Source: Candidatus Peregrinibacteria bacterium
GTDB taxonomy: Bacteria > Patescibacteriota > Gracilibacteria > UBA1369
DNA length: 38,378 nucleotides
Reading direction: 5' to 3'
NCBI GenBank assembly: GCA_020851415.1
Contig: JADZCU010000032.1
Coordinates: 1-38,378 of the forward strand
The notes under the pieces were generated by a model that made no database searches, had not been told where the DNA came from, and saw only the letters and a program-made list of their open reading frames with translations. The translations under genes were made by a program, and so were the position numbers. This document shows, one piece after another, positions 1 to 38,378 of the stretch. Within the stretch, counting starts at the first letter, position 1; each line of letters begins with the position of its first letter.

Positions 1-113
1 GAAATTTGCTTTACCATTTCCTGAATATCGCCATCGTTCAAACTGTGAATACTTTCTGAAAGCATCACAAGCTTACGCAGATATTCGTTTTGTATCGGGT
101 AATAGTAAGCCAT
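1..113 (-). CDS. small helical protein of the paired family (partial, runs off the window)
   Basis: The reading frame starts with ATG at 111-113 on the minus strand and stays open to the window edge, giving 37 codons (begins MAYYYPIQNEYLRKL). Its ATG lies one base after the TAA of the 115-534 gene, so the two are almost certainly translationally coupled. The visible part looks helical, and LNDGDIQEM resembles the LSxEE-type turn seen in the small helical proteins of this locus. The function is unknown and membership of that family is a tentative inference from a short fragment. Confidence 0.6.
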   Translation of the reverse strand, partial: MAYYYPIQNEYLRKLVMLSESIHSLNDGDIQEMVKQI

Positions 114-114
114 A

Positions 115-534
115 TTAAAATAGGTGAACTCCAAAGAAATTCGACAATAAAAGCGCTCCGAAAGGGAGAGCCAAAATTGCCAACACACCCATGCATCCTT
201 TTTTCTTGGTAGCAGTTGTGAGTTGCTTCAATATTTCTTCACTGGATCTGGAAGACTCCTCTTGCTCTTCGTCTGTTTCCTTTTGAAGCAACAGAGTGTG
301 CAGACGGTGCCCTTCCTGTTTAACCGAACTGCTGGCATGAGAAATCTCTTGTTCAGCAGAGTACATATTTTTCTTTTCCTCCATAAAAACAGCAATAGCC
401 TGATGTATTTGCTCTTCGGGCAAACTCAACAATTTCATTTTCATCTCGCCTTTCTTCATCGCATCAAGCGACAAATAACTTGGTGAAGATTCCATTATTT
501 GTATGAGTTGATTTTGGAGTTCGGTATTCGGCAT
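115..534 (-). CDS. small helical protein with C-terminal membrane anchor
   Basis: A 139-residue protein that I do not recognise. Residues 1-60 look like two helices around an LSLPEEQIHQAI segment. Residues 60-105 are a charged, Glu/Gln/Ser-rich coiled coil. Residues about 112-136 form one hydrophobic membrane segment preceded by KKKG, so the protein is probably tail-anchored with its N-terminus in the cytoplasm. It follows the 557-2065 gene by 22 bases and runs directly into the partial gene at 1-113, so all three are probably one transcript from the promoter at 2106-2134. Its pattern matches the other small proteins of the locus, and it is the only one with an obvious membrane anchor. It may hold a partner RxVF protein at the membrane (inference). 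Confidence 0.75.
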   Translation of the reverse strand: MPNTELQNQLIQIMESSPSYLSLDAMKKGEMKMKLLSLPEEQIHQAIAVFMEEKKNMYSAEQEISHASSSVKQEGHRLHTLLLQKETDEEQEESSRSSEEILKQLTTATKKKGCMGVLAILALPFGALLLSNFFGVHLF

Positions 535-556
535 TTACGGGATTTTTAAGGCAAAA

Positions 557-2065
557 TTACGCAATAGAACTAACATCCTTAGGACCATATTTCACCGCGT
601 AACGGGAAACATTTGGCGTCTCTTCAGGACTCTTATAATCAGGATTTTTTTCCTTAGGGTTTACAATTGAAACGGCGCCATTTTCCACTCGTACCTGATA
701 TCCAATATAAGTATCCTTGTGGACAAATTTTCCGATGTTATATTCAGAAATAACCTTTTTCATTGTTGAAAGTTGTTGCTCGAATCCCTTAGTACCAACC
801 CCATTCGGAGGCAGGAAATAAGCCATAAGTGTATGAGCAAGGTCGTCCATACCCTTTTTCAATTCAGCTTTCTTTTCCTGAGCAGATCCTTCAACTGCTG
901 TAATTGAACCTTGTGTTGGAGCAAGCACCATAACATCTTCCTTCTTATAAGGACCGCTCTTTACCTCTTTAACAACCGGTTCGCCTTTTTCATTCGTACC
1001 AGATTCAAGATAAACAACGCGTAAACCGTTAAGTCCTTTACGCACACCTGTAGCCACAATAACAGTTTCATCGGCACCTGTTTCTGCATTCTTTCTGGTA
1101 ATTTGTTCAGAACGCACAATAACTGTTGAACCAAGCGGTGCATCTTTAGAATCAATCCAGGCAAGTTGTTTTTCCAAATCTTTTTGGTTACGTTCCAAAC
1201 CTTTTTGATCAATCTCTTCCTGAGATTTGAACTTAAATTCAGGTTGGCTCTTAACATTATCTTCAAGTGCAAAAACCCTGGTAATAGCTTCCTTCTTCAT
1301 GCCTTCTTTTGGCTGGAAATTAACGTTAACGCGCACCCATTTTTTATCCTTGCTCATTTCAACGTCAAAAGATTCACCATTTTGACCATCTTCCAAACGA
1401 AGTACACCGGCAACCAAACCCTTTTTCAAAATGGATCTATCTTCGGGCGAAAGTTCTTTTGCGCCGTTTGCAATTTTATCAAGTACTTGCACAAAATTGC
1501 TCTGTTCCTCCGCAATTACATCCTTTTTTCCATCAACCTTTGCTGGAGCCGGTTTTGCCGCCTCCGCCTTTTTCGCAGCATCTGCCTTATCAGCTGCAAC
1601 ATCAGGCTTAGCTGATCTCCCTCTAGGTGTATATTCCAGACCTGCCATTGGGTCACCAGGCAGAGCCTTCTCTTTCGCCGCCTTAGATGCAGAATCAAGA
1701 TTTGCAAAAATTGCATCCACCTGTGCCAGAGTCGCTTCAATCACAGCCTTTGGCTTTTTCTGTGCAGCTTCAAGAGTCTTAACCGTTTCACCGAGCTTGG
1801 TAAACTGCTCCTGAATAGCAGCAGGAGTCCCACTTGGAAGCTTCCCTTTTTCATCTGCTTTACCATAATGTTCCTCAATATTACCTCTCTCAGCCTTCGC
1901 ATCTTCTAATGCGACTTTTGCCTCAGCCATAAGCTGCTCAGTAGATTTTGGTTGACCCTCTTTTGCTTTTTCAGAAGCGTCATCCGGTGGTTTTTCACCA
2001 GGATTAAAAAACACCAGTCGTGGTGAAACCAAATCAGATGAAAGAAGTGAACGACAATTTTTCAT
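557..2065 (-). CDS. RxVF-motif large protein with possible SH3-like segment
   Basis: A 502-residue protein of unknown function. It begins MKNCRSLL and carries PRLVFF at residues 15-20, the N-terminal motif shared by six proteins of the window. Residues 40-140 are a charged coiled coil. Residues 140-180 are an Ala/Lys/Pro-rich linker. Residues about 185-285 are mixed alpha/beta, with a SFDVEM strand followed by a lysine-rich stretch. Residues 310-385 are beta-rich (STVIVRSEQ, RVVYLESG, EDVMVLAP) and could be an SH3-like barrel. There is no conventional signal peptide. The start is supported by the A-rich leader TTAAAACAAAAA just upstream, which recurs before two other RxVF genes, and by a strong promoter. 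The gene is expressed separately from the 3264-18022 cluster, because femX and its own promoter lie in between. Confidence 0.75.
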   Translation of the reverse strand: MKNCRSLLSSDLVSPRLVFFNPGEKPPDDASEKAKEGQPKSTEQLMAEAKVALEDAKAERGNIEEHYGKADEKGKLPSGTPAAIQEQFTKLGETVKTLEAAQKKPKAVIEATLAQVDAIFANLDSASKAAKEKALPGDPMAGLEYTPRGRSAKPDVAADKADAAKKAEAAKPAPAKVDGKKDVIAEEQSNFVQVLDKIANGAKELSPEDRSILKKGLVAGVLRLEDGQNGESFDVEMSKDKKWVRVNVNFQPKEGMKKEAITRVFALEDNVKSQPEFKFKSQEEIDQKGLERNQKDLEKQLAWIDSKDAPLGSTVIVRSEQITRKNAETGADETVIVATGVRKGLNGLRVVYLESGTNEKGEPVVKEVKSGPYKKEDVMVLAPTQGSITAVEGSAQEKKAELKKGMDDLAHTLMAYFLPPNGVGTKGFEQQLSTMKKVISEYNIGKFVHKDTYIGYQVRVENGAVSIVNPKEKNPDYKSPEETPNVSRYAVKYGPKDVSSIA

Positions 2066-2105
2066 AAATATTTTTGTTTTAAGGAATGTGTAAATTATTC
2101 ACATA

Positions 2106-2134
2106 ATTATAACATAAAAACCCAAACCTTTCAA
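2106..2134 (-). promoter_or_regulatory. sigma70-type extended -10 promoter for 557-2065
   Basis: Read on the minus strand, TTGAAA (2129-2134), a 17-base spacer and TATAAT (2106-2111), with TG one base before the -10. It predicts a leader of roughly 35 bases. The stretch ending TGTTATAATTA is nearly identical to that of the promoter at 9234. Confidence 0.75.
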
Positions 2135-2206
2135 ACTATTCAGTCGGCATTGCCCCTAAAGGAAAAAGGCGATATGGTACAGTACCAGAGCCAATAAAAG
2201 TCATTT

Positions 2207-3253
2207 GTGAAAGTCATAGAAATTCAAACCGGCCCCGCGCAACTTTTACCAAAATTCATAGAACGTCACCCCTTGGGCACGATTCATCAGATTCCCGAAT
2301 GGGGTGAATTTCAAAGAGCCGCTGCAAAACGCGATCAATATTGGATTCTGGCACTCCAGGATGAACAAAATAATCTGTTAGCAACAAGCTTGGTCATCCG
2401 CCAGCGACTGCCTTTCAATAAATGCTGGCTCTACGCACCGCGCGGACCACTGATAAATTTCGAGAATCAGGAACAAACAGAAGCTTTTTTTGCATCAATA
2501 AAAGAGCTTGCAAAAAAAGAAAAAGCTGTGTTTTTCCGCTTTGACCCACCCTTTAAAAACGTGGAAACAAGCCAAAATCAACTGGTCATAAATACGCTCA
2601 AAACATTGGGTGCCCACAAAGCGCACGCACATTACCAACCTGAATGTACACTCATGGTTGACCTCACGGTTTCACCGGAAGAAATCTTAAAACAGATGAA
2701 ACCAAAAGGTCGATACAACATAAAAGTGGCACAAAAACATGGAGTCGAAATCGAAATATGCCACGATCCGGAAAAAGGCATCGACGAATTTTACAACTTA
2801 TTCAGTCAAACCACAGAACGTGACGGATTTTCCGGCCACCAAAAAAGCTATTACCTCAGCATGCTCAAAACATTAGGGCAAAAGCACGCAAAACTCTACC
2901 TCGCAAAATACCAGGGCAAAGCGCTGGCAGCATGTATAGTCACCTATTTCAAAGACACCGCCACCTACTATTTCGGAGCGTCGTCCAGCGAACACCGCAA
3001 CACAATGGCACCCTATTTGCTGCACTATAAAGCCATGATCGATGCCAAAGATCTTGGCTATAAATACTACGATTTCTTCGGCATAGCACCGGAAAATGAA
3101 CCAAACCACCCCTGGGCAAAAGTCACCGATTTCAAAAAAAAGTTCGGTGGAAAAGTTATAAACTATTTCCCGGCACAGGAAATAATCTACAAAAAATGCT
3201 GGTACACAATAGTCAGAATCGCAAAATTCGCCAAAAAAATTATTGGCCGTTAG
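2207..3253 (+). CDS. FemA/FemB-family peptidyltransferase
   Basis: A 348-residue protein matching the FemAB family, in which aminoacyl-tRNA-dependent enzymes add amino acids to the peptidoglycan stem peptide to build interpeptide bridges. The usual twin-GNAT layout is visible. An N-terminal lobe contains HQIPEWGEF and WLYAPRGP. There is a characteristic MKPKGRYNIKVAQKHG segment (around 165-180), then YLAKYQGKALAACIV and YYFGASSSEHR. A final YDFFGIAP...HPWAKVTDFKKKFGG region is typical of the family. The start is GTG at 2207, and no Shine-Dalgarno site is seen. A weak extended -10 (TGGTACAGT, -10 at 2178-2183) may drive it. It lies on the opposite strand inside the RxVF locus and converges on the 3264 gene with 10 bases between stops. 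The substrate amino acid cannot be read from sequence. Confidence 0.9.
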   Translation: MKVIEIQTGPAQLLPKFIERHPLGTIHQIPEWGEFQRAAAKRDQYWILALQDEQNNLLATSLVIRQRLPFNKCWLYAPRGPLINFENQEQTEAFFASIKELAKKEKAVFFRFDPPFKNVETSQNQLVINTLKTLGAHKAHAHYQPECTLMVDLTVSPEEILKQMKPKGRYNIKVAQKHGVEIEICHDPEKGIDEFYNLFSQTTERDGFSGHQKSYYLSMLKTLGQKHAKLYLAKYQGKALAACIVTYFKDTATYYFGASSSEHRNTMAPYLLHYKAMIDAKDLGYKYYDFFGIAPENEPNHPWAKVTDFKKKFGGKVINYFPAQEIIYKKCWYTIVRIAKFAKKIIGR

Positions 3254-3263
3254 TCTCCAAAAA

Positions 3264-6200
3264 CTAATAAATAGAACTCAAGATTGCAGCATCAGCAGCG
3301 TCAGGTTTCTTCCCTTCAGGCGCCGCTGCAGGTTTTCCTCTATACTCCCGAAGTTTACTTACCAGACTTGCAAAGTTTAAAGCACTTCCCGATTCAGACG
3401 TGCCGTGGCCGTTCACAATATAAACAATCGTTCCGTCATTCCCCACCCACATATTTACCATCACATTATCCGGATGTTTTGGATTATTTCCGCCGCCCCA
3501 ATCCAGATAAACCTGCACCACCTCATTAAACTCAATATTCATCTTCACCACCCTGCCGATGACCTTTTCCATCTCAGGTTTGCGGAAAGAATAGTAGCTG
3601 CTGATCGCCTGCCACGTAATCTCCTTTGATGTCTCAGGTGTTTCAATAGCCGTGTGTTTGGTTCCCTCCGCCCATTTCTTCAAATGGATCATCTGTCTCA
3701 TGAAAGAATCAAAATCTTCAGCGGCACCTTTACGAGTTTCTTCACCGTAAATACCAATGTTTTCACGGCCAACAGTATAAAGAATTCTACCATGCGGCAG
3801 AACTTCAATATCAATATCCGGATCCGGATTATTCCAGTCAAACTCCAAATAAAACTTATGTGGCTCCTTATCCTTGGGATAAATTTCATCAACACCACCG
3901 GTTTGCTCAACATAATCCTTATACGCCAACTCGTTCCCCACCGTTAACTCCATAATTCTCTGGTGAATGAAGCCCTTGTTCAAAGCATTTGCCGCCTCTT
4001 GAATATTCGGATACTGAAAAACTCCGTTCGGATAACGGAATTCAAACTGATTGCCATTTTGAATCAAACGGCAAGGCAGCGTTCCATTATTAAAACGAAG
4101 ATTAAACGACGCACCGTCGGGATCATTCCCGTGCGTAACCATCGCAAGAAGCGCATCCGCATATTCCTGATAAATCGTACCCAAAAATCCAAGTTCAATC
4201 ACCGGCTTAAATTTCTCCGCTGGAGCAGCCACAGGAGCCACATCAACATCGCCTGAAGGAATCTTCTCATACTTGCCAATATACTCCCACATAGGAATAA
4301 ATTTCGAACTATAGGCACTCTGCAATTCAGCCATGGAAGGTTTTTTTGCAAAAACCAACCCCGAAGCCGCAATCCCTTGTTGCAGCAAAACATTCAACCG
4401 TTCAGCATCGCTGCTAGATAATTTTTTACCCACATATTTTTGCATAAGCGTACGATCAACATCATAGTTACCGGTACTCTTAATGCCCGGAGAATCCGGA
4501 TTAAGTGGTTTATCAGTAATTTCTCCCAGTCCATAAACAATATTTCCTGTTCCAGGTTCGGTAAATTCACGCAGATTATGTGAAACCAAAAACTGGTCAA
4601 ACTCCTTAGCCTCAGGAGAAGTATCTTTCGCGCCACCGCTGATAGCCGGAGCAACAGCCAGTTCCAATTGTGATTGATCAACCCAAATCTCTTTATCCTC
4701 AAATTTCACTTTCACAAAAACCGTATCGTTAATCTGTTTCGCTTTGGCGTTTACATCAACCAAAGAAACCTCAGTTCCACCCTTCATTTTGCCCACAATA
4801 GCGCCATTATCATCACGATAAGCCGCCTCAGAAATATTCGGTGAAACCACTAATTTATTATTCTTAAATCTACCGTCAACAGACTGTGCCTTACTCCATT
4901 CACTTTGATAAATATCTGTTCCGGCGGGAACCTTCTCTCCTGGTTTTCCCGGGGCTCCCCCTACGGGAACCGTAGCTCCAACGCCTTTTTCAATATCGCT
5001 GAGTCGGGAATTGGTGTTCTCAAGTTCATCACTGACAACACTCACAACACTGACATGTTTAACGTAAGTAGAGAGCGGAGTAGTATCTTCTACCCCCAGG
5101 GACTCCAGTTGTTTTTGAGCGGCAGCAAGACGTAATTGCATATCGGTAAACTCCTTCGGATCAAACTGACCCGATGAAGCTGTCTTCTCTTTTAATTGTT
5201 GAACTCTTGCTCCCACCGCGGTCATTCGGTCAAAAGTTTTTTTCATCAAATCCGGAAATTTTGCTGCAGCCTCCTTAGCCGCAAAAGTTTCAGCGGCAAT
5301 TATCAAAGGATCATGTCCCAAATTTACGGTACTATTATCAAGCGCCAAAACCTGCTGAATAATCGGGTTCTGATATTTAAGATCCAGAGCTCTGCTGGCA
5401 CTCATGGCATCATCAACAAACTTTTTATGATGCTCCCTGGCCGTCATACTCATCTGTTCCACCTTACCAAGTTCACCCTGCCATTCATCCGGCGTTTTAA
5501 TTTTCGAAAAAAGACGAAGTTGAAATTTCCCCTTCTCTACGCGGCTACGTAAAGCTGCATCGGAATCACTTTCATCAGAAAATGTCCCGGTTTTTTTTTG
5601 AAAACTCGGATCAACGTGAAAATTATAATCGGGCAGACCGCTTTGCAGCATACTTTTAATTTCACCGTACAAATATTGACGATATTTTTCCGCCTGCCCT
5701 GCATCTTTAAAATGCAAATCGGTGAGTTTCAAATAACCCACAAAAAAACCGGTCATTTCCGGAGACAATTTTTTATCACTCGAGTCCCCATCAGCCTGCT
5801 CCATGGCAATGCCGTTTTGAGCCAACATATCCACGTAAGGCTTCATACTGAATGTGTCCAACTTAAGCATCAAATCACTTTCATCAACAGAAGAATCAAC
5901 GGAAGAATTATCATAAGCTTTCTCCGCAAGGCCGTTCAACAAATCCGCATGCGAAGATTTATTCGCCTCATCATAACGTTTCATTGCGGCCAAATATCCT
6001 GAAAAAAGAAAACGCGTTCTGCCAAAAGAATCATGAATTCCCGTACCTTCATAATCCTGAATCTTATTCGCTTTATTCTCCGGATCACTCTTCTCCAGTG
6101 CCCATTTCCGCGCCGCCTCAAAACTTTTATACCTTGGATCTTCCGGCATACTTTCAAGCAAAAGCTGCATTCGCATCTGACGACTTCGTTGCAACGCGCG

Positions 6201-6440
6201 GCTTTTACCAATGTCGCGGCTCTCTTTCAAAACCTTAAGTTCCTGAAGCAAAAGTTGTTTGTCTTCTTCAAGACGCACCAACAAATTTGCTTTTCTCTCA
6301 GGTGAGTATGTTCCGGTTTCAATCCGTTTTTTTTCCTTGTTATAAGCCTCAATAACAGTGTCAGCAGTAATTTTCTCAGGTTCCGCCTGGATCTGAGTTT
6401 CAAGAATTTCTATCGGATTTTTTTCTGCTGTATCCGCCAT
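3264..6440 (-). CDS. giant modular protein with SH3-like domain and three C-terminal alpha/beta repeats
   Basis: A 1058-residue protein of unknown function. It is the one large member of the cluster that lacks the RxVF start; it begins MADTAEKNPIEILE with helical, charged sequence. Residues 1-510 are mainly helical and coiled coil. Residues about 513-600 look like a bacterial SH3 domain (NKLVVSPNISEA, GGTEVSLVDV, VFVKVKFEDKEIWVDQSQLEL). The C-terminus holds three related units at about 775-832, 861-925 and 970-1036. Each has two or three strands, a Gly/Asn turn, a further strand (GRILYTVG, GTIVYIVNG) and a helix (DFDSFMRQMIHL, NFASLVSKLREY). There is no signal peptide or clear membrane span. 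It starts 10 bases after the 6451-8823 gene, so it is co-transcribed with it, and it ends the operon facing femX. Confidence 0.75.
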   Translation of the reverse strand: MADTAEKNPIEILETQIQAEPEKITADTVIEAYNKEKKRIETGTYSPERKANLLVRLEEDKQLLLQELKVLKESRDIGKSRALQRSRQMRMQLLLESMPEDPRYKSFEAARKWALEKSDPENKANKIQDYEGTGIHDSFGRTRFLFSGYLAAMKRYDEANKSSHADLLNGLAEKAYDNSSVDSSVDESDLMLKLDTFSMKPYVDMLAQNGIAMEQADGDSSDKKLSPEMTGFFVGYLKLTDLHFKDAGQAEKYRQYLYGEIKSMLQSGLPDYNFHVDPSFQKKTGTFSDESDSDAALRSRVEKGKFQLRLFSKIKTPDEWQGELGKVEQMSMTAREHHKKFVDDAMSASRALDLKYQNPIIQQVLALDNSTVNLGHDPLIIAAETFAAKEAAAKFPDLMKKTFDRMTAVGARVQQLKEKTASSGQFDPKEFTDMQLRLAAAQKQLESLGVEDTTPLSTYVKHVSVVSVVSDELENTNSRLSDIEKGVGATVPVGGAPGKPGEKVPAGTDIYQSEWSKAQSVDGRFKNNKLVVSPNISEAAYRDDNGAIVGKMKGGTEVSLVDVNAKAKQINDTVFVKVKFEDKEIWVDQSQLELAVAPAISGGAKDTSPEAKEFDQFLVSHNLREFTEPGTGNIVYGLGEITDKPLNPDSPGIKSTGNYDVDRTLMQKYVGKKLSSSDAERLNVLLQQGIAASGLVFAKKPSMAELQSAYSSKFIPMWEYIGKYEKIPSGDVDVAPVAAPAEKFKPVIELGFLGTIYQEYADALLAMVTHGNDPDGASFNLRFNNGTLPCRLIQNGNQFEFRYPNGVFQYPNIQEAANALNKGFIHQRIMELTVGNELAYKDYVEQTGGVDEIYPKDKEPHKFYLEFDWNNPDPDIDIEVLPHGRILYTVGRENIGIYGEETRKGAAEDFDSFMRQMIHLKKWAEGTKHTAIETPETSKEITWQAISSYYSFRKPEMEKVIGRVVKMNIEFNEVVQVYLDWGGGNNPKHPDNVMVNMWVGNDGTIVYIVNGHGTSESGSALNFASLVSKLREYRGKPAAAPEGKKPDAADAAILSSIY

Positions 6441-6450
6441 GAATTACAAA

Positions 6451-8823
6451 CTAGGAAGCTTTGGAATCTGACTCACCTTTTTTGCCGGCAACTTTTTTCC
6501 CAGGCTTTTCTTTCGGTGCTATTTCAGGAACATCCAATCCAAAGCGACCCTTCACAATAGGTGAAGCAGCCACGATTTTACCCTGATATTTGCCCTGATC
6601 ATCAGCAGTTACCTCAATAGTCATGTCACGATGTCTGAATGTTAATTTGCCGTTTGGTTGCACCAGGCCAGCAGGTAAATCTGCAACACCCTCATTGACT
6701 TTATCCTGTGCATCTTGAGGTGTATACCCTGCCTTAGGTCGAGGCATTTTAGCAACATCAGACACAATTTTAATAACACGTTTTTTCACTTTAGGCGGAA
6801 CTTCTGCCGAAGCAGAAGCAACCTCAACAGCAGGTTTCGGTGCATCTGGATTTGGCGCTGGCTGTTTTGGAGCACCTTCGTCCGGCTTACCCTTTGGTGC
6901 GTCAGGTGCTTTTTTATCTCCACCCTGTGCAACCGGTTGGCCTCCGGTTCCTGAGCCTTCTTTTTTCGGAGCCGGTTTTGGAGCAGGAGCATCTCCACCT
7001 TTAGCTGCAGGTGCCTTGGCACCACCGCCGCCGGTCGCTTTTTTGCCTTTGGATTTTTCGTCATCCTTTGGTGGCTCTTCAACTTTTGGTTCCTCTTTTT
7101 TCTTGGCAGATTCCAGTTGATCCAAAAGATCAGCAGGTTTAACAACTTTAGTCTGCATAATAAGACGCACGGCATCTTCATGCTCCTTTTCAAGCTTATC
7201 CAGTTCTTCCTGAGGTACGGTTTTGCCGCTGTATCTCAAAAGAAGTGCATTTTGTCTGGCAACATGTTCGGTATATTCATCATTAATTGCCTCGCCCACT
7301 TCACCTTTTCGTTTCATTACGCCTGTCAGGTACTCCTTGTAGTAAGCAACAAAGTCCATCTTTACGGTTTTACCATCTTTCACAACTTCAACTTCTTTGC
7401 CGCCATAATTATAATCAAGTCCACGAATTAATCCGGACTGTGCATAAAGAAATTTCGCCGGCAACTTACCTTTTACATCGCCATAAATTTCACGGCCTCC
7501 AACGATTTTTGTATAATCAAGGTCTTGAGCCAATTTCTTGAAATCAACATCACCACTTTCAGCTCCCATCATTCCCAGAAGAACTTTTTTCACCATCGCA
7601 TCATATTTTTTTGGATCCGGTTCTGCGGCTAAAGCACCTCGCAAATGCCATTCAATGGCACGCAATCTATCGCCATTATCCTTGTTATTATAATTTAGTT
7701 GGCGGGTAACACGTTCAATAACAGAACTAATCAGAGTGTCACGAGCTTCTTCAGGAGCTTCATGCTTGGTAAATACTTCCGGGGCATTTTCCTTTGCCCA
7801 CATAGTTGGAGAAGGCACCTCTTCACCTTTATCAATAGCCGCTTTTACAGCTGCTTCGTACTGGTCGAAAAATTTAGCATTTTTATCACCCTTAAAAATC
7901 TCATTGGCAGCATTCATTTTACCAACAACTTCACCAAAAAGCTTTGAGCCTTTGTTAGTATCAAAATACATTGTATCCAAAACGTAACGGAAACTACCTC
8001 TTCCAGTCTCAGTTCCAAAAACTTTATCCCAGGTAAAATAATTAATCCCATTGTCTCCTTGGTTCTCTTTAAAAGCCTTAAGTTTCGCCATTGCAGCTTT
8101 TGGTCCAAGTTCCACATAAGTATTTTGAAGCATTTCAGCGGTCGCTTCCAAAACATTATCTTTATTCCAATCTGGTCCGCCAGTATTCACAATACCACCA
8201 TCTGCCTTTTTCTCCCAACGCGGCATAGCCACACCTTTTTGATATTCAAGCCCTATACCCTTCATCAATGTAGTAACACTACTCCATGACGCTTCTTTTT
8301 CCTGATCAGCATACTTGCTGTCAATCATCTGCGCCTGCAAAGATTGCTTAAATTCATCCGCAAATTTTTTGGCTGCCTCCTCACGTTTTGTATTAGCATC
8401 ATTAAATTTCGTTTCCAGTCTTCCCAAGGCACTTTTCCGCGCCTCGCCAAGAGTTTTACGCAAAGCGCCGTCTTTTGACTCAAGATCAGCTTTTTCAGCA
8501 ACAAAAGTCGCCTTTTCTGCCTCAAGTTTTTTTGCTTGCGCAGAGCCTTTTGGAAGCGCGGCAATTTTTGCATCAAGATCTTCAATCTTTTTCTGTGCGG
8601 CAGCTTTTCTTTCAGAAACTATACCTTCAATAACACCATTGGTTACCAGAACGGCGTTATCTCGTATGTCTTTGAAGTATAGATTTGTTTCAGAAGTTTC
8701 TGCATCCTTTGCAGTTTGTTCAAAAACAGCATCAAAAGACTTATCAAAATTTTCATTCTCAAAAACAAAACGTTTTTGAAGCGAAAGTGTGTTGTACGAA
8801 TTGAAGCAAGAAAGTATTTTCAT
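6451..8823 (-). CDS. RxVF-motif large protein
   Basis: A 790-residue protein of unknown function, starting MKILSCF with KRFVF at residues 17-21. Residues 25-160 form a long Lys/Glu/Ala coiled coil. Residues 160-570 are mostly helical with a folded look (W, Y and F spread through). Residues about 575-680 are a Pro/Lys/Gly/Ala linker (many PKP, KGGD and APKP). Residues 690-790 form a small alpha/beta C-terminal domain (KVNEGVADLP, KLTFRHRDMTIEV, QGKYQGKIVAASP). No signal peptide or catalytic motif is recognised. It follows the small gene 8844-9203 by 20 bases and precedes the 1058-residue gene by 10. The leader TTAAAACAAA lies three bases before the ATG, as in two sister genes. Confidence 0.75.
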   Translation of the reverse strand: MKILSCFNSYNTLSLQKRFVFENENFDKSFDAVFEQTAKDAETSETNLYFKDIRDNAVLVTNGVIEGIVSERKAAAQKKIEDLDAKIAALPKGSAQAKKLEAEKATFVAEKADLESKDGALRKTLGEARKSALGRLETKFNDANTKREEAAKKFADEFKQSLQAQMIDSKYADQEKEASWSSVTTLMKGIGLEYQKGVAMPRWEKKADGGIVNTGGPDWNKDNVLEATAEMLQNTYVELGPKAAMAKLKAFKENQGDNGINYFTWDKVFGTETGRGSFRYVLDTMYFDTNKGSKLFGEVVGKMNAANEIFKGDKNAKFFDQYEAAVKAAIDKGEEVPSPTMWAKENAPEVFTKHEAPEEARDTLISSVIERVTRQLNYNNKDNGDRLRAIEWHLRGALAAEPDPKKYDAMVKKVLLGMMGAESGDVDFKKLAQDLDYTKIVGGREIYGDVKGKLPAKFLYAQSGLIRGLDYNYGGKEVEVVKDGKTVKMDFVAYYKEYLTGVMKRKGEVGEAINDEYTEHVARQNALLLRYSGKTVPQEELDKLEKEHEDAVRLIMQTKVVKPADLLDQLESAKKKEEPKVEEPPKDDEKSKGKKATGGGGAKAPAAKGGDAPAPKPAPKKEGSGTGGQPVAQGGDKKAPDAPKGKPDEGAPKQPAPNPDAPKPAVEVASASAEVPPKVKKRVIKIVSDVAKMPRPKAGYTPQDAQDKVNEGVADLPAGLVQPNGKLTFRHRDMTIEVTADDQGKYQGKIVAASPIVKGRFGLDVPEIAPKEKPGKKVAGKKGESDSKAS

Positions 8824-8843
8824 AAATTTGTTTTAATAGTTTT

Positions 8844-9203
8844 TTATTTTAATTTTTTTAATAATTTTTCAGCCGCAAACCTTTCTCTCTCCTCGGCGGC
8901 CGCAGCCATTTTGCGGTTAGGTTCAGCCGCATAATAGCGATCAATGGCGTGCGCTTCAGCGGTAAAATCTCCCATGATCTTTTTTTGTTCAACCGCAAAA
9001 TCATGAACAATACCAGAATCAGCAGCTTTTGCTTGAAGCAAAATTGCGTAAAGCGGTTTCAATAAAGACACATCCTTTTGTTCCAAACCATTGTACACGC
9101 GGTCTATTTCCGCTTTTGGAATATATTTTTTTGCCAATGAATTTTCAAAAAGCTCACGGAAAGCTTCCAAAGAAAATTCTGGTGATGCTGAAGCAGTTGT
9201 CAT
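8844..9203 (-). CDS. small helical partner protein
   Basis: A 119-residue, all-helical protein of unknown function. The N-terminal 60 residues (FRELFENSLAKKYIPKAEIDRVYNGL, then SLLKPLYAILLQA) resemble the two-helix start of the other small proteins of the locus. The rest is a charged Ala/Glu/Lys coiled coil ending LLKKLK. It is the first gene of a transcript that begins at the promoter 9234-9262 and continues through the 790- and 1058-residue genes. Its position immediately before an RxVF gene suggests that it is a dedicated partner or chaperone (inference). Confidence 0.7.
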   Translation of the reverse strand: MTTASASPEFSLEAFRELFENSLAKKYIPKAEIDRVYNGLEQKDVSLLKPLYAILLQAKAADSGIVHDFAVEQKKIMGDFTAEAHAIDRYYAAEPNRKMAAAAEERERFAAEKLLKKLK

Positions 9204-9233
9204 AGCTATGTATACTTTAAAATATATCTTCTA

Positions 9234-9262
9234 ATTATAACACAAAAACCCTTTTCTTAAAA
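9234..9262 (-). promoter_or_regulatory. extended -10 promoter for the 9203-3264 transcript
   Basis: On the minus strand, a perfect TATAAT (9234-9239) with TG one base upstream, and a poor -35 (TTTTAA) at 17 bases. The sequence TGTGTTATAATTA repeats almost exactly the promoter before the 2065 gene. The spacer and -35 overlap the terminator of the preceding gene. Confidence 0.65.
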
Positions 9263-9264
9263 GG
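9243..9264 (-). terminator. intrinsic terminator after the 1794-residue gene
   Basis: On the minus strand the RNA would read CCTTTT, loop AAG, AAAAGG, then GTTTTTG. This is a short perfect stem followed by a T tract, 27 bases after the stop at 9292. Confidence 0.55.
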
Positions 9265-9291
9265 ACTGTGTTTGCTCTTTCTTAAGGCGTT

Positions 9292-12200
9292 TTAGGCCCC
9301 AGCCGCTGTGTTCGCCAACCTACTGAACGTCTCTTCGGCCCAACGATCCTGGACAGTCACAGTCACATTTTTGTCCAAAGAAATCACAGTAGTAAAGTTG
9401 CCGCTCTTGGAATAAACTTTCAATTCCCGTGTCAAATTCATACCAGAAACCAGTGGAGAAATTTGATCCTGAAGATCTTTCACCATCAACTGTTGCAGTT
9501 CAGCTGAGTCTTTAAAAGCTGCACCCTTATGTAAATCCACATAATATTGCGGATTCATACCATGCTCAAAAGCGGCTTTGTAAACCTGCCCAACCTTCTT
9601 TTTTGAAGGTAAATCTTCAATCCATTCCTGCAAACCCTCATAGCTCTTTTTGCCGCCGGCACCAATGGTAATTTTAATGCCATCACGGACAGTCTGAACA
9701 TCTTTTGAAGCCTTTTTATCAAACGTAGAAAGTTCAATATTCAAAGCAGCCGTCAGTGCATCAACAGTTATACCGGAAGGATCTTTAGAGCGGAATTTAT
9801 CCAGTGCTCTGTCAGCGGACAACTTAATCTTCTCTTCATCTTCAGGCGAAGATTCAATATTTGCAGAAGCAACCTCAAGCGGGTTTCCGGGCTTATCTGA
9901 TGGCGGTTCAGCAGGTTTTTCATTCTCCTGTTGCCAATCCAAAAATTCCTGTGGGAAAGTCAAATCAGGTGGAAACTCGCCCAGGGTTTCAATCTTAACA
10001 ACCGCATACTCAAGTGAAGCAATTTGCTCCTCAATAGTGCCATGAATAAATGCGCCGCGCCCCAAAGCCTTGGTAACAAAAACACCATTATCCTTAAGGA
10101 TTTTATCCAGCGTAAGCTTTGTTTTCTCTGAAGGATTGGATTTTAAGGATTTATACAAGCCTTTCGCATTATCAATTTTTCCGCGTAAATATCGACCAAA
10201 CTTATAGGTTTGGGACTGCTGTAAAATACTTTCAAGCTCTGGAGATAACCCGGCAACAGGAGATGGAGCAGCTTTCATCTTGGCAACAGGTGCGCTCACT
10301 TCATACATTTTATCTGCACCAACCACTCTTTCAGTAATTTTAAATTCACCTATTTCGAGTCCTTGATTGGCTGCGCGTTTGCGCAAAGCGGAAAGATATC
10401 CGCTCTCAATAGTCTTGGCGTGAAGCCCATCCAGCATAATTTCACTTTTACCGGCAGCAAGAGCTTCATTAATAGTCCTATCCAAACTCGCCATCATGAC
10501 ATCAGGTTTTTGAGCACCAGCAAAATATCTGTCTGACATCAAAGTATCATCAATGATCGATGGATATTTGGTAGGAACTTTTCCTGCTCGCATATCTATT
10601 AATAAATCCTGGGTCGCAGCGGCTCTGGCTTCAATTGCAGCCTCCTCAGCAGTCAAATTCAGCTGTTTTTGAGTAAACAAATCAAGTTGTTCTCCCTCTG
10701 CCGCTTTGGCACCCGGAGCAGCTTTTCCCTTTGGCTCGTAAGCAGGCTTCCCTTCCGGAGTGAAAAGATCCAGCTGTTCACCGCCGACAGGAACAGGTTT
10801 TGGTGCAGGTGTAATAGCATCTGCTTTACCTGATTCATACAGCTCAATCTTCCCCTTGCCGTTGGCCTTTAATTCAAAAACTGTATCCTTAATTTTAATT
10901 TCACCAATTTTGCGATCAGGAAGAAACTGGATTTTTTCAAACTCATTTTCAAGAGAACGAGCAAGACGTGCAGGATCAACAACTGCATCTGCAGAATGTT
11001 TTGCCTCAAAAGATTCAACAAGTTTTTTCTCCGGACCAGCCATAAGATCATCAATCATATGGGGGTGAATCTCTGCCTCAAAGCGCATTCGCGCATAGCC
11101 ATCCTTAATGGTAACATCAATAATTGGTTCAACTTTAGTTTCCGGGAGAATCTCCACGGTAGCGGGTTCAGCCTTGGCGGCATCAGGAGATTTTTTCGCT
11201 TTTGATGCTTTTGCAACTTTCGGATACAAACCCTTCTCAAAAATCTTATCCAAAATTCTGGCCACCTGTTCATCTTTGGCACTGAATTGAAAAATAACTT
11301 CCGCTGCATCCTGAATGTTCGAAAGTGATACCGCTGATTGCTTATCAAACTCCATAAACTTAATCAAAGCTCTGCCCTCAAAAATTTTATGAAACTGAGG
11401 GTGTGCTTCGTAAAGTTTCATCAGTGAAGGATCTTCTTTGATCAGCTTAGCCATATCATCAAAGTTTGTACCCTTGAAAGCCTCAGCAAGAGCCTTATCT
11501 TCTTTAATTCCTTTCAAAATACCCTGAACAACATTTTCATTCCCCAAAACTTTTTCTGTCCAAAGTGCACGTAAAGCACCGAGATTTTCCGCCTCATGTT
11601 CCATCACATTCAACGCTTTACTCACACGGGCAAAACGAAGTGAACCTTCGGCAACACCTTGTTTTAATACCAGTTTCGTCAGTTGTGGGATAGATCGGAA
11701 AAGCCTGGTAGAGTATCTCACTATACCTATCGGCATATCATAACCTAAAAATTTAACTCCTTTAGCGCCAAGTTTTGCCGTTTCCCAGGCAGTCTTTAAA
11801 GCCACCTCAGCTGTACCTTGCGCAACAGCCAATCCTTTGGCTCCGGCGCCTTCAGCTGTTGCAAAACGGTCAGCAGCCTTTGTCCCACCCGGCAATCGCT
11901 CAAGAGTTTTCTCACCATAATATTTGAAAATAGCAGCAAGCTTACCGCCGCCACCCACAGCCTCTGCAGCTACCTGTGCGGCATCAGCGGCGAGTTGTGC
12001 TTCCTTTAATAAATTTTCAACTTTTGCCGTTGCTGCAACAGCCTCAGTCGAAAGTGGACCTTTTGCTTTCTCAATTTCCTGCAATGACTTAATAGCATCA
12101 TCAGCTGTTTTGGCAGCTTCATGTGCCCGCTTGGCAAGAACTGCGGCTTCTTCAGCCTTACTTGCTTGAGCCGCATACTCATGAGCCAGCGTGCGCAACT

Positions 12201-14676
12201 CTTCAGCCGCCTTAATATGTTTCGGTAATTTAGAGTTTGCAGCGACTTTCTCCGCCGCTTCAGCCCTCTTGGCTAGTTCCGCAGCGCGCTCCGCCTTGAG
12301 TCGATGTGCAGCATTAGCCGCCTGTTCGGCCTTTTCAAAACTTTGTACAACAGTACCGGATCTCTCTCCCAACTCGGCAACCGTCTTTGCCTCCACCAGA
12401 CCCTTCATGCCTGCAGAAGCGCCTTTGGAGAAATTAGCAATTTCAGCGGCCTGGCTTACTTCAGCACTTGTTTTCAAAAATCCTGGCTTCTTAAAAGCTT
12501 CAGCCGCAAATGTCCTAAAGAAGGTACTGGCTTCAGCAACACGACCGGTAAAAATTCCGGCCTTGCTTCCGGCAGCGGCAAGAACCTCGGCACGAGCCGC
12601 GGTAGACGTAACCTTTGCAGCTTGAGCCGCTTCGCCTCCAACAAACAATGAAGCAACATTCGCCAAAACTTTACCAATACCCGATCCAACATTTCCCTTT
12701 TCAAACTCTTCATACGAAATCAAAGCCTTTCCAAGCTCCTTCCATGCTTTACCGGCCAGTTCAGTATCGCCCACAGTTCCTTCTTTTGCATTTATAGTTA
12801 ACAGTGCCCCCAGACCTTCTAAAGTATCAAAAGGTTTTCCAACAACAGTACAAAGTCCGCCGGCCAGTTCAAAAAGACCACCGGACGCGCCTGTGAAAAG
12901 TGAAAGGACATTAGCGCCGAAACCAGCCGGATACTTCCATCCGCTTTCAATATCATAAGCGCCCTGTGTAGCCACATTACCCTGTTCAATAATCCACTTA
13001 CCAAATTTTGTCAGCCATTCACCGGGTATAGCTGCTATCTGGCCCACAGTGTCCTGATACAAATATTTCGCATTATTCCACATCACGCCAAAAACACCTT
13101 CTGTTTCAACTTTCACTTTATCCAGTTGTGAACAAGCCTTATCAAAAACCGAAAACGAAAGACTGTTTGCCAAACTCGCATCCAAAAGATGATTGTCTGT
13201 TTCTCTCTGGATACTGTCCAGATTCTTTAAATGATAATCATACTTATCTTTAACTCCTTCAATACATTCGGCATAAGCTTGCTTCTGTGTTTCCAAAACA
13301 AGAATCTGCTCCTCGGTTGAAATCATCGAAGGCTCCACAACCTTATCAATAGTGTCTCCGACAGTTCCCAGATCACTTTCCACCGCTGATTCTTCTTCAC
13401 TCATCGCAACGTCAACTCCCTTGGCTTTTTCAGCCGATTTATCCAGGTAAGTCGCGCCAACGTTGGCTCTTCTTTTTCTTTCCTGAACCTGAGCAAGTGC
13501 CTGATTGATTGCCTCCTTTTGTTCATCAGTCAGATTTGGCTCCTTCAGCATTTCAGCAAGAGCACTCTCTTTTTCCTTTTCAGCTTCGGACACTTTTCCC
13601 ACTGCAATTTTTCGTTGTTCAAGTTTTTTTGCAACGTTTGCAGGTGAATCATCCGCGTTCCGAAGTGTCTCCAAATCATCCTTCTTTTTACTCAGCGCCT
13701 TCTGATGCTCAACCAGTTTCAACTGTTGAGCTTTTAGTTCACCGTATCGCTTTTCATTTGCCTTGATTGCGTCTGCCTTCTCACCTTTTTGCTCTTCCAG
13801 TTTTTTAATCTCTTCATTGCGCTTTTTCAAAATAACACCACGGCGCGCCTGCATAACCCTCGAAATACTTTTTCCATATTTTTCGATTTCCTCTTTTTTC
13901 TTTTTATATTTACTTCTTTTTGATTCCATTTCATCTTTCAATTCTCTCAGTTCTCGCTGAAGTTTTTCTACCTTCTTGTCATCGTTACAATCAACACCCG
14001 GGAGTATTCCGGTTAACTTATCCCATGTGAGGGACGCTCGGTTGGAAAAGCCCTTTTTTGAGTCCTGATACTGCTGCAGGGTCTCATAAAAACCATTGAT
14101 ATCTCCCAAACGTTTTTGAACCGCCTCCTGAAATGAAGCATTCAAAACCGCATATTCCTGCATGTGGTCATTCAACTTTTCAATCGGGGTATCTTCGGGA
14201 AGTTCTTTCGGAATATTATCCAGCTTTGCCGGAGAAGCGTCCTTTAATTTCAAAATATCTTTGGCCGCTGCATTTCCCTCTTTAGCCGCCTGTTGGTCAG
14301 CTTCACTTGGTGTATATTTTTTCAAAATCTCATCTGTCTTATCCAGTACCTGTTTTTTGTATGCATCAAAAGCTTTCTTATCCAGAGTGCCGTCCTTCGC
14401 CGCCATATCCAAAGATTTCTGATAGTACTCATAGAGTCGGTCATACAGGTCGCCGGTAAATCTCCCACCGATCTTATCCAGTTTTCCTTTTACAACCGCA
14501 ACACGCTTATCAGATTCAGTCTTCACCTCTTTCAAAGCTTCAGCCTTGGTCTTTTTCTCCAGACTTGGTGGGGCATCTGTTTTGCTTTCTGCAGACGAAG
14601 CTTTGTTGTCGAACACCAGACGTCTCTGCGCAAAAATCAAAAACGCATTTCTCGTTTTAAGAAACGTTTTCATCAT
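9292..14676 (-). CDS. giant 1794-residue RxVF-motif protein with glycine-rich hydrophobic core and two QLDLF motifs
   Basis: The largest gene of the window; function unknown. It starts MMKTFLK with RRLVF at residues 18-22. Residues 30-450 are charged coiled coil. Residues about 530-690 are Gly/Ala/Trp-rich and moderately hydrophobic (GANVLSLFTGASGGLFELAGG, KVLANVASLFVGGEAA), recalling pre-toxin or membrane-insertion segments of large secreted effectors, although I see no toxin domain. Residues 690-900 are a very Ala/Glu/Lys-rich helix. Residues 900-1200 are helical and folded. Two copies of GEQLDLFT occur near residues 1298-1305 and 1327-1334. From about 1500 an acidic linker leads to a small alpha/beta end (LKVYSKSGNFTTVISL). 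The start overlaps the end of the preceding small gene by 20 bases, so the two are translationally coupled. The second Met (14673) is an equally good start. Confidence 0.75.
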   Translation of the reverse strand: MMKTFLKTRNAFLIFAQRRLVFDNKASSAESKTDAPPSLEKKTKAEALKEVKTESDKRVAVVKGKLDKIGGRFTGDLYDRLYEYYQKSLDMAAKDGTLDKKAFDAYKKQVLDKTDEILKKYTPSEADQQAAKEGNAAAKDILKLKDASPAKLDNIPKELPEDTPIEKLNDHMQEYAVLNASFQEAVQKRLGDINGFYETLQQYQDSKKGFSNRASLTWDKLTGILPGVDCNDDKKVEKLQRELRELKDEMESKRSKYKKKKEEIEKYGKSISRVMQARRGVILKKRNEEIKKLEEQKGEKADAIKANEKRYGELKAQQLKLVEHQKALSKKKDDLETLRNADDSPANVAKKLEQRKIAVGKVSEAEKEKESALAEMLKEPNLTDEQKEAINQALAQVQERKRRANVGATYLDKSAEKAKGVDVAMSEEESAVESDLGTVGDTIDKVVEPSMISTEEQILVLETQKQAYAECIEGVKDKYDYHLKNLDSIQRETDNHLLDASLANSLSFSVFDKACSQLDKVKVETEGVFGVMWNNAKYLYQDTVGQIAAIPGEWLTKFGKWIIEQGNVATQGAYDIESGWKYPAGFGANVLSLFTGASGGLFELAGGLCTVVGKPFDTLEGLGALLTINAKEGTVGDTELAGKAWKELGKALISYEEFEKGNVGSGIGKVLANVASLFVGGEAAQAAKVTSTAARAEVLAAAGSKAGIFTGRVAEASTFFRTFAAEAFKKPGFLKTSAEVSQAAEIANFSKGASAGMKGLVEAKTVAELGERSGTVVQSFEKAEQAANAAHRLKAERAAELAKRAEAAEKVAANSKLPKHIKAAEELRTLAHEYAAQASKAEEAAVLAKRAHEAAKTADDAIKSLQEIEKAKGPLSTEAVAATAKVENLLKEAQLAADAAQVAAEAVGGGGKLAAIFKYYGEKTLERLPGGTKAADRFATAEGAGAKGLAVAQGTAEVALKTAWETAKLGAKGVKFLGYDMPIGIVRYSTRLFRSIPQLTKLVLKQGVAEGSLRFARVSKALNVMEHEAENLGALRALWTEKVLGNENVVQGILKGIKEDKALAEAFKGTNFDDMAKLIKEDPSLMKLYEAHPQFHKIFEGRALIKFMEFDKQSAVSLSNIQDAAEVIFQFSAKDEQVARILDKIFEKGLYPKVAKASKAKKSPDAAKAEPATVEILPETKVEPIIDVTIKDGYARMRFEAEIHPHMIDDLMAGPEKKLVESFEAKHSADAVVDPARLARSLENEFEKIQFLPDRKIGEIKIKDTVFELKANGKGKIELYESGKADAITPAPKPVPVGGEQLDLFTPEGKPAYEPKGKAAPGAKAAEGEQLDLFTQKQLNLTAEEAAIEARAAATQDLLIDMRAGKVPTKYPSIIDDTLMSDRYFAGAQKPDVMMASLDRTINEALAAGKSEIMLDGLHAKTIESGYLSALRKRAANQGLEIGEFKITERVVGADKMYEVSAPVAKMKAAPSPVAGLSPELESILQQSQTYKFGRYLRGKIDNAKGLYKSLKSNPSEKTKLTLDKILKDNGVFVTKALGRGAFIHGTIEEQIASLEYAVVKIETLGEFPPDLTFPQEFLDWQQENEKPAEPPSDKPGNPLEVASANIESSPEDEEKIKLSADRALDKFRSKDPSGITVDALTAALNIELSTFDKKASKDVQTVRDGIKITIGAGGKKSYEGLQEWIEDLPSKKKVGQVYKAAFEHGMNPQYYVDLHKGAAFKDSAELQQLMVKDLQDQISPLVSGMNLTRELKVYSKSGNFTTVISLDKNVTVTVQDRWAEETFSRLANTAAGA

Positions 14677-14989
14677 GATGTGATTCGTTTTTTATTTCTG
14701 TTTTCAATTTTTTTAATTTTTTCTTGGCTCCTTTTTTAGCCTTACTCTGCCCAAACATCTCATAAACATTTTTGGAAAAATCTCCGTCCCTATCACAAAT
14801 TGCCCGGATATATTTATCCTGTTCAGCATGCGCCTGATCAAGGAATTTCATAAATTCCATAAGTCCGTCATTTGGCATTTTCAAAACCTGCTCATAACGC
14901 ACGGCTCGTTCTTCCGGTGAGAAAAACAAAAGCGAATTAAACTTCTTCAAAACCCGTTTCAGCAAATTTTGAGAGACATTCTTAGCCAT
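14657..14989 (-). CDS. small helical partner protein (possibly leaderless mRNA)
   Basis: A 110-residue protein starting MAKNVSQNLLKRVL. The pattern LLFFSPEERAVRYEQVL...GLMEFMKFLDQA matches the two-helix motif of the other small proteins, most clearly the 15076-15459 product. The C-terminus is strongly basic (KKGAKKKLKKLKTEIK) and could bind nucleic acid, membrane or the acidic giant partner. The ATG at 14987-14989 is preferred over a GTG one codon upstream. A TATAAT box ends six bases before the ATG, so the transcript probably begins at or next to the start codon. The gene overlaps the 1794-residue gene by 20 bases in another frame, which is strong evidence of coupling. Confidence 0.7.
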   Translation of the reverse strand: MAKNVSQNLLKRVLKKFNSLLFFSPEERAVRYEQVLKMPNDGLMEFMKFLDQAHAEQDKYIRAICDRDGDFSKNVYEMFGQSKAKKGAKKKLKKLKTEIKNESHHDENVS

Positions 14990-14995
14990 CACAAA

Positions 14996-15024
14996 ATTAT
15001 ACCACGGAAACTAAGAATAAACAA
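14996..15024 (-). promoter_or_regulatory. promoter giving a probable leaderless transcript
   Basis: On the minus strand, TTGTTT (15019-15024), 17 bases, TATAAT (14996-15001), with TG one base before the -10. The distance from the -10 to the ATG at 14989 is only six bases, so transcription should start at about the start codon. Confidence 0.65.
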
Positions 15025-15075
15025 CCCGGCGCCTCTAAGACAAAGCACAATGAAGCCATCTCAAAACCGGAGAAT

Positions 15076-15459
15076 TTAAAATATTCCCAAAAATTTCTTC
15101 TTTTTATCCGAACTACCCTGATTCAATCCGTTGATCAAACTTTCCGCCTCCTTATCGGTGGCTAGTGCATCCTTATCTTCCTCAGTCTGCAGCTCAACTT
15201 TTTTGAGTACATGCATAGACTCTTTTACATCCTTCACCAGTTCAACTTTCTGACTTTGAATTTCGCTCTCCTCCTTGTCAATGTCCGCATTCATTTTTTC
15301 CGCTTCCTCAAGAGCTTTCATGGCATCCATGATGTCCACATCGCTACTCTTTGCATATTTCTCGCGGATAGCCAAACGTTCATCCGAACTCATCAACTGA
15401 AAAAGCGATGAAGATTCGAGCGCCGAAAACAACTTATTGAGTAGTTCTTGTGAAGCCAT
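15076..15459 (-). CDS. small helical partner protein
   Basis: A 127-residue protein of unknown function. It begins MASQELLNKLFSALE and then shows LFQLMSSDERLAIREKYAK...DIMDAMKALEEAEK, the clearest form of the two-helix motif shared by the small genes here. Residues 60-115 are an acidic and basic coiled coil, and it ends in KKKKFLGIF, a short basic/aromatic tail. It lies 11 bases after the stop of the 494-residue RxVF gene, in the same transcript. It is probably soluble and helical; a partner role is inferred from position only. Confidence 0.7.
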   Translation of the reverse strand: MASQELLNKLFSALESSSLFQLMSSDERLAIREKYAKSSDVDIMDAMKALEEAEKMNADIDKEESEIQSQKVELVKDVKESMHVLKKVELQTEEDKDALATDKEAESLINGLNQGSSDKKKKFLGIF

Positions 15460-15470
15460 AAAAAAATAAA

Positions 15471-16955
15471 TTATGCTCCTATCTGCTGATCAGGTAAAAC
15501 TATATCTGGTTTCGCTTCTCTTAAGACAAATTTAATCCCGGAAATTTTATAAAGATCTGCGCGGTTCGCAAGTTTATTAATATTTGCCTTTGCTTTAGGA
15601 ATTTCCATTGTAAAGGCAACCAGCTGCCCTTCTACATTCAGTTTAACCGGCACATTCACTTGTCCGTCATTCGGAGCATCTGAAGCTAAAACACTTCGAG
15701 CAATCGAGTCTGCATTTATACCAAGCCTTCTATTCAAATCTCTCATCCCATCACGGCCAAACTGATTGGTAAGATATACTTTCAGGTTATCGTAACTGTC
15801 AAAATATTTTTTACCTTCTTTATCGACCTTCGGCTCACCAGGTTTTGGTTTTTCAGGTGCTTTAACAGCAACGGCATCAGGTTTTTTGGGAGCTTCTGGT
15901 TTCTTGGCGGGAGGTTTAACAGCAACGGCATCAGGTTTTTTGGGAGCTTCTGGTTTCTTGGCAGGAGGTTGAGCAGCAACAGCATCAGGTTTTTTGGGAG
16001 CTTCTGGTTTCTTGGCAGGAGGTTGAGCAGCAACAGCATCAGGTTTTTTAGGAGCTTCGGGTTTCTTAACCGGAGGTTTAACAGGAGCAGCTTCGGGTTT
16101 TTTGACTGGAGGTTTAGCAGGAGCAGCCTCAGGCTTCTTAACTGGAGGTTTAGCCGGAGGAGCTTCGGGTTTTTTGACTGGAGGCTTAGCAGGAGCGGCT
16201 TCCGGTTTCTTCGGAGTCTCGGGCTTCTTGCCGGCATCAGCCTTTTTCTCTCCAGCGCCATCAAGTTTTGCGTAACTTACCTGCGCATCACCAACCGCAG
16301 CTCTCAAGCCCATATAAGCATCGAACCATTCTTGCGCATTTTCACTCTTTGCATCGCGTAGCTTATACACACGTTGAATAGCGACATTTATTCTCTGACT
16401 CTGATCAACTGAACTGTTCCACTTTTCAACAAACGCAGGGTTTGAAGAGTTCGTATAAAGAAAATGTCCCTCTCTCAAACGCCAGTCGGTTAAGGATCTA
16501 TCAACCCCAAGAGCAGCATTTAAACCATCTTTTAAAAGATAACTCTGCAGTGCCTTCAACTCTTCAGGATTATGCAAAACACTCAACTGTTCCTGTTGTT
16601 GTAAAGCTGCTTCCAAACCGCTTTGCAAAGCAACGCGCAAAAATCGCACGCATTCTCTTCGCTTTTCTTCAACATTAACCTCCTTATCATCAAGTTTTTT
16701 CAGTTGCTCATACTTTTCTTTAAAAGCTTTTTGAGCCTCAGCAAGTTTTCCCTTGGCCTTTGGCCCCTTTTTCATTTCATCAATTTTACTTTTTGCCTGT
16801 TCTTCCTCCTTTGGATTTAACTTATCCACAGGTTCATCTTTGCCAGTTTCAGAGGGTTTAGCAGGTCCCGCTTCTCCTTTGGCTTCCACACCCTCCTTAA
16901 AAACCAGGCGCTTAGTTTTAAAGCCATCATCCGTAAATAGTCTGCACATTTTCAT
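15471..16955 (-). CDS. RxVF-motif protein with Lys/Pro/Ala tandem repeats
   Basis: A 494-residue protein, function unknown. It starts MKMCRLF and has KRLVF at residues 15-19. Residues 25-100 are charged coiled coil. Residues 100-240 are a folded helical region containing LTDWRLREGHFLYTNSSN. Residues about 245-370 are a tandem repeat of KKPEAPxKPP and KKPEAPKKPDAVA units, which would form an extended, positively charged rod much like wall-spanning linkers. The last 110 residues are a small alpha/beta domain (NVPVKLNVEGQLVAFTMEI). There is no signal peptide by the usual rules. The start is supported by the leader TTAAAACAAAA, six bases upstream. It sits between two small helical genes. Confidence 0.75.
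   Translation of the reverse strand: MKMCRLFTDDGFKTKRLVFKEGVEAKGEAGPAKPSETGKDEPVDKLNPKEEEQAKSKIDEMKKGPKAKGKLAEAQKAFKEKYEQLKKLDDKEVNVEEKRRECVRFLRVALQSGLEAALQQQEQLSVLHNPEELKALQSYLLKDGLNAALGVDRSLTDWRLREGHFLYTNSSNPAFVEKWNSSVDQSQRINVAIQRVYKLRDAKSENAQEWFDAYMGLRAAVGDAQVSYAKLDGAGEKKADAGKKPETPKKPEAAPAKPPVKKPEAPPAKPPVKKPEAAPAKPPVKKPEAAPVKPPVKKPEAPKKPDAVAAQPPAKKPEAPKKPDAVAAQPPAKKPEAPKKPDAVAVKPPAKKPEAPKKPDAVAVKAPEKPKPGEPKVDKEGKKYFDSYDNLKVYLTNQFGRDGMRDLNRRLGINADSIARSVLASDAPNDGQVNVPVKLNVEGQLVAFTMEIPKAKANINKLANRADLYKISGIKFVLREAKPDIVLPDQQIGA
15845..16220 (-). repeat. in-frame tandem repeat coding the Lys/Pro/Ala rod
   Basis: DNA repeats of roughly 36 to 54 bases encode KKPEAxPxKPPV and then KKPEAPKKPDAVA units. 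The left half (about 15850-16050) is nearly identical from copy to copy, and the right half has diverged. The near-identity suggests recent expansion, so copy number may vary among strains. The limits given are approximate. Confidence 0.75.
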
Positions 16956-17009
16956 AATGTATTTTGTTTTAAAAAAGTTTTTATTTTGAGAAATATTTCA
17001 TTACTAACT

Positions 17010-17363
17010 TCAAGAAACATCAATTTTGTCCAAAGCATCCAGTAATTTCTCCGCTTCACTTTCAATATTTTTCTTATCATCTTCTTCAGCAATTTTAAGC
17101 TCTTCACGGTCAACTTTCTTCATTTCCTGCTGAATTTTTACCGCACTCTCCGCATAATATTTCTGTACATCAGGAGTTTGTTCAAGTTCATCAACTTCGC
17201 TTTCCAATAGTTTCAGTGTTCCGATAGCACGCAAAAGCTGATCATCGGAAGCATTGGAAAATTTTTTCAAAAGATCGGATTGTTGTTCCTCACTCAGCAA
17301 ATTAAATCCCTTCTGAATCTGCAGAAATGCAAAAAATTTCTTTTGGAGAATTGATTGAGACAT
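17010..17363 (-). CDS. small helical partner protein
   Basis: A 117-residue protein, all helical and acidic, of unknown function. MSQSILQKKFFAFLQ is followed by FNLLSEEQQSDLLKKFSNASDDQLLRAIGTLKLLE, the same two-helix pattern as the small genes at 15076 and 14657. Residues 60-115 are coiled coil. It lies between two RxVF genes: six bases after the repaired end of the 17370-18022 gene and 54 bases before the 494-residue gene. It is transcribed from the promoter at 18057. Confidence 0.7.
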   Translation of the reverse strand: MSQSILQKKFFAFLQIQKGFNLLSEEQQSDLLKKFSNASDDQLLRAIGTLKLLESEVDELEQTPDVQKYYAESAVKIQQEMKKVDREELKIAEEDDKKNIESEAEKLLDALDKIDVS

Positions 17364-17431
17364 AAATTATTAAGCCTTATTACCAGAATCAATTTTCTTT
17401 TCACTATCACGAAGATCCCCACGGAGAGCGG

Positions 17432-18022
17432 CTAGAGCACCATCAGCCGGCTTCTTATCAGGCTTTTGAGACCCCATGATACCCCCTGATCCTCAAGAAG
17501 GCCAGATCGCAGTGATGCAAGTGGTCCTTTCCCTTCATCACCCTGAGCACCCAAATCAGCGCGTAAAGTTGCAAGCGGGCCTTTTTCCTCCAGTTGTTGA
17601 TCAAGCCACGCTGTCAGAGAATCTGCCTCCTCTGGTGATAACGGCGTACCCTTTGAACGATCAGCAATAACCGAAAGTCTCTGATGAATCTTCTCAGCTT
17701 GAGCTGCCATCTGTTTGCTAACGCCATTGTTTTTCTCAACAGATTGCATAAATTTACGAAGCCTTTGGGCAAGTTTCACACTTCGGTCATCGCCCTTCTT
17801 CTCTAATTCATCAACCTTTTGCCACACACGTTCGTATAATTTTTTCCTGTTACCAGCATCAAGATAATACTCACTGGTACCCTCTTTTGCTGAGTCGTGT
17901 TTTTCAGCAACGTCTGCACTTTTCACGTCATCGTGCATGCCCTCTCCACCAGCAGCAAAAACTACCCTCTGAGCCGCCAATGAGAAGCGAAAATTGCCAA
18001 AGCATTTTTTTAAGAATTTCAT
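17432..18022 (-). CDS. RxVF-motif protein, apparently frameshifted at a run of five G
   Basis: The ATG at 18020-18022 (MKFLKKCFGNF, with QRVVF at residues 18-22) is preferred over an upstream Met at 18091, because the promoter -10 at 18057-18062 lies between them. The open frame gives 196 residues, function unknown. Residues 30-150 are charged and helical. The end holds repeats of GPLAxLRxxL (GPLATLRADL, GPLASLRSGL). After the run of five G at 17482-17486 the frame drifts and stops at 17432. A -1 shift at the run restores a third repeat (GALAALRGDL) and a stop at 17370-17372, six bases before the next ATG. Either a base was lost (mutation or sequencing), or the run is a programmed or phase-variable frameshift. 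Confidence 0.7.
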   Translation of the reverse strand: MKFLKKCFGNFRFSLAAQRVVFAAGGEGMHDDVKSADVAEKHDSAKEGTSEYYLDAGNRKKLYERVWQKVDELEKKGDDRSVKLAQRLRKFMQSVEKNNGVSKQMAAQAEKIHQRLSVIADRSKGTPLSPEEADSLTAWLDQQLEEKGPLATLRADLGAQGDEGKGPLASLRSGLLEDQGVSWGLKSLIRSRLMVL

Positions 18023-18056
18023 ATAATGAAGTTTATATATAAAAAGCCATCTATGA

Positions 18057-18084
18057 ATTATAACATAAATAGAAAAATAATCAA
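18057..18084 (-). promoter_or_regulatory. extended -10 promoter for the 18022-15076 transcript
   Basis: On the minus strand, TTGATT (18079-18084), 16 bases, TATAAT (18057-18062), with TG one base before the -10. It shares ATGTTATAATT with the promoter at 2106. It lies inside the longer reading frame that begins at 18091, and so supports the ATG at 18022. Confidence 0.65.
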
Positions 18085-18129
18085 ACGGCAAAAAGCTGCC
18101 CGCACACTAAAATCCTTCGAATCAAGAAA

Positions 18130-18609
18130 TTATTTCTTCCCCATAGCCTGTTCCTTCACTCGATCTATATAAAGCATCCCATCAATATGATCCAACTCAT
18201 GCTGCACAATGCGGGCATTTAAACCCTTCAATTTCAAAACAAATTCGCGCCCCTTTCGATCCAAATACTTCACAGTCAAAGAATTATAACGCGCGACTTT
18301 ATCCCATAAACCCGGCAAACTCAGGCACCCTTCTTCATGCACGCTCATATCATCGGAATGTTCCGTAATCACGGGATTGATCATGTCCACAATCAATTCA
18401 TGGCTAGTCCCATTGTTAAAACGGCAAACGACTACCCGAATATTCTTACTCACCTGAGGAGCCGCAAGTCCAATACCCTCTGCCGCAAACATAGTGTCTC
18501 TCATATCATCAAAAAACTTTCCCAATTTTTTGTCGGCCGCTTTCACCTTCGTAGAAACGGTTCGAAGAATTTCGTTATCTGCCCCTTTTTCTATTGGTAA
18601 CACTGCCAT
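18130..18609 (-). CDS. def: peptide deformylase
   Basis: A 159-residue protein with all three peptide deformylase motifs: GIGLAAPQ (around 43-50), EEGCLSLPG (around 91-99) with the metal-binding Cys, and QHELDHIDG with the HExxH metal ligands. The enzyme removes the formyl group from the N-terminal methionine of new proteins in the cytoplasm. Length is normal for the family. It follows prfB by 49 bases on the same strand, so a translation-related pair prfB-def from the promoter at 19754 is likely. Confidence 0.97.
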   Translation of the reverse strand: MAVLPIEKGADNEILRTVSTKVKAADKKLGKFFDDMRDTMFAAEGIGLAAPQVSKNIRVVVCRFNNGTSHELIVDMINPVITEHSDDMSVHEEGCLSLPGLWDKVARYNSLTVKYLDRKGREFVLKLKGLNARIVQHELDHIDGMLYIDRVKEQAMGKK

Positions 18610-18658
18610 ACGAAAACAAATAAATACCCTTATACTTTATACAGGCGCAGCCACCTCC

Positions 18659-19747
18659 TCAAGCCCTCTTCAACCAAGCCTCAATAAACCCATCAATCGC
18701 TCCATCCAAAATCGAATTCACATCATGTTCCTCATGGCTCGTTCGATGATCTTTTACCATGGTATACGGATGAAGTACATAGGAACGAATCTGATTTCCC
18801 CATGCGATTTCCACCCGATCACCCTTCAGTTGGTTAATTTCCGCAACCTGCTGTTTTTCCTGCAAATCAATCAATTTCGCATATAAAATTTTCAAGGCCC
18901 TTTCCTTATTCTGAAGCTGACTACGTTCATCCTGGCACGCCACCACCAAACCCGTAGGTATGTGAGTAACGCGAACCGCCGAAGAAGTCTTATTCACATT
19001 CTGCCCACCCGCTCCGGAAGACCTATAAGTATCAATTCTCAAATCCTCTTTGCGAATTTCCGGCACCTCTTCTTCCGGAATTTCCGGCAAAATATCAATC
19101 ATCGCAAAAGAAGTTTCACGCGTATGTTTGGCATTAAATGGTGACTGTCGCACCAGTCTGTGCACGCCTCTCTCGCCCTTTAGGTAGCCATAAGCAAAAG
19201 ATCCACGAATAAAAAGCGTCGCACTCTTCAGCCCAACCTCTTCGCCCATGGACTTATCGGCAATCTCAACCTCAAAACCATTCTGCTCCGCATAGCGCAT
19301 ATACATTCGCATTAACATCTCCGCAAAATCCTGCGCATCTTTCCCCCCAGTTCCAGCATGAATACTCATAATCACATTATAAGTGTCATACTTAGCATTC
19401 AAAAAAGTTCGGATCTCCAGCTTACGCCAAGTATCCTGCAAAGAATGAACCATAGCTTTATACTCTTCAGCTCCTTTCGGATCTTCCTCAGGGTGAATAT
19501 CCGGCAACAAATTCAAAAGTTCAGCCGCATCACTCTGGATATTTTCCCATGACTCAACCTCTTTCTGCACCTGACTCAATTCTTTGCTGATCCTCTGGGC
19601 GTGCGCCGGATCTTTCCAGAAATCAGCTTCCTGGGTAAGTGCAGTGAGTTCAATTACCTTATGACGCAGGGCTTCCAGATCAATACTCTTAAGTGCCGCC
19701 TTGATCTCGCTATCAATAGTTTCCAGTTGTTGTTTCACTTCGTGCAT
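18659..19747 (-). CDS. prfB: peptide chain release factor 2
   Basis: A 362-residue class I release factor. GAGGQNVNKTSSAVR carries the GGQ motif (near residues 244-246) that triggers peptidyl-tRNA hydrolysis. RQSPFN contains the SPF tripeptide characteristic of RF2, which reads UGA and UAA. The N-terminal helical domain starts at MHEVKQQLE. The gene is one continuous frame, without the in-frame UGA and programmed +1 frameshift that many bacteria use to autoregulate prfB. A TAGAAT box ends six bases before the ATG, suggesting a leaderless mRNA. RF2, together with the normal UGA stops seen elsewhere, argues against UGA recoding in this genome. Confidence 0.96.
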   Translation of the reverse strand: MHEVKQQLETIDSEIKAALKSIDLEALRHKVIELTALTQEADFWKDPAHAQRISKELSQVQKEVESWENIQSDAAELLNLLPDIHPEEDPKGAEEYKAMVHSLQDTWRKLEIRTFLNAKYDTYNVIMSIHAGTGGKDAQDFAEMLMRMYMRYAEQNGFEVEIADKSMGEEVGLKSATLFIRGSFAYGYLKGERGVHRLVRQSPFNAKHTRETSFAMIDILPEIPEEEVPEIRKEDLRIDTYRSSGAGGQNVNKTSSAVRVTHIPTGLVVACQDERSQLQNKERALKILYAKLIDLQEKQQVAEINQLKGDRVEIAWGNQIRSYVLHPYTMVKDHRTSHEEHDVNSILDGAIDGFIEAWLKRA

Positions 19748-19753
19748 ACAAAC

Positions 19754-19782
19754 ATTCTACCATAAATGAGAATCTCATTAAG
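19754..19782 (-). promoter_or_regulatory. extended -10 promoter of prfB, leaderless
   Basis: On the minus strand, TAGAAT (19754-19759) preceded by TGG, with a weak -35 (CTTAAT, 19777-19782) at 17 bases. Only six bases separate the -10 from the ATG. The spacer carries a 15-base palindrome. Confidence 0.55.
19765..19779. promoter_or_regulatory. 15-base palindrome between prfB and hicA, possible operator
   Basis: AATGAGA-A-TCTCATT is a perfect inverted repeat (7-base arms). It sits in the prfB promoter spacer and about 50 bases upstream of the hicA start. It could bind a dimeric repressor controlling either side. The toxin-antitoxin pair is the obvious candidate source of such a regulator (inference). 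Confidence 0.45.
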
Positions 19783-19830
19783 AAAACATTAGAACATTTG
19801 ACTAGCCTGCTCTGGCTAATCAAATAAGCC

Positions 19831-20067
19831 ATGAGTCTAAAAAAGAGCTTTCAAAAACTTTTTTACCAAAATCCGACTGAAATGTCTCTTGATGAAATTC
19901 GCAGCATTTTAGAAGCTTTTGGATACAAACTCTTCAATATCAGAGGAAGCCATTTCCTCTTTAAAAAGCCCAATAGAAAGTCTATAGTATTCCCGGTTCA
20001 CCACAACAAAGTAACAAAATTTTATCTCAAAACAATCCGAAATACCTTAAAGTCTCAATTGAAATAA
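19831..20067 (+). CDS. hicA: HicA-like toxin (mRNA interferase family)
   Basis: A 78-residue protein matching the HicA/YcfA family. RGSHFLFKKPNRKSIVFPVHH contains the GSH motif whose His is the usual catalytic residue of HicA mRNA interferases, followed by the P-x-H strand and a C-terminal helix (KTIRNTLKSQL). The N-terminal SLDEIRSILEAFGYKL helix is typical. The spacing to the next gene is one base, the normal hicAB arrangement. Toxicity is inferred from the family; CPR homologues are not known to me as tested toxins. Confidence 0.82.
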   Translation: MSLKKSFQKLFYQNPTEMSLDEIRSILEAFGYKLFNIRGSHFLFKKPNRKSIVFPVHHNKVTKFYLKTIRNTLKSQLK

Positions 20068-20068
20068 T

Positions 20069-20335
20069 ATGACCCCTCGAAAATACAAATCACTTTATTA
20101 CATGCTGGAAGATATCAGCGATGGCCAAGAAAAAGGCTTTGCTGCAAATGTTATAAATATCGACGCAGTAGTAATGGGTGAAAACATAAAAGAGCTCGAA
20201 GAAGGCCTGGAAATGCTCATTGAAGATAGTAAACTGTCAAAAATTTCTACCAAAAATAAAATCGACATCGAAGTAGAATTAAAAAAGAGTGCCAACGGAA
20301 AATTAAGCGTAAAGAAAATATCCAAGAAGAAATAA
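20069..20335 (+). CDS. hicB: HicB-like antitoxin
   Basis: An 88-residue protein with the partial RNase H-like fold of HicB: KGFAANVINIDAVVMGENIKELEEGLEMLI matches the GFxAxVxxIxxVxxGxTxxEAxxxxxEAL pattern. It starts one base after hicA, so the two are coupled. No ribbon-helix-helix or helix-turn-helix DNA-binding domain is visible at the C-terminus; the tail is only lysine-rich (KKISKKK). If it autoregulates, it would need another mode of DNA binding. Function as antitoxin is inferred from the pairing. Confidence 0.78.
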   Translation: MTPRKYKSLYYMLEDISDGQEKGFAANVINIDAVVMGENIKELEEGLEMLIEDSKLSKISTKNKIDIEVELKKSANGKLSVKKISKKK

Positions 20336-20350
20336 TCCCGATCCCCTTCC

Positions 20351-21862
20351 ATGTCCGTCGCCCGCAGAATATTCTGGAACACCATTTCACAAATAATCGG
20401 TAAGGGATTTATCGCCATTATTGGCGTAGTAACAGTAAAACTTATTACCGGCTATTTAGGCCGCGAAGGCTACGGCCAATACACAACAGCCTTTGAATTT
20501 TTGGCTTTCTTCAGCATAGCCGCAGACTTGGGGCTCTACACGGTGGGCGTCCGTGAAATGGCCAAAGACGAAACAAAAATCCCCATGATCGTCGGGAATA
20601 TTTTGAGCATACGCACATTCCTGTGTGTCGTAATGGTACTGATCGGTTCAACCGCCGCATTCCTGATCCCCCAATATCAGGGCACGCTAGTCCCGCTCGG
20701 TGTAGTTATCGTGGGCGTTGCAATGGCCTTAAACATTCTTACTTCAACAGTATCCACCGTTTTACAGGTGCATCTGAAAATGGAGTACAACTCGCTCGCT
20801 TCGGTAGTAGGGAAAATAATTACCGTAAGCTATATGGCATTCGTCATATATATAATCCACCCGGGTACCACTGAAGAAGGCTTTTATCAGCTCATCTGGG
20901 CGGGCGTCGCCGGTAACTCCATTATGCTGGCGCTCACATGGTACTACTCATCAAAGTTCGCAAAAATCCGCTACCGCCTGGACAAAGAATTTTTCAAAGA
21001 CGTTTTCTTCAAAGCACTTCCCTACGGAATTGCACTGGTACTCAACACTATTTATTTCCGCATAGGATCAGTCTTATTGTCACTCATTGAAGGTCCAAAT
21101 GAAGTGGGTATATATGGTGTGCCAATGCGCATGCTGGAAGCGGTCGGCATCATCCCGCTCTACTTCATGAACGCCGTTCTCCCGGTTCTCACAAAATCCA
21201 TCCAACGCAAAGATGGAAGCCACCAGCGCATCATTCAATATGCATTCGATTTCCTCGTCATGGGCAGCCTCCCAATAGTTGCAGGAACGGTAGTGTTGGC
21301 CTATCCAATAGTTTACCTCATCAGTACACCTGAATTCTTAAGTAACGTCAGCGCCGGATTCTACGGCTCAGACATAGTACTGCAAATTCTCATTTTTGCC
21401 CTGGCCTTTTCTTTCATAAACAGTCTCTTTGGTTTCATCCTCGTTGCCGATAACAGACAAAATAAAATTCTCAGCCGTAATGCTATTGGAGCGCTACTGA
21501 CCATAATCATCAATCTTCTCCTCATCCCATGGCTCGGCGTACGCGGCGCAGCAATAACCAATGTCATAACAGAACTATATGTAGCGCTCGCCTCATATTT
21601 TATCGCTCGTCACTACATAAAATTCAGCATCAATCTCAAAGGCACATTCAAGATGGCACTTTCAGCGCTGGTGATGGGCGTAACAGTATACCTTTTGCGT
21701 GACCCCACCTACGCCTGGATTCAAAATAAAAACATTTTCCTCCTCATACCGGTAGGCGGAGCAATCTATGTCGGCATGCTTTTTGCCACCAAAACAATCA
21801 CCAAAGACATGATCGCCCTGCTCAAAAAACCAAAAGCAGCTGCAAGCCCGCTCCCGGAATAA
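20351..21862 (+). CDS. polysaccharide flippase (Wzx/MATE-like, MOP superfamily)
   Basis: A 503-residue polytopic membrane protein of the RfbX/MurJ-type superfamily, with about 14 hydrophobic segments. The N-terminus ARRIFWNTISQIIGKGFIAIIGVVTVKLITGYLGREGYGQY is typical: GREGYGQY is the signature turn after helix 1, as in O-antigen and teichuronic acid flippases. It probably moves lipid-linked sugars across the cytoplasmic membrane. It follows hicB by 15 bases, so it may be read from the same transcript, although functional linkage is unlikely. It converges on the 21879 gene with 16 bases between stops. The substrate is unknown, and no glycosyltransferase genes are adjacent. Confidence 0.9.
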   Translation: MSVARRIFWNTISQIIGKGFIAIIGVVTVKLITGYLGREGYGQYTTAFEFLAFFSIAADLGLYTVGVREMAKDETKIPMIVGNILSIRTFLCVVMVLIGSTAAFLIPQYQGTLVPLGVVIVGVAMALNILTSTVSTVLQVHLKMEYNSLASVVGKIITVSYMAFVIYIIHPGTTEEGFYQLIWAGVAGNSIMLALTWYYSSKFAKIRYRLDKEFFKDVFFKALPYGIALVLNTIYFRIGSVLLSLIEGPNEVGIYGVPMRMLEAVGIIPLYFMNAVLPVLTKSIQRKDGSHQRIIQYAFDFLVMGSLPIVAGTVVLAYPIVYLISTPEFLSNVSAGFYGSDIVLQILIFALAFSFINSLFGFILVADNRQNKILSRNAIGALLTIIINLLLIPWLGVRGAAITNVITELYVALASYFIARHYIKFSINLKGTFKMALSALVMGVTVYLLRDPTYAWIQNKNIFLLIPVGGAIYVGMLFATKTITKDMIALLKKPKAAASPLPE

Positions 21863-21878
21863 CCGACGCGGCAAATCT

Positions 21879-22982
21879 CTATTGGAATGAGTAGCCCAGA
21901 CCCCCAACCGGCAAAATATGCAGGCCGTGACTATCCGCACTGAAAGTCTTACTACCGTGGACATCCAAATAAAAATGCCATCGTGGATTTAACTGAAGGT
22001 GTCCTCCGGCTACGAAAAAAACACCGGGTTTAAAATCAACCTTACTTCCATCAACAACCTGTACTCTCGGACTGGTACTTATTCTGGAGAATTGGCTGTA
22101 CGAAGCATCACCCAAAACACCGCCTCCAACGGCAACACTAAACGGTTTAAAAATTTTATAACCTACCTCAATTCCCGCGCCAACCTTCAAAGAGTAGGTA
22201 ACGGTATCAACAACTTGCGGCGCAGTTGAAGCAACCACGGAACTCACCTTAAATTCACCTTCAACAGGAAGAATGAACGCGATATAAGGTTTTTTAGAGT
22301 CGGTGAAAATATAGCGAAAATTTACTTCACCAGCATAAGAATCCGTATCACTTACTCTCCCGTGTTCTTTTTCAACATGAGACTGTGGAAGGAAAATACC
22401 TACCTCAAGATGTTTAAGTCCTTTTGCACTTTTTTTCTTATCCGGTTTTTCATCAGGTTTTGCCTTTGGCGCTGGTGGCACAGCAGGCTTTTCATCAGGT
22501 TTTGGTGCCGGTACGGCAGCCACGGCAGGCGCTTTTCTTGCTTCAGCAAGAACCTTATCCATTTCACTCATACCAAAAATTTTATTCGCATACAGTCGCG
22601 AAAAAGTAACAGTAACAACTGTTGGTGTCGGTGCCGGAAAACCTCCGGCAATTTTTTCTTTCTTTTCACTCTCGTTAGTTCGCACAATATTCACCGTATT
22701 ATCGGCCATGACGGTGAAAACATAGCTATAATCAATAGCGCCGCTCTTGTACGAAACAGAAAAAGAATCCCCTTTCAATTTATTGGCAAATTCAGATTTA
22801 AATCTTTGGGCAAGCTTACCATTTTCCGGATCATCAGGAGCATCAAGTGTCTTGCTGGCCGAAGAATCAGCCGGTTTCTTTTTCTCAGCTTCAGCACCAC
22901 CCGGCTTCTCATTTTTATCAAAAACAAATCTTTTCGGTGAAAAGAAACGTGAATCAAAGACAAAATGCGAACCAAAGATCAT
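21879..22982 (-). CDS. RxVF-motif protein ending in a beta-barrel-like domain
   Basis: A 367-residue protein starting MIFGSHF with KRFVF at residues 17-21, the same motif as the cluster at 557-18022. Residues 50-140 are a small alpha/beta domain (FSVSYKSGAIDYSYVFTVM). Residues 145-190 are a Pro/Lys/Ala linker (PKPDEKPAVPPAPKAKP). Residues about 195-367 alternate hydrophobic and polar residues in at least eight strands (HLEVGIFLP, GEVNFRYIF, PYIAFILPVEG, YSLKVGAGIEVGYKI, FSVAVGGGVLG, GVFFVAGGHLQL, WHFYLDV) and end GGLGYSFQ. This resembles outer-membrane beta-barrels of the OmpA/OmpW kind, which is odd in a presumed single-membrane lineage. It could instead be a soluble or cell-surface barrel. 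It is transcribed from 23032-23060. Confidence 0.75.
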   Translation of the reverse strand: MIFGSHFVFDSRFFSPKRFVFDKNEKPGGAEAEKKKPADSSASKTLDAPDDPENGKLAQRFKSEFANKLKGDSFSVSYKSGAIDYSYVFTVMADNTVNIVRTNESEKKEKIAGGFPAPTPTVVTVTFSRLYANKIFGMSEMDKVLAEARKAPAVAAVPAPKPDEKPAVPPAPKAKPDEKPDKKKSAKGLKHLEVGIFLPQSHVEKEHGRVSDTDSYAGEVNFRYIFTDSKKPYIAFILPVEGEFKVSSVVASTAPQVVDTVTYSLKVGAGIEVGYKIFKPFSVAVGGGVLGDASYSQFSRISTSPRVQVVDGSKVDFKPGVFFVAGGHLQLNPRWHFYLDVHGSKTFSADSHGLHILPVGGLGYSFQ

Positions 22983-23031
22983 AAAAACAAAATAAATTTA
23001 CTCACAAAAAATAGATTCAATAAATCAAATA

Positions 23032-23060
23032 ATTGTACCATCAAATACCAATATTGACAA
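23032..23060 (-). promoter_or_regulatory. promoter of the barrel-like gene
   Basis: On the minus strand, TTGTCA (23055-23060), 17 bases, TACAAT (23032-23037) preceded by TGG. The -35 occupies the same bases as the -35 of the divergent lipoprotein promoter. Confidence 0.65.
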
Positions 23061-23081
23061 GTTGCCAAATGGGAATACAAT
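23054..23081 (+). promoter_or_regulatory. promoter of the lipoprotein gene
   Basis: TTGACA (23054-23059), 16 bases, TACAAT (23076-23081), a near-consensus sigma70 promoter 32 bases before the ATG. It shares five of six -35 bases with the opposing promoter. Confidence 0.72.
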
Positions 23082-23113
23082 GCACCACCCGCAAATAACT
23101 CCCAACCAAATAT

Positions 23114-23464
23114 ATGAAAGAATATTTCAGAAAATTTGCCGCAGTAATGAGCACCACAACAGCTCTCTTATCCGCAGGATGTGGACCATTTGAAACACAG
23201 CGTGATGTTTGTGAAATGGAAGGCGGTGAAATAAAAAATATCGACGGTCCTGCCCGCGCAGGAGAAATATGCACACAAAGCAAATTATACGTAATGAAAT
23301 GCCTCAAATCCGAAGAAGGAACCAATGGCGGAACAGTAATACAAACCATCAAGTGCAACAATCAAAATGCCGGCACCCAAATCGCTTCGGCATTCACAGA
23401 TAACGACTACACTATCTGTCACGCATCAAAAAACGCAGATGAAATAGAAGTGAACTGCAAATAA
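23114..23464 (+). CDS. small cysteine-rich lipoprotein
   Basis: A 116-residue protein. The N-terminus MKEYFRKFAAVMSTTTALLSAGC is a lipoprotein signal peptide: basic start, short hydrophobic core, and LSAGC lipobox with Cys at residue 23. The mature part of about 94 residues has six further Cys (RDVCEM, GEICTQ, MKCLK, IKCNNQ, ICHAS, VNCK), suggesting three disulphides and therefore an extracytoplasmic location. The domain is not recognised. It is divergent from the barrel-like RxVF gene with an overlapping promoter, which suggests linked or mutually exclusive expression of two surface proteins. Confidence 0.82.
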   Translation: MKEYFRKFAAVMSTTTALLSAGCGPFETQRDVCEMEGGEIKNIDGPARAGEICTQSKLYVMKCLKSEEGTNGGTVIQTIKCNNQNAGTQIASAFTDNDYTICHASKNADEIEVNCK

Positions 23465-23556
23465 ATTCAGTCATACAAATACACCCCAATGTTTCTTTGG
23501 GCACTGGCATCAGGGGACCATTTTCAGCAACTTCGTGCGCTACAATTCGCTGTCTT

Positions 23557-24225
23557 TCATCGTTGTCCATCACCCTCAAAAGTGTACAAAACCTTCTGTA
23601 TAGCCGGAATCGGAATTTGCAAAACCCGAGCCACTGCTACGGCAGCCAAAATATTTTCCTGGTCATTCTCGCCTTTTAGTAAAACCTTATTCACATTCCC
23701 CGCCATTTGGCACACCCCCGGCGCACAAAAAATAATTGCCGGTCCTTCAATGTGAGCTCCATGAGTCACGGCCTGAGTACGGCTCACTGGGAATTTCTGT
23801 GCGCCCGATTCAGCCTGAAGTTTTTCACCATAAGGTCTGTCCAAACTCACCACAGAAAAATCTTCAGCCTTTTGTAATTTTACAAAATTCACTAGCGCGT
23901 CCAAATCTTCCTGCGCATCCGCCTCACCAACAATCACCGCTACATGAGGACTTACAGTAACATCTTTCAAATCCATTGCAGCCAAATCCAAAACCACCCA
24001 AGACTCTTTATTGAGTTTATCGAGTGCACGATCTACCCCATACCCAGCCTGATCTTCATCAGCATTACCACCTTCAAAACCAGTTTCATTACCCAAATAA
24101 ACATCTCTCTCCGCCTCTTTCATCATCAAATAAACCATTTTCGAAACAGTTTTTCGTCCTTCTCCCCCGCTTACACCCACCACCGGACACGGACATTTTT
24201 CCAGAAATTGTTGTAAATTTTTCAT
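23557..24225 (-). CDS. MurD-like Mur ligase central-domain protein, probably catalytically degenerate
   Basis: A 222-residue protein resembling the central ATPase domain of MurD (UDP-MurNAc-L-Ala:D-Glu ligase) without the N-terminal UDP-binding domain and without most of the C-terminal domain. VVGVSGGEGRKTVSKMVYLMM aligns with the GVTGTNGKTT P-loop but is altered around the Lys. YLGNETG matches the GGNIG segment. SPHVAVIV corresponds to the Mg/carbamate region but lacks the DHLDRH residues. ENILAAVAVARVLQIPIPAIQKVLYTFEG is a good match to the MurD NxxNxxAAxAxA helix. Full MurD is about 450 residues. It may be a decayed gene or a regulatory paralogue. The frame ends soon after FEG, while an overlapping frame continues with ERQRIVAHE, which might be the lost C-terminus. 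Confidence 0.65.
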   Translation of the reverse strand: MKNLQQFLEKCPCPVVGVSGGEGRKTVSKMVYLMMKEAERDVYLGNETGFEGGNADEDQAGYGVDRALDKLNKESWVVLDLAAMDLKDVTVSPHVAVIVGEADAQEDLDALVNFVKLQKAEDFSVVSLDRPYGEKLQAESGAQKFPVSRTQAVTHGAHIEGPAIIFCAPGVCQMAGNVNKVLLKGENDQENILAAVAVARVLQIPIPAIQKVLYTFEGDGQR

Positions 24226-24333
24226 AAAATCTTCTTAAAAACATCATCATTGTAACGCAAAATAACCAAAGCTAGAAACAGAATTTTTAGCTGCAAATAG
24301 AGGAAAAAACACATTAAGACTAACAGCCTCCAT

Positions 24334-24363
24334 TTGCTACTACCCCAAAAAGCATGCTATGAT
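24334..24363 (+). promoter_or_regulatory. extended -10 promoter for RNase J
   Basis: TTGCTA (24334-24339), 18 bases, TATGAT (24358-24363) with TGC directly before the -10. It leaves a leader of about 65 bases. Between 24226 and the RNase J start I see nothing else convincing. Confidence 0.5.
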
Positions 24364-24436
24364 GAATTGACTTACATTCATCTGTCGCGGCGCCCTCAGA
24401 TGATCAAACAAAAATATTTCATAACTCTTTTAAGCG

Positions 24437-26503
24437 ATGAGCGAAGAGAATAACGCTGATAAAAAGCGTGAATCGAAGCTTGATCTATGGATCAGGCAAA
24501 CACTCCTTTCCGGAGGACAAAAACCGGAAACCAAAATTGTGCACCAGCCAAACCCGGCTCAGGCACAAACATCCGGTCATACAAATGGCCAGAAAACACC
24601 AGGTCACCCTGGACAACATCCCAAAGCCCCGCACAAACAGGGACACAAGGGTGGCTATCAACATCATGCCGGCAACCAGGCACGACCGGCTCAACCTCAC
24701 AGCGGAAATCAACCGGCCAAGTTGAATTTGCCAAAATCACAAAACGAAAAACGTGGTTTCTTTTTCAATAGAAATAAACCAAAACAGCAAACCCAAGGTG
24801 GTCGCACCAACTGGCAGGGCAAACTCCGCATCATTCCACTCGGTGGACTCGATGAAGTGGGAAAAAACTGCATGGTGCTTGAGTATTTCCCCGTAAATAA
24901 AAACGCTAAATCAGAAATCATTTTAATAGATTTAGGTTTTCAATTCCCCGAAGAAGACATGTTGGGCGTGGATTATGTAATCCCGGACACTGCGTATCTT
25001 CAAGATAAACTTGATCGCATCCGTGGAATAATTTTCACTCACGGTCACTTGGATCACATTGGTGCCGTTCCGTATTTAATGCCAAAACTCAACTTCCCTC
25101 CGCTCTATGGAACCCGTCTCACCATGGGTCTCATTGAAAAACGTTTGGAAGAGTTTGGTATTCTGAAACAAACCCCGGTTCACAATATTACTGCAGACGA
25201 CACCATCAAGCTTGGGGTGTTCGATATTAGTTTCTTCAGGGTAAATCACAGCATCCCCGACGCAGTCGGAGTAGTTGTAAAAACACCTGCCGGAAACATC
25301 GTGCATACGGGAGATTTTAAATTCGATTTCACACCTTCAGGTTCACAACAACCTGCGGATTTTGCCCGAATCTCAAGTCTGTCACAACAGGACATTGGCG
25401 CGCTGTTTATTGACTCAACCAATGCTCTGAAACCGGGATACACCATTTCAGAAAAAAAAGTTGGTGAATCACTCGGGCAAATCATAAAAAATAACGACGG
25501 CCGAATACTCATTGCCTCCTTTTCATCACAAATCGGACGCATACAGTCAATTATCGACTACGCAAAAAAATATAACAGAACCATTTTCTTAAGTGGCCGC
25601 AGTTTGATTGATAACATAGCCATGGCGCAAAAGCTTGGGTATCTCAACGTCCCAAACGGCCTTATCCATGACATCCGCAAAGTAAAAAGTATCCCTCAGG
25701 AAAATGCTTTGATCCTCACAACCGGAAGTCAGGGCGAAGACGTTTCGGCTCTTACCCGCATGGCATCTGAAGAACATCCCGCAGTGAAAATTAAAAAAGG
25801 AGATTTGGTCGTACTTTCTTCATCACCAATTCCAGGCAACGAACGTGCTGTGACTAAAGTAACAAACAACCTGTGCCGCCTTGGCGCCCGTATTATCAAC
25901 AACCAAATCATGGATGTTCACACATCCGGCCATGCCCAACAGGAAGACCTGAAGCTCATGATGATGTTGGTAAAATCAAAATGCGTGGTACCGGTGCACG
26001 GAGAATACTACATGCGCTATGGCAACAAAGAAGTAGCCATGAGCATCGGATACCAGGAGAGCGGAACCTTAATAGTTGAAAACGGCGATGTCATGGATAT
26101 GGAAAACAATCTTATTCGTGCCACCAAAGAAAAAGTGGAATGCAATTACGTAATGGTAGACGGCTTGGGCGTAGGCGATGTGGGAGCGCAGGTAATCATG
26201 GATCGACAAACATTAGCCGAAAATGGCGTGCTCATTATCATGGTTCCAACCGACGAAAAAACTAAAAAACTGAAAGGTGAAGTGGATGTTATATCCCGTG
26301 GATTCATTTTTATGAAACAGTCAGAGGAACTGATTAAAGCCATTGCGGAGCTTGCTGGTGAGTCATACAAAAAAATTATTGAAAAACGACAGGATCCCAA
26401 ACGTGCCGAAGTCAAAAAATATCTGCGTGAAACTATCGATAAATTTGTTCACCAGAAGATTGAACGACACCCTTTGATCATTCCAATTATCGTAGAGAAA
26501 TAA
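24437..26503 (+). CDS. rnj: ribonuclease J with long disordered N-terminal extension
   Basis: A 688-residue metallo-beta-lactamase/beta-CASP ribonuclease. THGHLDHIGAVPYLM holds the HxHxDH zinc motif (about 201-206). VNHSIPDAVGV, HTGDFKFD, the beta-CASP segment and VHTSGHAQQEDL (motif with conserved His) follow, then PVHGEYYMRYGNKEVA and a C-terminal domain. RNase J has 5'-3' exo- and endonuclease activity and matures or decays mRNA and rRNA. The usual length is about 555 residues. The extra 130 or so at the N-terminus are Gln/His/Gly/Pro-rich low complexity (HPGQHPKAPHKQGHKGGYQ) ending in a basic segment, probably an RNA-binding or condensate-forming tail. It is single-gene, with its own promoter and a downstream terminator. 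Confidence 0.95.
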   Translation: MSEENNADKKRESKLDLWIRQTLLSGGQKPETKIVHQPNPAQAQTSGHTNGQKTPGHPGQHPKAPHKQGHKGGYQHHAGNQARPAQPHSGNQPAKLNLPKSQNEKRGFFFNRNKPKQQTQGGRTNWQGKLRIIPLGGLDEVGKNCMVLEYFPVNKNAKSEIILIDLGFQFPEEDMLGVDYVIPDTAYLQDKLDRIRGIIFTHGHLDHIGAVPYLMPKLNFPPLYGTRLTMGLIEKRLEEFGILKQTPVHNITADDTIKLGVFDISFFRVNHSIPDAVGVVVKTPAGNIVHTGDFKFDFTPSGSQQPADFARISSLSQQDIGALFIDSTNALKPGYTISEKKVGESLGQIIKNNDGRILIASFSSQIGRIQSIIDYAKKYNRTIFLSGRSLIDNIAMAQKLGYLNVPNGLIHDIRKVKSIPQENALILTTGSQGEDVSALTRMASEEHPAVKIKKGDLVVLSSSPIPGNERAVTKVTNNLCRLGARIINNQIMDVHTSGHAQQEDLKLMMMLVKSKCVVPVHGEYYMRYGNKEVAMSIGYQESGTLIVENGDVMDMENNLIRATKEKVECNYVMVDGLGVGDVGAQVIMDRQTLAENGVLIIMVPTDEKTKKLKGEVDVISRGFIFMKQSEELIKAIAELAGESYKKIIEKRQDPKRAEVKKYLRETIDKFVHQKIERHPLIIPIIVEK

Positions 26504-26566
26504 GACAAATCCGTCAGTCATGAATAGCAGTCAAAAGCTTTGACTACCCAAAATCATCAAAGTACA

Positions 26567-26597
26567 AAAAAGCCCTCCACTCCACGGAAGGCTTTTT
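26567..26597 (+). terminator. intrinsic terminator after RNase J
   Basis: AAAAAGCCCTCC (26567-26578), a loop, then GGAAGGCTTTTT (26586-26597), with one mismatch. A tracts and T tracts on both sides mean it can work in either direction. Confidence 0.85.
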
Positions 26598-26679
26598 GCA
26601 TACACACTATCTGTAATAATCGCTTCACTTCTGCATTTACCTAAAGCTACGAACAAGGCAAAAATCCCCCGCCGCAGTA

Positions 26680-26708
26680 TTGACAGAATAAATGATTTAT
26701 GCTAGAGT
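26680..26708 (+). promoter_or_regulatory. promoter of the FHA-domain giant gene
   Basis: TTGACA (26680-26685), 17 bases, TAGAGT (26703-26708) with TGC directly upstream. It is 30 bases before the ATG. Confidence 0.6.
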
Positions 26709-26738
26709 GCGGCCTTCGAAAACTTTTGATCGATCTTT

Positions 26739-29700
26739 ATGTCTGAAAAAATATCAGATCCCAAATTAGCAGCAGTGGCCGAGTTAGAGGGCAAAACCCC
26801 TACTCAACCACCCGTGAGTCCGCGTACGGGACGTACGCACGACGACATCGATAAATTGCCGGATGTTCATTCCGCAGTTACCAGTGATATTTATAGAAAA
26901 TTAGAAGCTCTACAGGAAGCTTTCTTCCCTGTTGACCAAACAAAGCGCTTTGCTCAGATAAAACCAGAGGGTTTGACCGATGATAAATTCCTTGCAGAAG
27001 TTGAAAATAACCCTTTTCACACGCAGTTAATTTACGAACTGCTTCGCAGAATGAGAAAAGGAATTATTCCGGTAGGAGAAGCCGCAAGGTACTACACGGA
27101 ATCTAAAAAGCACAAAAGAAACCTGGTAGATAACGTTATAGCCAGAATAGATGCCGGCGTCATAACCTTTGAAAAATTACCCAACGGAAAACTGGAATCT
27201 TTGCAGTTACGTGAATTTTTAAAATCACTTTTTGATACAGATTTCATAACTCCTGAAGACGTACTCGAATACAACCATAATCCGGAATTGGATATTTTCA
27301 TAAAACAATATCTGGATGAAATAAATCTACCGGCAGTAAAACCGGGTCAAAAAGCTTTCCCGACACCAATCCTTGCCCCAGCAGTACTTGCTGCGCCTGA
27401 TCCAAATTTCAGGGTTCCAGGTCCAAAGCGCGCTGCACGAAAACCGACCATACCCACAATGGCAGTACCGCCACCAGCCATAGGATCAGCTCCCGGTGCG
27501 CCAAGCAGTGTCATTGCCCCGCCACCACCTTCAGCGCAAACCGACCCATCAAGAAAATTCTCCTCAACTCTTATGTTGGGATCAGTAGATCCGGCAGAAG
27601 CACCTCCAGCCAGTCAGGCCGCACTCACCGTGCGTGAAGGTGCCGGCAGAACTTCACCAAAAGACACGCGCGCCGCAATGGCAACTATCGCTGATAGTGC
27701 AGCTACGGCGGAAGCATTAGGACGTGACCAGACCAAAGATGATATCCAAATCATTGCAACTCCTCCGGAAATTCAGGCGGCAATAGTTCCGCCACCAGCT
27801 CCGGTTGGTGTAGCAAAATCCAGCTCCGACCAAACTGTAAGACACCTCCCGCCACCGGTGCCAACCGACGATGAAAGTATTGATCAGGTTGATGAAAACT
27901 TATATCAAGCCATGCACGCAGTTACCATTATTGGTAACCCGGATGATCTAACATCAACAATAGATGTCCCATTACTCCTGCAAGATGGTGAGTTCACAAT
28001 CGGAACAAATCCAAGAAACGATATCGTAGTTCAAAACCCACCCGGCAGCGAAAGCGTTGCTGAATTTCACGGAGTAATAAAAATCAGCGGAGACAAAATC
28101 ATGGCAAAAGGCCTAAAAGGGCCCATGAAGGTAGCTCAAAAACCCGATCGAAGAGGGCTCATTATGCACAGTTATGTCCCGGTTGAAGCTGGCGAACCGA
28201 TTATGATCGGACGGGTAAATCAGGGAAAAGTTGATCAGTATGTCGTAGTGAATGTGAAACTCGATCAGGTATTTTTGAACGAAGAAATTAAAACTCAACT
28301 CAGTGAACGCTGCAAAAATTTATTGCGATGTGCCGGTCAAAAAATCGTTGAAGCACTTCAGGAAGCGGATCTGGACAAACCTGATCTCGCAGACAAAAAT
28401 AGCGACGAAGCCAAAGCGCTGACAAAAAAAGCTTCCGAAGCTTTCCAGGCTTTAACAATGCGATTACCAGGTGAAGTAAAAGATAAAGATTTCAACACCT
28501 GGAGAAACATCGCCTTATCAGAAGCGCAATTACTATTATCAAAACGCCTCACAACTCTCATCATTCATTATGGCGAGGAATTGGCAAAATCCATGCAACG
28601 CAGAGTTCAAGATGCCTTTGATAGCGGCACGGAAATTGCCTCAATTGAAATAGAGACAGCTCCACCAAAATTCTTTACAGACTATTTCAATTTCGCCCGC
28701 TCACACGGAATTCATCTCAGCAAAGAAAACTACAACCAAGAACTGGATCGTGCAAAATCAGAAGCACGAAGATATTTGGCCGAAAAGAAAAAAGTCGAAG
28801 CCGATATGAAAGAAGCAGATAAAAGAAAAGCTGAACTTGAAGATGAATTAAAAAATCGCCCTCAGCGTGAACACCAAAGGGCGCTCGAACATTTCAACAA
28901 ACAATATGCGGGTGTACATTATCGTGAACACGGTGACGGCAAAGAGTTACTCACCATGGAGACAAAATTCGCCCACGTAGGTCCGGTAATAGTTGTATGC
29001 GACAGTACGGGAGCCATAGTTGAAAATGGCTTAAGACCACTCCTTATTGACCATCAAACCATTGGAACTCATGACATCAATACCATTGAGCTCCCGCCAG
29101 ATCACGATCCAAAACGTGGCGCAAAACCTTTCATGGTATCAATCGAATTCGATGAAAAACTTGGTGAATATCGCATGACCTGGATCGACGGCGCCGTAGC
29201 GTTCATCACGAAAGAAATTCCAATGTCACCGGTTTTCACTCTGGAAAACGGCAAGCCGGTTTGTGTGGGAAAGTATTTGGTAAAAATTGAACAAAATCAT
29301 GCTTTCACTGCCGGAAGCATTACTGCTGAATATGCAAACCCGCAGGTGGAAGAACTTACCGAAATTATCTTTGACCATGCAATTACAACTCTAGAGCAAA
29401 CCGCCACAACATACGACGAATTAAAAACGCTCGCGACTACTGGTCATGTAAACATGACAGCACTGAAATCACACCTCACCATAAGAATAACAGAACTATG
29501 GAATCGTTTGGCCGCTTGGAATCCGGATCTCAATATACAAAAAACCGTAGATCCAGACGCCGCTCCGGTAACGCCCGGGAAAGATCATCAGTCGATTTTA
29601 GCCGATGCTCAAGCCCTTGGAACACTCCACTTACTCTTGGCAGATAGAGGTAGCTTCATACCAAAGGTAGAAGGTATTACACAGGCTGCCGTAGTCGATG

Positions 29701-31184
29701 AAGCAAAAAGACGACTTGATGCCTACGTAAAATTTGATGCCAAAGCAAAAGAGGCAGGCCCAAAATTCAAAAAAATCATGGGTCTGTTCAGTATGGGTAA
29801 AGCTCGCATAGCTCAACAAGAAAGCCAAAAAGCGGAAGCCAGTCTCCGCGCCGATGTCGGTGTACTGGAGATAGCGCGTTTCCTGGATATGGGCATTTTC
29901 AAACAGGAAATTGTAAATAGCCATCCGGGAATCAGTGAAGAATATTGTGATCGCATCAACGAAGTTCACCGCATCCGCCAATTCATAGATGAAATCCGCA
30001 AAGGAGGAAAAGAGGTAGAACACCTGGAAGACGCCATGAAACTCTGCGGTGCAAAAACCATGGAAGAAATTTTTGGCCAGGACGAAATAGCTGCGTTCAA
30101 CGTAAACATTGAAGTAAACGTAACCGCAAAAACTCCGGTCATCCAATACCTCAAAAAACTCTGTGTTTTCCTTGGAAGAAAACACCTGCGTCTCCTTGGA
30201 AACGTAGACAATCAAAAGAGCATCACAACCATAGAAAAACTGCTCGAAATAAAAGCAGTAACCTACGACGACTTAATCATCCCGCCATACCTGCTTGGCA
30301 GTGAAGTACAAAGCAAAATTGAAGAGGCAAAATACATTGCCCAAATGAATAAAGAAACTGAAAAGGAACAGGCAATAATCCGTACAAAAAAAGCTGAAGC
30401 ATTTCAGCAGCAAGTAGCACTCAAAATTAAATATCGCCAGGGACTGGTAGATAAGTTCGCACATGTCGTAGACACCGTGGGCCGTGCACAACAGGAAGTA
30501 AGACTCGACATATTACTCGAAGTCGCAGACATCATCCGCGACCCGCAAGTAGAAGAAGAAATGGATGGCGACGGAATCTCCATGGAAATGATTCGTTATG
30601 CAAAAGACTTGCCGACAGAACATTCCAAATTCAAAAACCGTGCCGTAGCAATAGTAGCCGATAGAAAACAGGTCGGCTGGCACACGGTAAAAGCTGATTT
30701 CAGCACCACAGCAATAAAATCAGCACGAGTTGCGGCAGAAAAAATCATGGCCGCAGACCCCGACGCAGATTACCAATTAGACCTGCTTCAGGAAGCAATA
30801 CAGAAAGGTATCGTAAGCCCAACAGACATTGGCTATACCGCAGACCAGCTCGCTCAAAAAGTAAATCAAGACACGCTCAAGCGAAAAGAAAAAACTTTCC
30901 GCATGAAGTACAAATCTTTCTTCGATCAACATCAGGGACTCAGTGCCGACAACTTGGAATACCTTGATCAAGTAGATTTAGACAGCATCAACGACCCGGT
31001 TGAAGCAAACGCATTATTGGAAATAATCGAGACAATCAGTTACATCCGCATGGAAAGCATTCTCGAAAACATCAAGAGTGGAAACGACCCCGAATACATG
31101 AAAATAGTAGGAAACGAACTGATCGAAAAAGGATACCGTGCACAGTTACACTTCAAACCGGAACGATTAGCTCTTTTACAATAA
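26739..31184 (+). CDS. 1481-residue protein with two FHA-like domains
   Basis: I do not recognise this protein as a whole. Residues 1-200 are helical. Residues 200-395 are a Pro/Ala/Ser-rich disordered region (PPPAIGSAPGAPSS, APPPPSAQTDPSRKFSS). Residues about 400-510 look like an FHA domain: FTIGTNPRNDIVV with the Gly and Asn-Asp pattern, then AEFHGVIKISGD with the HG strand. Residues about 740-865 repeat a similar arrangement (HQTIGTHDINTIELPPDHDP, SIEFDEKLGEYRMTWIDGAV), a second and more divergent FHA-like domain. The remainder is long, charged and helical with few breaks. There is no signal peptide or membrane span. FHA domains read phosphothreonine, so a scaffold role in Ser/Thr-kinase signalling is possible; no kinase is in this window. 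It ends in a structured RNA element. Confidence 0.75.
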   Translation: MSEKISDPKLAAVAELEGKTPTQPPVSPRTGRTHDDIDKLPDVHSAVTSDIYRKLEALQEAFFPVDQTKRFAQIKPEGLTDDKFLAEVENNPFHTQLIYELLRRMRKGIIPVGEAARYYTESKKHKRNLVDNVIARIDAGVITFEKLPNGKLESLQLREFLKSLFDTDFITPEDVLEYNHNPELDIFIKQYLDEINLPAVKPGQKAFPTPILAPAVLAAPDPNFRVPGPKRAARKPTIPTMAVPPPAIGSAPGAPSSVIAPPPPSAQTDPSRKFSSTLMLGSVDPAEAPPASQAALTVREGAGRTSPKDTRAAMATIADSAATAEALGRDQTKDDIQIIATPPEIQAAIVPPPAPVGVAKSSSDQTVRHLPPPVPTDDESIDQVDENLYQAMHAVTIIGNPDDLTSTIDVPLLLQDGEFTIGTNPRNDIVVQNPPGSESVAEFHGVIKISGDKIMAKGLKGPMKVAQKPDRRGLIMHSYVPVEAGEPIMIGRVNQGKVDQYVVVNVKLDQVFLNEEIKTQLSERCKNLLRCAGQKIVEALQEADLDKPDLADKNSDEAKALTKKASEAFQALTMRLPGEVKDKDFNTWRNIALSEAQLLLSKRLTTLIIHYGEELAKSMQRRVQDAFDSGTEIASIEIETAPPKFFTDYFNFARSHGIHLSKENYNQELDRAKSEARRYLAEKKKVEADMKEADKRKAELEDELKNRPQREHQRALEHFNKQYAGVHYREHGDGKELLTMETKFAHVGPVIVVCDSTGAIVENGLRPLLIDHQTIGTHDINTIELPPDHDPKRGAKPFMVSIEFDEKLGEYRMTWIDGAVAFITKEIPMSPVFTLENGKPVCVGKYLVKIEQNHAFTAGSITAEYANPQVEELTEIIFDHAITTLEQTATTYDELKTLATTGHVNMTALKSHLTIRITELWNRLAAWNPDLNIQKTVDPDAAPVTPGKDHQSILADAQALGTLHLLLADRGSFIPKVEGITQAAVVDEAKRRLDAYVKFDAKAKEAGPKFKKIMGLFSMGKARIAQQESQKAEASLRADVGVLEIARFLDMGIFKQEIVNSHPGISEEYCDRINEVHRIRQFIDEIRKGGKEVEHLEDAMKLCGAKTMEEIFGQDEIAAFNVNIEVNVTAKTPVIQYLKKLCVFLGRKHLRLLGNVDNQKSITTIEKLLEIKAVTYDDLIIPPYLLGSEVQSKIEEAKYIAQMNKETEKEQAIIRTKKAEAFQQQVALKIKYRQGLVDKFAHVVDTVGRAQQEVRLDILLEVADIIRDPQVEEEMDGDGISMEMIRYAKDLPTEHSKFKNRAVAIVADRKQVGWHTVKADFSTTAIKSARVAAEKIMAADPDADYQLDLLQEAIQKGIVSPTDIGYTADQLAQKVNQDTLKRKEKTFRMKYKSFFDQHQGLSADNLEYLDQVDLDSINDPVEANALLEIIETISYIRMESILENIKSGNDPEYMKIVGNELIEKGYRAQLHFKPERLALLQ

Positions 31185-31189
31185 GCTTA

Positions 31190-31254
31190 TAAGCCGAGCC
31201 TGGGACCGCATGACGAAAAATAAAAAGTTCGTCGTTCGATCCTAGGCTCGCTTA
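31190..31254 (+). other. long composite hairpin after the FHA gene
   Basis: The left arm at 31190-31205 (TAAGCCGAGCCTGGGA) pairs with 31240-31254 (TCCTAGGCTCGCTTA), with one bulge and one G-U pair. An inner stem GACGAA/TTCGTC lies at 31212-31217 and 31228-31233. No T tract follows, so it is not a textbook terminator. It could be a processing or protective structure. Its 3' arm is also part of the inverted repeat that flanks the GC-rich gene. Confidence 0.55.
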
Positions 31255-31261
31255 TCTCGAC
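31249..31261 (+). repeat. left arm of inverted repeat bounding the GC-rich cassette
   Basis: CGCTTATCTCGAC is the exact reverse complement of 32707-32719. With the preceding GGCT the match extends to 17 bases with one mismatch. The composition changes from AT-leaning to strongly GC-rich just inside this arm. Confidence 0.6.
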
Positions 31262-31422
31262 AATCAAAAGTCGTTACAAAGTTGAGCCGAGTTGCACCAT
31301 GAGGGTGTAGCGATAGATTCACCTGTCAGTTTTTGGAGACCAAGGCCACGTGGCCGCGCAATCATTGTGTCGGCCCCGCAAGGCCAGTCGTCTCGGGTCT
31401 ACCCGACCCACGTTTTCCCATC

Positions 31423-31454
31423 GGGCTTCGCCGCCCTTCACCGGGCGAAAGCCC
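31423..31454 (+). promoter_or_regulatory. strong hairpin just before the GC-rich start codon
   Basis: GGGCTTCGCC (31423-31432) pairs with GGCGAAAGCCC (31444-31454) with one bulged A. It ends 13 bases before the ATG at 31468 and could limit ribosome access. The region 31262-31467 holds several further GC-rich palindromes, such as GGCCACGTGGCC near 31345, but no clear native-type promoter. Confidence 0.45.
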
Positions 31455-31467
31455 AGAATCGAGAACC

Positions 31468-32625
31468 ATGAACACGCAACCCAGCCCCGTCGTTCCTCCC
31501 GCAGCTCTTCCCACTGGACCCACCGGCACCGGCGTCCTGCCGGCCACCGCCCCTCCGCTCCCTCTGGCGCGCGAGATCGTGGTGAGGTGGCTCATCGAGG
31601 AGCTCCCCAGCATGATGTGCACGGATCCGGACAAGACGCGCATGCCCATGGACATGACCGCGGTGACGAACCTGTTCGGTCAGGACCTCGACATCATGTT
31701 CAAGAACGGGCCGCCGGACTCCACGCGCTTCACGCGCTGCTGGAAGTCCATGTCCAAGAAGCTCGAGGGCGTCGCCGGCCAGGAAGGCCTGCCCCCCATG
31801 ACCCTGGCGGATCTCCAGCGCTGGGCGGCCTCAAACCCCCCGGCTCCGGCTCCGCCTCCCCCGCCGCCCCCCGGCCAGCAAGTCGACATCGACGCGCTGC
31901 TCGGAGAGCCCCAGCCCGTATCGCTCGCCCCGCCCGACCTCAACGTTCCCGCCCCGCCGCCCGATCCGCCCCTCCCTTCCGACCCCCTCTTCTCCCTCCC
32001 GCCCCCCGATCCGCCCGCCCCTCCGCCCGCCGTGCCGCCGACGGTGTCCATGCAGATCCCCGCCGCACCTCCGATCCCCGGTGACGGAACCGTCTCGGGT
32101 CCGCCGACGGGCTTCACGCCCCCGGCGCTCAACCCCCCGACGGCTCCGATGCCGATCCATCAGGTGCCCCCGACCATGACCGCATCCACGATCGACCCCG
32201 ACAAGCGCGCCCGCCGCAAGCGGTACGCGCTCATCGCCGTCACCATCCTGGCTGCCCTCGCGCTCGTGTTCGGCATCACGGTGCTCATCGCCAAGAACAG
32301 CAACTCCATCACCACGGCGTTCAAGGAGCTGACCAAGCCCAAGCCCCAACCGGCGCCCACGGCTCAGCCCGCTCCCGTTCAGACCGCGCAGCCCGTCCCC
32401 GTCGCCCCCGCCGAGCCCCCCAAGGTGATCTCTGCGAAGTGCGACTACCTCACGGATGGTGTGCGGCTCGCCCCGTGCGAGTGGATCAAGGGCCCCGGCC
32501 CCTTCCAGTGCGACATCGGTTCGCAGGATGGGACCGGCTTCGCCAAGTGCGGTGAGTTCATCTACCGCAGCGACCCCTTGCCCACCTGGGGCGGCAAGGG
32601 AATCACCGTGGAATTCCGGCGCTGA
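31468..32625 (+). CDS. GC-rich foreign-looking membrane protein with proline-rich linker
   Basis: A 385-residue protein. The ATG at 31468 (MNTQPSPVVPP) is chosen because a longer frame begins only with TTG inside repeats. Residues 25-125 are a helical domain (REIVVRWLIEELPSMM, RFTRCWKSMSKKLEGVAG). Residues 125-240 are a Pro-rich disordered linker (PPAPAPPPPPPPGQ). One membrane segment lies at about 248-272 (ALIAVTILAALALVFGITVLI) after a basic RARRKR. The C-terminal domain of about 110 residues has four Cys (AKCDYL, APCEWI, FQCDIG, AKCGEF), probably extracytoplasmic. The codons end in G or C almost throughout, unlike every neighbouring gene. The style resembles high-GC Deltaproteobacteria/Myxococcota proteins, but no family is recognised. 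Confidence 0.7.
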   Translation: MNTQPSPVVPPAALPTGPTGTGVLPATAPPLPLAREIVVRWLIEELPSMMCTDPDKTRMPMDMTAVTNLFGQDLDIMFKNGPPDSTRFTRCWKSMSKKLEGVAGQEGLPPMTLADLQRWAASNPPAPAPPPPPPPGQQVDIDALLGEPQPVSLAPPDLNVPAPPPDPPLPSDPLFSLPPPDPPAPPPAVPPTVSMQIPAAPPIPGDGTVSGPPTGFTPPALNPPTAPMPIHQVPPTMTASTIDPDKRARRKRYALIAVTILAALALVFGITVLIAKNSNSITTAFKELTKPKPQPAPTAQPAPVQTAQPVPVAPAEPPKVISAKCDYLTDGVRLAPCEWIKGPGPFQCDIGSQDGTGFAKCGEFIYRSDPLPTWGGKGITVEFRR

Positions 32626-32680
32626 GACCTTCGGGTTTCGCAACGGATACATGGGCTCACCCGGCGAGTGAGTGTGACGG

Positions 32681-32698
32681 CCTCGTTTCACAACGAGG
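32681..32698 (+). other. perfect hairpin downstream of the GC-rich gene
   Basis: CCTCGTT (32681-32687), loop TCAC, AACGAGG (32692-32698). No T tract follows. It may be part of the 3' end of the GC-rich transcript. Confidence 0.45.
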
Positions 32699-32706
32699 AG
32701 GGTACA

Positions 32707-32719
32707 GTCGAGATAAGCG
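32707..32719 (-). repeat. right arm of inverted repeat bounding the GC-rich cassette
   Basis: GTCGAGATAAGCG is the exact reverse complement of 31249-31261. Together the arms enclose the GC-rich gene and about 190 bases of leader. Confidence 0.6.
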
Positions 32720-32798
32720 CGCCCGTGTAGAGGCGTTCTCCGGTGAGTTGGGGCCTGAAACCCGCAACAAGCCCGAGGCGCGCCCTCGACCAAAAAAC

Positions 32799-32833
32799 AA
32801 GCGCCCGACGAGTTCACACTCGCTCGGGCGCTT
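32799..32833 (+). terminator. GC-rich terminator-like hairpin
   Basis: AAGCGCCCGACGAG (32799-32812) pairs with CTCGCTCGGGCGCTT (32819-32833) with one bulge. The following TTCCCT is a weak T tract, and an A tract precedes the stem. The interval 32626-32920 holds this hairpin, the 32681 hairpin and the repeat arm, but no gene. Confidence 0.65.
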
Positions 32834-32920
32834 TCCCTATACAAAAAAACATCACAGTTCCAACAAAGCCACCATTCGTTTATAGTAAAAACACAAAAAA
32901 CTATTGCCTCACTTCACAAT

Positions 32921-33265
32921 ATGCGAAATCAAAATAATCCACCCAACGATAACTCTCCATTCGGTAAAATCCACCCGCTGGTACAGTACATCATCGGCGC
33001 AGATATACTCAGTCTTATCATGGTGGTCCTCGGGCTCTTCATACCGGTAATCAACACCATCGGAGCGTCACTCGTATGCATGGGTGGAACCATCACAACT
33101 TCGACTACCCAAAACATGCCCCCTGGAGTTATAAGTTGCGCTCAGGACGGCACAACAGAAGAAATCACATACATTGCCATGATCTTCTCATTCGTCTTTT
33201 TCAGCCTGGTTTTTGGAGCTCTCAGCAGTATCTATTACGTCGCAAACCAAAAAAAACTCCCATAA
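32921..33265 (+). CDS. small membrane protein with two transmembrane helices
   Basis: A 114-residue protein of unknown function. A hydrophilic Asn/Pro-rich N-terminus (about 20 residues) is followed by a membrane segment (IIGADILSLIMVVLGLFIPVINTIGASLVCM), a loop of about 30 residues with a second Cys (VISCAQDG), and a second membrane segment (IAMIFSFVFFSLVFGALSSIYYV) ending NQKKLP. The two Cys could form a disulphide if the loop is outside. AT-type composition returns here after the GC-rich cassette. No partner gene is close on this strand. Confidence 0.65.
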   Translation: MRNQNNPPNDNSPFGKIHPLVQYIIGADILSLIMVVLGLFIPVINTIGASLVCMGGTITTSTTQNMPPGVISCAQDGTTEEITYIAMIFSFVFFSLVFGALSSIYYVANQKKLP

Positions 33266-33309
33266 GTTTTACGGTAAAGAATCGGTTGGCTTGGGTAGTC
33301 AAATTTGTA

Positions 33310-33702
33310 CTATCGACTCAAATCAGTATCCCACTGATACTCCTCAAAAGCCTGAGCACAAAGTGCCTTAAAAACATCAAACTGCAATTTCAGTTGAACA
33401 AAAACAACCAAAGTTTCAGCCTTCTCAATCCAGGCGTTGTCATTTGCCAGGCCAGATGCCTCAGCCATATCATTCATACCCACATGAGTGATTCGCTCCT
33501 TCAGTTGATTAAATGTTAACTGAACAACGCGTTCAAAAAAGTCTGGATCCTCCATATCGGCAACACTTGCACGTTTCAAATTCGTAAGAAAAGACATGCG
33601 AAGAAACTTTGCATATCTATCGAGATCCGCACTTGTCTTTGGTTGTACCCTACTAAGCGGCGCAGGTACAACAGCTGGAAATTCTGGCTGACTTGATGAC
33701 AT
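33310..33702 (-). CDS. hypothetical helical protein
   Basis: A 130-residue protein, not recognised. Residues 1-25 are Pro/Ser-rich and probably flexible. The rest looks helical (ADLDRYAKFLRMSFLTNLKR, FFERVVQLTFNQLKERIT, ETLVVFVQLKLQFDVFKALCAQAFEEY). There is no membrane segment. It has a good promoter at 33779-33806 and a leader of roughly 70 bases, and appears to be a single-gene transcript. Confidence 0.65.
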   Translation of the reverse strand: MSSSQPEFPAVVPAPLSRVQPKTSADLDRYAKFLRMSFLTNLKRASVADMEDPDFFERVVQLTFNQLKERITHVGMNDMAEASGLANDNAWIEKAETLVVFVQLKLQFDVFKALCAQAFEEYQWDTDLSR

Positions 33703-33778
33703 AAGAATAATTATTTCTAACTCATTCTAACGCACGCAGCAGAAGGAAATTACAGAAAACGTCTAGACGAGGCACACA

Positions 33779-33806
33779 ATAGTACATTAAACATACTATT
33801 TGTCAA
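33779..33806 (-). promoter_or_regulatory. promoter of 33310-33702
   Basis: On the minus strand, a consensus TTGACA (33801-33806), 16 bases, TACTAT (33779-33784). It lies downstream of the stop of the next minus-strand gene, so the two are probably separate transcripts. Confidence 0.6.
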
Positions 33807-33858
33807 TTAAACAAGCAAGTCAAACACTGAAATTCAATAGTGGGCAGAACAACAAAGC

Positions 33859-34185
33859 TTACTTTTTCCTCGCCAGTTCTCGTATTGGATCAACAAAAGA
33901 AGCAAGTGGAGTAACAACAGTTCCTTCAATCCGAATCATCTGTCTTTGTTCAAGAGCCTTAAGACCATTAATAATAACAGCCGCAGGAACAGGTAGTCTA
34001 AATTGGCTTACATCAACAGCTGACCAACTATTGTTAACTGCACATGCCCTTACAATGGCAGTTGCCGCATACTCTTCCTCGGTGGTTCCATAAAGGCCAG
34101 GCAAATTGGTGCTTGTATCAATATCCCGTGGTGAAACATTTACACCTTCCATTTCAACATCATCCGATAAACCTTCGAGTCCCAT
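33859..34185 (-). CDS. hypothetical protein
   Basis: A 108-residue protein, not recognised. The first 40 residues are acidic and probably flexible. Residues 40-108 (EEEYAATAIVRACAVNNSW, PVPAAVIINGLKALEQRQMIRIEGTVVTPLASFVDPIREL) could be a small winged-helix-like fold (helix, helix, then a hairpin RQMIRIEGTVV), but this is only an impression. Its promoter carries a near-palindromic site, so it may be autoregulated. Confidence 0.6.
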   Translation of the reverse strand: MGLEGLSDDVEMEGVNVSPRDIDTSTNLPGLYGTTEEEYAATAIVRACAVNNSWSAVDVSQFRLPVPAAVIINGLKALEQRQMIRIEGTVVTPLASFVDPIRELARKK

Positions 34186-34212
34186 ACAATTATGATTATG
34201 GAATAAGAGTGC

Positions 34213-34241
34213 TTAATAAATCATTTTTAATGATTTGTCAA
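34213..34241 (-). promoter_or_regulatory. promoter of 33859-34185 with an operator-like inverted repeat
   Basis: On the minus strand, TTGACA (34236-34241), 17 bases, TATTAA (34213-34218). The whole spacer is the inverted repeat AATCATT-3-AATGATT (34219-34235). A protein bound there would block RNA polymerase. Confidence 0.6.
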
Positions 34242-34326
34242 AAATCCGCCGCAATATGTCATTGAGCAGTCATTCATTGTAGGCAGGCTAGATTGGAACC
34301 ATCAACAGCGTAAACCACCACAATTT

Positions 34327-34701
34327 TTAGTCTTCCTTTTTCCTCAATATTTTCTCCATCGCCCTCCCCTTAGCTAATTCATCAACTAATTTATCAAGAT
34401 AACGAATGTTCTTCATAAGTTTATCTTTAATATCTTCTATCCGATATCCACAAATAACACCCTTAATTAGTGAAACGTTTGGATTTATTTGAGGAGCCTC
34501 GTCAAAGAATGTTTCAAAAGTATTTTTCTTATCTAGTTGCTTCTGCAAACCTTTCTTATCATATCCAGTTAACCAAAATATGATTTCATCAACTTCAGAT
34601 TTTGTGCGCCCTTTCTTTTCCGCTTTCTGAATATACATGGGGTAAACACTAGCAAAAGTCATAGTATAAATTCTATGCGTCCTATCGATAGTATTTTTCA
34701 T
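34327..34701 (-). CDS. DUF2200-family protein
   Basis: A 124-residue protein that matches the DUF2200 family throughout: [61 protein letters not shown], and [22 protein letters not shown] at the end. The biochemical role of this family is unknown to me; proteins of this kind are small, cytoplasmic and widely spread. The ATG at 34699-34701 is chosen because the longer frame runs back through tRNA-Tyr. The tRNA ends 32 bases upstream on the same strand, so the tRNA promoter probably drives both, and RNase processing would release the mRNA. Confidence 0.9.
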
Positions 34702-34733
34702 ACTTGATGACTTAATACAGTATTTCCCAGAAA

Positions 34734-34819
34734 TGGTGGGCAGACTAGGATTCGAACCTAGGAAGGCGTAAGCCAGGAGATTTACAGTCTCCCCTCGTTG
34801 GCCACTTGAGTATCTGCCC
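34734..34819 (-). tRNA. tRNA-Tyr (GTA anticodon)
   Basis: The acceptor stem GGGCAGA/TCTGCCC, anticodon GTA at 34783-34785, a long variable arm as expected for tRNA-Tyr, a T arm with GGTTCGAATCC, discriminator A and an encoded CCA at 34734-34736 are all visible. Total length is 86 bases. Confidence 0.95.
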
Positions 34820-34857
34820 ATGTATAAATTTTCAATCACTGCAAAAGCAGCAGAGAG

Positions 34858-34885
34858 ATTATATCGAAAACAAGCCTGAAGGCAA
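34858..34885 (-). promoter_or_regulatory. promoter of tRNA-Tyr
   Basis: On the minus strand, TTGCCT (34880-34885), 16 bases, TATAAT (34858-34863). It leaves a pre-tRNA leader of about 32 bases with a small CTGC-AAAA-GCAG hairpin at 34838-34849. Confidence 0.65.
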
Positions 34886-34944
34886 ATGAACTTTAAACCA
34901 ACCTGCGGCAAACGAGCAGAGAGGCAGCATTCCATACGATCACA

Positions 34945-34973
34945 TTGAAAAAAAGACCAAAACATGATTAAAT
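34945..34973 (+). promoter_or_regulatory. promoter that fixes the start of 35000-35461
   Basis: TTGAAA (34945-34950), 17 bases, TTAAAT (34968-34973) with TGA before the -10. An in-frame ATG at 34964 lies inside this promoter, so the ATG at 35000 is the likely start. Confidence 0.55.
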
Positions 34974-34999
34974 CACCCTCCAATAACTACAAAGCCACT

Positions 35000-35461
35000 A
35001 TGTCAGAAGCTCCCAGACCAAATTTTGCACAAGAGAATCCAAAAATAAATGCCATAAACGACAAGCTCGTCACACAGGCTGAAAAACTCATAGAAGGCAT
35101 GGCCGTAAGTGGAAACGGAAACGTAGAGCAGTACTTTGAACATCTAAGTCGCACACTTATAGAATTGGAGATCGGAAGCCGCGAAACCTGCGACCAATTC
35201 ATCTCAATAAAAAAAATGAACCACACTGATGCGCTCGACTTCCTTAACAATCTCTTCACCGAAAACACAGAAGCTTGGTTGCATCTTAAAGGATTCATCG
35301 AAACACTCTGGACAACTTCAGAATCAGAACACGAGCAAGAAACAACACAAAAACAACCCGGCACCATCATCGAAAAAGCCACAACATGGGCGGGAGAAGA
35401 AGCCATGCGCGTAGTCGAATTTCAGTACGGACTCGACCCAAGAAAACGCGGCCAAGCCTAA
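35000..35461 (+). CDS. hypothetical helical protein
   Basis: A 153-residue protein starting MSEAPRPNFAQENPKINAIN; not recognised. It looks entirely helical, with acidic helices (KLVTQAEKLIEGMAV, VEQYFEHLSRTLIELEIGS, DALDFLNNLFTENTEAWLHLKGFIETLW). A Glu/Gln-rich stretch (SESEHEQETTQKQ) precedes an amphipathic end. There is no membrane segment. The longer frame from 34964 is rejected because that ATG overlaps the promoter -10. It has native AT-type codons and is followed on the other strand by the GC-rich gene. Confidence 0.65.
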   Translation: MSEAPRPNFAQENPKINAINDKLVTQAEKLIEGMAVSGNGNVEQYFEHLSRTLIELEIGSRETCDQFISIKKMNHTDALDFLNNLFTENTEAWLHLKGFIETLWTTSESEHEQETTQKQPGTIIEKATTWAGEEAMRVVEFQYGLDPRKRGQA

Positions 35462-35497
35462 AAAACTCATATCCTTTCTAAAACCACTCAGTGGGAC

Positions 35498-35522
35498 GAA
35501 CGAGCTCTGTTCGCGCTCGTTC
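35498..35522 (-). terminator. hairpin at the end of the GC-rich 35521-36198 gene
   Basis: GAACGAGC (35498-35505) pairs perfectly with GCTCGTTC (35515-35522), overlapping the stop codon. A few bases further on the minus strand, a small CCAC-TGA-GTGG stem is followed by TTTT (near 35483-35495). Together they may terminate the transcript. Confidence 0.45.
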
Positions 35523-36198
35523 ACCATGTCTGAAGGGTTTCAGCCGCCAGTCGGAATGACTGAGGCGATAACACCTTTTCCCGCTTAACGTAGCGGGCAA
35601 CGAAGTATTTGAAGATCATCCTCACGAAGGCCACCACGATCACGGTGCGTCCGATGTTCGGGAGGTAACCCAAGGGTTTAGGTACGTTTTTCTTGGACAC
35701 CGTGCGGTGGGCACAAACCCACAAGCACCCGGCGGCGGGCAGGAGAGAAACGAAGAAAACTCCCGAAACCTCCATAACGTGCCGCAAGGCCGAGAACCAC
35801 AGGTCGTAGGCCAACTTGTCTGTGCCGCCAAAGCGGGCAACACTCAGCAAGAACGCCGTGCGCTCGTTCAGGTCGAACGACTCGGAAATGACACCCTTAG
35901 TGAGCTGCAGGATGTACCACCTCAAGGCCACCTCGAACTCGACAAAGGGCTCGATGCGCATCGTAAACTGTCCGTAGGACCGCTGGTTGAGGCAGCAGAC
36001 CATCCTGCCCTCGAACCACAGGCTAAAAGAATCAGGACCTTCCTCCTGAATCAAACACTCAGGATTCGTGAGAATCTCAGCCAGGCTAGCCCCGGTCGCG
36101 AGAACTTCGTTGTTGTACGAATTCCGAACTTCGACCTCCAGGTCTTCAAGACCCAGTCGATGGATGTTCACCGATGCATACGACTTCGTGTACAGCAT
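35521..36198 (-). CDS. GC-rich foreign-looking protein with two hydrophobic C-terminal segments
   Basis: A 225-residue protein, not recognised. Residues 1-125 look soluble and mixed alpha/beta (LEDLEVEVRNSYNNEVLATG, GPDSFSLWFEGRMVCCLNQRSYG, FEVALRWYILQLTKG). Residues about 145-166 (VSGVFFVSLLPAAGCLWVCAH) and 187-205 (IGRTVIVVAFVRMIFKYFVA) are probable membrane segments. The codons strongly prefer G or C at the third position, unlike neighbours. It is the only gene of the window with a textbook Shine-Dalgarno site (AAGGAGG at 36204-36210, five bases before the ATG). The promoter is AT-rich and near-consensus, and the leader of about 120 bases is highly structured. Transfer from a high-GC donor is likely. 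Confidence 0.7.
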   Translation of the reverse strand: MLYTKSYASVNIHRLGLEDLEVEVRNSYNNEVLATGASLAEILTNPECLIQEEGPDSFSLWFEGRMVCCLNQRSYGQFTMRIEPFVEFEVALRWYILQLTKGVISESFDLNERTAFLLSVARFGGTDKLAYDLWFSALRHVMEVSGVFFVSLLPAAGCLWVCAHRTVSKKNVPKPLGYLPNIGRTVIVVAFVRMIFKYFVARYVKREKVLSPQSFRLAAETLQTW

Positions 36199-36233
36199 AC
36201 AATCCTCCTTGTTCTAGCAAGAGTTGACGGTAA

Positions 36234-36295
36234 GTTGTGAGGTGCCGTTTTGCAGCCTCACAACGTTCAAAAGAACGAATGTGAGGCCACAAAAC
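36234..36295 (-). promoter_or_regulatory. 5' leader RNA able to form two competing hairpins
   Basis: On the minus strand, one hairpin pairs 36280-36287 (GCCTCACA) with 36255-36262 (TGTGAGGC), extended by an inner CGTTC/GAACG stem around a four-base loop and an outer GTTTTG/CAAAAC stem. A second hairpin pairs 36256-36264 (GTTGTGAGG) with 36234-36242 (CCTCACAAC). Both use the same middle segment, so they exclude each other. This is the layout of an attenuator or riboswitch-like switch. The second hairpin ends 24 bases before the Shine-Dalgarno site. Confidence 0.6.
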
Positions 36296-36325
36296 TGCAA
36301 TCAAATTCTTAAAGAACAGACTTCT

Positions 36326-36354
36326 ATTTAAACATAAAAATACAATATTGTCAA
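36326..36354 (-). promoter_or_regulatory. promoter of the GC-rich 35521-36198 gene
   Basis: On the minus strand, TTGACA (36349-36354), 17 bases, TTAAAT (36326-36331) with TG one base before the -10. It lies 41 bases after the 3' end of tRNA-Thr. Confidence 0.65.
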
Positions 36355-36395
36355 TATAGCTCAGCGAACACAAAATCCGCCCTTGCAAATTTCCA

Positions 36396-36471
36396 TGGAG
36401 CCGCTTGTCGGACTTGAACCGACGACCCACAGTTTACAAAACTGTTGCTCTACCAGCTGAGCTAAAGCGGC
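36396..36471 (-). tRNA. tRNA-Thr (TGT anticodon)
   Basis: The acceptor stem GCCGCTT/AAGCGGC, the D arm with AGCTCAGCTGGTAGAGC, anticodon TGT at 36436-36438 in loop TTTGTAA, the T arm with GGTTCAAGTCC, discriminator T and an encoded CCA (36396-36398) are all visible. Length is 76 bases. Confidence 0.95.
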
Positions 36472-36519
36472 ACAAATTTTCCATATCACTTTGAAACACG
36501 TTTCAAAAACGCAAAAGTG

Positions 36520-36548
36520 ATGATATTCAAACTGCACGCAACTGTCAA
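36520..36548 (-). promoter_or_regulatory. promoter of tRNA-Thr
   Basis: On the minus strand, TTGACA (36543-36548), 17 bases, TATCAT (36520-36525). The pre-tRNA leader of about 45 bases contains the palindrome TTGAAAC-AC-GTTTCAA (36491-36506) inside an ATCACTTT/AAAGTGAT stem. Confidence 0.65.
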
Positions 36549-36685
36549 ACCCCTTTGCTAAAAATCCACCCTCCGCGCCCTCCGGGCGTATTTGAAGGCA
36601 TAGCTAAAAAAGCCTCATCGGAACCTCTATACTGTATACTGGCGACAGCCCTATCTACTTTATACCCCATGCCGGCGCAGCCCCC

Positions 36686-37636
36686 ATGATCGACCCATAC
36701 CTCCACATCATCAAGAACTTCCCTGAGACGGTTCAAAACCAGCCTCTAGCCCCTTTCACGACTATGGGTATCGGCGGCCCCGCAGACCTCTATTTCAAGC
36801 TCACAGATACAGCACAGCTCCCCTATCTCGCCGAAGCCGCACAAGAGCACAAAATCCCAACAGTTATCCTAGCCGGAGGCAGTAACATGGTTTTCGCCGA
36901 TGAAGGCTTTAGAGGTTTGGTCATTCACGTGGCATCCCGCCACATCGCGATGGACAATGAAGACATAATCGTTGCTGACGCCGGGACACTACTATCCCAA
37001 GTCATCCAATTCGCTCTCAAAAACTCCCTAACCGGAATAGAAAAAATGACGGCCCTCCCCGGAACCATCGGCGGCGCAGTCCGCGGCAACGCCGGCGCGT
37101 TCGGCATAGAAACAAAAGATATCTTCTCACATGCCCTTCTCTACAGCCCCACCCGCGGCCTGCGCGAAGAACAAAAACCCTACTTCAATTTCGATTATCG
37201 TCATTCAACAATAAAAACCTCCGACGATATCATCTTAAAAGTCTGGCTAAAGCTCAAACGCGCCACCCCGGAAATCGCCAAAAAAGCTCTCCAGGAATCT
37301 CTGGATATCGTAAAAAACCGCATCAGCAAACAACCAAAGGGCAAATGCTCCGGCTCGTTCTTCAAAAACCCCATCCCTCCCGACTATTCAAACCCTCAAA
37401 AACCTGAAGCAAAAGCCGCATACCTGCTAGAGCAATCAGGCTGCAAAGACCTCCAGGTCGGCGACGCCAAAGTCTCTCCGCTTCACGCCAACTGGATCAT
37501 GAACCTCGGCCACGCCACCCAAAAAGACGTCCTTACCCTCGCCGACCAAATGAAGGCTCTGGTAAAGCAAAAGTTCGATATTACTTTGGAAAAAGAAGTC
37601 CAATTCATAAGTACAACTGGTCCATTAAAGCCCTAA
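36686..37636 (+). CDS. murB: UDP-N-acetylenolpyruvoylglucosamine reductase
   Basis: A 316-residue FAD enzyme that reduces UDP-GlcNAc-enolpyruvate to UDP-MurNAc with NADPH, the second committed step of peptidoglycan synthesis in the cytoplasm. The FAD-binding half shows TTMGIGGPADLYF, ILAGGSNMVF and ALPGTIGGAVRGNAGAFG. The substrate half shows YRHSTIK and GKCSGSFFKNP, whose Ser is the usual catalytic acid. KVSPLHANWIMN and the final ITLEKEVQFI with the conserved Glu follow. Length is normal for the shorter MurB type. It is a single gene with no obvious consensus promoter. Its C-rich codon endings contrast with the pilin gene that follows. Confidence 0.96.
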   Translation: MIDPYLHIIKNFPETVQNQPLAPFTTMGIGGPADLYFKLTDTAQLPYLAEAAQEHKIPTVILAGGSNMVFADEGFRGLVIHVASRHIAMDNEDIIVADAGTLLSQVIQFALKNSLTGIEKMTALPGTIGGAVRGNAGAFGIETKDIFSHALLYSPTRGLREEQKPYFNFDYRHSTIKTSDDIILKVWLKLKRATPEIAKKALQESLDIVKNRISKQPKGKCSGSFFKNPIPPDYSNPQKPEAKAAYLLEQSGCKDLQVGDAKVSPLHANWIMNLGHATQKDVLTLADQMKALVKQKFDITLEKEVQFISTTGPLKP

Positions 37637-37663
37637 CACCAAGCAATTCACCCCACCACCCAC

Positions 37664-37692
37664 TTGTTTTTTAAGCAATAATCTGGTACAAT
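37664..37692 (+). promoter_or_regulatory. promoter of the pilin gene
   Basis: TTGTTT (37664-37669), 17 bases, TACAAT (37687-37692) preceded by TGG. It leaves a leader of about 38 A-rich bases. Confidence 0.65.
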
Positions 37693-37737
37693 TGATTGAA
37701 GTAAATATTAAAAACACATTTTTACCCAAAAAAACAT

Positions 37738-38151
37738 ATGTCAAAAACAACACTCTCTAAGGTGAAAAAGTTCGCTAAGCAGGCAATCATTATGCTTGGT
37801 GTTACAACTATGAGCCTTATGGTTTTCTCAGTTCTTCCGGTTTCAGCTCAGGGTCTTATTAACCCAGGCGATGTTCCATCCAAAATCTCTGACGCTACAG
37901 GCGGTCAGGGTAGTTTCCGTCAATTAGCTCTTACAGTATTAAACTTCTTCCTCGGCTTCCTCGGTCTTCTCGCAGTAGTAATGATCATCTATGGTGGTGT
38001 ACTTTATGTATCAGCTGCAGGTGACGAAGGCAAAATCGACAAAGGAAAGAAAATTATCATGTACGCAATCGTTGGTATCGTGATCATCCTCCTCTCATTC
38101 GCTATCGTAAACACAGTTCTCGGTGGCGCAGGTGCAGGTGCAGACGCGTAG
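37738..38151 (+). CDS. TrbC/VirB2-like pilin protein
   Basis: A 137-residue small membrane protein. A basic N-terminus and hydrophobic core (IIMLGVTTMSLMVFSVLPVSAQG) form a signal peptide, probably cut after VSA. The mature part has two membrane helices (LALTVLNFFLGFLGLLAVVMIIYGGVLYV and IIMYAIVGIVIILLSFAIVNTVL) joined by a short basic loop (AAGDEGKIDKGKK). This is the layout of TrbC/VirB2-type pilins or small integral subunits common in CPR genomes. The codons favour T-ending forms (GGT, CTT, GTT, GCT) far more than neighbours, as in very highly expressed genes, fitting an abundant structural subunit. A strong promoter and terminator frame it as a single unit. Confidence 0.8.
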   Translation: MSKTTLSKVKKFAKQAIIMLGVTTMSLMVFSVLPVSAQGLINPGDVPSKISDATGGQGSFRQLALTVLNFFLGFLGLLAVVMIIYGGVLYVSAAGDEGKIDKGKKIIMYAIVGIVIILLSFAIVNTVLGGAGAGADA

Positions 38152-38171
38152 TCCCAAACCAAAAGTTCAAC

Positions 38172-38202
38172 AAAAACCCCCTCGAAAACAGGGGGCTTTT
38201 TT
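38172..38202 (+). terminator. intrinsic terminator after the pilin gene
   Basis: AAAAACCCCCT (38172-38182), loop, AGGGGGCTTTTTT (38190-38202). This is a strong stem with one bulged C and a T tract. Its end overlaps the -35 of the next promoter. Confidence 0.9.
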
Positions 38203-38229
38203 GTAACCATTTCAAAAAGCCGATATAAT
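38201..38229 (+). promoter_or_regulatory. promoter of the gene at the right edge
   Basis: TTGTAA (38201-38206), 17 bases, TATAAT (38224-38229). The -35 begins within the T tract of the pilin terminator. Confidence 0.65.
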
Positions 38230-38258
38230 GGCCATATTGTTTTTCATCACACAACAAT

Positions 38259-38378
38259 ATGGCTCATAAAAAAATAAAACTCATCGCACCAATTCTCCTC
38301 TTCACGGTACTTATCAGCATCACAAATGCCCAAGACTCCATATCGATTTTTCCCGATATAGAAACAACCCACACAAAC
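38259..38378 (+). CDS. secreted protein, N-terminal part only
   Basis: The ATG at 38259 opens a frame of 40 codons to the window edge. MAHKKIKL is followed by a hydrophobic core (IAPILLFTVLISITNA) and a likely signal peptidase I site after TNA, then QDSISIFPDIETT. It is an exported protein of unknown kind. It has its own promoter at 38201-38229. Its place after the pilin gene suggests a surface or pilus function, but that is inference. Confidence 0.75.
   Translation, partial: MAHKKIKLIAPILLFTVLISITNAQDSISIFPDIETTHTN

What the first reader, a model, noticed from the sequence alone, without database searches (positions are those of the whole stretch)
557..22982. A family of six large proteins sharing an N-terminal RxVF motif
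Six otherwise dissimilar proteins (ending at minus-strand starts 2065, 8823, 14676, 16955, 18022 and 22982) have the same beginning: MK or MI (MMK in one), about 15 variable residues with aromatic/basic character, then R-[LFV]-V-F at residues 16-22 (PRLVF, KRFVF, RRLVF, KRLVF, QRVVF, KRFVF), then an Asn/Gly/Glu-rich charged stretch. R, V and F are invariant. What follows is variable: coiled coil, Pro/Lys linker, barrel. A conserved short N-terminal tag on diverse cargo is the mark of a dedicated sorting, processing, encapsulation or assembly system, or of beta-strand addition (the motif is very like the KLVFF-type sticky strand). It does not fit a Sec signal peptide. I know of no described system with this tag.
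Basis: partly seen in the sequence, partly recalled or inferred. Interest (0 to 1): 0.93.

Follow-up and report, generated by a model that had tools for sequence, protein, structure and literature searches.

The report
Conserved N-terminal tag with partner proteins
An uncultured group of tiny bacteria (Peregrinibacteria) puts the same short address-like tag on the front of many large, otherwise unrelated proteins and encodes a family of small rod-shaped helper proteins beside many of them, which points to an undescribed protein-targeting system.

Summary
All six proteins begin with 15-18 residues, R-[LFV]-V-F, then a Gly/Pro/Ala/Glu/Lys-rich linker; their bodies are dissimilar. A profile of 31 tags (six from the window, 25 from relatives) found five more tagged proteins in 799,668 sampled bases of the same genome, all above the null maximum, plus one false positive. 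Strict-motif tags were seen in 26 of 61 genomes read (own included; seven families of one order). In three of nine homologous pairs the tag is 71-87% identical and the body 30-40%. It lacks a Sec-type core; TatC, YukC and FliP were not found in 31 of 31 genomes. New: tagged genes often adjoin a family of small helical proteins (three short helices, one 74-residue helix, pLDDT 94) that often end in ExLLxxL[DNK]. In neighbourhoods found through the partner, 9 of 19 adjacent large genes are tagged, against 41 of 1803 others. Most likely this is a lineage-specific docking/targeting tag working with a rod-like adaptor at the cytoplasmic side of the membrane. Export, scaffold and cleaved-leader readings stay open; binding, receptor and destination are not shown.

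The parts
2009..2065 (-). N-terminal tag of 557-2065: MKNCRSLLSSDLVSP-RLVF
   Evidence: homologue tag RMVF in L033
557..2065 (-). tagged protein, 502 aa: helical region, linker, alpha/beta domain about 282-391, disordered ends
   Evidence: AF2, mean pLDDT 63; homologues L033, L040, L041, L214
8761..8823 (-). tag of 6451-8823: MKILSCFNSYNTLSLQK-RFVF
6451..8823 (-). tagged protein, 790 aa
   Evidence: homologue L034:4270-8304 with tag RLVY (E=1.7e-4)
14611..14676 (-). tag of 9292-14676: MMKTFLKTRNAFLIFAQR-RLVF
9292..14676 (-). tagged protein, 1794 aa; middle region (582-680) related to the tagged 1470-aa L164 protein
   Evidence: E=2e-4
16899..16955 (-). tag of 15471-16955: MKMCRLFTDDGFKTK-RLVF
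15471..16955 (-). tagged protein, 494 aa with Pro/Lys/Ala linker
17957..18022 (-). tag of 17432-18022: MKFLKKCFGNFRFSLAAQ-RVVF
17432..18022 (-). tagged protein, 196 aa from ATG 18022
22920..22982 (-). tag of 21879-22982: MIFGSHFVFDSRFFSPK-RFVF
21879..22982 (-). tagged protein, 367 aa; C-terminal half looks like an outer-membrane-type beta barrel by eye (not tested); no same-strand neighbour within 300 bases
115..534 (-). small partner, 139 aa; ends in a hydrophobic segment where relatives end KKKKFLG[IL]F-like
8844..9203 (-). small partner, 119 aa; AF2 helices 12-20, 24-27, 30-41, 45-118
14657..14992 (-). small partner, 111 aa, overlaps the start of 9292-14676
15076..15459 (-). small partner, 127 aa, ends ESLINGLNQGSSDKKKKFLGIF
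17010..17363 (-). small partner, 117 aa
3..188 (-). possible sixth partner, cut by the contig end (MAYYYPIQNEYLRKLVMLSESIHSL...)
   Evidence: by eye and by position (L033:16318-16632 in G009)
3264..6440 (-). co-directional 1058-aa protein without tag; genes in the same place beside FemAB in G004, G012 and G001 are tagged
   Evidence: by position

Best explanation
The R-x-[VI]-[FY] N-terminus is a short, Sec-independent docking/targeting tag of one order of Peregrinibacteria. It marks a set of large lineage-specific proteins and is tethered to their bodies by a flexible linker. It works with a family of small rod-like helical partner proteins, often encoded next door, that often end in a C-terminal ExLLxxL[DNK] motif and in some cases in a basic-hydrophobic or hydrophobic tail. 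Most likely mechanism: the tag is a recognition strand bound by a common receptor (the partner itself, or a hub that also reads the partner's C-terminus). The partner acts as adaptor or chaperone at the cytoplasmic face of the membrane, so that cargoes are collected at or delivered to the cell envelope. Shown: the tag, its conservation, its association with partners, the absence of a Sec-type core. Inferred: binding, membrane site, delivery.
For: Strict-motif tags in 26 of 61 genomes read, seven families (46 curated tags; genomes counted). 40 distinct 12-base sequences encode the core in 41 tags, with all six Arg codons used, so selection is on the protein. In three of nine homologous pairs the tag is conserved well above the body (86 vs 40%, 87 vs 37%, 71 vs 30%) and in two it is identical (bodies 71 and 89%). 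Five held-out tagged proteins outside the locus. Partner association: 32 of 74 adjacent large ORFs tagged vs 41 of 1803 others; in 20 neighbourhoods fetched through partner hits, 9 of 19. Pattern [DEQK]x[LI][LI]xx[LIMF] in the last 45 residues: 17 of 23 profile members and 17 of 24 held-out rows (23 distinct genes) vs 26 of 350 other small ORFs. L033:16641, L040:6753 and L041:6670, in the place of 115-534, end KKKFGIF or KKKFLGLF, while 115-534 has a hydrophobic tail. No Sec core: maximum 12-residue hydropathy -0.07 to 1.35 in 12 own tagged proteins; median 2.81 in 58 Sec-like ORFs (a class defined by values over 2.3) and 0.62 in 286 cytosol-like ORFs.
Against: No binding, location or processing data. 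Some large ORFs beside partners have no recognisable tag (L044, L060:2676, L074, L090:12897, L215), G008's counterpart of a tagged G012 gene has none, and some partners stand without a tagged neighbour (L216, L221, L226). Several tags have no partner next door (21879-22982, L051:6287, L133). The FemAB neighbourhoods of G032, G041, G020 and G048 (families f7, f9) hold no tagged gene, though G041 and G020 have one elsewhere. A4 was built from partners found beside tagged genes, so 32 of 74 is partly circular; 9 of 19 is from partners not in A4. In four of nine pairs the tag as a whole is not clearly better conserved than the body (60/61, 25/29, 41/27, 28/25%).
Confidence: 0.42

Rival explanations
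1. Export or effector delivery: the tag is an N-terminal secretion signal and the partner its chaperone, feeding a Sec-independent conduit, possibly the Patescibacteria type IV secretion system; cargoes leave the cell.
For: Bodies of 50 tagged proteins are Cys-poor (56 Cys in 36,707 residues, 1.5 per 1000; pooled values for ORFs of 300 aa or more: 8.5 in 57 Sec-like, 9.9 in 434 cytosol-like, 7.7 in 45 K/E-rich cytosol-like), while the first 24 residues are not (16 in 1200, 13.3 per 1000). Cargoes are diverse: a kinase-like domain in L164 (Pkinase E=5e-4, below cut-off) and a barrel-like protein (by eye). A VirB4/TraG-type ATPase is present in 80 of 89 genomes of the order. A review says that the role of the T4SS in Saccharibacteria is unknown and that effector delivery has been speculated (PMC11665869, passages).
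Against: No conduit gene noticed in the loci. Partner strength and the ATPase are not associated (32 of 58 vs 2 of 5, p=0.65). Composition of 12 tagged bodies is mostly cytosol-like (P(exported) 0.08-0.65, cross-validated AUC 0.85). Partners are Cys-poor too (6 in 2637). Position beside ftsZ and dacA-cdaR suggests core cell biology. The T4SS paper proposes import rather than export (PMC12102498, concluding section).
Confidence: 0.25
2. Intracellular scaffold: tagged proteins are structural or regulatory proteins docked by the tag to a cytoplasmic assembly (for example at the division site), and nothing is translocated.
For: Location next to ftsA/ftsZ and, at a second site, dacA-cdaR (names by eye); helical bodies and P/K/A linkers; mostly cytosol-like composition; a kinase-like domain needs ATP.
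Against: Membrane-type tails on some partners; Cys-poor bodies; barrel-like cargo (by eye).
Confidence: 0.2
3. Cleaved leader: R-x-[VI]-[FY] precedes a processing site and the tag is removed by a dedicated protease.
For: Short hydrophobic core followed by small residues and G/P in many tags (e.g. RLVF-MAG, RLAY-MAGE).
Against: No dedicated protease noticed in the loci by eye (not searched by profile); sequence after F/Y is not fixed; the part before the motif is also conserved in close pairs.
Confidence: 0.08
4. Plain paralogy: the genes are one old family whose N-terminus happens to be its slowest part; no shared targeting role.
For: Some members share body regions (1794 aa and L164, E=2e-4; 557-2065 and L214 align).
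Against: The six window bodies have no significant similarity to each other; a conserved N-terminus on diverged bodies still implies a common function for it.
Confidence: 0.04

Closest known systems
Type VII secretion b: LXG proteins with small Lap partners (recalled)
   Same: Large variable proteins co-encoded with small helical partners that carry a C-terminal motif
   Different: YukC/EssB not found in 31 of 31 genomes; no LXG domain in Pfam scans; the signal here is an N-terminal tag of about 20 residues
Type III secretion / flagellar substrates with class I chaperones (recalled)
   Same: N-terminal, non-Sec signal of about 20 residues on diverse cargo and small partners encoded next door
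   Different: FliP not found in 31 of 31; T3SS signals have no fixed motif (recalled); partner model gave no fold match
Tat signal peptide
   Same: Basic residues before a hydrophobic patch
   Different: TatC not found in 31 of 31; no h-region
Type IV secretion system of Patescibacteria (PMC12102498)
   Same: VirB4/TraG-type ATPase in 80 of 89 genomes, so a possible conduit
   Different: No genetic link or association with the partner found
Encapsulin or microcompartment targeting peptides (recalled)
   Same: Short hydrophobic peptide plus flexible linker on diverse cargo
   Different: No shell gene noticed in the loci by eye; no shell search was made

Membership tests
Sec signal peptide | hydrophobic core of about 10 or more residues after a basic start | tested here: not met
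   max 12-residue hydropathy in first 35: -0.07 to 1.35 in 12 own tagged proteins; Sec-like class (over 2.3 by definition) median 2.81, cytosol-like median 0.62
Tat signal peptide | twin Arg followed by hydrophobic region; TatC in the genome | tested here: not met
   TatC 0 of 31 genomes, 11 of 14 controls positive; no h-region
Type VIIb substrates/partners | YukC/EssB machinery present | tested here: not met
   0 of 31 genomes; control positive in 1 of 14, B. subtilis
Type VIIb substrates/partners | LXG or WXG100 domain | tested here: not met
   31 distinct tagged proteins in Pfam: no family over its cut-off; 23 partners: no family in more than one member, best E 0.0038
Type III secretion / flagellum | FliP/SctR export apparatus present | tested here: not met
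   0 of 31 genomes, 4 of 14 controls positive
Type IV secretion substrate | T4SS ATPase in the same genomes | tested here: met
   P-loop_TraG at E<=0.001 in 80 of 89 genomes of the order; one ATPase family is not a whole apparatus
Type IV secretion substrate | co-occurrence of substrates with the apparatus | tested here: inconclusive
   no association; only 5 of the 63 genomes compared lack the ATPase
Type IV secretion substrate | recognition by the coupling protein | not testable with these tools
   needs binding or translocation assay
Encapsulin cargo | shell protein in the genome and peptide bound by it | not tested
   no shell search made
Known small-partner fold | fold match to a solved chaperone or adaptor | tested here: inconclusive
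   Foldseek: three matches, best E=7.8; VIA-align: 8 chains compared, two with Z>=2, best 2.7; profile vs PDB best E=0.005, TA0743

The most novel reading that the evidence does not exclude
Peregrinibacteria have their own Sec-independent protein-delivery system: an N-terminal R-x-[VI]-[FY] address tag read together with rod-shaped adaptors that carry a C-terminal ExLLxxLD key. It places large Cys-poor proteins, including kinase-like and barrel-like ones, into the envelope or into a neighbouring host cell.
Probability: 0.25. Interest if true: 0.95.

Novelty: categorically new. Interest (0 to 1): 0.8.

Why it matters
How Patescibacteria place proteins at their surface or act on other cells is largely unknown. 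A sequence-defined tag and a partner family give concrete handles: one can list candidate cargoes from Peregrinibacteria genomes, test tag-partner binding in vitro, and ask where cargoes go. If the tag is an address, it defines a new targeting pathway in a large uncultured lineage.

Tried and rejected
Chance N-terminal similarity: rejected, although the bare DNA pattern is near its control. DNA- or RNA-level conservation: rejected, 40 distinct 12-mers among 41 tags. Sec, Tat, type III and type VII: rejected. Type II/IV-pilus ATPase: present in 31 of 31, so not informative. T4SS link: no association. Known defence genes: PADLOC on nine window proteins gave only two weak hits to one partner, 15076-15459 (VakA 0.0023, PbeC 0.0036). 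NCBIfam on eight proteins: no hit near a cut-off. Fold of the tagged 502-aa protein: mean pLDDT 63; Foldseek best E=0.019, none at E<=0.001; VIA-align best Z 6.8 to an Hsp70 (Ssb), within the range of common helical matches. A first pattern search was badly chosen and told nothing. Partner hits of about 30-37 bits in 250-300-aa frames and in other families of the class may be coiled-coil false positives and are not relied on. Samples outside the locus from G079, G058, G068 and G009 (387 ORFs) gave no tag of 8 bits or more, so tags are few per genome. L137 (8.9 bits) was left out as within the null range. L075:6975 is counted among the 32 of 74 but is probably a chance match. Of the 41 tagged 'other' ORFs, 15 look like real tags by eye; eight are glycosyltransferase-like with a conserved GRYV[YF]E, the rest probably chance. 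The own-genome samples are not random: contigs were picked from those named. Literature: listings only for (52, 60, 61 and 85 listed nothing); passages of PMC4736985, PMC12102498 (its concluding section) and PMC11665869. None of what I saw describes this tag; subscription papers and preprints were not searched. Gene names for neighbours (ftsA, ftsZ, FemAB, peptide deformylase, prfB, flippase, RNase J, dacA, cdaR) and the FHA-, SH3- and ChaN-like remarks are by eye and recall, from no annotation call.
Full report
WHAT WAS CHECKED. The six proteins are as described. They start MK (four), MMK (one) or MI (one), then a stretch rich in aromatic, basic and polar residues, then R-[LFV]-V-F with R at residue 16-19, then a flexible-looking linker. 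Gene 17432-18022 is best started at the ATG at 18022. The six bodies do not match each other below E=0.1. Genome-wide, the bare DNA pattern is near its control level (52 vs 40 for the reversed pattern); of the 30 matches held as loci, the only long genes that start with the motif are the six.

THE TAG IN RELATIVES. The FemAB-like neighbour (2207-3253) was used to find the same locus in other genomes of the order (78 of 89 have a match at E<=1e-20), and about 5-40 kb were read from most of those chosen. The locus lies between ftsA/ftsZ and FemAB, peptide deformylase, prfB, a flippase and RNase J (names by eye). There are large proteins with variants of the tag: RMVF, RFIF, RLVY, RLIF, RFVY, RIIF, RLAY, RFIY. 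Forty-six curated strict-motif tags (R-[LFVMIY]-[VIA]-[FYW]) come from 26 of the 61 genomes of which any DNA is held (own included), in families f1, f5, f7, f9, f13, f14 and f16 as labelled by the tool; looser variants (RNVY, RLCF, REVY, RHLVY) occur in others. The FemAB neighbourhoods of G032, G041, G020 and G048 have none. Among 41 tags the core is R in 41, then L/F/M/V/I/Y, then V (24), I (15) or A (2), then F (28) or Y (13); R is at residue 6-23, median 18; 40 of 41 DNA 12-mers are distinct and all six Arg codons are used.

SELECTION ON THE TAG. In nine homologous pairs the motifs align. In three the tag is far better conserved than the body (86 vs 40%, 87 vs 37%, 71 vs 30%); in two close pairs the tag is identical (bodies 71 and 89%). 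In the remaining four the tag is 60, 25, 41 and 28% identical against bodies of 61, 29, 27 and 25%, so there mainly the core is kept.

ELSEWHERE IN THE GENOME. A position-specific profile of 31 tags has a null maximum of 9.8 bits over 4641 internal protein segments. In 799,668 bases of the same genome outside the window (665 ORFs of 110 aa or more; contigs not drawn at random) it finds five tagged proteins: L130:8946-10514 (20.9), L133:5587-7008 (19.9), L135:12252-12824 (17.2), L135:6133-12219 (12.5, RLTF) and L164:13913-18325 (22.9), plus one false positive, the Sec signal of a pilin-like protein (12.8). A twelfth, L214:5511-7178 (RFVY), was found through its partner. Samples of four other genomes outside the locus gave none in 387 ORFs.

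THE PARTNER. In the window tagged genes alternate with small genes. Twenty-three such proteins of about 85-139 aa align (A4): an N-terminal part with the pattern LxxSxxFxxLsxe, a charged middle and, in most, a C-terminal E-x-[LI]-L-x-x-[LI]-[DNK]. AlphaFold2 gives three short helices and one 74-residue helix, mean pLDDT 93.7. No Pfam family matches more than one member; no fold match. The partner profile hits 85 of 89 genomes of the order at E<=0.01 (weak hits may be coiled coils) and, in a sample of 239 genomes across the phylum, 16 at E<=1e-6, all in the same class, with hits of 40 bits or more only in the same order. In 24 held-out partner rows (23 distinct genes) 17 carry the C-terminal pattern [DEQK]x[LI][LI]xx[LIMF], against 26 of 350 other small ORFs.

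ASSOCIATION. Of large ORFs beside a partner, 32 of 74 carry a strict tag, against 41 of 1803 other large ORFs. Because A4 was built from partners found beside tags, the cleaner number is from 20 neighbourhoods fetched through partner hits that are not in A4: 9 of 19 adjacent large ORFs (p=3e-10 against the same background). These include a second conserved site beside dacA-cdaR, in the window's own genome and in family f7. Results against: large untagged ORFs beside partners, lone partners, and tags without partners.

WHAT THE CARGOES ARE. Thirty-one distinct tagged proteins have no Pfam family over its cut-off. L164 has a kinase-like C-terminus (E=5e-4, below cut-off), and a neighbouring ORF a second one (E=5.8e-6, also below cut-off). 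The 502-aa protein is predicted as helices, a linker and an alpha/beta domain, with disordered tag and C-terminus. Bodies are Cys-poor: 56 Cys in 36,707 residues of 50 proteins, while the first 24 residues are not. Composition of the 12 own ones is mostly cytosol-like.

WHICH PATHWAY. The tag lacks a Sec core. TatC, YukC and FliP were not found in 31 of 31 genomes, with controls positive. A VirB4/TraG-type ATPase is present in 80 of 89 but is not associated with strong partners. The role of the T4SS in Saccharibacteria is called unknown, with effector delivery as a speculation (PMC11665869, passages); another paper suggests that it imports macromolecules (PMC12102498, concluding section).

READING. 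The tag is real, lineage-specific and tied to a partner family. The best-supported mechanism is a docking tag read with an adaptor at the cytoplasmic side of the membrane. The membrane step rests on a hydrophobic tail in 115-534 and basic-hydrophobic tails (KKKFGIF, KKKFLGLF, KKKFLGIF) in its relatives and in 15076-15459. Whether cargo is then exported, inserted or only held is open. Comparison with type III and type VII chaperone-substrate pairs is by recalled resemblance, and membership fails the tests made here.

Noticed in passing
C-termini of tagged proteins (window and L130, L133, L135, L164, L214): Seven of 12 tagged proteins of this genome end in Ala, against 7.8% of 536 other ORFs; homologues of 557-2065 end ...SSIA, KATA, SATA, TATA, SAVA.
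   Followed up: partly
window 31250-32750: A Pro-rich ORF lies in a stretch of about 62-74% GC, while the flanks are about 44-55% GC; possible foreign insert.
   Followed up: no
window 21879-22982 and L135:6133-12219: Outer-membrane-type beta-barrel-like sequence in a lineage without a known outer membrane; by eye only.
   Followed up: no
window 26739-31184: 1481-aa protein with FHA-like segments by eye; a gene in the same place in G009 (198156-202370) is weakly similar (E=1e-4).
   Followed up: no
L164:18649-19912: A second kinase-like ORF (Pkinase E=5.8e-6, below cut-off) and a 216-aa ORF beside the tagged kinase-like protein.
   Followed up: partly
G009 179953-184248 (L033/L034): The untagged 1431-aa relative of 3264-6440 has a C-terminal extension that resembles a ChaN/TIKI-type hydrolase by eye.
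   Followed up: no
upstream of the six window genes: No Shine-Dalgarno-like sequence seen by eye in the 25 bases before the starts; A/T-rich leaders.
   Followed up: no

Follow-up and report, generated by a model that had tools for sequence, protein, structure and literature searches.

The tagged barrel gene is located in a Peregrinibacterial genome and encodes a protein with a modular layout. The window analysed here is a stretch of 38,378 nucleotides of Candidatus Peregrinibacteria DNA (assembly GCA_020851415.1, contig JADZCU010000032.1), in which an ATG-initiated open reading frame on the minus strand encodes a protein of 367 amino acids (B367) with the limits and GGLGYSFQ ending given in an earlier note on this DNA (Table 1). 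B367 consists of a 21-residue N-terminus ending in KRFVF and carrying the tag MIFGSHFVFDSRFFSPKRFVF, a small domain without any family match, a linker and a C-terminal barrel-like region with the terminus LPVGGLGYSFQ. The gene sits inside a 165-kb contig between a MATE-type flippase and a Mur-ligase remnant. Its GC3 (0.33) falls in the range of the tagged cluster genes T502, T790, T1794 and T1058 (0.30-0.40), away from the values of the neighbouring MATE (0.53) and prfB (0.46) genes, and places B367 with the tagged set; this GC3 and the interior position in the contig led us to reject contamination as its source. B367 is a genuine, species-specific protein. Searches of 353 genomes of the class, 380 genomes sampled from the phylum, relatives, genome contigs, plasmids and viral contigs found no homologues. 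Matches in G051, G236 and G385 are at chance level, with internal stops and 23-28% identity, the one in G385 falling in a long protein whose repeats resemble beta-sandwiches, and matches to PDB entries are likewise due to chance. The flippase is present in 11 of 13 family genomes, and the B367 gene was not found beside it wherever the flanks were readable far enough. The Mur-ligase remnant (window 23557-24225) retains only the middle domain, with a weak PF08245 match; G007 and G009 carry longer murD-like genes at this position.

Table 1. Features of the tagged barrel gene and of the tagged cluster (positions in the window; aa, residues of B367)
Feature	Position	Strand	Basis
Tagged barrel protein B367 (367 aa)	21879..22982	-	ATG open reading frame
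B367 tag core R-F-V-F, aa 18-21, closing the 21-aa N-terminus	22920..22931	-	R, V and F invariant with five other N-termini of the window; pattern search
B367 aa 52-148, small mixed helix/strand domain (~100 aa)	22539..22829	-	Secondary structure, low confidence
B367 aa 149-186, Pro/Ala/Lys-rich linker	22425..22538	-	Sequence; similar linkers in T494 and T790
B367 aa 187-367 (181 aa), OMP-like barrel region	21882..22424	-	Alternation score, Pfam, face composition
B367 putative strands	aa 190-200, 217-227, 232-246, 263-277, 281-295, 315-331, 334-346, 354-366		Inspection
T502, tag SPRLVF	557..2065	-	Pattern search; orthologues tagged in G007, G009 and G011
T1058, untagged cluster member	3264..6440	-	Counterparts in G007, G009 and G011
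T790, tag QKRFVF	6451..8823	-	Open reading frame, pattern search
T1794, tag QRRLVF	9292..14676	-	Open reading frame, pattern search
T494, tag TKRLVF	15471..16955	-	Open reading frame, pattern search
T219, tag AQRVVF, start at internal ATG	17432..18022	-	Open reading frame, pattern search

B367 shares an N-terminal tag with a nearby gene cluster and with proteins found across the class. The motif R-x-V-F is present at residues 16-22 of B367 and of five cluster proteins of the window, which bears out the proposed common tag with a cluster about 4 kb away; the closest tagged gene has its start at 18022, at a distance of 3.9 kb, and in B367 the motif lies in roughly the first 25 residues. The tag is kept as R-phi-[VI]-[FY] in orthologues with just 21-38% identity and has drifted in G005 and some others. 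A pattern restricted to F at the last position had made the tag appear confined to the window, which is wrong: Y, I and other variants are found elsewhere. Once Y and I are allowed, B367's own genome yields a 522-aa tagged protein on contig C44, next to a small helical gene upstream, and a 190-aa one on contig C45, with probable further tagged proteins at loci L025 and L029. Pattern searches thus give, for this genome, a minimum of about ten tagged proteins spread over several loci. Tags were also found in G003, in G184 from a different family and next to a Peribacterium flippase (L038, L090). Since the tag recurs at further loci and in further genomes and families, R-phi-V/I-F/Y is, judged by sequence, a class-wide feature rather than a local repeat, and it is new here. 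Homology between the N-terminal domain of B367 and other tagged proteins was not detectable, and no sign of common ancestry emerged.

Several further features accompany the tagged genes. Many of the tags, across several genomes, retain a cysteine at about position 4-8 (MKNC, MKILSC, MKMC, MKKTLC, MKFLYC), which B367 does not have. Genes for small, helical proteins (about 110-140 aa) adjoin several tagged genes, in the window at 115-534, 8844-9203, 14657-14992, 15076-15459 and 17010-17363 and in L131 at 6570-7064. Three of these proteins form a related group (117/127 aa, E 2.5e-4; 139/127 aa, E 0.008), and the small helical proteins could be tag-binding partners or chaperones. Three tagged genes have TTAAAACAAA right before their ATG (upstream of 2065, 8823 and 16955) and no clear Shine-Dalgarno sequence, perhaps indicating leaderless promoters.

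The C-terminal region of B367 exhibits, by sequence, the pattern of an eight-stranded membrane barrel of the OmpX/OmpA/OmpW type. We scored strand alternation with a dynamic programme that fits eight strands of ten residues each, their faces alternating, and expressed the result as z over shuffles. The region scores about 5.15 (z 3.6), a value reached by none of 200 sequence shuffles, compared with z values of 3.1 for OmpX, 3.7 for OmpA, 2.8 for OmpW, -0.5 for B367's own N-terminal half and -0.6 for the lipocalin Blc, which thus falls below its own shuffles. Among 218 proteins of the sampled loci a single one outscores B367, and its locus had been chosen for an OMP-like match; the score is crude, with a RecA-like protein reaching 4.90. 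The putative strands are separated by loops of 16, 4, 16, 3, 19, 2 and 7 residues, a long/short alternation typical of small OMPs. None of 20,000 residue shuffles reaches the face contrast obtained with these strands, an optimistic figure given that their limits were set by eye after looking at the sequence. The comparison controls are few. By sequence, the strands are even in number and amphipathic, with a hydrophobic face of lipid type whose 57 residues include 3 charged or amide/His polar ones (5%) and 15 aromatic ones (26%).

Because alternation alone cannot tell which face points outward, we compared face composition between B367 and proteins of known class, using approximate strands and one lipocalin. 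Glycine makes up 19% of the polar face in B367, 27% in OmpX, 25% in OmpA and 0% in Blc, and aromatic residues make up 26%, 33%, 24% and 13% of the hydrophobic face, respectively. In Pfam, aa 187-367 match OMP_b-brl best (PF13505; E 0.044, 14.4 bits, under the curated cut-off of 28.7), a family that matches neither the reversed region nor any of six shuffles. The ending GLGYSFQ contains GxxYxF with F as the penultimate residue and resembles GVGYRF of OmpX. These observations support a region that is more OMP-like than soluble-lipocalin-like. No OMP family matches B367 significantly, the best score remaining under the family HMM cut-off, and a profile comparison of the barrel region with three E. 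coli OMPs, in which both profiles are shallow, is not significant. Two AlphaFold runs carried out without alignment or relatives gave no fold (pLDDT 32 and 28). The small OmpA/OmpW-type C-terminal barrel of the earlier note consequently stands as a sequence pattern, through z, face composition and best Pfam match, and finds no backing for its closure in models with a pLDDT of about 30. The barrel probably closes in three dimensions, and the odds lean slightly towards its insertion into a membrane.

B367 lacks a Sec signal and its genome lacks the assembly machinery of an outer membrane. The maximum mean Kyte-Doolittle hydropathy over 12-aa stretches of its first 40 residues is 0.56, compared with 2.2-2.6 in OmpX, OmpA and OmpW, so that no Sec signal is recognized by this measure, as the earlier note had stated. 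Membrane beta-barrels typify diderm cells and depend on BAM. The organism is a Peregrinibacterium (Patescibacteria), and the named relatives of the neighbouring flippase are Candidatus Peregrinibacteria/Gracilibacteria. Omp85/BamA, which the note had proposed to look for, is missing both from the 95%-complete genome and from every one of the 195 relatives covered, in a search that is positive for 7 of 14 controls, and LptD is absent from B367's genome. This agrees with a lineage thought to have no outer membrane, as the note had assumed and as published surveys argue for CPR bacteria (PMC6744442; PMC12102498).

The tag occurs a second time with an OMP-like domain, in a family of giant proteins. 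Sub-threshold OMP_b-brl matches in two relatives fall in mutually homologous giant proteins, and the class search, in which comparison genomes are mostly metagenome-assembled, recovered this family from ten genomes, B367's own included. The giant tagged proteins are about 1,800-2,100 aa long, and up to 3,200 aa in G100 (loci L146, from contig C45 of B367's genome, at locus positions 4133-10219, L147, L149 and L151). On C45, the tagged 190-aa gene is followed by the gene for a 2,028-aa giant and then by that for a Sec-exported 1,300-aa protein, an order also seen in G009. At the giants' N-termini the tag is clear in G018 (RLVF) and G047 (RLIF) and has drifted in B367's genome (RLTF), G009 (RMAY) and G031 (KPVY). 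The giants' domain consists of about ten Gly-rich strands broken by a helical insert and, in a profile comparison, weakly matches three E. coli OMPs (P 0.004); OMP_b-brl is matched by one of the ten family members (E 0.068), and homology of the domain to the B367 barrel is not detectable. The two meetings of tag and OMP-like domain in the lineage, in B367 and in the giants, are suggestive and not proof of a membrane location. The link between tag and cell envelope drawn in the earlier note stays an inference, and the second pairing makes coincidence less likely; overall, the reading given in that note finds partial support. Two other candidates were discarded, a spurious PF13505 match in L038 that is antisense to a tagged gene, and L039, which is a lipoprotein. 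Separately, a Peregrinibacterial contig of 30-42% GC (G041 C16, L133 5000-12800) contains an island of up to 62% GC. It encodes a huge repeat protein rich in Cys, together with a protein that combines a Sec signal, an alanine zipper (over the cut-off) and, at the C-terminus, an OMP-like barrel (PF13505, E 0.009, under the cut-off); the island may stem from either horizontal transfer or chimeric assembly.

We propose that B367 is a membrane-type barrel on a non-Sec tagged scaffold within a surface- or envelope-associated assembly, where it would contact or perforate a membrane, and we give this reading a probability of about 0.48. An eight-stranded OmpX/OmpA/OmpW-like barrel would be joined through the short domain and the Pro/Lys linker to the lineage-specific R-phi-V-[FY] tag, which, instead of Sec, would sort B367 to a surface or envelope-associated structure holding other tagged proteins; we regard such a tag-directed location as an even bet. 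The linker would let the barrel reach a membrane as a membrane-contacting or pore-forming module. Because its own cell has no BAM machinery, the barrel would either insert unassisted into that cell's membrane or act on the outer membrane of an adjacent diderm, aided by that cell's BAM. Two further points count against a membrane barrel. We know of no route by which a barrel could be assembled in its own cell without BAM and without a Sec signal, and no homologues of B367 were found that could attest conservation of the barrel.

The chief rival is a soluble eight-stranded barrel of lipocalin/FABP type, or another closed beta fold, with its hydrophobic face inside, serving as a cytoplasmic or extracellular binding module on the tagged scaffold. 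The silence of the alternation score on which face is outside, the missing Sec signal and BAM, and the internal position and helical insert of the giants' OMP-like domain would all fit such a fold. We nevertheless consider it unlikely, given that the Gly-rich polar and aromatic-rich hydrophobic faces of B367 match OMPs and not Blc, that Blc scores below its own shuffles and that the best Pfam family of the region is OMP_b-brl. A beta-rich protein that does not form a closed barrel, such as a beta-sandwich or a repeat adhesin with a convergent OMP likeness, would explain why AlphaFold gave no fold without an alignment and why B367 has no significant family match, and the RecA-like protein comes close to B367 on the crude score. 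The loop alternation, the terminal aromatic signature and the lack of OMP matches in shuffled and reversed sequences speak against this reading, which we rank as the least probable of the alternatives.

B367 could also be the barrel of an epibiont intended for a diderm host. It would leave the producer by a Patescibacterial T4SS or some other contact route, and the host BAM would insert it into the host outer membrane by means of the C-terminal GLGYSF. This host-type signal in a cell with no BAM of its own argues for such a delivery, as does a T4SS pilin on the same contig (window 37738-38151; PF18895, E 1.4e-12), which may represent an apparatus for export or contact; a monoderm-type T4SS has been described in Patescibacteria (PMC12102498). 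The final residue of B367 is however Q and not F, the tag sits on many large, structural-looking proteins, and both the host of the organism and the export of tagged proteins are hypothetical, making this a quite unlikely explanation. A bolder form, in which a monoderm Patescibacterium exports membrane-type barrels by a Sec-independent tag and, as an epibiont, sets its own barrel, with a signal readable by the host BAM, in the host outer membrane, is more improbable still.

If credible, a barrel carried on a lineage-wide non-Sec tag, which the giants with their OMP-like domain bear too, in a BAM-less Patescibacterium would imply an unknown sorting route and either an unknown mechanism of barrel insertion or delivery to a host membrane. 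B367 and its tag would offer a direct handle on surface building and host contact in uncultured Patescibacteria.

Compared with known systems, B367 is closest to the OMP_b-brl (PF13505) barrels of OmpX, the OmpA N-terminal domain and OmpW, with which it shares a length of about 180 residues, eight predicted amphipathic strands, short and long loops, an aromatic hydrophobic face, a Gly-rich polar face and a C-terminal GxxYxF. Unlike these proteins, it has no Sec signal, carries an N-terminal tag and an extra domain, extends one residue past the last aromatic, scores under the family cut-off and is encoded in a genome without Omp85 and LptD. Eight alternating strands are also found in lipocalins such as E. 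coli Blc, but Blc has no glycine on its polar face, fewer aromatics and a score below its shuffles, and, with Blc as the one lipocalin control, B367 shows neither a lipocalin family match in Pfam nor a polar face free of Gly bias. The giant tagged Peregrinibacterial proteins (C45 of the same genome, G009 C2, G018, G031, G047 and others) resemble B367 in the tag, present in several of them, and in a Gly-rich, weakly OMP-like strand domain. In contrast to the B367 barrel, to which it has no significant homology, the giants' domain is internal, contains a helical insert and is conserved across families.
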